Assembly (NCBI GenBank): GCA_013115135.1
Contig: JABANP010000123.1
Coordinates: 62,001 to 126,000, forward strand
Reading direction: 5' to 3'
Length of the DNA stretch: 64,000 nucleotides
DNA from: Perkinsus olseni
Taxonomy: Eukaryota > Perkinsozoa > Perkinsida > Perkinsidae
Numbering within the stretch: the stretch's first letter is position 1; each line of letters begins with the position of its first letter. The position numbers were made by a program, and so were the translations under genes. The notes under the pieces were generated by a model. It made no database searches and was not told where the DNA came from. It worked only from the letters and a program-made list of their open reading frames with translations. Of this stretch, positions 1 to 64,000 are shown piece by piece.

Positions 1-510
1 CAGTTTGACTCTTACGTCAAAAGTATCGTTGCCCTTATTCCGGGTGCCGCGTATCACACTCACGACTTCTACATTCTACGTTACAACGGCTCTTACTATC
101 TTTCTGCGGAGTTCCAGAAGTAACCACTCACTTTCATCAGGACCTCATACATCCAGGTTCCAGGTGAGTTTAAATATGAGGAGACTAAGGCGCCGTATCG
201 GCGAATAGTTAGCACTGTGCACTACTCCGACCGTCTTATCGATGGTTTGGATGTCAACATACACGTTAGTTGTGAGAGCGAGCGTGGTACAGACTCTTTC
301 TTCCCGGCACTGGTCCTGTGCTCGCCTACTTCGCGCAGGGGACCCGACACTTCTCTGTAGAGACCTTTCTTGATGACTCATCAATGATGAGGCGAAAGAG
401 TTTTATTGCTCAATCGAAGACCCGCCTGTGAGAGACTTCGGCCAGATCGTCTTCGCCACGCAGAGAACGATCTATACGTCCTTTGAAAGGGCCCTCGTGG
501 CCATCGCTTA
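1..510 (+). pseudogene. Broken paralogue of the two-domain secreted protein
   Basis: Translating in pieces gives a continuous match to the C-terminal half of the intact gene at 1570-2370, but in three different frames. Around 170-300 the reading PGEFKYEE..DVNIHVSCESERG aligns with PGKFVYNE..VEIQIGCDSR. Around 325-425 a second frame reads LAYFAQGTRHFSVETFLDD, and around 427-510 a third reads FGQIVFATQRTIYTSFERAL before a TAG stop. At least two frameshifts separate these blocks, so the copy cannot make the full protein from one frame. It runs off the left edge, so the N-terminal half is not visible. Small unrecognised introns are an alternative to frameshifts, but no convincing GT..AG pairs fit both breaks. 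Confidence 0.6.
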
Positions 511-525
511 GACTGAGGACGGGTT

Positions 526-582
526 TATCGGGTGTGAACGAACTGCTCCTGGGACCCAGTAGCAGTTCGTTCACACCCGATA
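526..582. repeat. Perfect 22-bp inverted repeat (hairpin)
   Basis: Arms 526-547 and 561-582 are exact reverse complements around a 13-nt loop. The hairpin lies 16 bp after the stop of the upstream pseudogene. It may be a relic of a fold-back duplication or an RNA 3'-end structure; the sequence does not decide which. Confidence 0.85.
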
Positions 583-1569
583 ATAAAATGTGACATGGTC
601 ATGGTCTCCAGCAGTGTGACATGGTCAGCAATACATGTGATACACCCTGAGAGCCTCAGGGTCTGAGTCTCTCGATTCGACAGCCACCTGGTACGGTACC
701 AGTGGTACCCTTCGAGAGTCTCGAAGGGTAAATCACTTCCTTGACCTGATCGTTGGCGGACTCCGACCCAGGTCACGTTTCTCAATGTCCAGAAGAAGCT
801 CTTCCGGACGTCAGGACACTTTCATGCGTGACAGCGTGCGTCTCAGCCTTCGTCAAGGACTTCACATGGAGTCCCAGGGGTCCGAATTTCTGAACCAAAT
901 GAGAGGCCGCACGAACAGCGAACACGAAGAGCCTCTTAAGATGGAAGAGGAATCTTCCAGGACTACTGGACCAGGAGGAATCTTCGTCTGCTCGACGTCG
1001 TCTAGCAGCCGCTCGGACCCGACCTATGTCATTCAGCCACTGGCTGAAGTTGCCAGATCGTATCAACGCTTGTGACGAACGTGCATATTGTAATACGCAC
1101 GTGTGATATCCCACGTGTCACCACGTGGCATACTTCAATAACATAGGTATCTTAGCAACATCGCATACTCGTGAACGAAAATTTCACTAGTCTTCAGAGG
1201 ATCTACCAGCTATGGAAGACAGGAAGCCCGCAACGTCTCCAGGGGCGCCCCTGTTCCTGGCTTATTACCCTTCGCCGAAAGGCTTTCGGCGTATCTGGTT
1301 AGACAGCATTAGGCGCGCGCTGATGATCCGATGTCTGGTAGCTAATGTGCTCGTGCGTCAAACACGATGTAAATGAGTTCTGCTCCATAGAATACGCTAC
1401 AGTTCAGGAGCGTCAATATTTCTGAAGCAGAGCAGGGCGCTCAGGCGATCCCTCTCGGAGGACTTCTCTGAGGTATCCTGTGGACTGTGTCGCCAGCCTT
1501 CGTCTGCAATGCAGATCCTGCATGTCTCGTTCATGTTAGTTTATAGAAAGTCTTGTCGATAAACTCCTA
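583..1569. other. Intergenic, several short palindromes, no supported gene
   Basis: Contains a palindrome at 706-730 (11-bp arms, 3-nt loop), a smaller one near 1272-1290 and direct repeats of GTGACATGGTC near 590-630. ORFs overlap on both strands at 782-1114 without motifs or a signal peptide, so they are not called. Confidence 0.5.
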
Positions 1570-2370
1570 ATGATGAACCTCGCTGCAACTTGGGTGATAG
1601 TCGCATTAGTCGTGGTTGTCACGACGGCTCAAGATGTTGGCTCGTTCATTTACCGGGCGGACGGGCTTTATATGACGTACGAGGTTAACGAAGATCATGA
1701 AGTTCAAGTCCGTTGCTTGGTGTACGGCAGACCTGACCGTCCCCCGCGTGCGCCTGTCGATTACCTCTTCGGGCTATACCCTCTGTCGAGGGTTGGAGGA
1801 TTCAGCTATATCATAGAGTTCAAGGAAGGTCTACCCAGCGTCGATGATTGGTACGAGTTCATCGGGACTAATCTAATAGCCGCCGGTTGGATCGAGCCTG
1901 ATGATAGCCACCAGCCCGCTGGTATTTTGCCTGGAGATTTGACGAAGCTAACTTACAAGAGCGGTGACTCCTTCTCCACTAGCTTCAGAAACAAGGAGGT
2001 TCTGTTCTCGAGGGTGACGCGCAGCCTGATACCAGGCAAATTTGTATACAATGAACCTGTGCACTCTCACCTGTACATAGGTTATAGGATACACGTCAAT
2101 GAAACTGTGGAGATACAGATTGGGTGTGATTCGAGGAGCACTCCCCTAGTCCGCTTCAAGCTTTCTGCCCGCAATTCTGGTCTGCTCTACTTCCACTATG
2201 CTGCAAAGTCGGCTGGGACGGGTACCTTGGATCAATTCCTCCAGCACGTGAGGTCTGTTTGTCCAAGCCAATACTTGAGCAGCGACGACCTATCACGAGT
2301 GGTCGTGGCCACCGAGAGGACGATCTTCATCCCATTCGGAGCCCAGCGCAAGGCTCTCACAAAGGTCTGA
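1570..2370 (+). CDS. Secreted two-domain protein of unknown function
   Basis: An uninterrupted 266-codon frame starting ATGATGAAC. Residues 1-20 form a signal peptide (MMNLAATWVIVALVVVVTTA), so the product is probably exported. The mature part looks internally duplicated: SFIYRADGLYMTYEVNEDHEVQVRC near residue 26 resembles KFVYNEPVHSHLYIGYRIHVNETVEIQIGC near residue 157, each followed by a similar block containing a single Trp or Tyr-rich strand and one Cys. I do not recognise the family. A decayed paralogue lies just upstream at the window edge, so this was a tandem family. No introns are needed. Its arrangement (signal peptide, two repeats, few Cys, no membrane anchor) suggests a soluble secreted protein; the role is unknown. 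Confidence 0.75.
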   Translation: MMNLAATWVIVALVVVVTTAQDVGSFIYRADGLYMTYEVNEDHEVQVRCLVYGRPDRPPRAPVDYLFGLYPLSRVGGFSYIIEFKEGLPSVDDWYEFIGTNLIAAGWIEPDDSHQPAGILPGDLTKLTYKSGDSFSTSFRNKEVLFSRVTRSLIPGKFVYNEPVHSHLYIGYRIHVNETVEIQIGCDSRSTPLVRFKLSARNSGLLYFHYAAKSAGTGTLDQFLQHVRSVCPSQYLSSDDLSRVVVATERTIFIPFGAQRKALTKV

Positions 2371-4382
2371 GTAGTCCGAATTTCAAGCGTCGCTGCGATA
2401 TTGAGGCGATGCGTCCTACCGCTAATATCATCCGGTTAATGATTTTCTCAAAACCTACTGCCGAGGGGTTCGAAGAACCCGGTTCTTCGCTAATCTCGGC
2501 GCAGGCAATTTTTACACCAACTTGCCGGATAGGTTGTATCGGGTAATCCTATCTAGTATCGCATCCTATCGTACGTTGCGTCCGACAAGGCTTTAGAATC
2601 CTAAGTTAGGATTTTAAACGTTCGGTAAACGTCATTAGTCTCGCTTTCTCAGTCCTTTCACTTGTCATTCACTTTCTTCTTTGTACCTTAGCATGTGGTT
2701 GCCATGTGGCACTGCGCTGAGATGGAGCATCGTGTGTCCGCGGACACAAGGCAATGCCTTGAAGGCATCCTTTTTTTTATTCATTACGTGGACCTACCGA
2801 GGTCACGTTAATGATCTATAATGTGATGGCCGTATAAGCTTCTCTCATGGAATCATAAGATTCCAAACCGTTCAAATAGAATGTTGAAGACGCAACTAGC
2901 GATCCTCATCGGGTTTCGTTGTTGACACCAACATTTCTGACAATGGGATAGTTCACAGCAACAGTTGCTGAGGCTCAGCAGCTGAGCAACTCCAACCATA
3001 CTCCAGTGATTCAGATTGGCGCACGCAGCCACGAACGACATGCGATTGGAGCTATCCTTTGTACTGAATGCCGTATAGTACGACCCGTACTGCATTTCGC
3101 CGTCAGCAAGTGCGATAGCAGAGCTTTCGTGTTACTTCCTGCGAGCTCGGAGGTCCTTCCGCGGTGTACCACTAGGCTCCGAGGCCATTGTTTCGTCACG
3201 GTGACGAAGCGGGACGACCAAATACTTATTTGATGGGTCGATGGTTGCGCGGACTCATTCGAAGGTTGAAGGCTTTGAAGACTCGAAATAGAAAGACTTG
3301 AAGACACTGACTTGCCCTCTTGAAGACTTGTATTGATTACTCAAAACGCAGTTTCGGGTTTGTGTAACTCAAGAATGTTGTCACACGAGCAGCCACGAGC
3401 ATTACACGGAAGCGTAGATGACGCACTCTCCCACTCGGAGTGGACCACTTCCTAGGTGCGGGTCTACTCCCCGATTATCGGGACCCGCTAGTCTTGGGAA
3501 AGCGATATAGGATCTTAGTCAGGATGTCGAATATGGGATATCCTTCAGCTATCGATTTTTCGAAGCCTGCGTCACTCAATCACTTCAACAGGGGCTCAAA
3601 AAAATATCTTCAACCCGGATCGATGCGACTTCCACATTAGGCGGCCTAATTTAGGCCACTACTTGCGGACCCGAATAATACAACACAAAGCTTGGCCCAA
3701 TGCGAGCTTTGTTATTAACAAATTTTTAATAACTCTAGGAATGAAGGACCCTGTACGAGCTGACAGTGCATGATCACGGCGAGTGATTCAGGTATCATTC
3801 GTCCTTTCTGACCGATTCGTGAGTGTCCGAACAACCCCCACCGCATCGGTACTAGTTGCTCAGAGCTCTAGCAGCGAGCTCGTCCCCCATCCTAGTTGCG
3901 CCACGGGCCACGCCCTGAGCCAGTCCTGCGCCCAGCGCCGACGTGACAGGTCTTGCACTCAACACTGTTTACTCTAAGATGATCGGCCGCCGCATAATCG
4001 GCCGCCGTCCCCTCCTGCGTCTTTCCGCCGGAAACGGATGGTACACTAGGGGACGGTACAACATTTTCGTGGGGCCACCGAAGCGTGGAATGAAGAATTC
4101 TAAATGCGGAATCCCACAAGCCCAGCACACCACTCATACCATCCTCGTTCATCGGAGGACTTTCTCCTATTACTTGAATGTCGCTAGTATCACTATCACT
4201 ATCATTATCATCACAATGAGGGCCCCCTCCTGCAGGGTATCATCTTCCACTCCTTCGTGATTCACCTGCTCCTCTCGTCTGCCGGAGTTGGCGCCTAATG
4301 TGTGCGTTTTTACTGTGTACGTTGATGTTTTTGCCGCACGCTAAGCATCTTGTTGTGGGGTAGTTCACCATGTATAAAACTT
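2371..4382. other. Intergenic, nothing supported
   Basis: Only short overlapping ORFs without motifs. Small palindromes occur, for example near 2465-2490 and 2590-2615. Base composition resembles the flanks. Confidence 0.5.
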
Positions 4383-4874
4383 TTATACGGCAGGCGTTAC
4401 TTTTGCAGGCATTCCACACCGTTTTCTTTTAGAATGAAAGAAAACGGTGTGGAACGCCTGCAATTGGTCACATTTCAACCCAAGCACTTGCAACGCAACA
4501 TCGAACTTCTGTAGTTCGACATTGAACATCAGCTGCGTCCAACAGTAAGGGACTAACATACGGTAGAGTTTTAGCAGAGATGATAGGAATGGTTGAGGAA
4601 TTAACAGCGTTCCGTACTCTGTCCGCAAAAGAGAAATAGTAACAGCGTCGTGGTTGCTCAACATTATAGTGTCATCGTCAGCTCTAAAGTCTACAAATCC
4701 CGCTACCATACGAGTACCATTCCCTAGGTATGCGTGACCGAAGGCTTTACGCAGAACACTCCCGATGGAACTTTTGCGCTGACATTGTCGGTAGCCTACC
4801 GGGCGACGGTGGGCAAATAGTGCCCGTTGGGCCTCCTGGACGACGAAGACAAAACCAGATGTCTTGTACGGCAC
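4383..4874 (-). pseudogene. Unidentified ORF, possible gene fragment
   Basis: An open minus-strand frame of 163 codons with no ATG at its start (it opens at GTG). The central part, roughly residues 55-125 (DDDTIMLSNHDAVTISLLRTEYG..LLIPQPFLSSLLKLYRML), has the composition of real protein. Its 3' end runs through a near-perfect hairpin at 4405-4461, which suggests that the C-terminus was rewritten by an inverted duplication. I do not recognise it; it may be an internal exon or a relic. Confidence 0.25.
4405..4461. repeat. 25-bp inverted repeat, 24/25 matched, 7-nt loop
   Basis: Arms 4405-4429 and 4437-4461 are complementary at 24 of 25 positions. A further partial copy of the arm start (GCAGGCGTT) precedes it at 4390-4398, consistent with repeated local copying. 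Confidence 0.85.
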
Positions 4875-5084
4875 ACGCTGAAAAGGGTGACAATTATTCG
4901 AACGACATGGGCTTTATCGGTATTTAGCTATGCTTTACTTTCCTTCATGCCGTTCCATTCCGTTGTACGTCCGTAACTAGTAGTCAGTGACTACTGAATT
5001 CAAACAGCAGAGCGCAAAAAGCGGAGGAGCGAGCCACACTGACATGACAATCTCAATGAGGTATAAAAACATTAAAAATGCCTA

Positions 5085-5291
5085 CCCTATAAAAGCGCAC
5101 GATGATGAAGGGCCCAGCAGCGCAGGTGATTTACCTAATAGCGGAATAGCGTGAGTCACGGGGCGTGAGACAACAATACGGGGCAATTCTGTCTTGTAAT
5201 TAAAATGAGTACTTTTGAATCACTTCACCAGTATCGATTGGAGGGCAGCTCTGGTGCCGGCAGCCGCGGTAATCCCAGCTCCAAAAGCGTA
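5085..5291 (+). pseudogene. 18S rRNA pseudogene, 5' segment
   Basis: Matches the universal small-subunit rRNA stretch from the '...CAGCAGGCGCGCAAATTACC' region to the 530-loop. Recognisable pieces are CAGCGCAGGTGATTTACC, CGGGGCAATTCTGTCTTGTAA, CGATTGGAGGGCA and GGTGCCGGCAGCCGCGGTAA, ending AGCTCCAAAAGCGTA. Substitutions at universally conserved positions (GCCGGCAGCCGCGG for GCCAGCAGCCGCGG, AATCCCAGC for AATTCCAGC) show that it is not a functional copy. Sequence upstream of about 5085 is not recognisably rRNA. The copy is interrupted at 5291 by a transposon and resumes at 6754. Confidence 0.85.
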
Positions 5292-5503
5292 AGGAGCGTG
5301 CATTTTTCTTAGGCAAATTCAAAATTTTATAGTTTCTCGTCAACTAAGGGGAGTTTAGAGCTGAAATTTCAACAGGATGCAGATATTATCATGATACATC
5401 ACATGTTAAGTCAGAAAGGTCATATCCGAAACGGTTACTGATATATCAGGGCGAGCGAAAAAATCACCCCCGCGAACCGTGCAGATTCCTTAGGCAACAC
5501 AAC
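5292..5503 (+). repeat. Left terminal inverted repeat of the transposon
   Basis: About 212 bp; its reverse complement recurs at 6542-6753 with only a few mismatches. The inner end is GGCAACACAAC. Confidence 0.9.
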
Positions 5504-5517
5504 TTGATCTCGTTAGT

Positions 5518-6497
5518 ATGCCACAGAAATCGCTCCTCACCGACACCGAGAAAGCCGTTGTAGTTAAGAGGCTTGCTGAAGGTGCGAAGAGCCTCGAAAT
5601 TGCGAAGGAGCTTGAAAGGGACCACCGTACTATCAAGAAGTACCTGGAGGACCCTTCTAAGGTGTACCAGAGGAGGGGTGGGTCGTATGAGAAGTCTGTC
5701 ACGCCACGGGAGAAGAGAAAACTCAAGAGAGAGATGGCTAGAACTCCATTAGCCACCAGTAAGGAGTTGTTTGACGCGGCGGGGGTGAGTAAAGGGAGCA
5801 AAAGCACCAGGTGCAAGGTGCTGAAGAGCATAGGGAAGGTCTTGAAAGCCAACCCCAGGCCTTCCTTGACGAAGTCCCATAAGGAGAAGAGGGTGCAATG
5901 GGCGAAGGATAACATGAAGACGGACTTCTCGAAGGTGCTGTGGACAGACGAGTCACGAGCGACGCTGGACGGCCCCGATGGGTGGGCCCGAGGGTGGATT
6001 ATGGATGGTACCGCTTGTCCGAGCCGATCCAAGCGTCAACAGGGAGGAGGTGGTGTCATGATTTGGGCCGGCATCATCGGAGGGAAGGTCGTCGGTCCCG
6101 TGAGAGTCCAACAAGGAGTGAAGATGAACTCGCAAGAGTGAGATAGAGCATACGGCTAGGATGATGCAGTAATGAGCCACGCAGGTACACTAAACTTCTC
6201 GACCAGTGCTTCTTCCCATGGTATCGGAAGCTCGGGAGGGCGGCCAAGCGCGACCTGATATTCATGCAAGACAATGCTCCAAGTAAGACCTTGTTTGAAC
6301 TTGCTCATGTGTTGTAGACCCATCTTAGGAAGTTGTACTCTGGAGGGAGGCAGTTTAACGACCTCGAGTCTCTGTGGAGGGGTATCCAGGAAGCTGCAAA
6401 GGCTATTTCCTCGGATGAGGTCCTTGCACTCACGAGATCTGTTGATGACCGACTCACACGCGTTCTGGCATGCAAGGGTGGTCATATTTCGCCATGA
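5518..6497 (+). pseudogene. Degenerate Tc1/mariner transposase
   Basis: ATG at 5518 opens a 207-codon frame. Residues 1-60 form a helix-turn-helix (KSLEIAKELERDHRTIKKYLED). The catalytic domain starts with FSKVLWTDES, carrying the first Asp, followed by GGGGVMIWAGI, typical of this family. The frame stops at 6139 (MNSQE, stop). The rest survives in other frames: RDLIFMQDNAPSKT near 6255-6295 carries the second Asp, and FNDLESLWRGIQ near 6350-6390 carries the third acidic residue (Glu), ending at a TGA at 6495. At least two frameshifts are needed to join the DDE triad, so this copy is dead unless it is recoded. The family normally encodes about 340 residues and cuts and pastes DNA at TA sites. 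Confidence 0.85.
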
Positions 6498-6541
6498 TCC
6501 ATGAAGTTTGAACCATTTCTAAGAGAAAACTCAGTGGTTCT

Positions 6542-6753
6542 GTTGTGTTGCCTAAGGAATCTGCACGGTTCGCGGGGGTGATTTTTTCGCTCGCCCTGAT
6601 ATATCAGTAACCGTTTCGAATATGACCTTTCTGACTTAACATGTGATGTATCATGATAATATCTGCATCCTGTTGAAATTTCAGCTCTAAACTCCCCTTA
6701 GTTGACGAGAAACGATAAAATTTTGAATTTGCCTAAGAAAAATGCACGCTCCT
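6542..6753 (-). repeat. Right terminal inverted repeat of the transposon
   Basis: Inverted copy of 5292-5503; the outer end abuts the TA at 6754-6755. Confidence 0.9.
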
Positions 6754-7282
6754 TATATCAAAGTGGTTGCGGTGAAAAAGCTCGTAGTTGGATTTCTGCC
6801 TTGGCGGACCAGTGACTGGTCATCAGCCCACCTTTCCTACGGTCCGTAGGCTACAGGATAGGTTGGTATCAGCTTTGACCTTGGCTTTTTCTCGAGATTC
6901 GTGCTCACGCACTCAACTGTGCGTGGACCGTGCTTCAGGACTTTTACTGTGAGGTAATCTTTCGAAATCGTGCAGTACTAGGGATAGACGATTGCAATTA
7001 TTCGTCTTCAACGAGGAATTCCTAGTGAGATTCACTACGTGAATGCAAGTCATCAGCTTGCGTTGGTTACGTCCCTGCCCTCAGACTAAGTTCATCGCGA
7101 CGGGCGGTGAGAACAAAGGGCCTTTGCACACACCGCCAATCGCTCCTACCGATTGAGGAATCCGGTGAGCTGTTCAGACTGCGATTAGTTCAGTTCCTGT
7201 TCTTTTCGTGGGAACTTCTGCATACCTCATCACCTAGGGGAAGGAGAACAAGGTTTCTGTGGTCGAACCTGCGGGAGGATTC
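6754..7282 (+). pseudogene. 18S rRNA pseudogene, 3' segments
   Basis: Resumes with GTTGCGGTGAAAAAGCTCGTAGTTGGATT, then a variable helix region, then CTTCAGGACTTTTACTGTGAGG. The middle domain is deleted: sequence jumps near 6975 to the 3' domain (GGGATAGACGATTGCAATTA, CGAGGAATTCCTAGT, CATCAGCTTGCGTTG, TACGTCCCTGCCC, ACACACCGCC, CGCTCCTACCGATTGA) and ends AAGGAGAACAAGG..CCTGCGGGAGGAT, the normal 18S 3' end, followed by an ITS1-like start. Extra hairpin-forming inserts interrupt conserved segments at 6807-6821, 7027-7046 and 7082-7119. The large internal deletion and these inserts make it a pseudogene. Confidence 0.88.
7097..7143. repeat. Inverted duplicate of the conserved 18S 3' segment
   Basis: The left arm 7097-7119 is an extra, inverted copy of the universal CCTTTGNACACACCGCCCGTCGC segment whose normal copy lies at 7121-7143. 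The inserted arm is closer to the canonical sequence (about 21 of 23) than the resident copy is, so it was copied before the resident copy decayed. Confidence 0.75.
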
Positions 7283-9174
7283 ACACCGATTCACTCTCAG
7301 CAAAACTGCTAGCTAAAATACCCCAGCTTCACGTGAGGTACTGTTGTTCGAAACTCAGCGGATCATTGCCCCAGTGAGATCACCTTGATGTGAGAGAATA
7401 AGTACAGCAGACTACGGCGTAGCGACTACGCATATCACGCAGCACATACGTGCCTTTAGGCGCCGCATCTTATGTGCTCCAGTTGGCTCTAACGCAAGAG
7501 TGAAGGGAGGCGCCAATAAAGCCTTGAGTATGCGTGCAACTGTGTAGGCAGCATAGCTAACGACTAGGCAGCGCAACTATAAGGACAATACTAAGGATAC
7601 CATTCTCAGCCGTCAGCATTATCACACGTAATAAAGCATCAAAGCAGCAATGCTCAGTAGCTCAATCAATCACAAGTAATGAGTTGTGGTCGAAATGAAG
7701 AAACTTTATCACTTTCCCTTGTCGCAAAGTTGTCCTTGTAGTCCGTCGACGGTCGACAGGCATTATCCCTGTATGTAATGAGTTATATGAGATATCAACT
7801 CTCGTTGCTTCTCGCGAGTTCCTTGAGATCAGTTCATATTGTGGGGTGGTGCGGAGTGATATAATAGATGCTCTGGCTGACAGACTCCGGCACCGTCAGG
7901 AACTTTCTGGCGCTGCCAAGAAACAGGAGAAGCAAGTTGGTCCGAGCATCTGTTGGGAACCCTTCAAAGCTCTTAGGCCGGTATTATTCCCAGTATGCAG
8001 CTTTTAAATTAAAAGCTGCATCCAGGGAATGCCCTCCCCCTTGAAATATCTCCGGTTGTTCTTAGCATGACTACAGACAGGAACCGAGGTACCATATTAA
8101 ATGTCCATTGAAACAAACACATTCGATGACAATTCTGTCCAATGCGATCACTTACTCGGGCTTTCGAACACCCAACAGGTTCCACCTATAGTAGATCACG
8201 CTCAAGGTTACATCGAGAATCTGGCTTCGTGTGCTTCCCGATTTTATGCGAAGGAGGTGATTGCGAAGGAGACACCGCGTGAATCATCATGGGTACGCAT
8301 ATACAGTAGATCATCGATGCCCGGGAAAGTTGTACTCAAACAGAACAGAAACAGATGAAGCAAGGCAATGGACCACGCGATTGAGCCCCACCTACATAAA
8401 TAGCCAAATCGTAACCGCCTCGCAAACAGGGACCGGGAGCTACACTCTGCTTATGCTCCTATCCCTTCCATCTCTGGGCACCGTGCTTCGGGCACGACTG
8501 AAGCACACTGCCAGCTTGTCATCGCCGAAGAGTGCAATAGACGCGGCGAGCTGAGGTCATTTGCGAACTCCTTTTCGGGCTGAAGGATCCCATTGAAACT
8601 AGATAGGTCCACCGAAAAGGACCTATCAACGATAATCCACCGTTGATTCTCCTCGGTGGAATGGTGAGCACTCGAAAAGAATAACTAACCAAGAGGCTGC
8701 GCCATGATGACAATACACACTGGAGCGGATAGATTGCTCAGGCACTGTTTCGTGACGCGCCGCTGTTGAGCTAGACCCGGTCTAGTAGACCGAGAATACT
8801 CTCTTTTGAGTAAATGTAACATCAACACGAAGCACACAACAATGTGTGAACAAGCGCGGTTCGCTTGCTCGGCGAGCGCCCAAAGCGGAAACAGATGAGA
8901 GTCGAACAGGAAATAACTACCCAGATTGATTGACACTGAACAACAAGCAACACTCGTGTTATTCAACCCTAAGTTGAGAAGAAAACTCTGTTGTTATTCA
9001 ATGGTATCACGACATAGATTGTCCAGCCACACTAGAGATAACGGTGATGGTGCTGATCTACTGTAGAAAGTACAAATACGACCACCATCATCATCACTGG
9101 TAGCCAAACTTCAATGCCACGGGAAGTGAATTCCAGTCAAAAACCGTATTGACTTGACTAGTGCTGATAGCCAC
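7283..9174. other. Intergenic, palindromes only
   Basis: Starts with ITS1-like sequence (TCACACCGATTCACTCTC) that soon becomes unrecognisable. A 13-bp-arm perfect palindrome lies at 7995-8021, and nested inverted repeats at 8602-8627 and 8625-8647. ORFs at 8101-8554 have no motifs. The last part is the 3' flank of the V-ATPase gene. Confidence 0.5.
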
Positions 9175-9783
9175 TTACTGGGGAGCGAAGGAAGAGCAAA
9201 GACCGGCACCCTTCTCAGTGGCAGTGGAGGCAACGACAAGGCCAACAATGAGACCGTAAAGACCCAGAGCTTCGGCGAAGATAAGAATCAAGATCATACC
9301 GACGAAAAGCTTGGGCTGCTGGGCGTTGGCGCGGACACCAGAGTCACCGACGATACCGATGGCAAGACCGGCAGCGAGGGAAGAGAGACCGACAGTGAGA
9401 CCAGCACCGAGATGGGCGTAGCCAGAGTACTGAGAGTAGGTGGCGGGAGTATCCATCTTACCGTTGATGATGACGGAAGTGATAAGACCGTAGATACCCA
9501 AGACACCAGCCATAACGACGGGAATGATGGATCGCATGACGAGATCGGGTCTCATGACACCCATGGAGCAGATACCGACACCAGACTTAGCAGTACCTAA
9601 TCATCGAAGGTAATAATAAGAAGATCTATCCAGGCGGTCGATGTAGCGACTAGGAGACAGGTTATAGTACTTACCGTATGCGGCTCCGAGGTTGGCAAAG
9701 CTGATGGCAGCGGTGATACCCATGAAGCCGAAGAAGGCAGAGCTGGGCTCACAAGCGGCGAGAGCGGTCGAAGCAGCGAACAT
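9175..9783 (-). CDS. ATP6V0C: V-ATPase V0 proteolipid subunit c, copy 1
   Basis: Two exons, 9783-9675 and 9596-9175, separated by a 78-nt GT..AG intron, encode about 176 residues. The protein begins [26 protein letters not shown], and the splice joins AAYG to TAKSGVGI, exactly as in this family. Four membrane helices follow. Helix 4 ([20 protein letters not shown]) carries the proton-binding Glu in FAEALGLYG. The product forms the c-ring of the vacuolar H+-pumping ATPase, which acidifies vacuoles and endosomes. The start ATG is chosen because it matches copy 2; sequence upstream diverges between the copies. Copy 2 lies 2.1 kb away in the same orientation. The long plus-strand ORF opposite exon 2 is a shadow. 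Confidence 0.95.
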
Positions 9784-11317
9784 TGCGAGATGAACAAGGT
9801 ACTCACTAATCGAAACTGCAAGAGATGAATGAATTAGGAAGAACACCAAGACACAGTGAGTGCACGAGTGAAGTGGAACTGCGAATGATGATGATGAACA
9901 ACAGCGCTACTCGGCACTCTTGGGCGTTCCCCTTGAGCGCAGCTTAAGCTAGCGAAGCCGTGGCGGCTGGTCAGCCAGACAATCACGCTTCGATGCTCCT
10001 GAAAACTCCTCTGAATTCCTCGAGTGCTATCCTCTCGATCATCACGAAGAGGGTCCCCCACAACAAGTCGAACTACCACTGGCTGACTAGGAGGTGGACG
10101 GAGCTTGAAGCAGCCTGGCCTTTAGACACTAAGCGTTGACGAGCACGTTGTGTGATGGCGTCCCCGCTCGAAGTGATCAATGATAGAGCTCTACGACGGA
10201 TATTGTCCTCGTTCATCGAAGGCAAGTGTGACAATAATACACGTGCATTCACCACTGAAGAACCAACCCGATGAGTCTTTGGCTACGACCTTCCTTTGTT
10301 CCACATCACCAATGCTCAACTGAAGGAACCCACGACGAAAGCCTTCATTCCAAGCAGTAACTGTCGTTGAAGCACTCGCCATACTGCTTTCACAACCAGG
10401 CGACTTTGCTGGACCACGCTCACTTCATCGAGGCAAGGCTAAAAGAAACAGAGACATTCACATGTAGGAATGTGGCCCTAAATGGTTTGCCTAGATGCTC
10501 TTCGGTATATGGGGGCCCCATAATGGGGCTTGGCCATTGTGTCACGTGCTGTCTCCAAATGCAGCATGACTCTCCCGAGCACATCCGCGACGCGGATTCC
10601 GCGTACTCCTCGAGGTGTCGACAGACTCTTCGCGTCGAAGGTTCTGCGGACTCGGAAGCACCTAGCGCACAGAGTAAGAGAAAACACCATAACTGTGCTC
10701 CTGCCTGAGCTGCATCTACAACGGGAACATCAACATAGGAAAGAAGCGCTGCCGCAAGATGAATGGAAGCAAGTGATATAACAGTCAATGGGAAGAGCCA
10801 CCACTCAATTCACTGTCGTTGCTCACTAAGAGAATAGCTTGGAATAGCAATCAAGATTGTAATATTGAACTAAGTGAGTCGTACGATTTTGTTTTATAAC
10901 AATGTCCGTTGATCGGACAGAGACCGTTGAATTGAAATTCTATTGAACTCGACAGAAGGGAGAGGTAAGGGGAAGTAGATGGTTCACGGCGCAAGCTTTG
11001 GAGAAAATGGCTTCCACCACAATGTTGCTATGATGATGATAATAACTGCAATCTTGTAGTAAGACCAGCAAGATCAACAGCAGCAGACAACAAACGATAA
11101 CGCCTCTTTCTCTTCCTCTGCTGAACGAATCATCATTCTGATCTGACGATGACGACAACAATGGTAACTTCGCTACGAAGCAATAGTGTGATAAAAATAC
11201 AGGGGCAATCCAATATGGATCGGGAACGCGCACTACTCACTCGTCGTAGCACTCTGGCTTTCTTCTTCTCACACCACAACCATCGAAGATAATCATCATT
11301 TAGTCAATGGTACCGGC
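9784..11317. other. Spacer between the V-ATPase duplicates
   Basis: No supported gene. An open minus frame at 10420-10788 lacks an ATG and has no recognisable domain. The promoter of copy 1 presumably lies in 9784-10100. Confidence 0.5.
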
Positions 11318-11916
11318 TTACTGGGGAGCGAAGGAAGAGCAAAGACCGGCACCCTTCTCAGTGGCAGTGGAGGCAACGACGAGGCCAACAATGAGACCGT
11401 AAAGACCCAGAGCTTCGGCGAAGATAAGAATCAAGATCATACCGACGAAAAGCTTGGGCTGCTGGGCGTTGGCGCGGACACCAGAGTCACCGACGATACC
11501 GATGGCAAGACCGGCAGCGAGGGAAGAGAGACCGACAGTGAGACCGGCACCGAGATGGGCGTAGCCAGAGTACTGAGAGTAGGTGGCGGGAGTATCCATC
11601 TTACCGTTGATGATGACGGAAGTGATAAGACCGTAGATACCCAAGACACCAGCCATAACGACGGGAATGATGGATCGCATGACGAGATCGGGTCTCATGA
11701 CACCCATGGAGCAGATACCGACACCAGACTTAGCAGTACCTAATCATCAAAGGTAATAATAACAAGAAGATCTATCCAGGCGGTCGAACACGGATCATAG
11801 TACTCACCGTATGCGGCTCCGAGGTTGGCAAAGCTGATGGCAGCGGTGATACCCATGAAGCCGAAGAAGGCAGAGCTGGGCTCACAAGCGGCGAGAGCGG
11901 TCGAAGCAGCGAACAT
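11318..11916 (-). CDS. ATP6V0C: V-ATPase V0 proteolipid subunit c, copy 2
   Basis: Exons 11916-11808 and 11739-11318 with a 68-nt intron; both exons have exactly the same lengths as in copy 1 and the same encoded protein. Nucleotide differences in exon 2 are very few (for example near 11380 and 11546). The intron keeps only a shared 3' part (GATAGATCTTCTTG-like stretch and the acceptor), and its donor differs (GTGAGTA versus GTAAGTA). Upstream of the ATG the sequence reads CTTTTCAAG then CAATG, a plausible trans- or cis-splice acceptor immediately before the start codon; copy 1 differs there. Near identity in exons with divergent flanks suggests either recent duplication or gene conversion. 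Confidence 0.95.
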
Positions 11917-12523
11917 TGCTTGAAAAGTCGGGTAAGTTAAACTCACTAGTACAACTAAGAATTGACAATTCATCTTGCAATTCACTCAGAGTTACAGTCA
12001 GTGAGAATGAACAATGGCATTCCTCAACGAGGCCAGCGAGGATAACGACAAGCGCTCTCGATTAGATCCATTGGTCTAGCCAGATGAACGAGAGTAAAGA
12101 AGAGGAGGAAGTGATTAGATGAGAGGCGATGAACGATTGAACACCACCAACCTGCAAAGTGCTCAGCTTCCCGAAGCGCAGAAGCGGCTAAATAGGAAAT
12201 TGTAAGATTGCAAGATTTCAAGTTGCCTACTACGACGCTGATGTATTTTGCTGTACTCGTGTGGTTGGAGTTTTTCATTTCAAATATGGAGATCTCCGAT
12301 CAATTCTCCACGACGCAGTGATCGATATTGGTCCAGCGCGCCTCATCCTGACCTATTTTGTATCTTACACGCTCGACCTCAGGATTCCTCATCGTCCGCG
12401 CCGTGCTAGGGTAGGGCATTCCTCATGAACTCAACTCAACACCTCATGAACGTTCAACATCATCACACAGAGGCACAACCCCTTCACGTTCGCACGGAAC
12501 ATGCATTTCTGATACTCAAGCTG
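11917..12523. other. Intergenic
   Basis: No supported gene between the V-ATPase start and the kinase stop. Confidence 0.5.
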
Positions 12524-13948
12524 TCACACCATTAATGAGACTTCTTCTACGTAAACTGGCATGTGCACCTGCCAAGTGAAAGCGGGTCGGCACCGGCCCG
12601 TCTTCCTCTGGCTACTCTCTAGGTAGTCGTCCGATGCCTCTCCCCGTAGCCACTCATGCTCGAGAGCTTCACGAGCACTCAGTCGCTTGGTCGGTTGGGC
12701 GGTCTAACAAAGTCGGGGAGGTTGAGAACACGATGAGATTTTGGTGCCGACCAGAAGCTTTTTGGTGAGGTCCTTCGCGGAGGTGGTGGCCTCCTTCCAC
12801 TCTGGGTCCGTGAATGAGGGGTTGGCGTCCTGTATGGCCGCGTACAGCTCTTCTTCCTGACCAACAACAAGAACTCATCATGAGGCAAGGCTGTGCGCTC
12901 CTCTCACAGTATCCGCATCGAAGGGCTCTAGTCCACTGAGCAGCTCATACAACACACAGCCGACGCTCCACATGTCAGCCTGTGGGCCGTATCTAAAGGC
13001 AGGCTGCCGGCGACGATGGCGATATCGAAGATAGCTACTGAGCACGCTTCCTCGCAACCTCAGGGGCCATACACAGAGGTGTGCCGCAGAAGGGCTCGTG
13101 GATCTCGGTACAGTTCTGAGGAGGGAAATGATCATCCGTCATGAACGGGCGAGACGAACCTTCAACTTCATGCTGTCTCGTACTTCAAATCTCTTGCCTA
13201 GGACGTAACTGATAGAGCGTGGGATAGCGCCATCCAAGCAGGAAACGTCACCTCAGTCCGAAGTCTGCAATCTTCACTTCGGCCCTCTGTGACTTCTCCG
13301 ATAAAAGCAAATTTTCTAATTTGAGATCGCGATGGACGACTCCCATGCTGTGTATGTAGTGCACTCCGGCCAGGACCTAACTCGGCACGACATAAGGGGA
13401 GAATCTTCATGACAAGCTGGCACGTAAGGAAAAAGGTCATCACTACCTGTTTTATGGCGCGGGCGGCCAGTTGCTCAGAGAAGTGATCGGACTCAGCGAA
13501 GAGGTCGGCTATCTGACCAGGTGGAGCAGCAAAACCCCGGCAACCAGACGGCAGTGCCCCTACCTGCCCGCCTTGCATGTATTCCATCACCAGCCATATG
13601 CACTGATTCGTCTCGAAGAGCTCGTGCCTAGCAGTCGGGAAGGCTTCCGAGTAATGACGGTCCGCGAAAGGTTATAATTTGTAACTCACAAATTGACGAG
13701 GTTTTTATGCTTCATTTTCTTGAGGCAGTCGATCTCTATTCCCATCGACTCCTCATCATTCATCTTGTCGTTCTTCTCAACCACCTGAGAGCTTCCTTGC
13801 CCATACCGCCCGGCCAACACCGTCCTACCTTCAAAGCGAAAGTGCCGCCCTCTATCTTATTGTCAACTTTATACACCCGCCCGCTGGCCCCCTTGCCGAT
13901 CTCTTGCACGATTTTGTAATTCGACCTAGCAGATTCGCATTGAACCAT
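12524..13948 (-). CDS. CAMK/CDPK-like protein kinase, multi-exon
   Basis: Exons read in order on the minus strand give a complete kinase domain. [20 protein letters not shown] opens the N-lobe, with the glycine loop [11 protein letters not shown] and the ATP-binding Lys in FALK (13948-13825). EYMQGG is the hinge. [20 protein letters not shown] is the catalytic loop, KIADFGLR holds the Mg-binding Asp (13400-13255), and [13 protein letters not shown] is the activation-loop end. [20 protein letters not shown] is helix F, and [15 protein letters not shown] closes subdomain XI near 12690. Introns are about 50-55 nt, for example GTGAGAGG..GGTCAG after FDADT. The tail ends [10 protein letters not shown] at a TGA at 12524. 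No EF-hands are visible, so it resembles a CDPK kinase domain or a CAMK rather than a full CDPK. The exact exon near APE is uncertain. Confidence 0.8.
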
Positions 13949-13972
13949 TCACTTTAGAGTCGGTCGAAGAAA

Positions 13973-14372
13973 TCACTTAATAACTTTCTCCAACGCAGCG
14001 TGGTGGAGGTCAACTCCTCTACGCTCCAACTCTGCTATCAGTGCCGAGTCGGGCAGAGATCTCAGCAAGGCCCTGAGAGCATCGCGATCTCGTTCGATCA
14101 GCGTACGGAGGTGACGTACTCGGCTTGGTTAGCCCCGGTAGTTCCTTGAGCAGCAGGGGACTGTGACGGGTAGTACCTGGATAGTAGACGAGGGTCATTC
14201 CCTCCGAAACTCCATCGAGCATGAGTGTTCGATAGTATTCTACTGCCAAGAGCACTCACGCTTGAGCGGGTGGCGCTGGGCCCAGGCCGTAGCCGACGGC
14301 ACCAGGTTTGACGCCGTAGGGCGTGGCAACCTGTGGAGAGGGGTTGTGGTGATGTCCAAAGATATGGTGCAT
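13973..14372 (-). CDS. Small unknown protein, two exons
   Basis: ATG at 14372 gives MHHIFGHHHNPSPQVATPYG, followed by a Gly/Pro-rich stretch ending PAPPAQA. A GTGAGTGC..CTAACCAAG intron (with a branch-like CTAAC) joins it to RVRHLRTLIERDRDALRAL, then LLRSLPDSALIAELERRG and a final VDLHHAALEKVIK, stop at 13973. The C-terminal half is a charged helix. The total is about 86 residues, family not recognised. It lies only 24 bp upstream of the kinase start codon on the same strand, an arrangement expected if each mRNA receives its own 5' end by trans-splicing, as in perkinsids and dinoflagellates. Confidence 0.6.
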
Positions 14373-14429
14373 GGATTAACAAGGAACTGTAGAGGGGGTG
14401 ACCATGGGACGAGCTCCATGCTATCATTC

Positions 14430-14501
14430 GGCCCTGTGGCGCAACGGTAGCGCATCTGACTCCAGATCAGAAGGTTGTCCGTTCGAATCGGGCCGGGGTC
14501 A
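14430..14501 (+). tRNA. tRNA-Trp (CCA)
   Basis: Full cloverleaf: acceptor GGCCCTG/CGGGGTC with two G-U pairs, D-arm GCGC..GCGC, anticodon stem TCTGA/TCAGA with loop CTCCAGA (anticodon CCA), T-arm GTCCG TTCGAAT CGGGC, discriminator A at 14501. A T-run follows (ATTTTTC), consistent with Pol III termination. No intron. Confidence 0.95.
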
Positions 14502-14678
14502 TTTTTCAGTCCTCAACATCCGACCTCCCCATCAACACTAACCATCGCCCTTGGCGACGCCAATCGAGATTCTAAGCCCATCACATCCCTCCGTGAATAG
14601 CACGTCCAGTGCCACAACTTCCCGTATGACCAACGCAACCAATCCCCTCCATCATCGAGACGCCCTATGCATCCGCAC

Positions 14679-15758
14679 TCAGATAACGTTAGCGTCCTTT
14701 GCCATATTAAACCCTCCTCGTCTATTCATGTACCTACTCCCACCCGATACTGCACGATAACAAATTCAAACCCATCTATTACTGTCGATATGGTCTGTCG
14801 TAATTTGTTATCTTCTTCCCACCAGGATGGGAGTACTTGGAATTCTCTCTCCCCTGAAGCATTCCACGTAATGACAATCTCGCTCCGAGCCAACCCTACC
14901 TTGGTTGTGTTGAAGCCCTTGAAGCCCATGACCCGCATGAGCTCATTCATGTCGCTTTGCCGAGGGGCAACCTATCATCAGTAGAGGCCACGATAACGAC
15001 AATGTGTGTGAGCCACTGCTAAATCAAGTGGTCAACCAAGCCATAGACGATCACCAAGTGATCAGGTTCGATCACTGCTGGGTCGATATACCCGAAGTTC
15101 AATGATACGTTGAAGCCAAACGAATGTACATCCGAGTAGCACCTCAAACTCCTCATCTGCTCTATCATCCTTCTCCTGCTGCTGGTCGTTCGATCGTTCA
15201 GACTCACTGTAGTCTTCATCGTCCCTCTCCCGCTTCCCGCGCTCCTTTTCCTTCTTGCGAGCTCCCCCTATCGGATGCTGCCGGTCGAGCTCCGCAAATT
15301 CGCGGAGTTCCGCGAAATCCTCCTCATCGTAGTCATCTCGTCCACGACGGATATCCTAACCCAACCATCACATTTTCAGGGAGCCCACTGGGCTGAGCCC
15401 AGGCCGATTCTAACGCGGTGTATCACAATCCTTACAGGTAAGGTTGAAGTCCACTGCCCCGAAATTCGCATTAATTGGTGCATAGGAAAATCCTTCGCTG
15501 TGCGCACATTCAAAAGATTCCTCCACGATAAATCCCCACGTTATTATTACCATTCTTGACCCCGACCTGGATCTAGACCTCGACGACGAGTAGGACCTCG
15601 ACCGAGACCGGGAGGACCCTGATCGAACGCGCGCCAATCCCCAGCGGATCACCCTCGCCCGTTCCAGCATTACGTCGATCATAGCTCCTGCCACGGGATC
15701 GCTTATTCGCTGCAGGGGAGACCGAACGGTGCGCCGCCGAGGACCTCTTCCTGCCCAT
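14679..15758 (-). CDS. SNRNP27: U4/U6.U5 tri-snRNP 27 kDa-type splicing protein
   Basis: The N-terminus MGRKRSSAAHRSVSPAANKR is followed by an RS-rich tract (RSRSRSYSSSRSRSRSGS, 15650-15550), then an acidic, Lys-rich linker (DDYDEEDFAELREFAELD; KKEKERGKRERDDEDYSESE). The conserved C-terminal domain reads MNELMRVMGFKGFNTTK (14958-14907), spliced to GRENSKYSHPGGKKITNYDR and PYRQYMNRRGGFN, ending MAKDANVI and a TGA at 14679. The MxxMGFxxFxxTKG and YRQYMNRxGGFN motifs are diagnostic of the SNRNP27 family, which helps activate the spliceosome. Introns of about 45-50 nt are required. One intron near 15480-15510 carries TTCGCTGTGCGCA, a motif repeated in ATG2 introns. Confidence 0.88.
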
Positions 15759-15852
15759 GCAAAAGACAAATAATAATAATAACTGCCAACGACGACAACG
15801 ATGGCTAGTGTCCAACGGCACCATCAGAGTGAGAGAAAATTCTCACCAGCAT

Positions 15853-16179
15853 TCAAGGAAGCATGGGTGCTGCCAAAAGCGAGAGATTCGGATAAGCTCG
15901 ATGATAGTCGCCTTGTCTCGTACTTGAGGCACGGCGTCGAGCAACCTTGAGCATCTTGTCAATCTTGCAATTCCTCAACGCACCTTTCTGGGGACTGTGA
16001 ATAGGGACGATGAGTACTTCTGAGTACGTTGCCTGTGAGGGCTCCTCACGCATAACGGTGATGTTGCTTCCTAGAGAAGGGCACTCTACGTGCTTCGCAG
16101 CTTGGAATATCTTTTTTTCTGCTGTGGTCGAGGTCGACCTCACCAGCGCAAGATACTCCTTGATAGTTGCCTTTGACAT
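15853..16179 (-). CDS. Unknown small protein, divergent from ATG2
   Basis: An uninterrupted frame from ATG at 16179 encodes 108 residues starting MSKATIKEYLALVRS and ending LSLLAAPMLP. It is basic in the C-terminal third (KMLKVARRRAS). I considered SRP14 because of a faintly similar C-terminal DYHRAYPNL, but there is not enough to name it. Its ATG is 14 bp from the ATG of ATG2 on the other strand, so the two 5' ends share one tiny promoter region or overlap. Confidence 0.45.
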   Translation of the reverse strand: MSKATIKEYLALVRSTSTTAEKKIFQAAKHVECPSLGSNITVMREEPSQATYSEVLIVPIHSPQKGALRNCKIDKMLKVARRRASSTRQGDYHRAYPNLSLLAAPMLP

Positions 16180-16193
16180 TTTGTATTTTTGAT

Positions 16194-19100
16194 ATGAACT
16201 ACGCCAAGTCTGCATTATCTTACTTCACACTGAAGAGATGTTACAAGTGAGCCAATTTGTCTTGTACTAGGGTCGACCTTGGATACCATTCAGGTATCTT
16301 TTGAAGAGGTTATTCGGGAGCTTCATAGTGCATGAAGATATCAACCTCGATCAATTGGACGTGGATCTGTATAAAGGACAAGTCAAGCTTGAAAACATAC
16401 ACATCCAGGCGGAGAAAATAAATAGCGTACTACAGGGAGTATCTTAGGTCGAAGCATGCTTTTCATAGTTCGGGGTTGAAAAAATCGTGAAATTATTGGT
16501 ATCATTCTCTACAGATCCTATCCTCCCTCAACGTACCTCTCGTAATGGTGAAGGGAACAATTAATCGGGTAGGCGGAGCGAAGCAGTGACACTGACGATG
16601 GAATGCGTCTTTTACTCGTGATGCAGATCCATCTGTCTGTGCCGTGGAAGCATGTATTCTCCCAAAGATGCAAGGTCTACTTCGAAGGAGTCGATCTGCA
16701 TTTCGCAATGCGGAATGAGGTCGCAATGGATCGCTCAGGTGGTGAGTGCGCTTTAGCCCAGTAGTAGTCGGACGATGGTCGTTTTCGGGGAGATCAAAAT
16801 AATACTTAAATCGAAGGAGACTTGCGGGCGGTCCCTTGCGTGCAGTGAGTATTTTACTATCTAAGATTGACGCCTTCGCTGTGCGAGCTCCGCCACTTCG
16901 TCACGGAGGCATAGTAATGTATAACTCTATGGAAATAAAAGCGATATGCACACCTACGGGGATTTGTCAAAAGCTTTAACTGTTATATTTCTGTGAACTC
17001 CCTTATTCATACGCACCACCAGGGAAGGGAGGAGGAATTCTGGAAGAGGGTTTCCTAGATCCATGAGAGGTCATCAGGGATTATATTCTCAGCTTCGCCC
17101 TTGGCTTGACTAGGGCCGAGAAACTTTAGTAACGGTATCACTTCGTGGTACTTCGTGTAGTAATTTATTGCAAGGACTGTCGCGGGGTTCGAACCCGCGC
17201 CCTATTGCCCTGGGTTATCGGTAAACTACTGAATTTGCAACCTGAGTGCTATTGAAAAGATCAATCAAAATGCCTCAGGCCTCAGTCAGGGAGAGATGGA
17301 TGGTCCTGTGAGACCAGGCGGACCTGATGGGCATGCTACTAGATCGTACATGGAGGCAGTGGAGGAGAGCCACGTAGGGTTCATTGGGGGGGACTGTATA
17401 TTGGTCATCTCCATTACTGAGTTGGCTGTATCATGACGGTAGTATTATACTTGTAGAATGTGCAGCACGTAGGAATGACGCGACTATGTCAAGCGGCGGC
17501 GGTCGAGCATCGGCCGAGCGATTCAAGCAGTGACCAACGGAGGGCGTTGGTCGTGGTGAGGTTTATCACTCTGGATCGTTTGTGCACCGCGTGGCCCACG
17601 CGGCGTGGGCGAGTAGCCTCATCTCTGCATGCGGGAGCATCGGAGAAATAGAGCGCAGGGGCCCGAGTAAAGACAGCGGCGGAAGATGGATCTCGATGGC
17701 GATTTCCTCCACCTTGGCCGGGCGAAGCTCTTGGCCCGCACTATCCCCACTAGGGCGGGGCTAAGTGGAAGGGCTTGCCGTGAGTTTCTGTAGAGGCCCC
17801 ATCGGATGCGGGTTGCTGCTGCTGCAGCTGATGATGATGAAAGAAGGAAAAACCCGAACTCCTCAGTTTGTGGAGATATCCAGACAATCCGAAAGTTTTC
17901 CGATGCTTCGATGTACCGCAACTTGAAGGATACGTACGAATGCTTAGTGATAGAGTGGGCAATGAGAATAGGCCTCAACTCAGCCTAGCACTAGCGTTGT
18001 GGCAGCTCGAGTATGAGGATATACCATTCAAGCAGGATCGTTTTAGGACGGGGGCTAGTCCATGTGCGTCAGGTGCCGGATGGAGTAGAGGCGCTCACGA
18101 GGTTGGTGCAACACATTCTGGTTAACTTGGAAGTGTGCCTGGCCGATGCTACCGTAACGCTGCATCCTGGGGGATGGGACCCCTCGGTCAGCACAGGTCA
18201 ACCTAAGATATGGGCGACTATGAAGGAGGTATCTTGAAGTCGACTCATGTGCTTTGTGGAGATGAAGATATTCATTCAGTTACTCATTTATTCGGATACC
18301 GAGACCCACCGTCTCCCTGATGCCAGTCCGAAACCGGCCGAATCGGAGGAGTTTTCGGAGGAGCTACCGGCCTCGCCGATCGATTCCAAAGGTGAATCTT
18401 CATTCTTCAGAATCTCTTGGTGGAGTAAGATTTTCGGATAGGTATGAGTTTGCTGTCTGTGGAGGTTTTCGTGGCGCGTGACGATGACACATCGAGACTA
18501 CTGCATACCGGAGGGAAGCCTATCCGCCTAGGGTTGCGACGGGTGGTCGAAAATTTATCTGAAGGAAGGCGGAGCGATGGGGATGACGAGGACCAAACGG
18601 CTACATTGGAGATTGAGGCTGAGGTATACAATCGTTATCGATCAGTCGGGCGAGCGCTTTTTGCGTTAACGTTAGGTGGAGGTCATCTACGCCGACCTCG
18701 ACCATCCGTCGTGTGAAAGCATGTTGGAGGTTTTTTATGGCACCATAAATTGTGAGGAAAAATTCGAGGAGGATGAGACGGAGCAGAACCATATGTTTTA
18801 TAGTGTGGGTTAAAATGCCGTCGGTGGGGATCGATCCGGGGACCTCTTGGAATAGGTTATGGAGTCTACGCCGCCCCCTCCTCGATCTTTATCGGCTGCG
18901 GAAAGAGCTAAGATGTTCTGGTGAGTCGATGTTCCGATCTAGTCGATCTGAAAACTTCGGTGCGAGAAAAATATCGCACCCAGGGATCGAACCGGGGGTG
19001 TCGGACCTACGTTTCTAGACACTAGGAATGCCCTATAAGTGGCGTCTCGCCATACGCGATGGACCATTCTCCGCCTGGTGATTGACGCCATTGTTATAAT

Positions 19101-22100
19101 CTCAGAATTTGCCGGTGAATAATGTCGTTACGGGGATTTGAACCCGGGACCCTCAGGTTTGAAATGTACCGGCTCTTCGATCTCGACTCGAAATTGGAGG
19201 CTCTCTGCAATAGTGAGGAAGAAGCGGATATGCATGTACCAAGCGACGAGTTCGGCTTCCGGGACGATGAACCGATACAGGGTAAGTATTCGGGCGAAAT
19301 TTGGTATCAAGGGTTGTAATTTCGTGGCGAGTGAAGGAATTCTCTGCTGTTCCACCAGCATTGGCACACACTCTCAAAAATTTTTCGGAATTTCCCCTGT
19401 TGAGCTTCGTGGAACGCGCCGAAAGATTCCGTGATGGAGGTGATAGTGGCGGAAGATTCTTGGTAGGTCGGGGTCATTCCATGGACCCGGGAATCGATAT
19501 TAGTATCGTTACTCCTGTGTTTGGCGATGCCTCTTGCATCGTACTCCCATTATCGATCGAGCGATCGATTTTAGTACTATGTATTTAAATGTATTTCGTT
19601 TACTTGGGTGGCATAATTTGTTGTTGTTAATGCGAGCTGGCGTGACGGGACTCGGTCCTTGCGGATATGTAGGGTTGCTTACTTGTTCGTATCTTAGGTT
19701 GACGATGGGTGGATACAAATAAAGTCACTGTGTATGCTTTCAGATTTAGCAGCCTTCGCTCCGCCTGGTGAGGAGTTCTGGTTCGACCAAGTCATCTTCC
19801 GCTTTGACGTTGGAGGCTTCCGTATCGGAGCTGACTTCTGGTTGACGACAGAACAACCCGAGGCGATCCTCCTCGGTGAGATCCCCTACTGGGGGCGAGC
19901 GAGATTATCTGTCGTCGTAGGTACTCTTACGTCCCTGAGTATTGAGTACTCCTGGTCACCCTCGGGCGGCGAAGAAGACGTGAACCAGGCGGAGTCGATG
20001 AGCAGCTTCCGTTTAAGTCTAGCTGGCTGGAGTGTGGGTATCGCACCGATGGACTGCAAGGTGGGCTGCCCCGAGTGTTCGATTAGAGGAAACCAGTCGA
20101 CGTCTGCTCGGTGATCGCACGCCCCTGCATGCTTTCCGTTCATGTGTCAGTCCCAAAGCTCGGCCTCGTCGCCCTTGGGGAGAGAGTCTTCGTTTTACTC
20201 CTCTCAGTACGATGGAAGTGCAGTCACTAAGGTAGACCCCTTGTTCGAGTGCCACCTGACGGCCCACTGCTGCTGCTGGTCTACCGAGATTGTTGTTAGC
20301 TGAGTTACTCGTTTTGAGCAGCATTTAGCGGCAGAGTGTCCCGGCCTGAGGCTCGAATCTTCGCTGTGCGCAGGATTCCTCCCCAACGAGCTCGCCGCAT
20401 TCGTCTCCAGCGAGTGTCGGCGTTCAACCGGCCTCGGCAGCAGCAGCAGGCCTTGAGGAAGTATTCTTCGATCGCCGGGGGGTTCATCGGTTGGTGGAGG
20501 AGCATTGTCGACTCCTACAATACACCGGTAGGAAAGGGTGGAGTGTTGAGGAGCACTGGAAGAATAATGATGCTGTGAGGTTGTGATGAAACGAAAAATT
20601 TAGGACTGGCTAGTAAAAGGGCGCGCCCGGATTTGAACCGAGGACCTGCTGATCTGCAGTCAGCCGCTCTACCACTGAGCTACACACCCTTGCTAGATTT
20701 TGCCGCCTCACTGCGGAGGCGCTCTATTTCTGCGTATGTACCCGGTTAGGAGGTGGCTCGTCGAGTGACTTCATCATCGGTCTTAATTCGCATCTTAGCT
20801 CTAGCCCACCCACCACCAGCATACCTTCTTTCGTCTTTAGAGGACAAGTCAGCAGCTGCGAGGGGGTGGACGAGGGTCGTCTGGTGTGATCACGACGCAG
20901 TGTCTATCACAGCAGGGCAGGTGGGGACCAGTCCATTTGCCACCCTCACTCGATGGCGTCCTCTCAGGGCCCTCCGCAGAGCGCATTAGGAGACATAGAA
21001 ATTAGCCTGGACCTGGACGTGGTCTGCAAAATGATGAACTTGAAGTTGCCAACACTTCCGACGTCTGCGGAAGGCAGCGGGTTCTGGGAGGACCAGCCGG
21101 CGGTGCGCCCGGCCACTGTGGTGGGCTACTGATGTGATGTCGCGCGCCGCGAAATTCGGTCGTGTTGCCGGGCTTAGGACATCCCTGCCTTCCGAGCGAA
21201 GAGCGTATCAGTGAACCTGTGGTTGAAAGATCCGTCGGAAGAGGAATCTTTGTCACATTCGCGCACAGCGAAGGTTTTCCTGACTGACCTTGTCGTGCAG
21301 CGCAACACGTGCCGGATTGGAAGACTTGCCGTTTCGGATTGTGAAGGTGGGATGGCGGGTAATTTCGTGGCGCAGTGACGGTCGTTGGCCGACACTTCCT
21401 TGAGCAGGTGACGATCGTACGATACTGTTGGAGACACAAAGCGGGCCTTCTGGCGAGGCTGCAGCGTCGCTGAGTTTATGGCGAGTGCAATCCGACATGC
21501 AGCGTGATGGTGAGGAGGGGTTAGCAAGCTCTAGCCCTGTGGAACTCTTTCGAACAGTCCCTGTATTAGTGCCTGCATCACCGTTGGCAGGGTCATGGGC
21601 TCTCACGTTTGGGCCCAGTCATGCGTTAACTGGTGCCCATATTACCCGGGGAATTGTCCACTCTCTCTCAGACCGCCGATCGCCCCTATCCAGTAGTAGG
21701 GACAGACTCGAGTTGCAACTCATCTTACCAAGCCTGACTTCTCCATCCGCGTGGCACCCCAAGCAAATCGGCAGCTTCACGAGATGTCTCCTCGATTTTG
21801 CCGACGCCATACCCGACCTCCCTCCAGCCTCTGCCGATGCCGAAGCCTCCCCGGGGGTCGGCCTGTCGGTGTACATTGACCGTTTGTCTATGGCGTTGGT
21901 GATGGGCGGCGACGAGGCGGACGTGGACCTGTCCTTCCGTATGTGTGCCCTCCGCGTGACCCCAGTGGGCTTGGGGAGGCATTGCACGGTCGAGGCCGGC
22001 GAGGTGTATCTGGGCTCGGTTCTGCGACCTTGGGTGCTGCGAGATCTCGACGCGGCTAGCAAGTACGGCGGCTAGTGGGAGGGCGGCGGTGAAGTGATGA

Positions 22101-25100
22101 GTTCTTGCAGGTTCCCGAATGCGTGTGAAGTTGAGGGTTTTGTGGATCACTCCCTGGCTGCTGCTGCTGCTCTGAAGGTCGAAGCGGATCTGCCGGAGCG
22201 AGGAGCTGTTGATAACAGGCGTGTCATCGCTACGCTGAAACGTGAGAGGGGAGGAGGCGAGTCTCGGCGAGTGCGGTTGGTGATGTTGTGGTCGGCGCAT
22301 CGATGGCGACGTGGAAGTCTGGTTGGTCAGGTATGCAGGGAGTGGCGAGGCCCTCCGAGGTAGCGTCATTGTCCGGTGTACTGGGGTTCATGGAGGAGGT
22401 GTCGGCTGAGGTTACTTCGGGGAGAGACTCGGTTGATGTTACAGGAGAGACGGCAATGTTTTATTTGTTGTTGGAAGATTGCCTCGTTGAGGGAGGTGAG
22501 CGTTGTTTGTTTGTCGTGGCTGTGTGGTCTAGTGGTATGATTCTCGCTTAGGGTGCGAGAGGTCCCGAGTTCAATTCTCGGCACAGCCCTTTTCTTTTCA
22601 GCCCTCCTCGATGCTAGCGTCTTCGCTCCGGCACCCGACCCGAACATCGGCAGCCGAGACGTGAGAGGCGCAATCACCTTCACCGGAGAGGCCGCCTTCA
22701 CTCCTCTCCCACCAAACGCCTTGACACGGACCGTCAAGGTGCACATCGCCGAGATGGCCATTTGGCTATTGGATGCTAGTGGATGCAAAATCGGCAAGGA
22801 AGCGGTAAGTGGGAGGGGTTGTCAGTGTGGCGATCCGCCAACATAGTGGAGCAACTCTTGGGATGGAGCTGAGCTGAGCTCAGCTCAGTGAGCTCTTTCG
22901 TATCTTACCATGTGCAACATTAGAAGCTTCTCGGCTCGATGGGCCCTGTGGCGGTCTCCTCTGAGTTGCTCCCTTCTTCATGTGTGCACCATTTGTCGGT
23001 GGATCACCACCGGCCACTCTCGGATATCAACAGATGTATCATCCAGACTATGTGAGGCCTTCAGGTACTTCCGTCACAGTCGTCAAAGACGGCTGGAAGT
23101 CTCCTCAAGGAGATTGGGTTCGCCCCGATAGGGGTAGCGAAAGGCGGCACTTTGGTAGTCACAACATCAGCAGTCCCTGTGGATGCCCAGCGAAGAGCTC
23201 GAATCGCGCTGGACGTGCATCATATTGAGGGTGAGGGGGGAGAGAACGGCTGGGCCGTGCGGCCTTATTCCCGGAATGCGCGGGAACAGACTTGTTTTTG
23301 AGTTCTTCACCGACCTGCTTGTCTGGAAGTTGTGATGGGTGGTGAGCGGTTTATCGGGAATAAGCTTTCCTAGATTGTTCGTCTCAATTGAAGAATTCGG
23401 CAGTCGTTGATTTGGTGACGTCCTCATAGGCCTGTTGCGGCTGCTGCTCAGTTTCCCTCTGTGCGGACTCCCTGGCCTGCGTGAGTTCCATCTCCGCCTG
23501 GATCTCCTCGCTCATCCCGTCACCCGAGGACACGCCCAACCCGCCATCATCCACTACACGGCAGAACGACGAAGAGGCTCCTGAGAAATCCGTGGGTCAA
23601 CCTAAGATTCCTCTACTGACCATCCCACTATCGATAGGGCCCTCGGCTATGCGTCATCGAGGACTTCGACGAGGGGGATGCCCAGCCCTCCGACAGCCCT
23701 CCAGCAGTGACTCCGATGGAGCCCCTCTCTCTTGAAGAGGAGGTCAGCGTGTGGGAGGATGAGGATGACCCCTGGCCCACCCATGGGGACAGCGACGCTC
23801 ACAATGCGGTAGGAGGCGTGGCCTTAGACGCTATGAACTCTATGCGCTTTAAGAGTCCTTCGAATCTGTCGTCCCAAGAGAGCCTCCCTCCACCACCCTC
23901 GAGACGGGAGACCTTGGACTGCTACGGCGGCGTGGAGACGAGCGCAACCTGGTTCGCTCCGCTAGATGGGGCGCTCTCATCAATGGGGAGCACTTCGGCT
24001 GCTCTGTGGGTGGCAGCAGCGCTGGCAGGTGAGGAGGGCTACCTTGGGCTGATCGATAGGATTCGGCTGGTTGTGCGTTTCCAGGGCCACACCGATGAGG
24101 AGCTCCTCCGGGGCAACAACACCCTCTAGAGGCCCTCAGGAAGGGCATGGGCTGTTGGACGGTCTCGAGGTGCGCGTCACGGCGTCACAAGTCGAATTGA
24201 AGCTTTATGATGGGAAGGACTGGAGCGAGAAACATGGTAGGTGTTGGCCGTGGTTCTCTGCGGGTTCTGCAGGATCGTTCAGTACGCGTTAAAATGCATC
24301 CTGAGAGCGCAACTGGACTTCAGGAGAGGCAGCAGCCTGTTGAACACCTCTTCATTGCTCTGGTATAGTTTTCGAGAGTATAGAAGGAATCTTAGGTTGA
24401 TGCGTGCAGAAAACAGAACTCACTGTAAATGGATAGCGTTGAACGGGACTAGGGCTCATCATCAGGCGTATCATCTTATTATTATAGAGTGTTAACTGAG
24501 TCGAGTATCTTATAACCCGTATTACTCCTTCATCGACCTAAGATACCCGCTTTAGGCACCTTGGCATCCCTGCGGCAAGTTCGCATGTCAACACGGGCGA
24601 AGAGGCCGACCATATGTGCCAAGTTGAAGGATGTAAGGATTCCGAGCCACTTGGAATCTCGCCAAATCTTGGATTTCCTTAACGTCTCAGGTTGGCGTTA
24701 CCGTGATATCCAAGCCAGGACCGTCTTCTTCTGCTGAGGGCCAGCAGCAGATCTCCCTGTGGTTGTCGATTGGCGATGTGACTATCATCGACTTACTACA
24801 GGCAAGCGTGTACCAGTACATACTGGTCTACTATGAAGGCAACAAGGGAGATCATCCTAAGGGGACTAATGTCTCTATGGTAGTACGTGGTTTGGCATTA
24901 TTATTGGCGTACCATAATTTCACCAACTCTAATCACTGTTCAATGGACGGAGAAGAATTCGTCGAGGACCGTGCGACAGCGTTAGGATGGTTGTTCTGAT
25001 GGAAAAAGTGCAAAAATGGGTCTATGGACGTATCTTTGCTTCATCCGTGTCTTACGCAAGAAGGTTGCTTTAGTATCTTCCATCATCCGTTCAGGTCCTC

Positions 25101-28100
25101 TTACGGTTCGACAGTTCTCCCGGTGGGCGCAGCTCAGAGGATACCCAGATCAGCCACTCGAGGTTGGAAATATCTATCTTACCCTTGCGCTTGACACTTG
25201 ACCAAGATACTCTACACTGGCTCGATGCCTTCGTACGGGAAGGGCGGTGTCCTTGTTGGTTGTAGTAGTGGATGGTCCCTCAGGCTGATAGTGTTAATAT
25301 GTACGTCTATGCTGCCATGGACGTGGAGGCTCCCCTGTTTGAGGAGGAGGAAGGGGAAAGCACGGTGGAACATATCATGGTGAGTATCTTTGGTTGATGC
25401 TTGACACATTTGAAATATATGATATTAACATCTTCTTGCTATTCATGGTTTGAATAATCGGTAATCGATCGTCTGATCGATTATACCCCGCCCGAGTGGA
25501 CGTCTTCTTTCAGCCCAGCACTACCACTATCCGCACACCCTCCCCTCCGGGCGTCTGGCTTGACTCGGTGAAAATATCCGAGTTGCTGGTCTGCATTGAC
25601 TACCGCTGCAAGAGGGTCAACATGAGACGCCTTCGCCGAGGGCGACCGGGCTGAGCTTATCAATCTGCTGCCAATTCTGGAAGGTCTCGAGGTAGACAAC
25701 AATCTTGCTCTCTTGCATTTCCTCAACGATCTGTCCTCCTCCAGGTCAAGTTTCGATCGGCGCATCTGCAAAGCATCCGTAGTGTGTCCCAGTTGAGTGA
25801 GCTGTTGATCGACAGATGGAAGGGGGACATGTCGAAAGCGCAGATGTTGCGGTAGTAATTTCGTGGCGCAGTGACGCTGGAAAGTATCTCTATGAAGCGG
25901 AAAATACTGCATGGAAGATGAACTAACTTAGAAGGGGTCAACGAGAAATATTGTATAAACTGTTAGGCTTCACCGGTGTTATAAACTGTTAGGCTTCACC
26001 GGTGTTATAAACTGTTAGGCTTCAACGGTGTTATAAACTGTTAGGCTTCAACGGTGTTATAAACTGTTAGGCTTCACCGGTGTTATAAACTGTTAGGCTT
26101 CACCGGTGTTATAAACTGTTAGGCTTCAACGGTGTTATAAACTGTTAGGCTTCACCGGTGTTATAAACTGTTAGGCTTCAACGGTGTTATAAACTGTGTC
26201 AGGTTAAAATATATTGTAGATTAACTGAAAATAAAATTAGTTTTTTTTCGCTCCGTCAGCATTTTTCAGCGTGAACTGAAGGATTATGCAAAGTTGAAAA
26301 TGCGAATGCTCGTCGTTTTTTCAAACTCGTCGCTTCTGGACTTTTCCGAGGTCCGACTGAAAAACCCCGATTTCACCTTAATTGCGCGCTCGTGTACTTG
26401 ACTTGGCCTCGATGTTGGCCCCAGTGCTTCCTCCTTCGTCAGGTCCATCTGCCGTATGACGCCAATTCGTTCTCTCACCAACATCACCAGCAGCCTCACG
26501 GAGCTGCTCTCCCTACCGCTCCTGCAGTAATCAGAATAGCTGTTCATATGCTGTTGTGGTAGTTCCCGTGGTAGATATCGCTACGCCTCGCCGATCGATT
26601 CGGTGGCTCGAGACCCGAGGACGGGGAGGCGACTGGGATGGTGGAGACAACTGTCGGAGTTCGCTACTTGTCTGACGGTAAGGGAAGACTTGATTGGATA
26701 GTGATAATGGTATCCTGAGGTCGACCCTTGCGCTAGACGCAATATGAAGATACGCTTTTCAGCACAGTCTCAGTAAAATTAGAGTATGACTTTTTCAGTT
26801 TCGTAGGATCCGCGCCTGATGTGCTGAAAACACGGAGAAAATCTTATTGTAAATTCACATGTCCTTCATCTACAAAATTTCCATATCTATATTCTTTGAG
26901 TCGGAAAAATCATCCGTTTTTACGGTGAGTGTTGAAGATGACACGTTGTTTCTCACCATCATCCGCGCCTTTTGGCTTTCTAGGGAGCACTCCGGTAGAT
27001 CCTGGACAACCCGCCCAGTTTCGATCGGCTGACGGGACGAACCTTTGCTCTAGCGGGTTTGGTCGGGTTGGCGGGTTGGTGTGCGTGCCGACGTGCAGCA
27101 TCCCAAGCGAATAGTGCTCAGGATTTTCGTGTTGGGAAAACCGACCTGTCGTTCACGCGTGTCTGGTCAGATTGAGTCCTTGACGTCGATCGAGAGGGCG
27201 GTATCAACCACCCAAACGGTATTAGAAGCCGCCTCGCAACTGGTGGACACTACCCCTACCACCCAGTCCAGTGCAGCGTCGTCATCGTCGTCGTCGGCTC
27301 ATGCAGCGCTCGAATGGACGGCTGTCGAGTGCGTGGAAGATGGAGGTAAGAGGAGGGGTCTTATCGTCATCAATAGTAGACTAGTAGTTCATTCATATTT
27401 GAATAAAGGCAAATCGTGGTGGGGATCGACGGGCTGCTGCTGGTAGAGGGCGTCCAGTGGGTGACCGGCTGACGGGGAGTAGCTGGCGAGCTCTCTAAGC
27501 GACACTTATTCTGGATGGCGGTGTTGGGTCGCATACGCCCGTGTAGAGACCATCGGTGGATGCCTATTTTCACCCAACAGTATCTATAAATATGGCATAT
27601 GTCTGAATGTGCCCTTTGGTTGTATAGGAATAGAAACATCATAATTGTGTGGTTAATACCATAACTTTCGTAACTCAACTTGACTTAGAGAGCAGTGCCA
27701 TTTCTCAGCACTATCCTCACTGCCGCTGTGAGCAGTTGCGAGCAGACTCGCGCATGGCAGAAAGATCTATTCTTTGCTTCGCTCCGCCTAGTAGGTATCT
27801 TTTGTTTTCTCTCAGATCCGACCAGCGTGCTGCCATCGGTGTCAGTAGAGGATGATGATGATGATGAGGAGTGGTTGTCGGTGGAAAGAGGGGCGGTCCG
27901 AGACAGGCAGTTCGCGCCGACCAGCCGAGTGGAGCAGCTGCAGTTCGTCACTCAGCGCTTGTCGAGGGAAATTCAGAATGCTGGACGGGTAGGGGCCATT
28001 CGTCGAAGGAGACGTCGTCCACGTGCCTCGAACGTACTCGTCTTTCTCCTATTCGACTGTCCTCATCTTTTCATCCTCGCTCTCTTCTGCCGAGGGCTGC

Positions 28101-28949
28101 TTGCCGGACACGGCCATCCAGAATATTTTAAGGGCGGCTTTGACTGCTAAGTACGTTTTATTAACACTGCAGTAGGGTTCTCTGATCCATTGTAACGGCC
28201 TGCTGTCCCTAGTGCTCTGAGCGTTCTGATGGTGTCACAACTTTGGTGTCATTTTGTGAGCACTCCTGGAATAGAGGAGCGGCAGCAGTCTATTGAACAC
28301 CGGCAGCCTCCGGGAAGAGCCAACTCACGACGTTGATTTGAATGGCATGGTATATCTTCTATACTGCGAAGCGTATCTTAGGTTGACCCAAGGCAGTGGC
28401 AGTTAATCCTTATTGTTCTCCCTTCTTCAGGATGCATTGGTCGGTCCCCTGCAAGAATACGCTCATGGCCGTGCTTCAACGGAGAGTGTTGTCGTGTCCG
28501 TGGCTCGAGGTAAGATACCCCTGTCGAATCCTCGCGGCTGAGTTTCCGAAATTCGGCACGCCTTTCCACTATTTTCTCATTCTCGTCACGGGTGAATCTA
28601 AGGCGTATCCTAAAGTTGGACCTTGCGGAATCCGAAATCCCAGCATCGACCTTATAAGTGAATTAATGGCTGTCAGCCATTGGCTGATCGATAGGATTAA
28701 ATTGCACTTGAAAAATATTTGAGAATGAAAGCATTTCTCCCGCGTTCCTTCTGACTGGCGATTTGTACAACATATACTAAGAGGCCTGCTTGGTTTAATT
28801 CATGAGTATCTCTAGCGGAGCGAAGCGATTCATGTTGCGTATTTTTAGGTGTGCCTCTTTGCATTTTGCGTCCAGCAGCAGGAGCCACCGAAGCTGTATC
28901 AGTAGCGTTGAGGACGGCCACGAGCTCTCTCGATCAGGGGAAAGTCTGA
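16194..28949 (+). CDS. ATG2: ATG2, autophagy lipid-transfer protein, many short exons
   Basis: Exon 1 (16194-16246) and exon 2 (16294-16426) join to MNYAKSALSYFTLKRCYKYL then LKRLFGSFIVHEDINLDQLD and VDLYKGQVKLENIHIQAEKI, the chorein-type N-terminus of ATG2/VPS13. Exon 3 reads ILSSLNVPLVMVKGTINR and exon 4 IHLSVPWKHVFSQRC, aligning with the SVNEVLE..PLELVEG..IPW region of ATG2 rather than VPS13. LVQHILVNLEVCLADATVTL (about 18070-18170) matches the next conserved strand. Later coding blocks lie at 18350-18720, 19157-19280, 19740-20110, 20330-20530, 21408-22070, 22602-22800, 23480-24130, 24700-25000, 25480-25850, 27120-27350, 27840-27990, 28430-28510 and a last exon ending TEAVSVALRTATSSLDQGKV and a TGA at 28947. 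The protein bridges ER and phagophore and transfers lipids during autophagy. Not all exon borders are resolved. Introns carry tRNAs and repeated motifs. Confidence 0.8.
16427..16514 (+). repeat. ATG2 intron 2 with the GTATCTTAGGTCGA motif
   Basis: An 88-nt GT..AG intron between AEKINS and ILSSLN; the motif lies at 16439-16452, 12 nt inside the donor. CTACAG occurs just inside both ends of the intron, a possible short target duplication. Confidence 0.65.
17170..17206 (-). other. tRNA T-arm-like sequence in an ATG2 intron
   Basis: Minus strand reads GCGCGGGTTCGAACCCCGCG, a perfect T-stem-loop. The upstream half does not fold into a normal cloverleaf, so this is called a fragment, antisense to ATG2. 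Confidence 0.5.
18829..18862 (-). other. tRNA T-arm-like sequence in an ATG2 intron
   Basis: Reads AGGTCCCCGGATCGATCCCC on the minus strand. It is flanked by possible borders GTGTGGGTTAAAATG and TTGGAATAG on the plus strand. It is the most degenerate member: TTCGA is changed to ATCGA. Confidence 0.4.
18976..19018 (-). other. tRNA T-arm-like sequence in an ATG2 intron
   Basis: Minus strand CACCCCCGGTTCGATCCCTG; a plus-strand acceptor TTTCTAG follows at 19012-19018. Confidence 0.4.
19115..19156 (+). other. 42-nt ATG2 intron made mostly of an inverted tRNA 3' end
   Basis: GTGAATAATG..CCCTCAG. Its core, read on the minus strand, is GGGTCCCGGGTTCAAATCCC. The next exon reads FEMYRLFDLDSKLEALCNSE, clear coding sequence. 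Confidence 0.65.
20619..20689 (-). tRNA. tRNA-Cys (GCA), antisense inside an ATG2 intron
   Basis: Minus strand: acceptor GGGTGTG/CGCGCCC, A box TAGCTCAGTGG, anticodon stem GCTGA/TCAGC with loop CTGCAGA (anticodon GCA), T-arm TCCTCGGTTCAAATCC. All stems pair. It lies between the exon encoding SIAGGFIGWWRSIVDSY and an acceptor GTACCCGGTTAG near 20749, so ATG2 transcription passes through it in antisense. Confidence 0.93.
21359..21407 (+). repeat. 49-nt ATG2 intron starting with the GTAATTTCGTGGCGC motif
   Basis: The reading frame continues across it (VSDCEGGMA then GDDRTILLETQSG). It begins GTAATTTCGTGGCGCAG, a D-arm/A-box-like stretch, and ends CCTTGAGCAG. Confidence 0.65.
22518..22589 (+). 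tRNA. tRNA-Pro (AGG), inside an ATG2 intron
   Basis: Acceptor GGCTGTG/CACAGCC, A box TGGTCTAGTGG, anticodon stem CTCGC/GCGAG with loop TTAGGGT (anticodon AGG), T-arm CCGAG TTCAATT CTCGG, discriminator C. The host intron is 22496-22601 (GTGAGCG..TTTTCTTTTCAG); coding sequence reads LLLEDCLVEG before it and LLDASVFAPAPDPNIGSRDV after it. The tRNA's Pol III T-run (CCCTTTTC) doubles as the intron's polypyrimidine tract. Confidence 0.95.
22869..22888. repeat. 20-bp perfect palindrome
   Basis: CTGAGCTGAG followed by its exact reverse complement, inside an ATG2 intron. Confidence 0.8.
24284..24347 (-). repeat. ~65-nt dispersed intron element, copy 1
   Basis: On the minus strand starts GTGTTCAACAGGCTGCTGCC and ends GATGCATTTTAACGCGT. 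Related copies lie at 28261-28300, 38618-38685 and 51348-51410. Confidence 0.55.
25955..26198. repeat. 26-bp tandem repeat, 9 full units plus a partial one
   Basis: Unit ATAAACTGTTAGGCTTCA then MCGGTGTT. Units differ only at one site (CACC or CAAC; order C,C,A,A,C,C,A,C,A), so the array is young. It is probably inside an ATG2 intron, after the exon ending DRWKGDMSKAQMLR. Confidence 0.9.
28261..28300 (-). repeat. ~65-nt dispersed intron element, partial copy 2
   Basis: Minus strand GTGTTCAATAGACTGCTGCC; the AATTTAACG end is missing or diverged. Confidence 0.45.
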
Positions 28950-30128
28950 GCGGGAACGCGAGAGGAAGTAAGTCAACCGTCGTCCGATTCTTGTGAAGCG
29001 AAGGATGTTATTATCCTCACCCTTTCTCCCGTCTATACTTTTCAGAACAGACAGATTTAGCGAACTTGAATGAGTATAAGACTGGTAGCAAGATTGTCGT
29101 ATTTCACCGCCATCCGCGGACGCAGCCCTCTAAATATGGATTCCAGAATCGATTCTGAGTCTCGAAATTAGTTTATTTCCTCAGATGTCGATCTCGTGTT
29201 GCCGCACTCTTGCTCCCTCGTGTTGATCTTATTCGGTTCCTCCTAGCCGTCTGCTTGCGGATGTCCATCCTCGTCTCAGGTTCAAAGGCCCGGGGGTTTT
29301 GTAGTGTCCTCGCCGCTCTGTACCATTGGTTACAATAACATCATCAATTCTGTTGGCATCAATTCTGAGAAGCCTCTTTTTTGTGACACTTACGTGCATA
29401 CACTATTATTATCATCAGCGTCAATAGCGTTTTTAATAGACTGGCGGTGGCACCCACACCGCATCTGTTTGACAGTATTTTTTAATACCATCCAAGTGGC
29501 TTGTGTTGTCTGTCCCTGCTCTTCATAGAGGGGAGAAGCTACCGGAGTCAAATAGAGGGGCCTTGTCGTCCTGGTGGAAGTTGGAGTTGAGAAAGGGACG
29601 GTATCGCTGTTATGGAAGAATATGATTATTAGACTGTGACTGTCACGAATAAGTAGAAGCTCATAGAGTGTGAGCCCCCTAATTTCTTCTAACTACTTCT
29701 GATAACGTCAGTCTCTTCGTGACCGAGGATCGGTTTCCAAAGCCCTCGGGAATAGTGCACAACCACCGTACTTTCCATCCGCCGTCGTTCTCCTCGGAGT
29801 CACCGAGGGTGTTCACACATGGATCGAGACGGATCAGGTGGGTTTAGTTTGTTTCCTGACTTCCTTTCTCGCGGCCCGGTTGAGGCTCGATGAGCTCTGT
29901 GACCGCTCCTCGTACCTACATGAGAATGAATTCTTCCCTCCACTGGAGTCAGCGTAGGTGATTTTCAACTGCTTCCCTTCGAAGTTGCGTGGTTCGTGTG
30001 AGTTCGTGTAAGTTGAACGCGAAAAAACCGGCTTAGTCAGACTAGCACGGACGTATCTTGCTGCAAGAGCGTGGTAGTCCCTTGGCCATTCTGCCCGTCT
30101 GTTATCATCATCACGGCAGTTGCCTTCA
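28950..30128. other. Intergenic after ATG2
   Basis: No supported gene. AGAATCGATTCTGAG at 29146-29160 recurs near 40615, 47256 and 51535. Confidence 0.45.
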
Positions 30129-31036
30129 ATGCTTCATGAGGCTTTTATTTTCTTCTCACTGAGTCTGATTGCCTCATCCTGCCGGGTGGCGTTCGAGACA
30201 CCGAATGAGGAAGCCTCTCCTGCCGACCTTGACGTCATTTTCTCTGACTCCCATGAGGGTCTGGACCTCGCTGAGAGATCCGGGAAATATCATCATTATG
30301 ACGGTTGTGTTTACGAAGAAGAGCCAGCGCGACTTTTCGACCGCAAAAGTGAACTTCTCTCGATCTTGCTCCCACCACCATCCGAGTGGACTCCCAAGAT
30401 CGCGGCCATCGTTGAGGACGCCTCCAGAGTCGGTCTTGCTGAGCATCTTTATGTTGATGATTTCCACGGTGGAATGAATCGAAGTGAAGCCTTTGCGTCT
30501 TACCGCTTCACGGCTATACTGCTAAGGGAAATCGAGGAGAGACTGCTGCCTCAAGTGCTCCTGGATTGCTTCGCTCATCATAGCGTGCCGATAGTCGACG
30601 CCGGAGCTGCTGATAGGATCTCGAGTGCCTCGCGGTTCATGGGGTTGGCCATGGTCAAAGCGATCGACTTGAGTCCGAGTGGAGCTTTGGATCTTTTGCA
30701 CGCATACACAAAAGATGCGTGGGAGGTCCGAGCAGGTCGGGTGTGATAGAAATCGTCCTCGTCTAATGTTTTGGCGATGATGCGTCAGTGTCGAGGATGG
30801 GGCCTTCCCTTGCCGTTGCTCAGAGGAACTCAACCCTTCCCCAGGAAAGTGGAGAACTGATTCACACGCAGCCACATAACGAGGGCATCTTGCCATGGGC
30901 CGACATGCTCGCTCTACGCGGAGTTAAAAGATTTGGAGGAGGGGGGCCTGATAGAGGGTACCAGACGAGAGCTTCCCCCATTGATCTTCCTCAGCCCATA
31001 CCAAAACATTCGCAACTTATTATGAGCTTTGTGTAA
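30129..31036 (+). CDS. Putative secreted protein, two exons
   Basis: ATG at 30129 gives the signal peptide MLHEAFIFFSLSLIASSCRV. Exon 1 (to 30735) encodes an acidic helical protein including PPPSEWTPKIAAIVEDASRV and AILLREIEERLLPQVLLDCF. A 53-nt GT..AG intron (30736-30788) keeps the frame, joining KDAWEVRA to VSRMGPSLAVAQRN. Exon 2 ends PQPIPKHSQLIMSFV with TAA at 31034. If the intron is retained, the protein stops three codons later (GRV). No Cys pattern or known domain is recognised. The 3' end overlaps or abuts the convergent glycosyltransferase gene. Confidence 0.55.
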
Positions 31037-32570
31037 GCGCCCATAGCTGATTCTCCTCGAGAGAGTAAGCTTAGAAGAATGGTGAAAAAGACTTTTCCTT
31101 CTCGTCTAGCAATGACTATGAGCGACAACTGGTGCCTACACCCCCTGTACAGCAACACACCTTCATAGAGACCTCCAAGCACATCGGCTTCCCACATGCA
31201 AGCCATCTGGGAGTCGTTCAAGTGGTGCACTACTGCCACCTGGGGCGTCAGAGGGCTCCAACACTCGCCGGGGTGGGTGAGTTCTGAACAGCCAAGTAGA
31301 GAGCCCCCCCGGCAAGCCTTCTCACCAGTGCAACACTTGGGCACCATAGAGAAGAGGTCCTCATCGACATCGCCGATCGTGTAGGATCGGCGCAGCTGGT
31401 ACATATAGTAGCCGTAGCTGGCGTCCTCGATAGGGAGCTGTATCAACCTAACCCTCACAGTGCGCTCAAAATAGAAGACACCGGAAGCCCAAGGAGAAAG
31501 GGAACCCTCCACGCACTCGTCAGCTAGTTCGGCAATGTCCAATACCAAGTCCATGGAGATGGCAACAAGGGAGCCTGGCAGACCTCGCTTCGACGACGAA
31601 CAACCAGGCTGGTCACCACCTCGGGCGTAGGGCGGGAGTACGCTCTCCTTATTGGGTAGTAGACGACGGTCAACGGCAGACTCCGCAGTGCCGCTCCGAT
31701 CGAAGGAACCCCAGTAGTATCCGACAGGCTGGATCCTGAGAGGTTGAAGCATGCTCTTGACGAGTGATAAAGATTCGCGGCAGCAAACCTGTCGAGTCGG
31801 TCGAGGACAGCAGCAGGCCTCAAGTAAACGTCATCATCACACTTGATCCACCAAGAGGCATTGGGGTAAGCTGAGCTGACCCACTTTATCGTTGCCAGGC
31901 CTGCATAGGGCTACCATCACAGACTACTCTCCCTGCTGTCCATTCCCGTGTAGTGCACGGATCGACCTAAGATACTCGAGTGGGGGCCGATGTACTCAGC
32001 GGCTATTTGACACTTGTCGAGTGGATGGTCTGACAATTATCCAGAGACGATCGCGTTGCAAAAGTTTCGAACCATTGCCGTACTGGGAGCATCAATCGTG
32101 TTTCCGACGCAGTTGCCTCAATGACAATATACCCAACCAAACGGTGGTACCATGCAACTATAGTTCATCACAGAGGATAAAAAACGGTCCTTTAGCCTGC
32201 ACAGAGTTGCGGTGGGGTGAACAATACTGGGACTGTATGCCCGTGGCCACGTTGAACCCGAAGGGAGGGAAAGTGGTATGGTGTGTCACCCTCGCGTGTC
32301 ACCCTTGCGTCCAACAGGATACTCCTCAGGGACATCACGGAGTACGATGATGTCATGGAAGATACTTCCTTCCCTGCGCAGCAGACCAAGCTCCTCGACC
32401 TCGGCATCCGCACCAGCGATTATGAAGTGGTGAGGGACGTTCATCTGAGATGGGACGGCTCGGCAGGACAGATGGATGGACCTCAGGCAGAATGCAGCGA
32501 CGGAAAAAAGTAAAAGCGGTTCTATCGAATCGGAAGGCTGAGCTCGGTCGCCGGGAAGGCGATGGCAATG
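30991..32570 (-). CDS. GT31-type (beta-1,3-galactosyltransferase-like) glycosyltransferase
   Basis: Exons on the minus strand give the hallmark order of family GT31. HFIIAGADAEVEELGLLRRE and GSIFHDIIVLRDVPEEYPV (32440-32290) correspond to the FLLG..L..E...YGDI..DF.D.Y segment. KWVSSAYPNASWWIKCDDDV followed by YLRPAAVLDRLDR (31890-31790) carries the DDD metal/nucleotide-sugar motif. YYWGSFDRSG, then VLPPYARGGG (31720-31610), correspond to the YPPYCSGxGY region. A downstream DASYGYYMYQLRRSYTIGDV is followed by a Cys-rich C-terminal region. The enzyme would add hexose in the Golgi. The N-terminal anchor and first exon were not located, and the stop at 30991 is only one option. A GTATCTTAGGTCGA copy lies in an intron at 31962-31975. 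Confidence 0.65.
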
Positions 32571-33331
32571 CGGCACTCCAGTTTACTCCTGGATCCGCGC
32601 GGGGAAGCGATCAAGTGCAGTAGCGTCCACTACGAGCACCAACAAATATGGGTCACCGAAATTCCCCTGTGGATGCTAACATTCACGCGGCACAGAGAGG
32701 CTCTCCGTACTGCTAGTGTGAGGCTCTCAGGTGCGCATCTTCAAGGCTTGCTATTCTCAGAGTGCTGCGGTGCGCCTTAGCTCACTTACACCCTTGAGCG
32801 CCCTCACCCAACTCTGTCGAATCGTCATCCGTCTCTCGAAGGCCCCCTCCTAGTGAAGACAGTAACAACAGCTTCATACGCCGATTGACCTCGGCAGGCA
32901 CTCGCGATGTAGCGCTCTCGCTCCACCGGATAGCGGTAACGCAAATGCAACCATTCCTGCGTCAACCTCATGGCACTCTTCTATACATAACACTCGTACT
33001 AGCCAGAACGTTAGGGGCGGAAACTCGCACCATGCGCATGCGTGCACGGTGCACCTCGGATGACAACACGTCTTCTCCCCACTCCCTCTACGGGCATTTG
33101 CCCTATCCTCACCGGAGGCTCCTCTGAACCTGTTATATCACTTTCATGCACTGGACGCTGCCCGGCCGTTTAGCCACGGATCGCCGCTGTGCAAGGGTCC
33201 TTCTGGCCTTGTGTATGCGTACGGGACTCTGGTGACGCGTGCACATTGGCATCACGCTGATATCTGTCGAAGAGGCCGCGTGACTCAACACTCAGGCTTC
33301 CTTAAAATATCTTTCTTACCTGTTCAATACC

Positions 33332-35539
33332 ATGTCAACTGCTGCTGGCGGCGGCTCGGTGGAAGGGGGGCGTATCCCCCTCAGGAGGAGACCGGCGGGG
33401 AGGGAGGAGCCCACGATGGCCCGCCATTCGTCGTACCACCTAGGCGAGCCACTGTGGCCCTTGCTGCACCTATACGGACCGACACTGAGACGTCCGAAAG
33501 CGCATCGGAGGACGGTGATCGGCTGCGGCTGCGATCAGCTCGCCGCCCCAGTGCCCCGGCTTCGAGGATTAACATGCCTGATACTGGTGGTGGTATGATG
33601 AGAAGGACCACGGTGTCGGCTGGGAGCTTCCCGACGCCAAGAGGAGGTCCTGGGAAGAATAGGACGGGCTCGGGAGGCAGCGGCGGTGGTGCGGCCTATC
33701 CCCCGACGGACTACAATGACCCCCAGCTGGCTACAAGGACCCTTATGGTCTATCGCTTCCCTAGGGAGGCGCAGGAGGTGGATCTAGGTGGGTCGAGGAC
33801 CCCTAGCATCGTCGTCAACTTCTCCCCCTTTTGTGATCAGCTTGTCGTTTCGGGGCTTTCGGCCCTATTGAACACGTGAAAGTGGTGTACGACCCGGTGA
33901 CTCATCTCCCGCGGTGCTACGGCTTCGTCCGCTTCTGCTACCGCGAGAGCTGCGTCATGGCGTTGAGGGCCTGTGAGGAAGGCAAGATCATGATGGATGA
34001 CCCCTTCGGAAGGACATGTACCCTCAGTTCCCATACCACAATTCCCACGAATCGCCTTTTATTAGGGCACTTCGAGGCTAAGTGGGCTCGTAACGCTCGG
34101 GCTGCCGGTGAGATAGACAGGAGCGGCAGCGAGAAAGACCCTCAGCAGCCCCTGCCTGTTCCCACTAGGTCGTACAGTGGAGAGGCTGCTCCCGAAGAGT
34201 AAGCCGACGCGGCAGTCTCACGCTCGATCGTGTTGTCTGTCAGGAACCGTGGAGGACCTCTGCTGCCGAACCCAGCGGGCGATGCCACGACCAGATCCGG
34301 ATCCGATGATTCCCCGACCAAGGCATCAGCTCCCACCCAGGGAGGGCCTCCTAATGGAGCGACTCCGGGCCCGCCCGACCCCTTCGCGGCCCTAAGTGAT
34401 GCCGACTTGGCGCTCATCAATGCTGCTGTAGTAAAGGCGAGGGAGGAGGGGGTTGTGGATTGTGTTTTCCTTGCAGGCTTCCCCTGTGGTCTCCGGGTTA
34501 GAACAGCGAGAGCTCATCCCCGAGGTCCCTGGTTCGGACCTACCGGCTGACACTTCTGTGCAAGCCCTTTCTGCTAAGGCCCTCGAGGAGGCGGAGAATC
34601 TAGCGACCTCAACTGCTGCAGCAGCGGCAGCAGCCGCGGCCCTCAGCCACAGTGGCACCTCGCAGGCGGAACTGGCCAAGCTCATCGAGACCGTATTCAG
34701 AGTAAGTGTCACCAGGCCAATGATTTTCTAACCTCTCCTTCTCTTATTGGCAGGCCGTTCGCAGTAGTGCTCTGGCACACCTCACTGGTGGCGCCCTCGG
34801 ACACGCTGGAGGGACTCCACCGTCTCAGAACGCAACGGCCATGCACGACTTCCTATCCTCTATGGTCGAGGAGCCGCCTGCTGGCCCCTCTGATGGACCT
34901 CCGGCAAGGGGAAGCTCCACGAGCAGCTCTACTGGGTAACTCCTACCCCTCGCGTGCTGCTGCTGCTGCTGTTGTTATTCTGTCCTCAATGGACACATGT
35001 TACCATTCGTTATGATCTCACTACAATGATAATCCTTTTCTTGAGAGTGTGAACTCACTGGTGCTTACCTGTGTTTCTATACCAGACAAGACTCCCTATA
35101 TCAGCAAAGTAGCGGAATACCCCTCAAAGTGGTTGTGATGATGGCGTTCATGATGGACATTGTCGTCGAGAGGCCCCTGTGTACTCACAACCGCCGCCGC
35201 TGCAATAAGCCGTGAATGAAGGGCTGTTGCAACAGCAGCGGGGTCAGCCTCTCTTGATAGTATTGGGTGATGGTGGTTGTGAATCATTCTTCAATGTGCT
35301 CGTATTGGTGTCGACTTCCTGGTTACTGCTTTGTCGGGTGTCCCCTTCATCCTCGTTCTACGGTTCTCTGATCTCATCGTCTTGTGTTTCGCAGTCGTCT
35401 GGCTGAGGGAACATCGGATAGTTCCGACGAGTGGGAATATATTTTATCCCCGAAAAACCCTCACAGTGTGTCTCAGACCGTCGGAGAGGTTGCTCCGCCT
35501 AAACGACCGCACATGGTCTACGGGCCCAGCAGCAACTGA
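33332..35539 (+). CDS. RRM-containing RNA-binding protein, multi-exon
   Basis: Low-complexity N-terminus (Gly/Ser/Arg rich, 33332-33720), then one RNA recognition motif split by an intron: RNP2-like TRTLMVYRFPREAQEVDL (33733-33786) and, after the intron, FGPIEHVKVVYDPVTHLPR followed by RNP1 CYGFVRFCYRESCVMALRAC (33855-33985). An Ala/Pro-rich tail follows (EEAENLATSTAAAAAAAAAL), then a canonical GTAAGTGT..TTGGCAG intron and AVRSSALAHLTGGALGHAGG. The frame can stop at 34939, but splicing at the GTAACTCC there would add exons including QDSLYQQSSGIPLK and a final SDSSDEWEYILSPKNPHSVS, then PPKRPHMVYGPSSN with TGA at 35537. I prefer the longer form because the last exon is clearly coding. The N-terminal ATG is not certain, because the frame shifts once between it and the RRM. 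Confidence 0.65.
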
Positions 35540-35754
35540 CAGCCTCGGCCGGAGCCCGAGGCCCTCGGGCCAGCACTCTAGCCAGGAGCCGATGAGCATT
35601 CCGAGTAGGCTCGGCTTGAATGGTTGAAGACTGACAAACGCGACAATGCAAAGTCTCTCTCGAGAACGGTTTAGAAAATAAGGCAAACAGTTGTGAACAG
35701 AAAGTCCAAAAAAGGTTGCTAGCTGAACAAAAGAATCTGTACATGATAATAAAG

Positions 35755-37569
35755 TTAGTGGGAATATCTCAAGTGCCCGTGGTTGAGCTTGGGGGCGCCG
35801 TTGCACTCGAAGTCGCTTGGTATCATCTCGGCGAGGTAGTCGTACATCAGATCGAAATCGCAAGTTTCCCTGAACGAGCGGTTAGAGAACACACGCGTGC
35901 TGACTGCTGAACTCACTTTCCACGGCACTCCTCGATGGCATCGACGGAGGCAACTCTGCCATTGAAGATCCATCGGGCCTGGTTATCGTCGTAGATCTCT
36001 AGGATGAGCATCGTGGCGAACGGCGGCCAGTAGTTGGCGCACTTGTGTTGGGAGTCCAACCCTGAGCGAAGCCATCGTAAATCAAGGGGGAGGGCCTGCA
36101 AGGGGCGGAGTTACATGTCAAATCCAGGGCAGCAGTGAAGACGCTGGTCGGGCCGGTATCATGACCGATGTAAACAGACAAACGCCTCTCTGGCAGGTCG
36201 AGGTCTTCGAGGACGTCCTGAGACATATCGGGTCAACAGATGCGCCATCGCAAAGCTGTTCACCTTGATGAGAGGGCCGAAGGCAAGCCGGCGAGTTTCT
36301 GCTGATGAGTTGTACTGCAGCAAGTCCCAGTAGGTGGCCTCGTCGGAGATCCTCTTCAACAGGGGACTCTCAGCGCCCAACCCGAAAGGCACTTCTCGCG
36401 AAGTGCTCGGCACTGTCGAGCAAATGTGGCTCATCAGGCAATCCTGAGAGGGATGAGAATGAAGCGATTAACAACCGCAAGGGAAGAACAGGGCTACCAG
36501 CATCCCGGAGTAGAGACCGTCCATTTTCTTCGGGTCGTTAGTGTTGAAGTCATCGTATCGACCGCTGGTAAGGCCAATGAACTTTCCGCTCAAGGGCCGA
36601 TTCATCTGTTCTCTTCACAGCCTCCGACGACTGGAGAAAGTCGTCCAAGGAGCCTGCTAGGCGTGAACACACCTGATGAATACCATAAATCTCGCAACTC
36701 GCTGATGATAAGAGCTCACCCTCGGCTTGGGTGTCATCGAATCGACATCGAGATCGTCAATGACTATGTCCAGAGCGTCGGGGCCATCTACCATGAGAAG
36801 GGTTGCTGCGAGGGAGGGCCGACGGCTGAAGCCTTACATTCTCGAATATTGGGGAAGAGCCCCATGGCCAGGGCCTGGGCGCTGTGGATGGTTCGGGTGA
36901 ACTCAGTTGATCGGAACATGACCTGGGGTTCCAGTGGGGCCTGATCAGCAGGGAGTTGACAGAGGAGTGGTATCGGTGTCCGAGGTACCTCTCCGAGGTC
37001 CAGGGACTCGGCGTAGGCTGCCCTGAGAGCTTGTCCGTTAAGAAGATGCTGCTGGATGCCGGGCTCCACCACTTGGCCTGATCGAAGACACTGACAGGGT
37101 GCTGAGCTCACCACAGGGCTCACCATAAGTGCAGTTTCCCTTCAACAGCATCCGCTTGCCGCCCAGTCTGGTCCAGCCGACCCCAGTGCCCTCAGAGGGG
37201 CTGTTGATGAACCCATAGTATGGTGGCGACGGGGCACATATACCTGGACACGGATGAAGGGAAGAGACAGGGACGAAGGGCTTACTCGGTATCATCTCCC
37301 TCCCAGCAGGTCAGGTCTCTGGTGAGCACTCTAGCACCATGACGACCAAAGACGACTACACGCTCCTACACAAGGTCCCGGGTTCAATTCCAGGCAGAGT
37401 CATTATAACCTACCGGCTTGGCATCAGGCTTGTCACTGCGCTCGGGTATGTCACCCCAAGTCATATCAGAGTGGCAATAATAGAGGGGGTCCTCTTCCGG
37501 GAAGGACACCCTCCCCTCAGCCTGGACCAGTGAGGTCACTGCGACTGCTGCTGCTACAATGAACTTCAT
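35755..37569 (-). CDS. Histidine acid phosphatase family protein, secreted, multi-exon
   Basis: ATG at 37569 gives the signal peptide MKFIVAAAVAVTSLVQAEG. Later exons follow the family order: VVEPGIQQHLLNGQALRAAY (cf. LTxxGxxQ..LGxxLRxRY), QVMFRSTEFTRTIHSAQALA then MGLFPN (the RSTxxxRTxxSAxAxxxGLFP strand), RLSVYIGHDTGPTSVFTAAL (the catalytic HD motif), PPFATMLILEIYDDNQARW (PPYAS.L.FEL), and CRGK|VFSNRSFRETCDFDLMYD near the C-terminus. The usual N-terminal RHGxRxP motif was not found; the expected site may lie in an unrecognised exon or be replaced, which would matter for catalysis. The protein is probably vacuolar or secreted. Intron 1 carries an inverted tRNA T-arm sequence. Confidence 0.75.
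37371..37408 (+). other. tRNA 3'-end-like sequence inside acid phosphatase intron 1
   Basis: Plus strand AAGGTCCCGGGTTCAATTCC then AGGCAGAGTC, a B box with an acceptor-like tail, antisense to the host gene. The intron starts on the minus strand at GTTATAATGACTC, right after the exon encoding DKPDAKPVG. Confidence 0.6.
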
Positions 37570-38197
37570 TTCCGATGAGGATGTCGATGATCTTGTCGTT
37601 AGTCTCCGAGCCCGCAGCTAGCTAGGGAACCCCAGGCTAAGCTGCAAGATACCATCCGACGCCCGGGACCTCCTCGGGAGGGGACAGCAGCTTTGCACGG
37701 GCCCCTCACTCTCGGCATACATGATCTCATAATTCATCAGGAAAGCCGAGCTTTTTTTCTGATATTTGAACGACGTAGCCTCGGGGACGCCATTAATAGC
37801 CTAGTACGATCTTCCCTTCTCATTCAACCGCTACCCCAATCCTCCACAAATTCTCAGTGCACTAAGTACTTCCCGCCCTCGGCAAGATTGATGTTGCCAG
37901 CGTGCTGGTATTTTTTACTCGTCGTATCCGCTGTGCTCTCTTCACCTTCGCGGTGTTCCCTGAGAGCTACGTCAATACTAGAGCCGCGCGGGTGGGATAA
38001 TTCCACAATCTTGTGGAGTTCAGTATGTGAGTTGATCTGAGGGCCTCATCAACAGGCTGATTCGATACTCACAGAAAGGTACATCGGAGGTGCTAGTCTA
38101 ACCAAGCCGTAATGTCGGCGTTGAACTCTAAACTCGCGCATACAGCAGCCCAGCCTCTGACTATCGAACGCAATGGAAGGCGTGAAGGAAAGAAACG
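37570..38197. other. Intergenic
   Basis: No supported gene; it separates two minus-strand genes. Confidence 0.45.
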
Positions 38198-41100
38198 TCA
38201 TAAATATTCCAAGCTAGTGTCCTGGACATCCGATGTAGCATAGTTCTCAGAGGCTACAATGTCGGCCAGTCTCTCGATATGCCGCGCCACAGCCAACAGC
38301 TGGACACCGTCCCCCATCTTCGACCGCTTGGTAGGCGTACTCGTCGCTGAGGAGGCTTTGGCGACCTGAAAGGTGGACGAACCGTTGCAATGATACTATC
38401 TATGGTCCGCGCTACCGACCGATTTTGTCTGACCGTCTCCACCAGCAGCAGCAGCATTAGCGTCACCCTTCACAGCAGGCACTGAGGCCTGTATGGTGAC
38501 GAGGCAACGCTGGGGTACCAACGACCACCCCACCTCGGGTTCTGTGGTCGACGACGCAGACCGACAGGCCTGACGATCGGGTAAATTGAAATCGGGAGAG
38601 GACGGAGGCGGCATCGAGTGTTCAACAGACTGCTGCATCTTATGAATTGCAGGAGCGCTTCCAGGATGGAATTTAACGTATAAAAGACGATCGTAAAAGC
38701 ACTTTCGAAAGAAAGTCTATCGAGCATCCTGATTGCACACGAGGGAATCTCCTTTGCAAAGCGTCTCATTGCACTGCATGTCAGCAGCGAGTCCCTAACT
38801 GAGTACATGGGCTTCGAGTCTAACTGGGCCGAAACCGCAAGCGTCGGACCATAAACTCACTCAAACCCGGAGTGCCCCCTTGGTCAAACCTATCCGGGAC
38901 CTATAGCCACCCAGTGTTAGCCATTTCCTCGGTGATCGTCATGAGCCATGGCCTACCTCCTCTAGTGTTGCAGGGTTGGGTGGTGTGCTGGCCAACGCCT
39001 TAGCAGGCCTCATCACCTCCCAGGCAGCCTCCCCCTTCTCGCCGAGCACCTGGCCGTCCAGGCGACCGTTGAAAAGTCGACAGATGCGCACGACGACACC
39101 TTGAGGGCTGATACCTGAAATCCGTAACGAGCCATGATCAACCTAAGATACTTCGGATGCCCACCTTGCCAGAGGGGCGCCTGTATGCCGGTATCGCCGA
39201 TGAGTTCAAAGCCGCTCTGCATCAGGAAAGTTCGGATGTCGACTGGTGACGCGGGGCACTCTGTCACCGTCCGACCGTTGACCAGATATCTTCAGAGAGG
39301 AATTTCGTGGCGCGCGGTCACGGCAATGATGAGCTGCTTACTTCAAAGGAGCCGATTCGAGTGTTGAGACGTGTTGAGCAAGGACGGTACCTGAATGAAA
39401 GGCTTGCGGCAATCGAGGTCCCGGGTTCGAACCTACGGAGGGGTATTTTTGCGCCGCTAAACCGGAGTATCGTCTCTCCACAGCTTGACCTGATGCCACT
39501 ATTCGGCAGGTCGTAGAGGACTTGGGCCTCTGTCTCATGCACAGCCACATTCATATTACCGACACCGTGTAGCGGGCCTGTACCTGAGCAGCGATCAGGG
39601 TGGACTCTGAAAAAAGCCGAAAGAATCTTCAAGTTGGAGCGAATTTGACGGGAGTTGAGAGGAGCACATCACTGGGATGTTATTATGCAGCTCATCAGTC
39701 GATAGCGATTCTTGTGGCCTTGTGTGTTGACAATTTTTGAGATCTCGATACAGGGCGTGAAAGCCTCCGCTTTGGGAGCTTCGCCACTTCGTCAGCAGAC
39801 GACAGGGAAGCGTTCTGGCTGAGTATAATTGTGAGCAACATGATCGGGTTTGGGGTTAAATACTCGCCTAGTGACGACCAATGGCAGAAGATTAGCGGGG
39901 CTTTGGTTAAGCTCATTCAAGTAATATACGGTCAGTAGCATGCTGCCTCCTCAGTTATTGTTCTGGTCGTTCGGCAATTGTTGGTATGAACGCCTCTGGT
40001 CAGAGCTCGGCTAGTGAATACAATAATCGATACGTCACTAACGATGATAATTGGATACAAACCACGCTCAACCTAAAGATACTTACGTGAATAGCTCGGC
40101 AACACTCCGACGAGGGGACTTGACCTCCCTCATGCCCCCTCGGGTCACCAAATCCTCACCGAGAGCTTCGGAACAGTCACCCTTCACCAACACTGACAAC
40201 TGCAGTCGAAGATGCTGCACTGGACGACGAGATGTGGAAGATGTGGTATTAGAATCCATAAGAAACACACTTCCACGAAGAGGTGATGAGAAGGCAGCCA
40301 CTGGCAGGGCTTGCTACGATAATAAAATCTCTCGCTGCCAGGATCGGCAACCAGACAGGGGGCGTTCGACAGGCCAATTTTGAACCAGCTCACAATCAAT
40401 CTTTCTTTCTCGGCCAGGTGTGATCGTCCGACCAGTACCAGGGCCTTGGTCCAGCCGACCACAGGTCGCATTGACCGTTGCGGTCACCGACGGTTCTGTA
40501 ACCCCCTTTTTAGGTGTAATTTATACTCCAGAATTACTCTGAGGATCGGTAAATGACCACAACGCTGCTGTCCTCCGCATAACAATTTTTTATGTGGAGA
40601 AAAAGTATACTCGAGAATTGATTCTGAGTTGGTTCAGAATTAGCTCACTGAACTCCCCTGGAAACCGCTGAAAAATTCGGCCATTTGGAAATGCAACGCC
40701 CCGCGAACGTCGAACACCAAACGCAACCACTCCGGGAAGAACAGAAACACCCACAGAAACAAAAAATCATGGATTATGGATGATCATCGTCGAGTCGCTC
40801 CGAGTTCAGCCGACAAGATACTCCGCGACCTCCTCGTCATCAACACGCTCGCATATCCGAAGATATCTTTTCAAGTCGCTGAACGCCATACCAATAAAAT
40901 CGCAACTCAGCACAATACGGCGCACCTGTCCGACATCGGCAGTCGCCTTTCGACAGCCCTGACCAGCTTAGGGCGAGACGCTTCCCACAACTCAACTGCG
41001 GCTGATGATTCACTCGAAGGGAGGCACGCCATCAGGCGAGACATCACCGACAGGAGCTCCCTGGCAGCCCGGTCCTGAAGGGGTTGGTTCGATGACTATC
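38198..41100 (-). CDS. Unidentified intron-rich gene (3' end clear, 5' end not)
   Basis: Coding exons are evident on the minus strand. One near 40440-40300 reads ALVLVGRSHLAEKERLIVSW. TECPASPVDIRTFLMQSGFE then LIGDTGIQAPLWQ (39267-39165) is spliced across a 50-nt intron to GISPQGVVVRICRLFNGRLD and GQVLGEKGEAAWEVMRPAKA. After a low-complexity segment (KGDANAAAAGGDGQTKSVG) come KMGDGVQLLAVARHIERLAD and IVASENYATSDVQDTSLEYL, with TGA at 38198. I do not recognise the family; the C-terminus resembles a nuclear or regulatory protein tail. Introns contain the GTATCTTAGGTTGA motif (39138-39151, 40069-40083), the AATTTCGTGGCGC motif and a tRNA T-arm sequence. The 5' boundary near 41.1 kb is a guess. 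Confidence 0.45.
38618..38685 (+). repeat. ~65-nt dispersed intron element, copy 3
   Basis: Starts GTGTTCAACAGACTGCTGC; the inner part is GGAGCGCTTCCAGGATGG, then AATTTAACGTATAA. It is closest to the copy at 51348. Confidence 0.55.
39115..39164 (-). repeat. 50-nt intron with the GTATCTTAGGTTGA motif
   Basis: Donor GTGGGCATCC, acceptor GGATTTCAG. The motif begins 13 nt inside the donor, as in ATG2 intron 2. The flanking exons stay in frame (APLWQ, GISPQ). Confidence 0.65.
39413..39450 (+). other. tRNA T-arm-like sequence, antisense to host gene
   Basis: GAGGTCCCGGGTTCGAACCT followed by ACGGAGGGGTATTTTTG. It is probably within a short intron of the unidentified minus-strand gene. Confidence 0.5.
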
Positions 41101-41213
41101 TTCGAGAACGAGCGATGAGTTCTTTCCGACTCACAGCAGAGAGATAGAGGAAATGCATGGTGGTGGATATAGTAACATACGGTATGTGCCAGTTCGATAC
41201 ACAAATAACATTT

Positions 41214-41326
41214 TTCTGCAAATTTTTCTGTGAATTTTGTGTAAATTTTTCTGTAAATTGTTCAGTAAATTTTTTTGTAAATTTTTTCGTGAATTTTTCT
41301 GTAAATTTTTCTGTAAATTCCTCTCT
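41214..41326. repeat. 12-bp imperfect tandem repeat
   Basis: Unit close to GTAAATTTTTCT, about nine copies, T-rich on the plus strand. Because 12 is a multiple of 3, the minus strand stays open (EKFTKKFT..), but this is probably not protein. Confidence 0.75.
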
Positions 41327-41799
41327 TAATCGACTTTCTCGTGAAGCATGATTCATCATTGACCTCTCCCACACACAGTGAATACGCAGAAAAACATCAT
41401 TCGCACATCGAACAGGCGCGTACCATAAACTACGATCGAATTCCCGCCAAGACTTGGGCGCTGATAAAAGGCAAGCGGGCTTCCTACCGATGATGGCAAG
41501 TCGGCTTCCGCTATGTACTCAATAACATCATAAACGATGGTCTCTTTCAGTCTTGCTATCATGGCTGTAGCCTGATCAGAAAGAAGAGTACGTCTTCAAT
41601 TGCCACGCCAAAGCCAGCGGTTTTTGGGGGGCGTCAAGCTGTGCCCCTGTAGCTATGCATCGCGAGCTTATCATCACCAGAAAAGCATCTAATCGCAGTG
41701 TTGAAGCAAGTCCCGCCTTCGTACTGCTAATTTCGTAATGATACGCTATAAGCTACAACAGAACGCAGTCGGGCAACAGCGGAGCGAAGCGATGCATGA

Positions 41800-44700
41800 A
41801 TTAAAAGATTCGTATCCTTCTTGCCTGTGGCATAGCACTGAGGCACTCCACTATGAGTACTCCCTCATGGACTCTGGCAAGGCCGTCGTCCCCTGCGGAA
41901 GCAGCCCTGCTCTTCATGTAGTGATGATTCAGCGTCGGCAACTGAATACATCAAAGATGTCCTCGCAGGGATTCGAACCCGGGACCTTCCAGCCTCACCA
42001 GTCGCGTGTTCACGAACTTCTCATCGTAGTGCTTCAGCTTCCTCAACGCTGCCATCAGCTGCAGACACCCTTTTGTGTCTAGCTGCGTAGTGGTATAATA
42101 AAGACAAATTTTAATCATTTTCTCCAGACACCTCCGCAAGGCATCCCGAAGGCCGTCATCGACTGTCTCTATGTCAACCACCGTCGCCATCGACACTATA
42201 AACCTGAAAGTTGAGCCACCAAAAGAAGCACAACCGAGTAACCTCAGGCATAGCGATAATTTCATCGCACGACCTCTACCGACCGACTAGCGGAGCATTC
42301 TCTCACACAATGATCTTGTCGTGTCTCAAACGCTGTCTCTCGCGATCTACCCGAACCCGATAGAGGTGGGCGACAGTACAGGTACGGCCTAGTACGGAGA
42401 ACGGTACGGGTACGAGTATGGCTCCGTACCCGTACTACCCGTTGCAGCGGTTCCCAAGTACCGTACTAGTACGCCGTACTTCAAGTACGGAGTAATTTGA
42501 TACACGTATGCGTTGTCTAATATAGTTGATACGTACTGATTCTCCGTATCCGTACTAAGTTGACAGTTTGGAACGTACACCGTACCGTACTTTCCTCGAC
42601 CCCAGTACGGTTGCACAGCTCTAGAACCCAAGCAACAATCTGAACCCGTCTGAGCTCTACCAACCTCGAGGTGAGGTGCAGAACGAAGAAGCTCCCCTAC
42701 CGATGGGCCTCCAGTGGGGTCACAGGCTTCCGCTTTCTGCTGCTTCCAGCTGTGAGATCGTCATCGGACACAAGACGAGTAGTGAGCTCTTCACAGAGGG
42801 CCGAGAACAATGGCGGCGACAAGAAACCCAGCTGAGGGTAGGAAAAGGAGACAGACTCCCATGTTACAAATTATACTCTATAATTTCCACTCACGAATCC
42901 TTCTGTGAGGGAAGAGTATCTTTGTTGCACTGTCGTACGGCGTATATTTACGATCGCCATTCACTAACCTCGAACGCTTCACTATCAGGTTATCTATAAT
43001 TTAATCTTCAATTCAACTTCTCAAGATTAACCTGGTTATAGGGCTACCCAGATTACGATTTTCATGGTCTCGTGAAAGCTTCACATAATTTCGTGGCGCG
43101 CGGTAATTTCGGGTTACCTTGGCGTATGCTTGGGCTATTGCACATAGTTGGAAACTCTGCAGTTGCGGAAGATACTCCGGCAGGACTGAAGCCGCCACCT
43201 CGAAGAGAAGTTGTACCTCGACAGGGCCTTCTCCGACTAGGGTCGAAAGATACTTCATAATAGAAGTCAAAAGAGACTTTATCATAGAGGTCGAAAGATA
43301 CCTCACGAAAGAGGTCGAAAGATACTTCATAATAGAGGTCGAAAGATACTCTATCATAGAGGTCGAAAGATACTCTATCATAGAGGTCGAAAGATACTTT
43401 ATCATAGAGGTCGAAAGATACTTCATCATAGAGGTCGAAAGATACTTTATCAGACAAGACCAGAAAAATACACCAACAGAAAAGAAAAGGTACTCATACG
43501 GTATGAGTCATACCCGATTTGTCGTCAGCTCAGTACAAATAATTCTACACTATGTATACAATTGGAAAAAGTCTAAAAATTTAATTTCACCTACTGAGAG
43601 TTTGAACCTGATTCATTAACACAGTATTCGTTACGACCACAAGAATACACTCTCCCAAAACTGTGCCTACAACCTTCCGAGGCAAGCGCGCAGTACATTG
43701 CCCGCCTCCGGTTGGTGCCCCTCCTCCTCCTCTCCATTCATCGGCCGTCTCAGTCGAGGCAGCCGACCATACGACTCCAGCACGCTCACCAGCTGTCCAG
43801 CATGCAGCTCACTAAGCCTCGACACCAGTACACCAGCTGAGAATATGTCGTGACCGGGGTTCGAACCCGGGACCTCCTCCCTCACCAACAACATCCAGCA
43901 CTTGACTGTCATACATCCTCGACTGTCCGCTAGCTCGAGCGATGAGCCGACAGTCCGAGACCGACATGCAGGAACTTGGCAGGGCGACTGAATCAGAGCA
44001 GACCACGTCTGAGGATCACCGAACGCTGCAGCCCTCCACGGCAAGAGGACGGGGAGGATACACTCGGCGATCGTTCTTCACCGGAAAGATATTCTCTAAT
44101 TCCACCAGAAACGGATAGGATTTCCGAAAGTTGTGGTATCATATTAATTTAGTTTCAATCACGAACTTCGCGGTGAGGGATTTTCTACTGAGCACTGATT
44201 TTTCCTTTTCGCTCGTCATTTTTTGACAGTTTCTGTATTTTTTTGTGATTTTTTTATTTCATTTGCAGCATTTTTTGCTCGTCGCATCGAGGAGAATCAG
44301 TCCCTCCCACCCTCGGAGTCCGCCTTCCCCGAATCTGCTGCCGCGCCGCCTCCTCCTTTTCCGGAACCTCTCCTTCATTCAACCCCATCGCCTCCAACTC
44401 GCCGAGTATCCGCCCGTTCAACTGAACACACAAACATAAATCCACGCACGTGGAATCTTAGGTCGAACACAGTCTTCCACAAAAAAGGTCGACTCACGAA
44501 ATATCCTAATTATTGTAAACCCACTCACCGCAATAAACCACCCTTCGAAACAACTTCACAATTGCCAAATAAAACCTGGACGGGTGCCATCAAACCGAAA
44601 GATACGATAAATTTCTTCGTAAATGAAAACTGTTGCAGAAGCTCCAAGAAGTTTTCATTCACCCTCCGGTCGTTCCGAGTCTTAAGAGTGGTCAAGCAGC

Positions 44701-45575
44701 CTCTCATGGAAGACATCTAGTCGCTATTACCAACCTATCTACCGTCAATGGAAGGCCAATCTGTTGGTGGTAGTGAGACGCCCAGTGGTAAAAAACCGTC
44801 TATTAAGAGGGCAGGGAACTCGTCAGGTTGAGTATCACAGACAGGGGCGAGACGAAGCTCGGTAAAAAATTGATCGCACATTCAGCGACACAGGTGGAAC
44901 CGTGTTAATACACTCCACGACCTAGCCATCGGAGTCCGGGAGTCAAAATCAAGCTGACCGTACTGTAGGAAATGGATACTACGGAAATCTCCCTTCACAA
45001 TTCCTTGACGGGAAACCGAACCCACCAGAGTCATGCATTCGAACTCAGCGTGGCCAGCAGTGGCCAAAGCATGCAGTAGTACAGCACAATGATGAACCTG
45101 AGAGGAGGGGGAGGGGCAACTGCTGTGGAGCAAACGCAAAAAATGATCAGAAATAAAATTCCCATAATTTTTCACAGAATCTTTGCTGTGTTTTCGGAAA
45201 ATCTTCCCAATTTTTCAGTATTTTCTGGAATTTTTGGCGAAAAATGAGTATTACACTGAGTTTATCTGCCAGAGGCCCGCGGATGTTGTTGATAACACTA
45301 CGCCAGAAATCGCGATCAACCACTCCTTCCTGGGCTGACTGCCGGACCTGACCAGCGCCACCGTCACGCGCCACAAAATTATGAGACTCACCTGGGATAC
45401 CCAGTCGGCGATATTGATGATCTGCTTTTGCGTCGCTCCGCCGGTTGCTGATGCGAAATTCCGTAGGAGGGAAGTTACCAGCTGATGGGAGGGCAATCGT
45501 GGGCCGCTGAGGCAAGCCATTAGAGAGGGAGATGACCTTCCTGAGCTTCTTTGTATCATGCAAGCACAACCTCAA
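41800..45575 (-). CDS. Helical-repeat protein, possibly RAP/FAST-like, intron-rich
   Basis: Exons on the minus strand encode paired-helix segments typical of heptatricopeptide-type repeat proteins: QIINIADWVSQ joined across a 44-nt intron to VRQSAQEGVVDRDFWRSVIN (45450-45270), VHHCAVLLHALATAGHAEFE (about 45090-45030), LNGRILGELEAMGLNEGEVP (44430-44370), AGVLVSRLSELHAGQLVSVL then ESYGRLPRLR (43838-43740), LLFEVAASVLPEYLPQLQSF then QLCAIAQAYAKV (about 43220-43110), and LQLMAALRKLKHYDEKFVNT (about 42060-42000). Such proteins act on organelle RNA in alveolates. The RAP domain itself was not found, so the assignment is inference. Ends are approximate. Several introns are only 37-44 nt and contain tRNA-like or D-arm-like sequence. 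Confidence 0.45.
41942..41985 (-). other. 44-nt intron beginning with a tRNA T-arm sequence
   Basis: Minus strand GTCCCGGGTTCGAATCCCTG then CGAGGACATC, ending TGTATTCAG. Upstream exon LVRLE; downstream frame open (VADAESSLHEEQG). Confidence 0.65.
42363..42621. mobile_element. 259-bp MITE, copy 1
   Basis: Flanked by TA on both sides (42361-42362, 42622-42623). Imperfect terminal inverted repeats GAGGTGGGCGACAGTAC and GAGCTGTGCAACCGTAC. The interior is full of GTACGG/CCGTAC palindromes. A second copy in the same orientation lies at 47282-47540 with about 95% identity by eye. There is no coding capacity. Confidence 0.85.
43241..43455. repeat. 24-bp tandem repeat containing the GTATCTTTCGACC motif
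   Basis: Nine units; the minus-strand unit is GTATCTTTCGACCTCTATNA followed by TGAA. Each unit contains a variant of the intronic GTATCTT(A/T)GGTCGA motif, so this looks like a tandem expansion of one intron end. Unit length divisible by 3 keeps several frames open on both strands (VERYFIIE; LSTSMIKY), which are not thought to be genes. Confidence 0.8.
43837..43873 (-). other. 37-nt intron consisting almost only of a tRNA 3' end
   Basis: Minus strand GTCCCGGGTTCGAACCCCGG then TCACGACATATTCTCAG. Phase-1 splicing joins VLDVVGEGG to AGVLVSRLSELHAG. The T-stem is almost intact. Confidence 0.72.
45348..45391 (-). repeat. 44-nt intron with the ATAATTTTGTGGCGCGTGAC motif
   Basis: GTGAGTCTCATAATTTTGTG..GCTGGTCAG lies between IADWVSQ and VRQSAQEG. 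It contains the D-arm/A-box-like motif in the sense orientation. Confidence 0.68.
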
Positions 45576-45669
45576 GATACTCCCTATATCTTAATCGCCC
45601 GGCTTCACGCATTCGAACGAACAAAACAGCAGAGAACGAATGATCTCAAATTACAAGCATGGCCAAATA

Positions 45670-45705
45670 CTGAAAAATGGAGGTACCAGGAATCGAACCC
45701 GGGAC
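45670..45705 (-). other. 36-nt tRNA-3'-end-like intron
   Basis: Minus strand GTCCCGGGTTCGATTCCTGG then TACCTCCATTTTTCAG. GT and AG borders are present; the frames of the flanking exons were not resolved. Confidence 0.55.
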
Positions 45706-45740
45706 CTCCTCACAGTCTACTACATTATGTAACACCAGCA

Positions 45741-48700
45741 TCAATTATACACCAACCCGTATCCTACAAGATGCGCTCGTCCTCTTTTACCATACCCCAG
45801 TACACAGCAACAGCCACAGCCGCAACACTCATGGCAAAAGCGCGCGCCCCGTATCTTCGACCTCTCCCATATCTGCCACTCTGCGACCTTAAGATACTCC
45901 ACAGCTGAGTTGGTGTAGAGCAAATCCTCGTCGACTGGCCCGACCGTCGCCCGCATTTGCCGGGCCAATTCCAACCGCCCCGCGATGTCCCGGTGGCTCA
46001 ATAAAAGGTTATACAAATTTCTTCGCTCCGCTGTCGATAGAGATATTTTATAAGCACTAAGGCCGTGACAAATTCTCAGCAATGCATTCGACGAGAGCTT
46101 CACCAAGCCACCGAAATTCGGCAATCGTGAAACACTTCGCTCCGCTAAGTCCCGGGATTTCGGATGCACCGATCTACTCAGCCGAAACTGAGCAACCCAC
46201 GTCTCAATCACATGCCGTTCGATCGTTTTCAGCTCCCTCTCCTTCTCGACAAACCGCAGTGCTTTCAGATCGCCACCGGCCGAGAACGGCTTGACCGCGC
46301 GCCCCAAAATTATCCCAGCTTGTATCCACAGCAAAAGCATCGTAGCGAAGAGCAGTGGAGTGCCTCTCCGACCAACTCCGATCAGCCAGGACAGCAGCAC
46401 GTGCCTTGGTCTCCATTCCGTCGGGCAGGCCGGCGGCGATACCATCTCAAGCGCAACATTATTGAGCCCACCGATCACAGCAAAGGACGCTACGTAAATC
46501 GCCAAGACGACCAATACCCTGAGGCTGAGCAGGGGCCAGAAGACCCTGCCCGGCTCCTCGCGAGATCGAATCGCTACTGAAGCGGACCCCTGGAGATACT
46601 ACTCGCCAGACCGCCGACATGCCGTGAAGGGTGGACACAGCTGATTCGACGACCATCTTGCCGCCGCTTCGCTCCGCCGTCGACCGTACTAGCATCATTT
46701 TGATGATGATAAGTACTTGGGAAACGACGTATTGGATTAAGTACAGCAAACTGACGAGCGTGAAGGACTGAAGGAGGGCCGCATGGAAGGCTGTCGGACG
46801 GGAGTAGGGTAAGAGCCCATAATCATTCAGGAGCATCAGAGACGCAGTCGCCCCCGCCGAGGTCGCCGCAGCAGTATCTGAAACCGCCAAAAGATACCAT
46901 CACAACTAACCCCGTCGTACAGCCTTGCCCACTCCTGAAGCCTGTTGCATGCCTGCAGCGAGAAATCCGAGTTCGACGTCCCAAGGTCGGCTTTCCCACC
47001 CATCCCCTACTAAACCGATGCCACTCGGAATGGTCGATTTCCCCTTAAATTGGGCTTGGAAATGTGAGCACCTTCCTTGCTGGCTGCTGTGTAAGAGGGC
47101 GATAGCGTGTAAATTATTGAGAGACTCTGTGATTGTGATTGGTCGCTCTCCTCATGCCTGGACACGACTACCCTATTTCGAGTAAGAATTATTCTTTATG
47201 CTAAACGGTTCGTTTGATTCAACTGCGGCTCTCCAATAAACCAATTTCAAAACTCAGAATCGATTCTGCGTGAAAATATTAGAGGTGGGCGACAGTACGG
47301 GTACGGTCTAGTACGGAGAACGGTACGGGTACGAGTACGGCTCCGTACCCGTACTACCCGTCGTAGCGGTTCCCAAGTACCGTACTAGTACGCCGTACTT
47401 GAAGTACGGCGTAATTTGATACACGTATGCGTTGTTTAATATAGTTAATACGTACTAATTCTCCGTACCCGTACTAAGTTGACAGTTCAGAACGTACACC
47501 GTACCGTACTTTCCTCGACCCCAGTACGGTTGCGCAGCTCTAAAAAATATATTCAAGAATCGTTTTCATAACCAGCTCGTTAAACTGGGACTCCGTTACA
47601 TCACTCCGGCAGCCAACCGAAAATATCCCGTCCGGCAAGGTACTACTAGAAGTAGCCGCTCCCGCCACCGCAGCGAGGACTGCTGTCGGTGTCATCTCAG
47701 GCCAGTCAAGGCAGATCTCGGTCGGAGGTTCGCAGCCCAGCAGGGGCATGGACGCCTTACGGAGATGCTTCGACAACAGGCCCGAGGTGAACCTGAGGCC
47801 AACACTGAGGCCAACCTCGCAACGGGAAGGCGTATACTTGTACTCTTTTTAACAACCACAGCGGAGCGAAGCATTCAATCTCCCATTTTCGCGAGGAGCA
47901 ATACTTATCACGTTGATAATTACCCGACAGAGATCGAGCGGCGACAGTAGACGGGCTACACCTCCCGAACGAGATATTCTACTCCCGCATTCTACCACTA
48001 GATACCACAGCGGAGCGAAGCATCACAGCGCTCATTTTCGAAAGACCAATGATCAGTACGTAAATAATCATTCTCTCTGACAGCGGGATAACGGCGAAGT
48101 TAAACGTGCTACAGTCCTTCGACTCCGAGGGGCGTCGGAAGATACTTCATCCTCTAAATCGTTTTCACCAATCGCGTTAATGGGGAAACTAAATCAAGCT
48201 CCGCAGCATCATTCAAGAAATAGTATCCTAGATGCCTGCAATCAGCATGCTTCAACCTCCAACAGGCGTCCTCGCTATATATTCAATACCACATTTCCCC
48301 CACCTCCCGAAGGATACACCCCCTCCTACTGGTAATGTCGAGCAGTATGGTGATGATACTCCCCAGCAAGCCCTTCTGAATAGCCCTCAGCATAATACAC
48401 GTCAATCAGCAGCCGCAAGTAGGTGACGGCCAAGAAGTCCGATATCTTCCACGGTGACACTTCCTGTCGCCGTAGACGCTCAACGACCGCTTCCCGTATC
48501 TTGCCAGCATGAGCCAAAGATACGCCCCGGGCAAATAAATATTCTCACGTAGCGAAACCTCGCCAGCCCGGCGAAATATGAAACGCCCATATCGACCATT
48601 GGAGTCCAAAGCTTCGTGACACATGATCCTCGAAGCTGATTATTTATGAGACTCTGCCTGTTTTTCGTGAGAACGGCTGTTTTCCTTCCAATTTGAGTCC

Positions 48701-49130
48701 ACTACTCGAATCCAGCGGACGCCAAGTTTTTGTCAAAAATTCCATCAAAATTACTCGACTACCCCAACTGTTATACTACCTCCTCCCACTCGGCAGCCTT
48801 TTCATAGCAATCCTCAGCACTCTGTTTTAGTATGCTCAACTCTTCCTGCTTTCTGCTGACGACTTCCTGCTGTTCATCTAACAACGCTGTGCCGTTCTAA
48901 AAATACACTCCCTGGGATTCGAACCCACAGCCTTGCCTACCACAGCACCTCGTCCACCCCCTTTCCGCCAACATAGCGGGCCATCCTGTCCAACATCTCT
49001 GCATCTCTACTCACTGTAGTGTTGAGAGCCGACGCCCGACTACTCAGTTCCGTACAGGAAACTGAGACCGCCACCACTACTCTGTAAACCATGCGAACCG
49101 GAGCAACCGAGAGAAGAATCTCCCACACTT
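45741..49130 (-). CDS. Second helical-repeat gene region, intron-rich
   Basis: Minus-strand coding blocks include MLDRMARYVGGKGVDEVL (48990-48950), SPWKISDFLAVTYLRLLIDV then YYAEGYSEGLAGEY (48460-48370), CEPPTEICLDWPEMTPTAVL (47740-47680), FHAALLQSFTLVSLLYLIQY then VVSQ, joined by a 60-nt intron to MVVESAVSTLHGMSAVWR (46790-46600), and LPNFGGLVKLSSNALLRICH then GLSAYKISLSTAERRNLYNL (46120-46010). Alternating hydrophobic helices suggest an alpha-solenoid like its neighbour; translation through retained introns imitates membrane helices. Whether this is one gene or two is unresolved. It contains a MITE, GCGGAGCGAAG copies at 46138-46148 and 46666-46676, and a D-arm-like motif at 46293-46315. 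Confidence 0.4.
47282..47540. mobile_element. 259-bp MITE, copy 2
   Basis: Same length, ends and orientation as copy 1, again flanked by TA (47280-47281, 47541-47542). It sits between coding blocks of the helical-repeat region. Confidence 0.85.
48893..48938 (-). other. tRNA T-arm-like intron
   Basis: Minus strand GTAGGCAAGGCTGTGGGTTC..GTATTTTTAG, with GTGGGTTCGAATCCCAG at its centre; GT and AG borders enclose about 46 nt. Confidence 0.5.
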
Positions 49131-49689
49131 TCAGCCAATTTCCTATTTTTCTATCAGAAAAAAAGGGCTAGCACGTCCGTCTCCCTGTGAATCCCCTTTC
49201 ATATGCCATCCACCACTACCCCTCAATCGTTCGCTCTCCTCCACAGCGTCCGTGGACTCCAGCCGCCCCCTCAGTGTATGGCCGGCGAAGAAGGAGAGTC
49301 GGAAGAGGGCATAGACGAGTAGTAGGAACTCCCCTATCCGCCCACACAGCCGAGGCCTTCTGTGGAAGACGTATGAACCTGGTCGAGGGTGGGAAGGCGG
49401 AGGGACAAACTGACCATGAGATACTTGAAAGAGTAGATATTTTAGTATCTCCTCTCCGTATCCGTGGCCGCTGTATCAATTCTGTAGATTATTATCAGTA
49501 ATACCCGTTTTCATCGACCACCAGCCGGCATTTTCTGCGAACGAGCGACAACACTCTCGCTTGAGGCTAAGCAGTAGCCTTGAACCGGATTTGGTGGGGT
49601 CCGCCCCGCGGGTTACAGTATTGGTAGTGGAAAGCGGGAACGTGTCTGGCAAGAATTTTCAGCCCTTCCCTTTGCACAAGCATAGCAAC

Positions 49690-52152
49690 CGAAGCGATGT
49701 CAAATCCATCGCTACGAACACGTCAAGATAAAGCCTTCGCACCTACACCCTACACTACTACCTGTTGCGGATACTCCTGCTACTCCCGCTGTTGATGAGA
49801 AGGCCGCTAGAGTTGTGGACACCGAAGGGACCAGTGACCCCAGCATAACAACAACAACCCTGGGCCACTTCAAGATTGAATACTCCATGACACAACACTT
49901 CTCTGATGTTCCATTCAACAACAGCATGGATGAGCTCAGCTGGTATAAAAGCCACCGTAAGGATTGCGATTTTGGAACTTCTCCACCAGACCATGACGAT
50001 ACCCCCGGTCTTCGAGAGGGTCCTTCTCGATAGTGACAGGTTGCCGAGATGCCGGTCTGAGGCAAACCGCCGTCGGCCCCGATCTGCTACTGCAGGCTGG
50101 CCTACCTTTGGCGATGCTGGAAGGTCCCTGTGCTGCTACAGGCGATGGGCAGCTGTCTTATCTGAGCGGAGCGACGTGGTGGTGAGGAGGGTACATCGGG
50201 GCTCACCCGGTCTTCCAAGGGTAGATCTGCTGCTGCTACCGCCGCAGCGCCGCCTTTGCGCTTCTTCTGACCTAATGGGATGTCAGGTGGCTGGGCTACG
50301 AGGATGATGAGAAGTTGAATAGAAAGGGATACGCTCCCGACGACGCAGCAGTGGAATCCGAGTGAGCTAGACTGAGAGACGTCCGGTGGGCGTGTGGTAG
50401 GAGAACGACGAGAAGAAAGCCCGCATGATTTTCCTCGGCTTTTTCACCCCGAAAATGCGATAGACAATTTCCTTTGTAACCGTTAAGTTCGATGATGCAG
50501 TAATACCGTGGTTAACGCCCACGACCAGCAGAACCACTCCCTCAAGGAGGAGATGCCCCTCTTACTTTTCTTCCCGGCCACTTGCGACGGCTCCACTGTG
50601 GCCTTCCGCAGGCTGTCATCTGTCTGGACGCCCTGCGATGCTACACCGAGCAGGGCGGCTTCTGCGGCTGCCTGAAGGTCATCTCATTTATCGCCATTCC
50701 CGACTCGCACCACTGGGGACAAGGGGATTCCAACTGTGTAACGAGTTCATGGGTTTTCAAGATCGATGGCGCAGTTGGCCGAAAGAAAGACAGATTACAC
50801 GAACTAACTACAATGTTTACACTCGTAGGGACCGATTCTGGGAAAAATCGAAACTGAACCGCGCTTTAAGAGTAAATATATAACGCTCTCACTGGGAACT
50901 GAACCGGGGATGGTAGGTCAGCGGAGAAAGATTATACCACCACACCAATCTTTCTTGCTTCATACAATCGTTACCTCCTTCTGCCGCTGCTTTTGTAAAT
51001 TCTCAGCAAAGCTCGCGTACTGCATGGTCTCATTTTCTATCAGCCGTTGCCACACAACTTGAAGCTTCCAAGGGTCCGACATTTCAACAACAAAGACGGT
51101 AACAGTCGAGTCAGGGACAAACTGTCTCGGCGTTAAGGAACTTCAAGATAACGCAAGATGTCCAAGATCAGGGTCTTGGAGCAGCAACATGCTTTTTCCC
51201 TTTTTGTCTATCGTTATTGGCCTACTATACCGCTGCTGCCCCTGTCGACCCCATAGCAGTGAAATGGAGGATAGATGATTCCAAGGTGAGGATGTCTGCC
51301 CTCACACGTCTCGATCGCTGTCATACGGAGCGTTCAGTAAACTGGGGGTGTTCAATAGACGGCCTCTCCTCAGTTTCTGGAGCGCTTCCAGGATTGAATT
51401 TAACGCGTAAGAGACGATCCTGGGAGCGCTGTTGAAAATTGGGAGCGAAAGCAGTCTGTTTACAATCTGGACTGATTGTGGAATTCAGAACAGTTTCTGT
51501 ACCCGTATTTCGCGCGTAAAAATCAGTTCCAGTACAGATTCTGAGGTTCTGAATTGGTTCATTGAGCATGAGGATTGGCAGCAGCTGGCCTTTTTCTCGG
51601 CGCGCTGAGATTCCCTGTCATATATCAACATAAGGCGGCTTCCTTCGCAGGATATTCACGTCGGTAATTCTGCAGCGCAGTCCGCCTGGGAGAGCTACAT
51701 CGAGGAGCCCGGCAGGGACTCAGCCACCCTCAGGATCATGGTAGGTATTAGGGAGGCCTTCTCAAGGGCGGAATTAAATTCTCAGAATCTTCTTGATACT
51801 GATAAGTCGAACCCCATCGGTGGTTACTAGACTTGGGATGGGCCATGCCACGCTGGGTTCGTCTACCCCGCACCCCAACATCCACCTTTCTTGAGTAACA
51901 AATCAACTCTAATATTGAATAGCAATTGGGTCGTAGTTGTGACTGGCGGATTTATTGGGAGAGCCGGTGCATCTCGGAAGTGATTTTCTCGCAACAGTGT
52001 CCGACCTGACGACCTAGAATCCGTGTTGCACTAGCTCGACATCAAGATCCCCTCAGATGGTCGTATTAACCCTAGCCGGCATCTTCACCCTCTTCTACAT
52101 CGTCTACCTCTGTGCCAGACGTCTCAGTCCCAAGAGCCCCCCAGCAAGGTAG
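49690..52152 (+). CDS. Putative membrane-anchored protein, multi-exon
   Basis: Coding blocks on the plus strand: PATPAVDEKAARVVDTEGTS, then TTTTLGHFKIEYSMTQHFSD and VPFNNSMDELSWYKSHRKDC (49780-50000); SLKEEMPLLLFFPATCDGST then VAFRRLSSVW (50530-50630); AQSAWESYIEEPGRDSATLR then IM at a GTAGGTA donor (51680-51740); and a last exon MVVLTLAGIFTLFYIVYLCA then RRLSPKSPPAR with TAG at 52150. The final exon is one hydrophobic helix followed by a short basic tail, as in tail-anchored or type I membrane proteins. I do not recognise the family. The start was not found, and joining these blocks into one gene is inference. Confidence 0.4.
50886..50925 (-). other. tRNA T-arm-like sequence
   Basis: Minus strand CATCCCCGGTTCAGTTCCCA then GTGAGAGCG; weaker than the others (TTCAGTT). 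Confidence 0.35.
51348..51410 (+). repeat. ~65-nt dispersed intron element, copy 4
   Basis: GTGTTCAATAGAC..GGAGCGCTTCCAGGATTG then AATTTAACGCGTAA; same order and orientation as copy 3. Confidence 0.55.
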
Positions 52153-52259
52153 CAGATCAGTCCTCGCCATTTCTCACTGTAAAGATTCGTATACAGCCTC
52201 GCTTCCCCAAGGGTGAAACCGTCGTTGTGTAGAACCTAGCATGCAAAACAATCCTTATA

Positions 52260-52540
52260 ACTATCTTCTATGACCACGCTGCAGCGGGGACCGTATTAAT
52301 AATGTAATTTTATAACCTAAATATTTCTATTATGATAAGTATGATATACCTGCCATTACGTTCATTTGTAGATGATATTATTTTAACATTATTATGGCTG
52401 GTTAATTATAGTCCCTTCAAGGGAGTATAATTAACCTGGTAATAATTAATAGTATAAGTATACATAATGATGAGTTGATATTACTTACCAATATTATTAT
52501 AATATCATTGATATTTCCATTCCTCGTGACTAATAATAAG
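52260..52540. other. AT-rich island with a hairpin
   Basis: Much more AT-rich than its surroundings (long runs of TAATATTAT type). A hairpin at 52400-52436 has 18-bp arms with one mismatch (GGTTAATTATAGTCCCTT). It could be an organelle-derived insert, a matrix or origin-like element, or 3' flank; no gene is seen. Confidence 0.6.
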
Positions 52541-52541
52541 C

Positions 52542-52937
52542 TTGGATGAGACCTCAGCCGATCACCTTCTCGAGAATGAACTTAATTTCAGATACGCACC
52601 GGTTGTGCACACCAACTTGGAACCTCGGGAGAATGTGAGCTTTGGGTGTTCATCGTCCTACGCAACCCTTGCTGCAGGTTTTCGGCATCCCCAAGTCGAT
52701 TGCGAGCAGTGGATTGGCGAAGGGTGGGTCAGCGGAGACGTCAGCGCTTTGAAGGTCCTTCAAGCGGCAGCTCCTTGTGAACTTGTTTTCTTTGCTCTCT
52801 GGTGGGATTGTGTTCCGGAGTATCAGTGGTACTGCGCTTATATAGATAACAGTATCGCCAGTGAAATCAGTTGCTCGGGTAGGCTAGCTAGCTTTACACC
52901 ACTCCACGATCAAAATCGATTGAAAAGGACGCGGTGA
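52542..52937 (+). pseudogene. ORF fragment of unknown family
   Basis: Opens at TTG without ATG; 131 codons, with coding-like composition (NLEPRENVSFGCSSSYATLA; FALWWDCVPEYQWYCAYIDN). The pattern FRYAPVV..ENVSFGC faintly resembles FVYNEPV..VEIQIGC of the secreted protein at 1570-2370, so it may be a distant exon or relic of that family. Weak. Confidence 0.3.
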
Positions 52938-53591
52938 ATGGAATTCTATGTTAAACAAATTCTCATCCGCTGTAAACATTTTAGCAAGTCTAAGCAACTC
53001 ATGTGGCGCATATGGAATCTCATTTTTGTACGCTTAAGTCAAGTTTGCGCATGAAGTTCAAGTCGGTGACAGAGCGAATTTGGTTCGCATATTGTTATTG
53101 AGCACAACGCATTCAACCTGGAAGCAGCGATACATCAGAGCCCAACCCTGAGCTCCTTGAATTCGGCCGGAGTAGTCGACGCATACTGGGACGAGCTCGC
53201 AAGAGCAGTTTTAAACTGGGAAACGGAAGAGCTTTAATACATCGATTCCTAATGGACAACATACCATTATGTAAAGTCCGCTAGAACAGGTCACAAGCCG
53301 CGGTTAGAAACCGTGAGAACACGGCACTCACGTATACGCTCATCGCCCGCACGCTCAGATCTCCTGATGTACACGATTCTCGTCGGTAGCAAACTCGTAT
53401 TCTGGACACATGCATATCACACTTCTTATGTGAACGAGTAGGCGCAGCCCACACTCATGCCAGCACGCTGGCACTTCCACGATCGGTTTACCAATATTAA
53501 CTCAACCCAATTGCTCGGATCATTCTATCAAGTTTCTCGTACCAAAAATAATTGTCGAAGAAACGATAATAATTACTATGCCATTGTCATT
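52938..53591. other. Intergenic
   Basis: Nothing supported. Confidence 0.45.
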
Positions 53592-53999
53592 CTAACAGTA
53601 ATAGGGTTCACCTTCACAATCATCATCGGTAGGAGCGAAGCAGAGCATGTCGTCAGCCTTCTTGATGATGCCGAAGCAGACCTGAGGTTTCTGCCAGGTC
53701 TTGCAGTACGAACCCCATTTAGAATCGCGGCACTGAGGCATCTCATTGCAGACATCTTGGCAAGTAGGCTGAGGCTCCGGGCAGGCAACTGGCTCGAGGG
53801 TATAATCATCACAGGAATCCTGCTCAGTCGGCTGGAAGCAGTAACCATCATCCTTATGGTAGAGGCCGAAGCAGACACCATTGCCCTTGCAGTAGGAACC
53901 ATACTTCGAGTCAGCACACGCGGCATGACCATCACAGACATCTTGACAATACTCGGCAGCAGCCACGATCAGAGTGGTGACAGCGAAGACGAACTTCAT
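53592..53999 (-). CDS. Secreted Cys-rich two-domain protein, copy A
   Basis: ATG at 53999 encodes 135 residues: signal peptide MKFVFAVTTLIVAAA, then two related Cys-rich modules. Module 1 is YCQDVCDGHAACADSKYGSY with CKGNGVCFGLYHKDDGYCF; module 2 is TCQDVCNEMPQCRDSKWGSY with CKTWQKPQVCFGIIKKADDM. Pattern: C-x3-C-x5-C-x2-SKxGSYC-x4-6-VCFG, then CF.PT..D.C. A linker with CPEPQP joins them. No membrane anchor, no introns. The Cys spacing suggests disulfide-bonded extracellular modules; the family name is unknown to me. It is nearly identical to copy C at 57579. The plus-strand ORF opposite is a shadow of this gene. Confidence 0.8.
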   Translation of the reverse strand: MKFVFAVTTLIVAAAEYCQDVCDGHAACADSKYGSYCKGNGVCFGLYHKDDGYCFQPTEQDSCDDYTLEPVACPEPQPTCQDVCNEMPQCRDSKWGSYCKTWQKPQVCFGIIKKADDMLCFAPTDDDCEGEPYYC

Positions 54000-54411
54000 G
54001 AGGATGGGAGGAAAAGTCAACTGAGAAAAGGTGATCAACGCACAAGTGATAGAATGGACCTACAAGTAACTGCTGAGTATAGACGGTATTGAAGACGCTT
54101 ACTGAATCACCTACACATTACCAGCTCATCGCTAGTGGCGTCAGCTTAGATTTGAAGATCGGCTTGAGTGCATCAACTACTCGTGTTGAACTCATAATCT
54201 ATCGGAAGTTAATTAGGCACTCAACGCAGAGGCGCCATGTGATTCACGATTCCGTACACACCACTCCGGAGAGCTCACTGGATTTTCATTACTGACTGAC
54301 TAAGAATGAGAGCAGCCGAAATAATAGAGCAAGCCTATGCTCAATCAGAGTGCTAAATTGAACTCATCTGCGTGAGATAATACGGATATTACGATAGAGG
54401 AGATACGACGC

Positions 54412-55204
54412 TTATGGAAGAATGGTCGAATATTGTGGCACATCAGTAGGCGCCTCAGTGGGAGCATCAGTAGGAGCCTCAGTAGGGGCGTCAGTGAGAG
54501 CCTCAGTAGAAGCCTCAGTAGGAGCCTCAGTGGGAGCTCCGGTAGGAGCCTCAATAGGGGCGTCAGTGGGAGCCTCAGTTGGGGCGTCAGTGGGAGCCTC
54601 AGTGGGAGCTCCGGTAGGAGCCGCAGTGGGAGCCTCAGTTGGGGCGTCAGTAGGACCCTCAGTGGGAGCTTCGGTAGGAGCGTCAGTAGGAGCTTCGGTA
54701 GGAGCGTCAGTGGGACCGCCAGTAGGAGCGTCAGTGGGAGATTCGGTGGTCATGTCACTTTCACATTTGTAGGGCTCGCCCTCGCAACCCTCATCCACAC
54801 CCTCATAGCAAAGGGTACCGTCAGGCTTGACAATTATACCGAAACAGACTGAAGGGGAAGATCCATGTCTTGCAGTATGAGCCAGTTGTAGAATCTTGAC
54901 AGCTTTCCAGCGAATAACAGATGTCAGAGCAAGTCCACATCGACGAGGTAGTAGAAGCAGTAGTAGTAACAGGGGGTTTATCATCGCACATCACAGGACT
55001 CAGTGTTGCGTCATCACAGTCGCCACTACCATCGCCCGGTTGATAACAAGTATTGGCATCATCGTAGTAGAGGCCGAAGCACACACCATTCTCCTTACAG
55101 TAAGAACTCTCACAGCCCTCGGTGAGGGAGCAGTAATCTTCGCAGTAATAGGTGGCCTCGGCGTGACTGATCAAGTACACACCGAGAATCGCGCTGAACA
55201 GCAT
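54412..55204 (-). pseudogene. Cys-rich family member B with Pro/Thr/Ala repeats, frameshifted
   Basis: ATG at 55204: signal peptide MLFSAILGVYLISHAEA, module 1 YYCEDYCSLTEGCESSYCKE followed by NGVCFGLYYDDANTCYQPGD, a Thr/Ser linker (TTTASTTSS), then module 2 TCSDICYSLESCQDSTTGSY and CKTW. Here the frame is lost: one extra base near 54862 shifts it, and the rest (SPSVCFGIIVKPDGTLCYEG) continues in the next frame, followed by about 30 units of PTEA/PTDA ending VPQYSTILP at 54412. The tail resembles an O-glycosylated, mucin-like stalk. Because everything downstream of the shift is intact, the frameshift may be an assembly error, a recent mutation or recoding. Confidence 0.65.
54440..54745. repeat. 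12-bp-based coding repeat (PTxA units)
   Basis: Minus-strand units encode PTEA, PTDA, PTGA or PTAA. Higher-order periods of 24 bp (GGAGCCTCAGTGGGAGC on the plus strand) are visible. All frames stay open, which produces long false ORFs. Confidence 0.85.
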
Positions 55205-56454
55205 TACGGCGAACGATCAAACAAACCTGATCAGAGTAACCTGCAGCACTCATCCCTCGAGCTCACCATGTACACAACAGAGAGGCCTTCGGGCACCCGT
55301 ATCCGCTGGGGAAGGTGCCAGCCGACATTCGCAGCATCAAATCCCACTTGAGGGGGTTATTACCGCAGGAACAATAAGGGGCGAAAGAAGCGTAACTGTC
55401 GTATCTGGCGGTTTCGGATCTCCGATTGTGAGCCCGCCCGTATTATTTGAAGCGCGGTGCCCTACTCAATTCGTTAGTTTGCTCAACTAGTCGGCTTTCT
55501 GTCAGGATATCACTCGGACTCCAAGTCTTGGAGCTGCGGAAGTGTTCGAACTCATACGATCGTGTCAATGGTGGGATTGAGGCGAGTCTGTCGGTCGTTC
55601 GATACCGGTAGTCTTCGTAGTGGGACGTCATGAAGCAAGGAGAGGGCTACCTTGTTGCCGCTTCAAGCTCATTCTCGCAGCGGTGCACCTTTCACTCAAA
55701 CATTTGGATACAACAAGTTATTCGTACTGAGGAGGCCGCGCTGCTGTCATGAACCTCTGAATCACTGTGAAGTTCTTTTCTCAGCCTCTCGTTAACTGGG
55801 GTTGAGTTACGATTGATTCCCGCATCAACGAAGCATAGATGTCGATACGACAAAACATCGACTCTACATCTGTGAAGGAGGATCATCCAAGCACTGGTCG
55901 TAGAGCGTTGACCAACCGATAACTTGGGAGCATCCAAGGGCATTCAAAAGATGAGGAGCGGAAACAGCCATGTGCAACACCACTGTAGAAAGAGACAGTA
56001 TATTAACCCCGTGAGTAATTTCTGGCGGTTCCAAGGAGGCTGAGGGTGCTTCAAGCAGTGAGAGCATGTGCTCGAGTACCTTCCCGTCATTAACCCTTCC
56101 AACGTTACTAGAAACGCAACAAAATAGAGAGTATGGACCTCATTTATCATACGCCGCTGGCGACGCGAGTTACCACGTCAGGGAGGCTGCATCGCTGAGG
56201 GCACGGAAGCGGCTCCGACCAAGGCCGCTATCGAGTCTGCCAGGAGCTCAGTTTGGAAAGTGCAGCCATCGGATGACCTGCCTCGAAGTGGGAGTTCGAA
56301 GATCAGATCGCTGAGAAAGGGCCAGGGAAACCTCATTCTAGGAAGGACCGGAAGTTGACTGCGTTACGCAGTCTGCGTATATCGATAAGAAGCCTGCTAT
56401 TGGTTCCGCGAGAGCGTTACCAAACAACTTCCTACAATCGGCATCCAAGTTTGA
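55205..56454. other. Intergenic
   Basis: Nothing supported; short ORFs on both strands lack motifs. Confidence 0.45.
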
Positions 56455-56735
56455 ACGAATTCAACTTTTGACGTAGCTCTGAGCAATCATATGCAACTTG
56501 ATCAGTGCAAGTTTGTGATGGTCGGTGGTGCAGACTTCAAGTGATCGATAGTCCCTTCGTTGATGCTCCTCCGGATTTGCTCGTCCTGGGCGCGCCCTTC
56601 TTCACCAAATACGATATCTGCATCCACTCTGATCGGGGATTCATCGTTCTGGAGAATCCAGATAGATCCGGAGAAAGGAAAAATGAAGCCTCTGAAGTTT
56701 GTGGTGGAAGATCGGGAGCCTCTTTGCAGACGTAG
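56455..56735 (+). pseudogene. C-terminal fragment of a pepsin-like aspartyl protease
   Basis: CRLQVIDSPFVDAPPDLLVL then GAPFFTKYDICIHSDRGFIV and LENPD aligns with the C-terminal end of the protease at 60128-61376 (CRLQVIDASSVNLPPDLFIL). Upstream, STFDVALSNHMQL-like sequence continues the similarity in another frame. Both catalytic Asp regions are absent, so this is a truncated relic. Confidence 0.65.
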
Positions 56736-57578
56736 ATTTCGGCACTGTTCTGAGGAAAGTTGGCTTTCTACCGAGATGCATCAGGAAACCAGTTGACGAT
56801 TGAGCTCGCTGCCCCCGAGCGCTAGTGCCTATCGCTCACTCGAAAGTGTGTTCTGTTGTTGCATGCTCGATGATGTTCATGTCATTCCTTTCATTTGCGG
56901 GTTTGAAAATTGCATCATACTGGCAGCCGATGGGACAGGTACCCCTCGTAAGAGACGCCTGTGGAGAACCGCGACCGAGGCCGCGGACGATCCAACACCT
57001 TGTTAGGGGGGAGCCACTTTGCTCACTGAGAAAATGTGGTAAATCTGAGCGATTCTCAGATTCTCACACAAAAAAAATAGGCCCATGTGATGTGGAACAT
57101 CAGACGGCGGATTGCCTCAAATTTGGTTGATTTCTCCAGGCTGATACAGACAGCGAGGAGGGTCTGTACAGACCAGGGACCATCTTCGTCTACTCAATCG
57201 CTGCAATCTTCTCTCCCGGTCTGAGAACTACACTAGAAAATTAAGTTCTCAACTATAATCCTATCGATCACGGGAATTGCAGTCAATCCTCGTATAAAAT
57301 AGCCTCTGACGTACACACTCGAATATCGTGATGTGGGAGAAGAGTTTTTTCCTTCCGCCATAAAGCACAAGCATTTTACTCGAAGTCTGAGATGAAGGGT
57401 GACCAATAACTTCGCGGATCCGACTAAACTGCTCACTACGGAACCCTGCGTATCAATCAACCCCCAATCTCGATCATAACGCAATGCAATTTGCTAGAGA
57501 GCAAATCGACCCTGTCGAATGTCATCAAAAATAATCATTGAAATAGAAAGGAAAACATTCACTACTGTCATTGTCATT

Positions 57579-57986
57579 CTAACAATAATAGGGTTCACCT
57601 TCACAATCATCATCGGTGGGAGCGAAGCAGAGCATGTCGTCCGCCTTCTTGATGATGCCGAAGCAGACCTGAGGTTTCTGCCAGGTCTTGCAGTACGAAC
57701 CCCATTTAGAATCGCGGCACTGAGGCATCTCATTGCAGACATCTTGGCAAGTAGGCTGAGGCTCCGGGCAGGCAACTGGCTCGAGGGTATAATCATCACA
57801 GGAATCCTGCTCAGTCGGCTGGAAGCAGTAACCATCATCCTTATGGTAGAGGCCGAAGCAGACACCATTGCCCTTGCAGTAGGAACCATACTTCGAGTCA
57901 GCACACGCGGCATGACCATCGCAGATATCCTGACAATACTCGGCAGCAGCCACGATCAGAGTGGTGACAGCGAAGACGAATTTCAT
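57579..57986 (-). CDS. Secreted Cys-rich two-domain protein, copy C
   Basis: 135 residues, differing from copy A at only a handful of positions (for example CQDICDG for CQDVCDG, and identical module 2). The flanking 5' sequence GAGGATGGGAGGAAAAGTCA is also shared with copy A, then diverges, so the duplicated block is slightly larger than the gene. Confidence 0.82.
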   Translation of the reverse strand: MKFVFAVTTLIVAAAEYCQDICDGHAACADSKYGSYCKGNGVCFGLYHKDDGYCFQPTEQDSCDDYTLEPVACPEPQPTCQDVCNEMPQCRDSKWGSYCKTWQKPQVCFGIIKKADDMLCFAPTDDDCEGEPYYC

Positions 57987-58019
57987 GAGGATGGGAGGAA
58001 AAGTCAACTGACAGGAAGC

Positions 58020-60127
58020 GATTCAGGTAAGACTCTTACCGTAGGAGAAGAACTGATGAATCTGGGAGACAGCCAAGCGAGAGCGACAACCGAATGGACC
58101 TCTCTGAAAGTTTCAGTTCTGTTTCAGTCTGAAACAGTGTTTCATATACTCACGCAACGGAGGCCATGAACATCAAGTTGCCAAGCAAAACGACCATTGC
58201 AGTTGATCTGACCACAGTGTAGCTGTTCAAGACAAGGCTGAAAGTATAGGAAAGCTGACTTCCTCGAGGAATTCGCGTGAACGTACATTGAATAGCATGA
58301 CGAGGAATGCACGCGATTGCCTGGAGGAAGGAACGCACAGCTAACAGAGGCGCGCAGGAAGCAAGGTGGGTACGCAGCAGTAGTGGAGGTAGTTACCACT
58401 ATAGTGAACCATGATAGCGTCCTGAGACAACGTGGATCTGGAACTTGGAATAATAAAATTTCGTTTAAAACGAATGAGCTAATCGTGAACCTCAGGGAAA
58501 ACGATTGTTGTACACCCTGAGCGTAGCTTTTCTCGCGTATCTTACGGTTTCGTGTACACAATCGTGTGCACGCGTTTCTCTTCCGGGCGCGTTTACGTTT
58601 CCTCTTCACGAGAATGCATACCATTATGCCTCTTCCTCTAACCCCTTACTCAACTCGAAACTAAGGTGAGATGGTTTCACTAAGAGTATTAGAAGCGGTA
58701 AGTTCACTTGAGTAACCAGTAAGCGGTAAGTTCACTTAAGTCGCTCAGACTCATCCTTAAGTCAAGAGCTCTTAAGATCTAACGTTAATTTCTTAAGCAC
58801 GGTGAGTAAGGATGTTAGTTCGTTTCACTAAGCCACGTTCTTAATGACATACTTAAGATTTCGGTAAGTCTCGACCGATCAGCTTTACCCCGGCCTTAGC
58901 CCCGAAAGTGAGTGAAAGTGCATTAATACGCTCCGCTGAGAACTATACCCCCCAGTTTTCAGGTCGCATGAGTACGAAATTCGTACTCAAGCGGCCTGAA
59001 AACCGGCCTGAAATTCGTACTACGGATCCCCCAGGATACGATTCTACACTGATTTTCCTGACTTGCGCTTTTTCGACCAAAAAAATTCGATAAGATCTTT
59101 GTGCAGCGCGGGGGTTCAGATTTGCGCACAACATCTATCTCAAGTCGTCGACTACATCTAAAGATCACGCTTAGTCCGAACTTGAGATCTTACTTAACGT
59201 TGGTCTTGAGGTCAGTTCCCTTACACTTAAGGCTGAGGGACTTGTGAAACGTTCTTGGAGTTTTCTTAAGTTGGTGAGGTGAGGTCTCTAACCTTAAGAT
59301 TCGTCCTTCTTAAGAGGTTAGTGAAAGAGGCCCTTAGATGTTTCCCGAGTAACTCGGAAAGAGTGGAACGCCCCGAATCTTTGCGTGCGAGGAGCGTTTC
59401 TTCCTGTCGGGATTTCTTGGCGAAGACTCGATGGTTTTCTATGAGTGAGCGCTTGTTGTTGGCGAGTGGTTTCGTGGGTTTTCCGAGCTCGGGTCCGGAT
59501 TTCTGGGAGTCCAAAGACCCTGAAAACTTTTCGTACTTGGAACTCGGAAAGCTCAGCACTTGAATCGACAATCGTGAAATCGCCTCAGTCGGAACCGAGT
59601 GACACGATTTCCGAGCTCGGAAAGAAGCTCGGATTTAAGAGCGCACTTTAATTCATGGTTTTTATCCGAGCTCGGAAGAGCCGCTTTTCCGAGACCTTGG
59701 ACTCGGGAATCAGAGCACTTCGAATGGGGGATTCGTAATCGAGTGTTGTCCACGCCAAGGAACGGTAGCATGTAACATGTTCCCACCACAAGTCCGATTA
59801 CACAATTTCCGGATCGACTCCATGGATTGTCACTTTTGTTTTCATATTTCCATTTCAATTTCGGGCGATCGCATTTTTTCCGCTCCCGCTCCACTTAGTG
59901 GTCGAGTTTTCTCCTAATAAAGTTGTTGACCACCCCGCTCGGAATCGGCTGGGTTCCTCGGAGATCGATTCCTCTGACCAAAGATATCGCGAACGTGCAA
60001 CCGAAAAGGGTTCTACCAATTCGCAGCTTAGCCTTGAGTTCGAACGCACCTGCATAGTCAAAGCTTCTGGTAGTCATCAAATCGCGACTGGACATCGTAT
60101 CGTCCGCAGTAGAGCTTCCTTTACGTA
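58020..60127. other. Gene-poor region rich in CTTAAG-type palindromes
   Basis: 58680-59300 contains many copies of CTTAAG/ACTTAAG. An imperfect inverted repeat lies at 58955-59002 (AGTACGAA and TTCGTACT core). 59340-59720 has repeats of CCGAGCTCGG. No supported gene. Confidence 0.5.
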
Positions 60128-61376
60128 ATGCTCCGCTCCGTCGCCCTCCACTCGGCAGCAGTGCGAAGTCCGGCTTCCACCTCGTCGGTATTAACGCTTC
60201 CGATCGAGCGCAATAGCGTAGAGATGACTGCCGATGGTCACCTGGTGAACCTTCTGGTCGACACCGGTAGCTCCAACGCATACCTAGTATACGGTGATTG
60301 GTATGAGTCCATCTACGGGGTCGGCTCCTGCAAGTACCTCGTCTCGGGTTGCTACTTCTGCCCTCCAACTGATCCGTGTACCCGAGACAGTTTGCTGTCT
60401 CGAGGTTTCCACACTGTTGGCTACGGTAGCGGACAGGTCGACGTATTCGTTTATCGAGAAGTGACGTTGGAGATCGCCGGACGGAATATCAGCCACTTTC
60501 TGATGGGCCTGCTTATAAACAGCACGCGTGTAGACGAAGAGATCCAACCGAACGCCATGCTCGGACTAGGCCTCCCACCACCCAAGTTCGATCCAGGGCT
60601 CGGGACAACCTCTTTCGTCGAGCAGCTTGTGGAGGCCGAGGTGCTTGCCCGTTACATTGTTTCGATCCATACGACCAGGTTGTCGGAGGGAATCACTGGC
60701 CAGTTGGTTCTCGGCAAAGAGACGAAGAAAGCTGAAGACACAGTATCACTCCGCCTCGTGGACCTCCCGTCAACGAGTGGTGCAATCGCAGGCGTCATCT
60801 CCGCAGTTTACGTGACGGGTCCCTCCGCCGACCCTGCGGTGACCTGTCATTACGTTCACTTCGACACTGGCTGTGATTCAACTTTCGTCCCCTCGGAGGT
60901 ATTCGCGATCATATTGGAAGCTTTCGAGGTAGAGTTCGGTCCGGATCGCGTCAACTGGAAGAAATCGAGTAGGCCTTCTCCTATGAACGAGCAAGAACTT
61001 GCCGCGTTCATCGATGACGAGGAAGACCTCTGGTTTCGAGAGAGCGTCGCCGAACGGCTTCCCTGCACTAGTCATTCAAGCTGATTCATCGTCCACCTTC
61101 AAGTTACACTTGAGCAACCACGCTCAGGTATGTGAAAGCGGCTGGTGTAGACTGCAAGTGATCGACGCAAGTTCTGTCAATCTCCCTCCTGATCTATTCA
61201 TCCTGGGCCGGTTCTTCTTCCTCGAATACCATCTCACGGTAGACTTGGACCGTGAAATTGTCCTACTAGAGAGCTCCAAGAAGTCCTTAGTGAAGGAGAT
61301 AGGGTCCTCAGAGTGGTGGGAGGAGTCCCGATTCCGCCGCTGCAAGAGTTGCCGCGATCAACCGGAGCAAGATTGA
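60128..61376 (+). pseudogene. Pepsin-like aspartyl protease with one frameshift
   Basis: The frame from ATG at 60128 includes the first catalytic motif VNLLVDTGSSNAYLVYGDWY, a Cys-rich flap region (GSCKYLVSGCYFCPPTDPC), the loop HTVGYGSGQVDVFVYREVTL, the second catalytic motif YVHFDTGCDSTFVPSEVF, and then runs into a stop at 61082. A one-base shift near 61040-61050 restores the family C-terminus GFPALVIQADSSSTFKLHLS and DLFILGRFFFLEYHLTVDLD, with its stop at 61374. Both catalytic Asp residues are present, so only the shift disables it. There is no signal peptide in this frame. Family A1; perkinsids have many such proteases. It is called a pseudogene, with sequencing error or a missed intron as alternatives. 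Confidence 0.7.
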
Positions 61377-62269
61377 GTTCGCTGACCCCTCGAGTCGGGT
61401 TTCCTACTTGTCGAGGGCTCCTGATGCTGTTCATGCGATGATGTCGATGTCACTTCATGTCACTCAATTATGCTCCCGTGTTCATAAGTAGCCCATCATG
61501 ACCAGCCCAAGAAGTCACGGCGATTCCCATTCACAATGCCCCCCGATCAAGGAAAAGATTCTGATTGCCAAAAACCGATTCTTACCTATGGTTCCAGAGA
61601 GTACCCTCTCTCCTCGAACAGCTTAATGCCGTCGGAGACGTCCAGTCCACTTTCTCGGTTCGAGCGTCGGAAATAGCGCGCGGGATAAGTGGTGAGCTGG
61701 CACTCGGCGAGTTTCAGGCATGGACTTGAGATGAAGTACCTCTTGCCCACAGGGATATATTATTAGCTGGGGAAAAATCGTCATAGTTTCTTCCATGATC
61801 ATACAGCATGACGCACATGGCCTTATCAGCAAACTTCGTAAGAGCTCAATGAGCGGCACGCATAACGAAGCAAGGACTCGAGCGTGTGGGAGGTGGGACT
61901 TCGGCTCAGATTGGAGCACAAGGATAGACGACGCGATGATAGATGGGCTTTGTCAGCGGCGGGAGGCCACTCCTGCACCACCCCGTGGGACGCGAGCGCT
62001 CTGTCGAGCAGTCTGGTTGAGGCGGCCCGAACGAGAAGTCATGATACGTATCGATACTGGGCCTGATAGTACCCAAGCCGAGTCCAGGAGTTACGGGAGA
62101 CTATTGTGGCTGACTTAGGTTAAGCACAGAGCTTGCTTGGTTGAATGTTCACCGGTGACGACTCACCACTCTCAACGCAACATAAATGCCCTTCTCAAGA
62201 GCAACCTCGTCCCTTGAATCATCTTAAAAATTATCGAAATAGAAACAAAAAAATCATTTCATTGTCATT
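61377..62269. other. Intergenic
   Basis: Nothing supported. Confidence 0.45.
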
Positions 62270-62680
62270 TTAACAATAAAAGGGATCACCTTTGCAGTGA
62301 GGATCGGTGGGAGCGAAACAAAGAGTCCCGTCGTTCTTTTTGATTATGCCGAAGCAGACCTGAGGTTTCTGCCAGGTCTTGCAGTACGAACCCCATTTAG
62401 AATCGCGGCACTGCGGCATATCATTGCAGACATCTTGGCAAGTAGGCTGAGGCTCCGGGCAGGCAACTGGCTCGAGGGTATAATCATCACAGGAATCCTG
62501 CTCAGTCGGCTGGAAGCAGTAACCATCATCCTTATGGTAGAGGCCGAAGCAGACACCATTGCCCTTGCAGTAGGAACCATACTTCGAGTCAGCACACGCG
62601 GCATGACCATCGCAGATATCCTGACAATACTCGGCAGCAGCCACGAGCACAGTAGTGACGACAGCGAGTACGAATTTCAT
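62270..62680 (-). CDS. Secreted Cys-rich two-domain protein, copy D
   Basis: 136 residues, MKFVLAVVTTVLVAAAEYC signal region. The central 100 residues equal copies A and C, but the C-terminus differs: KKNDGTLCFAPTDPHCKGDP in place of KKADDMLCFAPTDDDCEGEP. It is the most diverged of the three close copies, yet all 12 module Cys are kept, consistent with function. Same strand as the others. Confidence 0.82.
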   Translation of the reverse strand: MKFVLAVVTTVLVAAAEYCQDICDGHAACADSKYGSYCKGNGVCFGLYHKDDGYCFQPTEQDSCDDYTLEPVACPEPQPTCQDVCNDMPQCRDSKWGSYCKTWQKPQVCFGIIKKNDGTLCFAPTDPHCKGDPFYC

Positions 62681-64000
62681 GAGAATCGAATGTTATGTGA
62701 ACTGATAGGATTGGCATATCTCAGACTCTCCACATGAAGCGGACGGATCTGAGAGAACCGGAACGTTCATGCGCCACCAGCATGTTGCTAGTGACGTCAA
62801 AGCATGTCCGAAGCGCATAGAAACAATCGATTGCGTCACGCGATCCTTTTCGGCTCGCACGCACGAACTTGACGCCATCAGTCGTAGTAGATGAGGGTCA
62901 TTACGTCACGCGATTGGAAACATCATATGAATAAGAAATGGGGGATGGTCAGAGCAGAAGGCAGCAGGTCTGTAAGACCTTCAATACAGCACTACTGAGC
63001 CGAGAAGAAAGTATGGAGTCATTTATGGAAAGAAAATTGGGAGAGAGTAAGGAGACAATCGAAGTGACCTGGAGGGGCGACCCGAGCCGGAGAGGAGCAT
63101 CAGAGCGGTTTCATAAAGTAACACAGAAGCTTGGTGCACATACGCTCGAACGAGATGGAATGAGCAGCAGCATTAACGAGGAGATCATCACCACATCATT
63201 ACTACTCACCACAAGGAAGCTCGTCTAGCGAACCTATGCAAACGCGCGCCAGCGAATCGTTGTCCCCTCACTGGGCTAGGGTGATGTGGCCTGCCATTGT
63301 TCATCGCCTCGATGTCGCGAAGGCGGTGAATGAGTGTGGGTGGGCAGTCCTCTGATATTGTGAGGTTGAAGGATGCCTTTTGCCACTGCCAATTGTAGCA
63401 TTGGTTCAACGCGGTTCGCTGTTCTCGACTTGCTCTTCCTCGGCGTCTGATTATTTCTGAAATCTTTACCGTGTGCGAGCTGATTCGGGCAGAGCTCAAG
63501 GACGGAGGGCCATCTAGCGAGAGGTCGGCAAGGGCGGTTCTACGACGAGGTCCTCGTCACAAGGAAATTTTCGAGTCTTTCTCAGGTCGTAGGGGAAAAG
63601 AGTTTGCGACTACCTTTAGACACAGCAGGCTAGTCAATCGAACTTCGCTACTCTAGCGCGTACAGTGGACGTCGTTTGCGTTTGACGCACTAAGGGTGAG
63701 CCCCGCCAACGTTTATCACAAAACTGATCCGTCGCTTATCACGACGTTGGCAAGGCGGGCATGGGTTATGCCGTGTGACGCCCCGACGCAGTACTATGCC
63801 CTTCGTAGCGACCGTGTAATGACAGCCATTGCGTCACCTTGATAACTGCGTCGTTCAACGATGATATGATATTGCTGGCTAAGTTCTCACAAAGTTGTGA
63901 TTTTGAACTCCCAGCGGCATCAACATTGGAGCAATCTGTTGAGCTCCTGAGCGCTTGATTGAAGTCGTCTTTCAGCGGGTTATGGTGCCGGTGGCGGAAG
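62681..64000. other. Intergenic to window end
   Basis: Only short ORFs on both strands (for example 62938-63228 and 63206-63499) without motifs. Confidence 0.4.

Follow-up and report, generated by a model that had tools for sequence, protein, structure and literature searches.

The 64,000-nt stretch of Perkinsus olseni DNA analysed here (the window) carries a predicted ATG2 gene, a histidine acid phosphatase gene and three complete tRNA genes, the only ones called in it by ARAGORN and by Rfam at gathering score (Table 1). A sequence-only reading of the window had placed a tRNA T-arm core at 11 positions in or at introns, and sequence scans found the core at all 11, in degenerate form at 18845 (GGATCGATCC) and 50905 (GGTTCAGTTCC). 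With at most one mismatch, GGTTCGAAYCC had 14 matches on both strands of the window, compared with 1.99 expected, and none of 100 shuffles had at least 14; the matches fall at nine places, one of which is the tRNA-Cys gene. The tRNA-Cys and tRNA-Pro genes that the same reading had reported within ATG2 were both called as complete, and the ATG2 introns around them are putative.

Table 1. tRNA genes, T-arm cores, tRNA-like blocks and putative introns in the window.
Feature	Position	Strand	Basis
tRNA-Trp gene, complete	14430-14501		ARAGORN, Rfam
T-arm core; tRNA-like flank exceeds usual length	17185..17196	-	sequence scan
tRNA-like 3' block GGTCCCCGGATCGATCCCCAC-CGACGGC-ATTTTAA, T54 to A variant, in predicted ATG2 gene	18810..18844	-	sequence
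T-arm core, then GTGCGAT-ATTTTT	18983..18993	-	sequence scan
Putative 42-nt ATG2 intron with antisense tRNA-like block (GTGAATAATG...GGGACCCTCAG)	19115..19156	+	sequence, open frame
tRNA-Cys(GCA) gene, complete, antisense in ATG2	20617..20690	-	ARAGORN, Rfam
Putative 106-nt ATG2 intron, mostly complete tRNA-Pro(AGG) gene	22496..22601	+	ARAGORN/Rfam, sequence
tRNA-Pro(AGG) gene, complete, within putative ATG2 intron	22518-22589		ARAGORN, Rfam
Putative 48-nt histidine acid phosphatase intron with antisense T-arm; both ends GTAG	37366..37413	-	sequence
T-arm core; CGAGGTCCC before, ATTTTT 11 nt after	39424..39434	+	sequence scan
Putative 57-nt intron GTGAGGCTGGAAGGTCCCGGG...GTATTCAG	41942..41998	-	frame only
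Putative 49-nt intron GTGAGGGAGGAGGTCCCGGG...TTCTCAG	43837..43885	-	frame only
tRNA-like block GAGGTC-CCGGGTTCGATTCCTGG-TACCTCC-ATTTTTCAG, possible 54-nt intron	45670..45723	-	sequence
T-arm core with GGAGTGT-ATTTTTAG behind	48915..48925	-	sequence scan
Degenerate T-arm core CCCCGGTTCAGTTCCCAG	50892..50909	-	sequence

In the putative intron around the tRNA-Pro gene, the 3' splice site would be the terminator T-run of that gene plus CAG; Pfam returned no match for the peptide that splicing would give. Splicing of the putative acid phosphatase intron joins DKPDAKP to ERVVVFGRHGARV; a downstream exon has a His_Phos_2 match (2.5e-5, just over the Pfam cut-off), and the 79-residue spliced peptide over the junction had no Pfam match. 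The exact splice sites first proposed for two minus-strand introns, 43837-43873 and 41942-41985, were not borne out, and 43837-43885 and 41942-41998 are likelier because the homology-supported sense introns elsewhere in the genome begin upstream of AG|GTC. Pfam supported neither form of the 41942 intron over its junction, and the spliced peptide for 43837-43885 had no Pfam match; homology (Pfam, spliced peptides) proved no intron within the window.

Genome-wide (61.5 Mb), GGTTCGAAYCC had 866 + 847 matches compared with 24 + 31 for the reversed pattern, this near-palindromic form being scored on both strands. The pattern GGTCNNNGGTTCGANYCC had 648 + 569 = 1217 matches, which include some tRNA genes and are not all introns, compared with 1 + 1 for its reversed control, and GTAATCNRAAGGTC alone had 104 matches compared with 0. 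Among the 43 exact GGTTCGAATCC sites in the sampled loci and the window, ARAGORN called 5 as tRNA genes and the other 38 were not so called. A second motif, GTATCTTAGGTYGA, is also dispersed in the genome, and five sampled loci contain a repeat of roughly 320 bp whose T-arm lies about 47 bp into the sequence. The published Perkinsus spliced leader is present in the genome. CTCTCAY variants (10 matches compared with 6 for the control) were set aside.

The sites share the consensus GTAATCSRAAGGTCCC..TTCGA..ATTTT..YAG, and the block spans the stretch between the anticodon loop and a T-run, which lies at the spacing seen behind tRNA genes. In 89 non-redundant sites with tRNA genes filtered out (34 from loci selected for CCTGG), the first TTT fell at +21 from G53 in 31 and within +19..+23 in 43, compared with 5% in flanking controls, and TTT was absent up to +69 in 25. 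In another set of 59 sites, 6 of them tRNA genes, position 73 was A in 36 and a full A-box score was found upstream in 6, compared with 3, 0 and 4 for the three stretches used as controls. All 12 sites fetched by GTAATCNRAAGGTC alone, that is, without the B-box, had a T-loop core at the tRNA spacing, which was TTCRA in nine and, in three, the ATCGA variant of the block at 18810..18844. A GTA or GTG also stands at a fixed offset, at -18 in 18 of 94 sites and at -22 in 10. In several genes the similarity nears both splice boundaries, with the GTAATC or GTGAGTAATC donor (-18, -22) on one side and the T-run/YAG end on the other; about seven positions between them are variable, and the -18/-22 donor is absent at many sites.

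Protein homology placed T-arm cores in introns of eight unrelated genes with strong support (six sense, two antisense) and of two more with weak support. Pfam matches crossed the junction above curated cut-offs for HATPase_c, SNF2, Vps53_N, PAP_NTPase, zinc_ribbon_6 and DUF726, and below them for Response_reg and Ank_4. For the poly(A)-polymerase (PAP) gene, the spliced protein gave a gap-free alignment over the junction with a poly(A) polymerase of solved structure, while the SNF2 alignment had a one-residue gap beside it; the antisense cases are Angel2 and CNNM2, the latter with no gap. Sense introns were 53, 47, 50, 48, 55, 46, 53 and 51 nt long and antisense introns 54 and 59 nt, so that the supported introns (46-59 nt) barely exceed the tRNA-like block. 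Among 17 hand-picked distinct spliced peptides, nine had a Pfam match over the junction (three below cut-off) and eight, including CNNM, had none. Homology supports the earlier suggestion that tRNA-like blocks, which have the register of the tRNA gene 3' end, are likely introns of unrelated genes in both orientations. The donor then proposed, AG|GTCCC at the variable loop, did not hold up: the reading frame rules it out in six of the eight sense introns, whereas in the other two it is disfavoured only, as its use would lengthen L101 by 6 residues and L112 by 4. Open reading frames continued over AG|GT...YAG no more often at 53 sites, six of them tRNA genes, than at 389 control AGGT sites (P = 0.42), the donor used in this test now being considered wrong.

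We propose that the sites probably belong to an introner-like family, dispersed and about 45-60 nt in length. Its body would come from the part of a tRNA gene between anticodon loop and Pol III terminator (the 3' half), and its members would be spliced in either orientation. A single copy placed in an exon would become a single spliceosomal intron. For a sense copy, the 5' splice site would be a GTA or GTG located at the anticodon-loop end or close to it (GTAATC.., GTGAGTAATC.., GTAGGTC..), the pyrimidine tract would be the terminator T-run, and a YAG shortly after that run would be the acceptor; for an antisense copy, the donor would lie beside the A-run and the acceptor beyond the anticodon end. 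Copies may have moved as DNA or by retroposition.

The site in the PAP gene bears on intron gain. Two PAP paralogues, with 40 and 46% identity across the matched region, are uninterrupted at the intron site, and these intron-less paralogues of one gene suggest that insertion may have been the cause of the gain. None of 13 introns examined for target-site duplications had junction repeats above chance (lowest P 0.086); such duplications, like terminal inverted repeats, occur in many introner families but are not a requirement. A search for intron-less copies of two duplicated loci (L120 and L113) found four and two copies, all of which retain the element.

The tRNA likeness could alternatively reflect repeated direct insertion of fragments from many different tRNA genes, each event independent, which we consider unlikely. 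Such insertions would fit the register of tRNA genes, the complete tRNA genes within putative introns and the 7-mer at the acceptor position, which varies where acceptor stems differ and is closer to sampled tRNAs than shuffled sequence (at least 5/7 in 50 of 94 sites compared with about 25; 6/7 in 8 compared with 4.1). However, none of the 94 7-mers is identical to one of the 19 sampled tRNA sequences, and the two halves of the T-stem form pairs no more often than shuffled ones (48/89 compared with 51.1, 46 with 45.5 and 37 with 40.1) and show no covariation, so that no single tRNA parent can be singled out. Against tRNA 3' parts, 8 of 102 sites matched at 28-29/29 and were excluded as tRNA genes, whereas the other 94 reached at most 24/29. 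One of the eight, L068, was missed by ARAGORN and is not a 3' fragment because its likeness to tRNA-Pro spans 68 bases at 87%. The GTAATC donor at a fixed offset also argues against independent fragments. The earlier idea of a tRNA-fragment origin therefore stands in part: tRNA-like blocks do lie in homology-supported introns, but direct insertion from one or another tRNA gene is not supported, because the T-stem shows no covariation, no 7-mer is identical and the sites have a consensus of their own. That 29-nt consensus matches tRNA-Met(CAT) at 23-24/29 and tRNA-Arg(TCT) and a tRNA-Tyr gene at 23/29; among 649,792 control 29-mers without TTCRA, 20 scored at least 20 against it.

It is improbable that the sites converged on an intronic protein-binding or splicing motif that only resembles a tRNA 3' end. 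The unpaired T-stem, a consensus that behaves position by position and the dispersal of another motif would be expected of such a signal, but the T-run is commonest at the exact tRNA-gene distance, A is favoured at 73, the variable-loop AGGTC is present, 13-14 of the 17 consensus positions outside the B-box match tRNA-Met, and both orientations work, unlike a strand-specific RNA signal. Fragments of tRNA-derived SINEs landing in pre-existing introns, a reading that the 320-bp repeat would favour, are the least probable explanation, since the supported introns leave no space for an older intron, the donor position is fixed within the consensus and the PAP paralogues have no intron at that site.

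The origin of spliceosomal introns is an old open question, and a Pol III gene fragment that supplies an intron would tie tRNA-derived elements to intron gain. Several short introns of the unicellular shellfish parasite Perkinsus look like the last part of a tRNA gene, a likeness suggesting that pieces derived from tRNA have been making new introns. More tentatively, a tRNA gene could offer a ready-made intron in its 3' half, with a GTAA donor in the anticodon loop, T-loop adenosines as a possible branch point and a pyrimidine tract in the form of the Pol III terminator; this half could have founded a mobile, orientation-independent introner family of perhaps hundreds to more than 1000 Perkinsus introns. 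Such a family would bear on the abundance of introns on the branch neighbouring dinoflagellates, which is known to have other introners.

Complete tRNA genes nested in introns are a known arrangement, to which the tRNA-Cys and tRNA-Pro genes in the putative ATG2 introns conform; the short Perkinsus family differs in that its members are not complete tRNA genes and, with T-stem pairing at the shuffled level, have no paired-stem cloverleaf. In tRNA-derived SINEs and tRNA retropseudogenes, a tRNA-like sequence has lost its cloverleaf pairing and retained the B-box, as in the Perkinsus family. A tRNA-derived SINE has a head with A-box plus B-box, followed by a body and a tail, whereas the 45-60 nt Perkinsus elements have no clear A-box, body or tail and end in the terminator T-run; the separate 320-bp repeat may be a tRNA-derived SINE. 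The closest likeness in form is to introners or introner-like elements, including those of Amoebophrya, in which similar short sequences are whole introns of many unrelated genes (PMC9860276; PMC7789003). In the parts of these reports consulted, the introner search covers insertions in the same and in the opposite orientation, families without target-site duplications are reported, and the sources discussed are DNA transposons and reverse splicing (PMC9860276; PMC7789003). Perkinsus, tRNA and SINE are not mentioned in the main text of PMC9860276. What sets the Perkinsus family apart from these introners is that it has the anatomy of the 3' end of a tRNA gene.

The sequence-only reading had proposed that insertion of tRNAs or tRNA fragments creates introns, and had named 11 T-arm places in the window; T-arm cores were present at all 11, two of them degenerate. 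We then searched the genome, 61.5 Mb in 968 contigs with the window at G000:C28:62001-126000, and found that the core GGTTCGAAYCC had 1713 matches against 55 for the control, GGTCNNNGGTTCGANYCC 1217 against 2, and AAGGTCCCTGGTTCGANYCC at up to one mismatch 316 against 0, with tRNA genes included in all these counts. The excess of T-arm sequence over controls is extreme, and 38 of the 43 exact GGTTCGAATCC sites checked were not tRNA genes.

Flanks of 10 hand-picked sites were joined and the resulting peptides scanned against Pfam. Matches above the cut-off ran across the junction for HATPase_c (8.7e-14), SNF2 (3e-27), Vps53_N (3.2e-19), PAP_NTPase (8.6e-16), zinc_ribbon_6 (1.5e-22) and DUF726 (2.9e-21); Response_reg (4.3e-5) and Ank_4 (0.0026) also crossed the junction but fell below it. 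The PAP junction aligned without a gap to the solved poly(A) polymerase 2hhp, and the SNF2 junction aligned to the ISWI protein 6pwf with a one-residue gap beside the junction. Each of the eight sense introns has GTA at its start, 4-18 nt before the GT in AGGTC or AGGTT-like variable loops. The donor AG|GTC, previously read from the variable-loop/T-stem junction, is excluded by the reading frame in six of the eight; it is disfavoured at loci L101 and L112, where the protein would gain 6 and 4 residues, respectively.

Antisense blocks were also spanned by homology: an Angel2 alignment crossed the junction at locus L103 (2.3e-10), and a CNNM2 alignment crossed that at L113 with no gap (1.5e-7). 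The joined Angel2 peptide gave Exo_endo_phos below the cut-off (1.7e-4) in Pfam, and the joined peptides of CNNM2, L117 and L092 had no Pfam match. Two window peptides among the 10 joined sites had no Pfam match. Neither the putative introns of the acid phosphatase and the two helical-repeat genes nor the tRNA-Pro intron of ATG2 could be proved by homology of joined peptides. One helical-gene peptide matched Sec23_helical (0.038) off the junction, and ATG2 itself is backed by ATG2_CAD (1.1e-7 from 53 residues, below the cut-off).

The paralogues L169 and L170 have a single unbroken exon across the position of the PAP intron of locus L110; in a third paralogue match there is one stop. Elements were retained in all copies found of duplicated loci (4 and 2 copies), and those insertions thus predate the duplications.

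When 38 fragments outside tRNA genes were aligned on the T-arm base G53, conservation was limited to about -9 to +24, in the order AAGGTC, T-loop, CAG, about 7 mostly variable positions (G favoured at +17 and C at +19), A and a T-run. The first TTT began at +21, the same place as the Pol III terminator behind a tRNA, in 31 of 89 sites. The wider range of 19-23 took in 43 of the 89, compared with 5% for the flanking control stretches, and 25 sites had no TTT up to +69. Many members of a site set chosen for CCTGG carried the longer consensus GTAATCSRAAGGTC or GTGAGTAATC. GTAATCNRAAGGTC searched alone had 104 matches (control, 0), and the T-loop core followed it directly in 12 of 12 sites inspected from 100 places, three with the ATCGA variant.

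Among 19 tRNA sequences, tRNA-Met(CAT) was closest to the 29-nt consensus (23-24/29), followed by Arg(TCT) and the Tyr gene (23/29 each). Eight of 102 sites were dropped as tRNA genes because they matched a tRNA 3' part at 28-29/29; one, a tRNA-Pro-like sequence in locus L068, was 87% identical to the window tRNA-Pro over 68 bases, with the 3' 29 bases identical, and received no ARAGORN call. Across 94 sites, acceptor 7-mers matched a sampled tRNA at 5/7 or more in 50, against about 25 after shuffling. These comparisons fit a family that arose in the past from a tRNA 3' half and would then have spread and drifted as sequence. We infer that its members inserted at the DNA level, via transposition or retroposition; a search for target-site repeats gave none that were significant. 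Reverse splicing into mRNA cannot by itself account for the family, since introns are also formed by antisense copies. Repeated input of fresh tRNA fragments is disfavoured, since T-stem pairs 49-65, 50-64 and 51-63 paired only as often as after shuffling and no acceptor 7-mer was identical to any in the 19 tRNAs.

Other repeats were also observed. A second dispersed motif, GTATCTTAGGTYGA, had 13 window matches against 0.66 expected; some copies lie, by eye, at apparent 5' splice sites, and it is perhaps another introner family. GCGGAGCGAAG and ATTTCGTGGCG are dispersed and among the commonest 11-mers of the window and loci L039-L098. A SINE-like repeat of ~320 bp has a T-arm and a T-run close to its start and occurs in L060, L069, L076, L080 and L081 (84-94% mutual identity; L080 and L081 are 99% alike across the whole stretch) and more weakly in L049. 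Complete tRNA-Trp and tRNA-Asn (L052) genes are followed immediately by a T-run and CAG (TTTTTCAG, TTTTTCTCGTATTTTCTCAG), which resembles a ready 3' splice site.

Coordinates of repeats and tRNA-related features
Feature	Position	Basis or content
GTATCTTAGGTYGA motif	window 16439, 19689, 24533, 28373, 31962, 39138 and others	up to 2 mismatches
~250-bp repeat, two copies, rich in GTACGGGTACGG	window 42360-42610, 47290-47545	by eye
Tandem units of ~24 bp, AGAGGTCGAAAGATACTTTATCAT	window 43240-43460	by eye
tRNA-Trp gene	window 14430-14501	
tRNA-Pro-like sequence	L068:124-204	
Tandem tRNA A-box matches, every ~150 bp	G000:C154:133-4772	one unit read, Lys
tRNA A-box matches in repeating groups	C172:58499-73262	units read, Asn, Lys and Tyr genes

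Among the titles listed in searches of the open-access PMC literature, none dealt with tRNA-derived introners or Perkinsus introners. A link to a known sequence, which marks the genome as Perkinsus or a very near relative, was found for CCGTAGCCATNTTGGCTCAAG, which at up to one mismatch had 146 genome matches against 0 for the control, and whose exact C form is contained in PmaSL1 of Perkinsus marinus as presented in PMC3101222.
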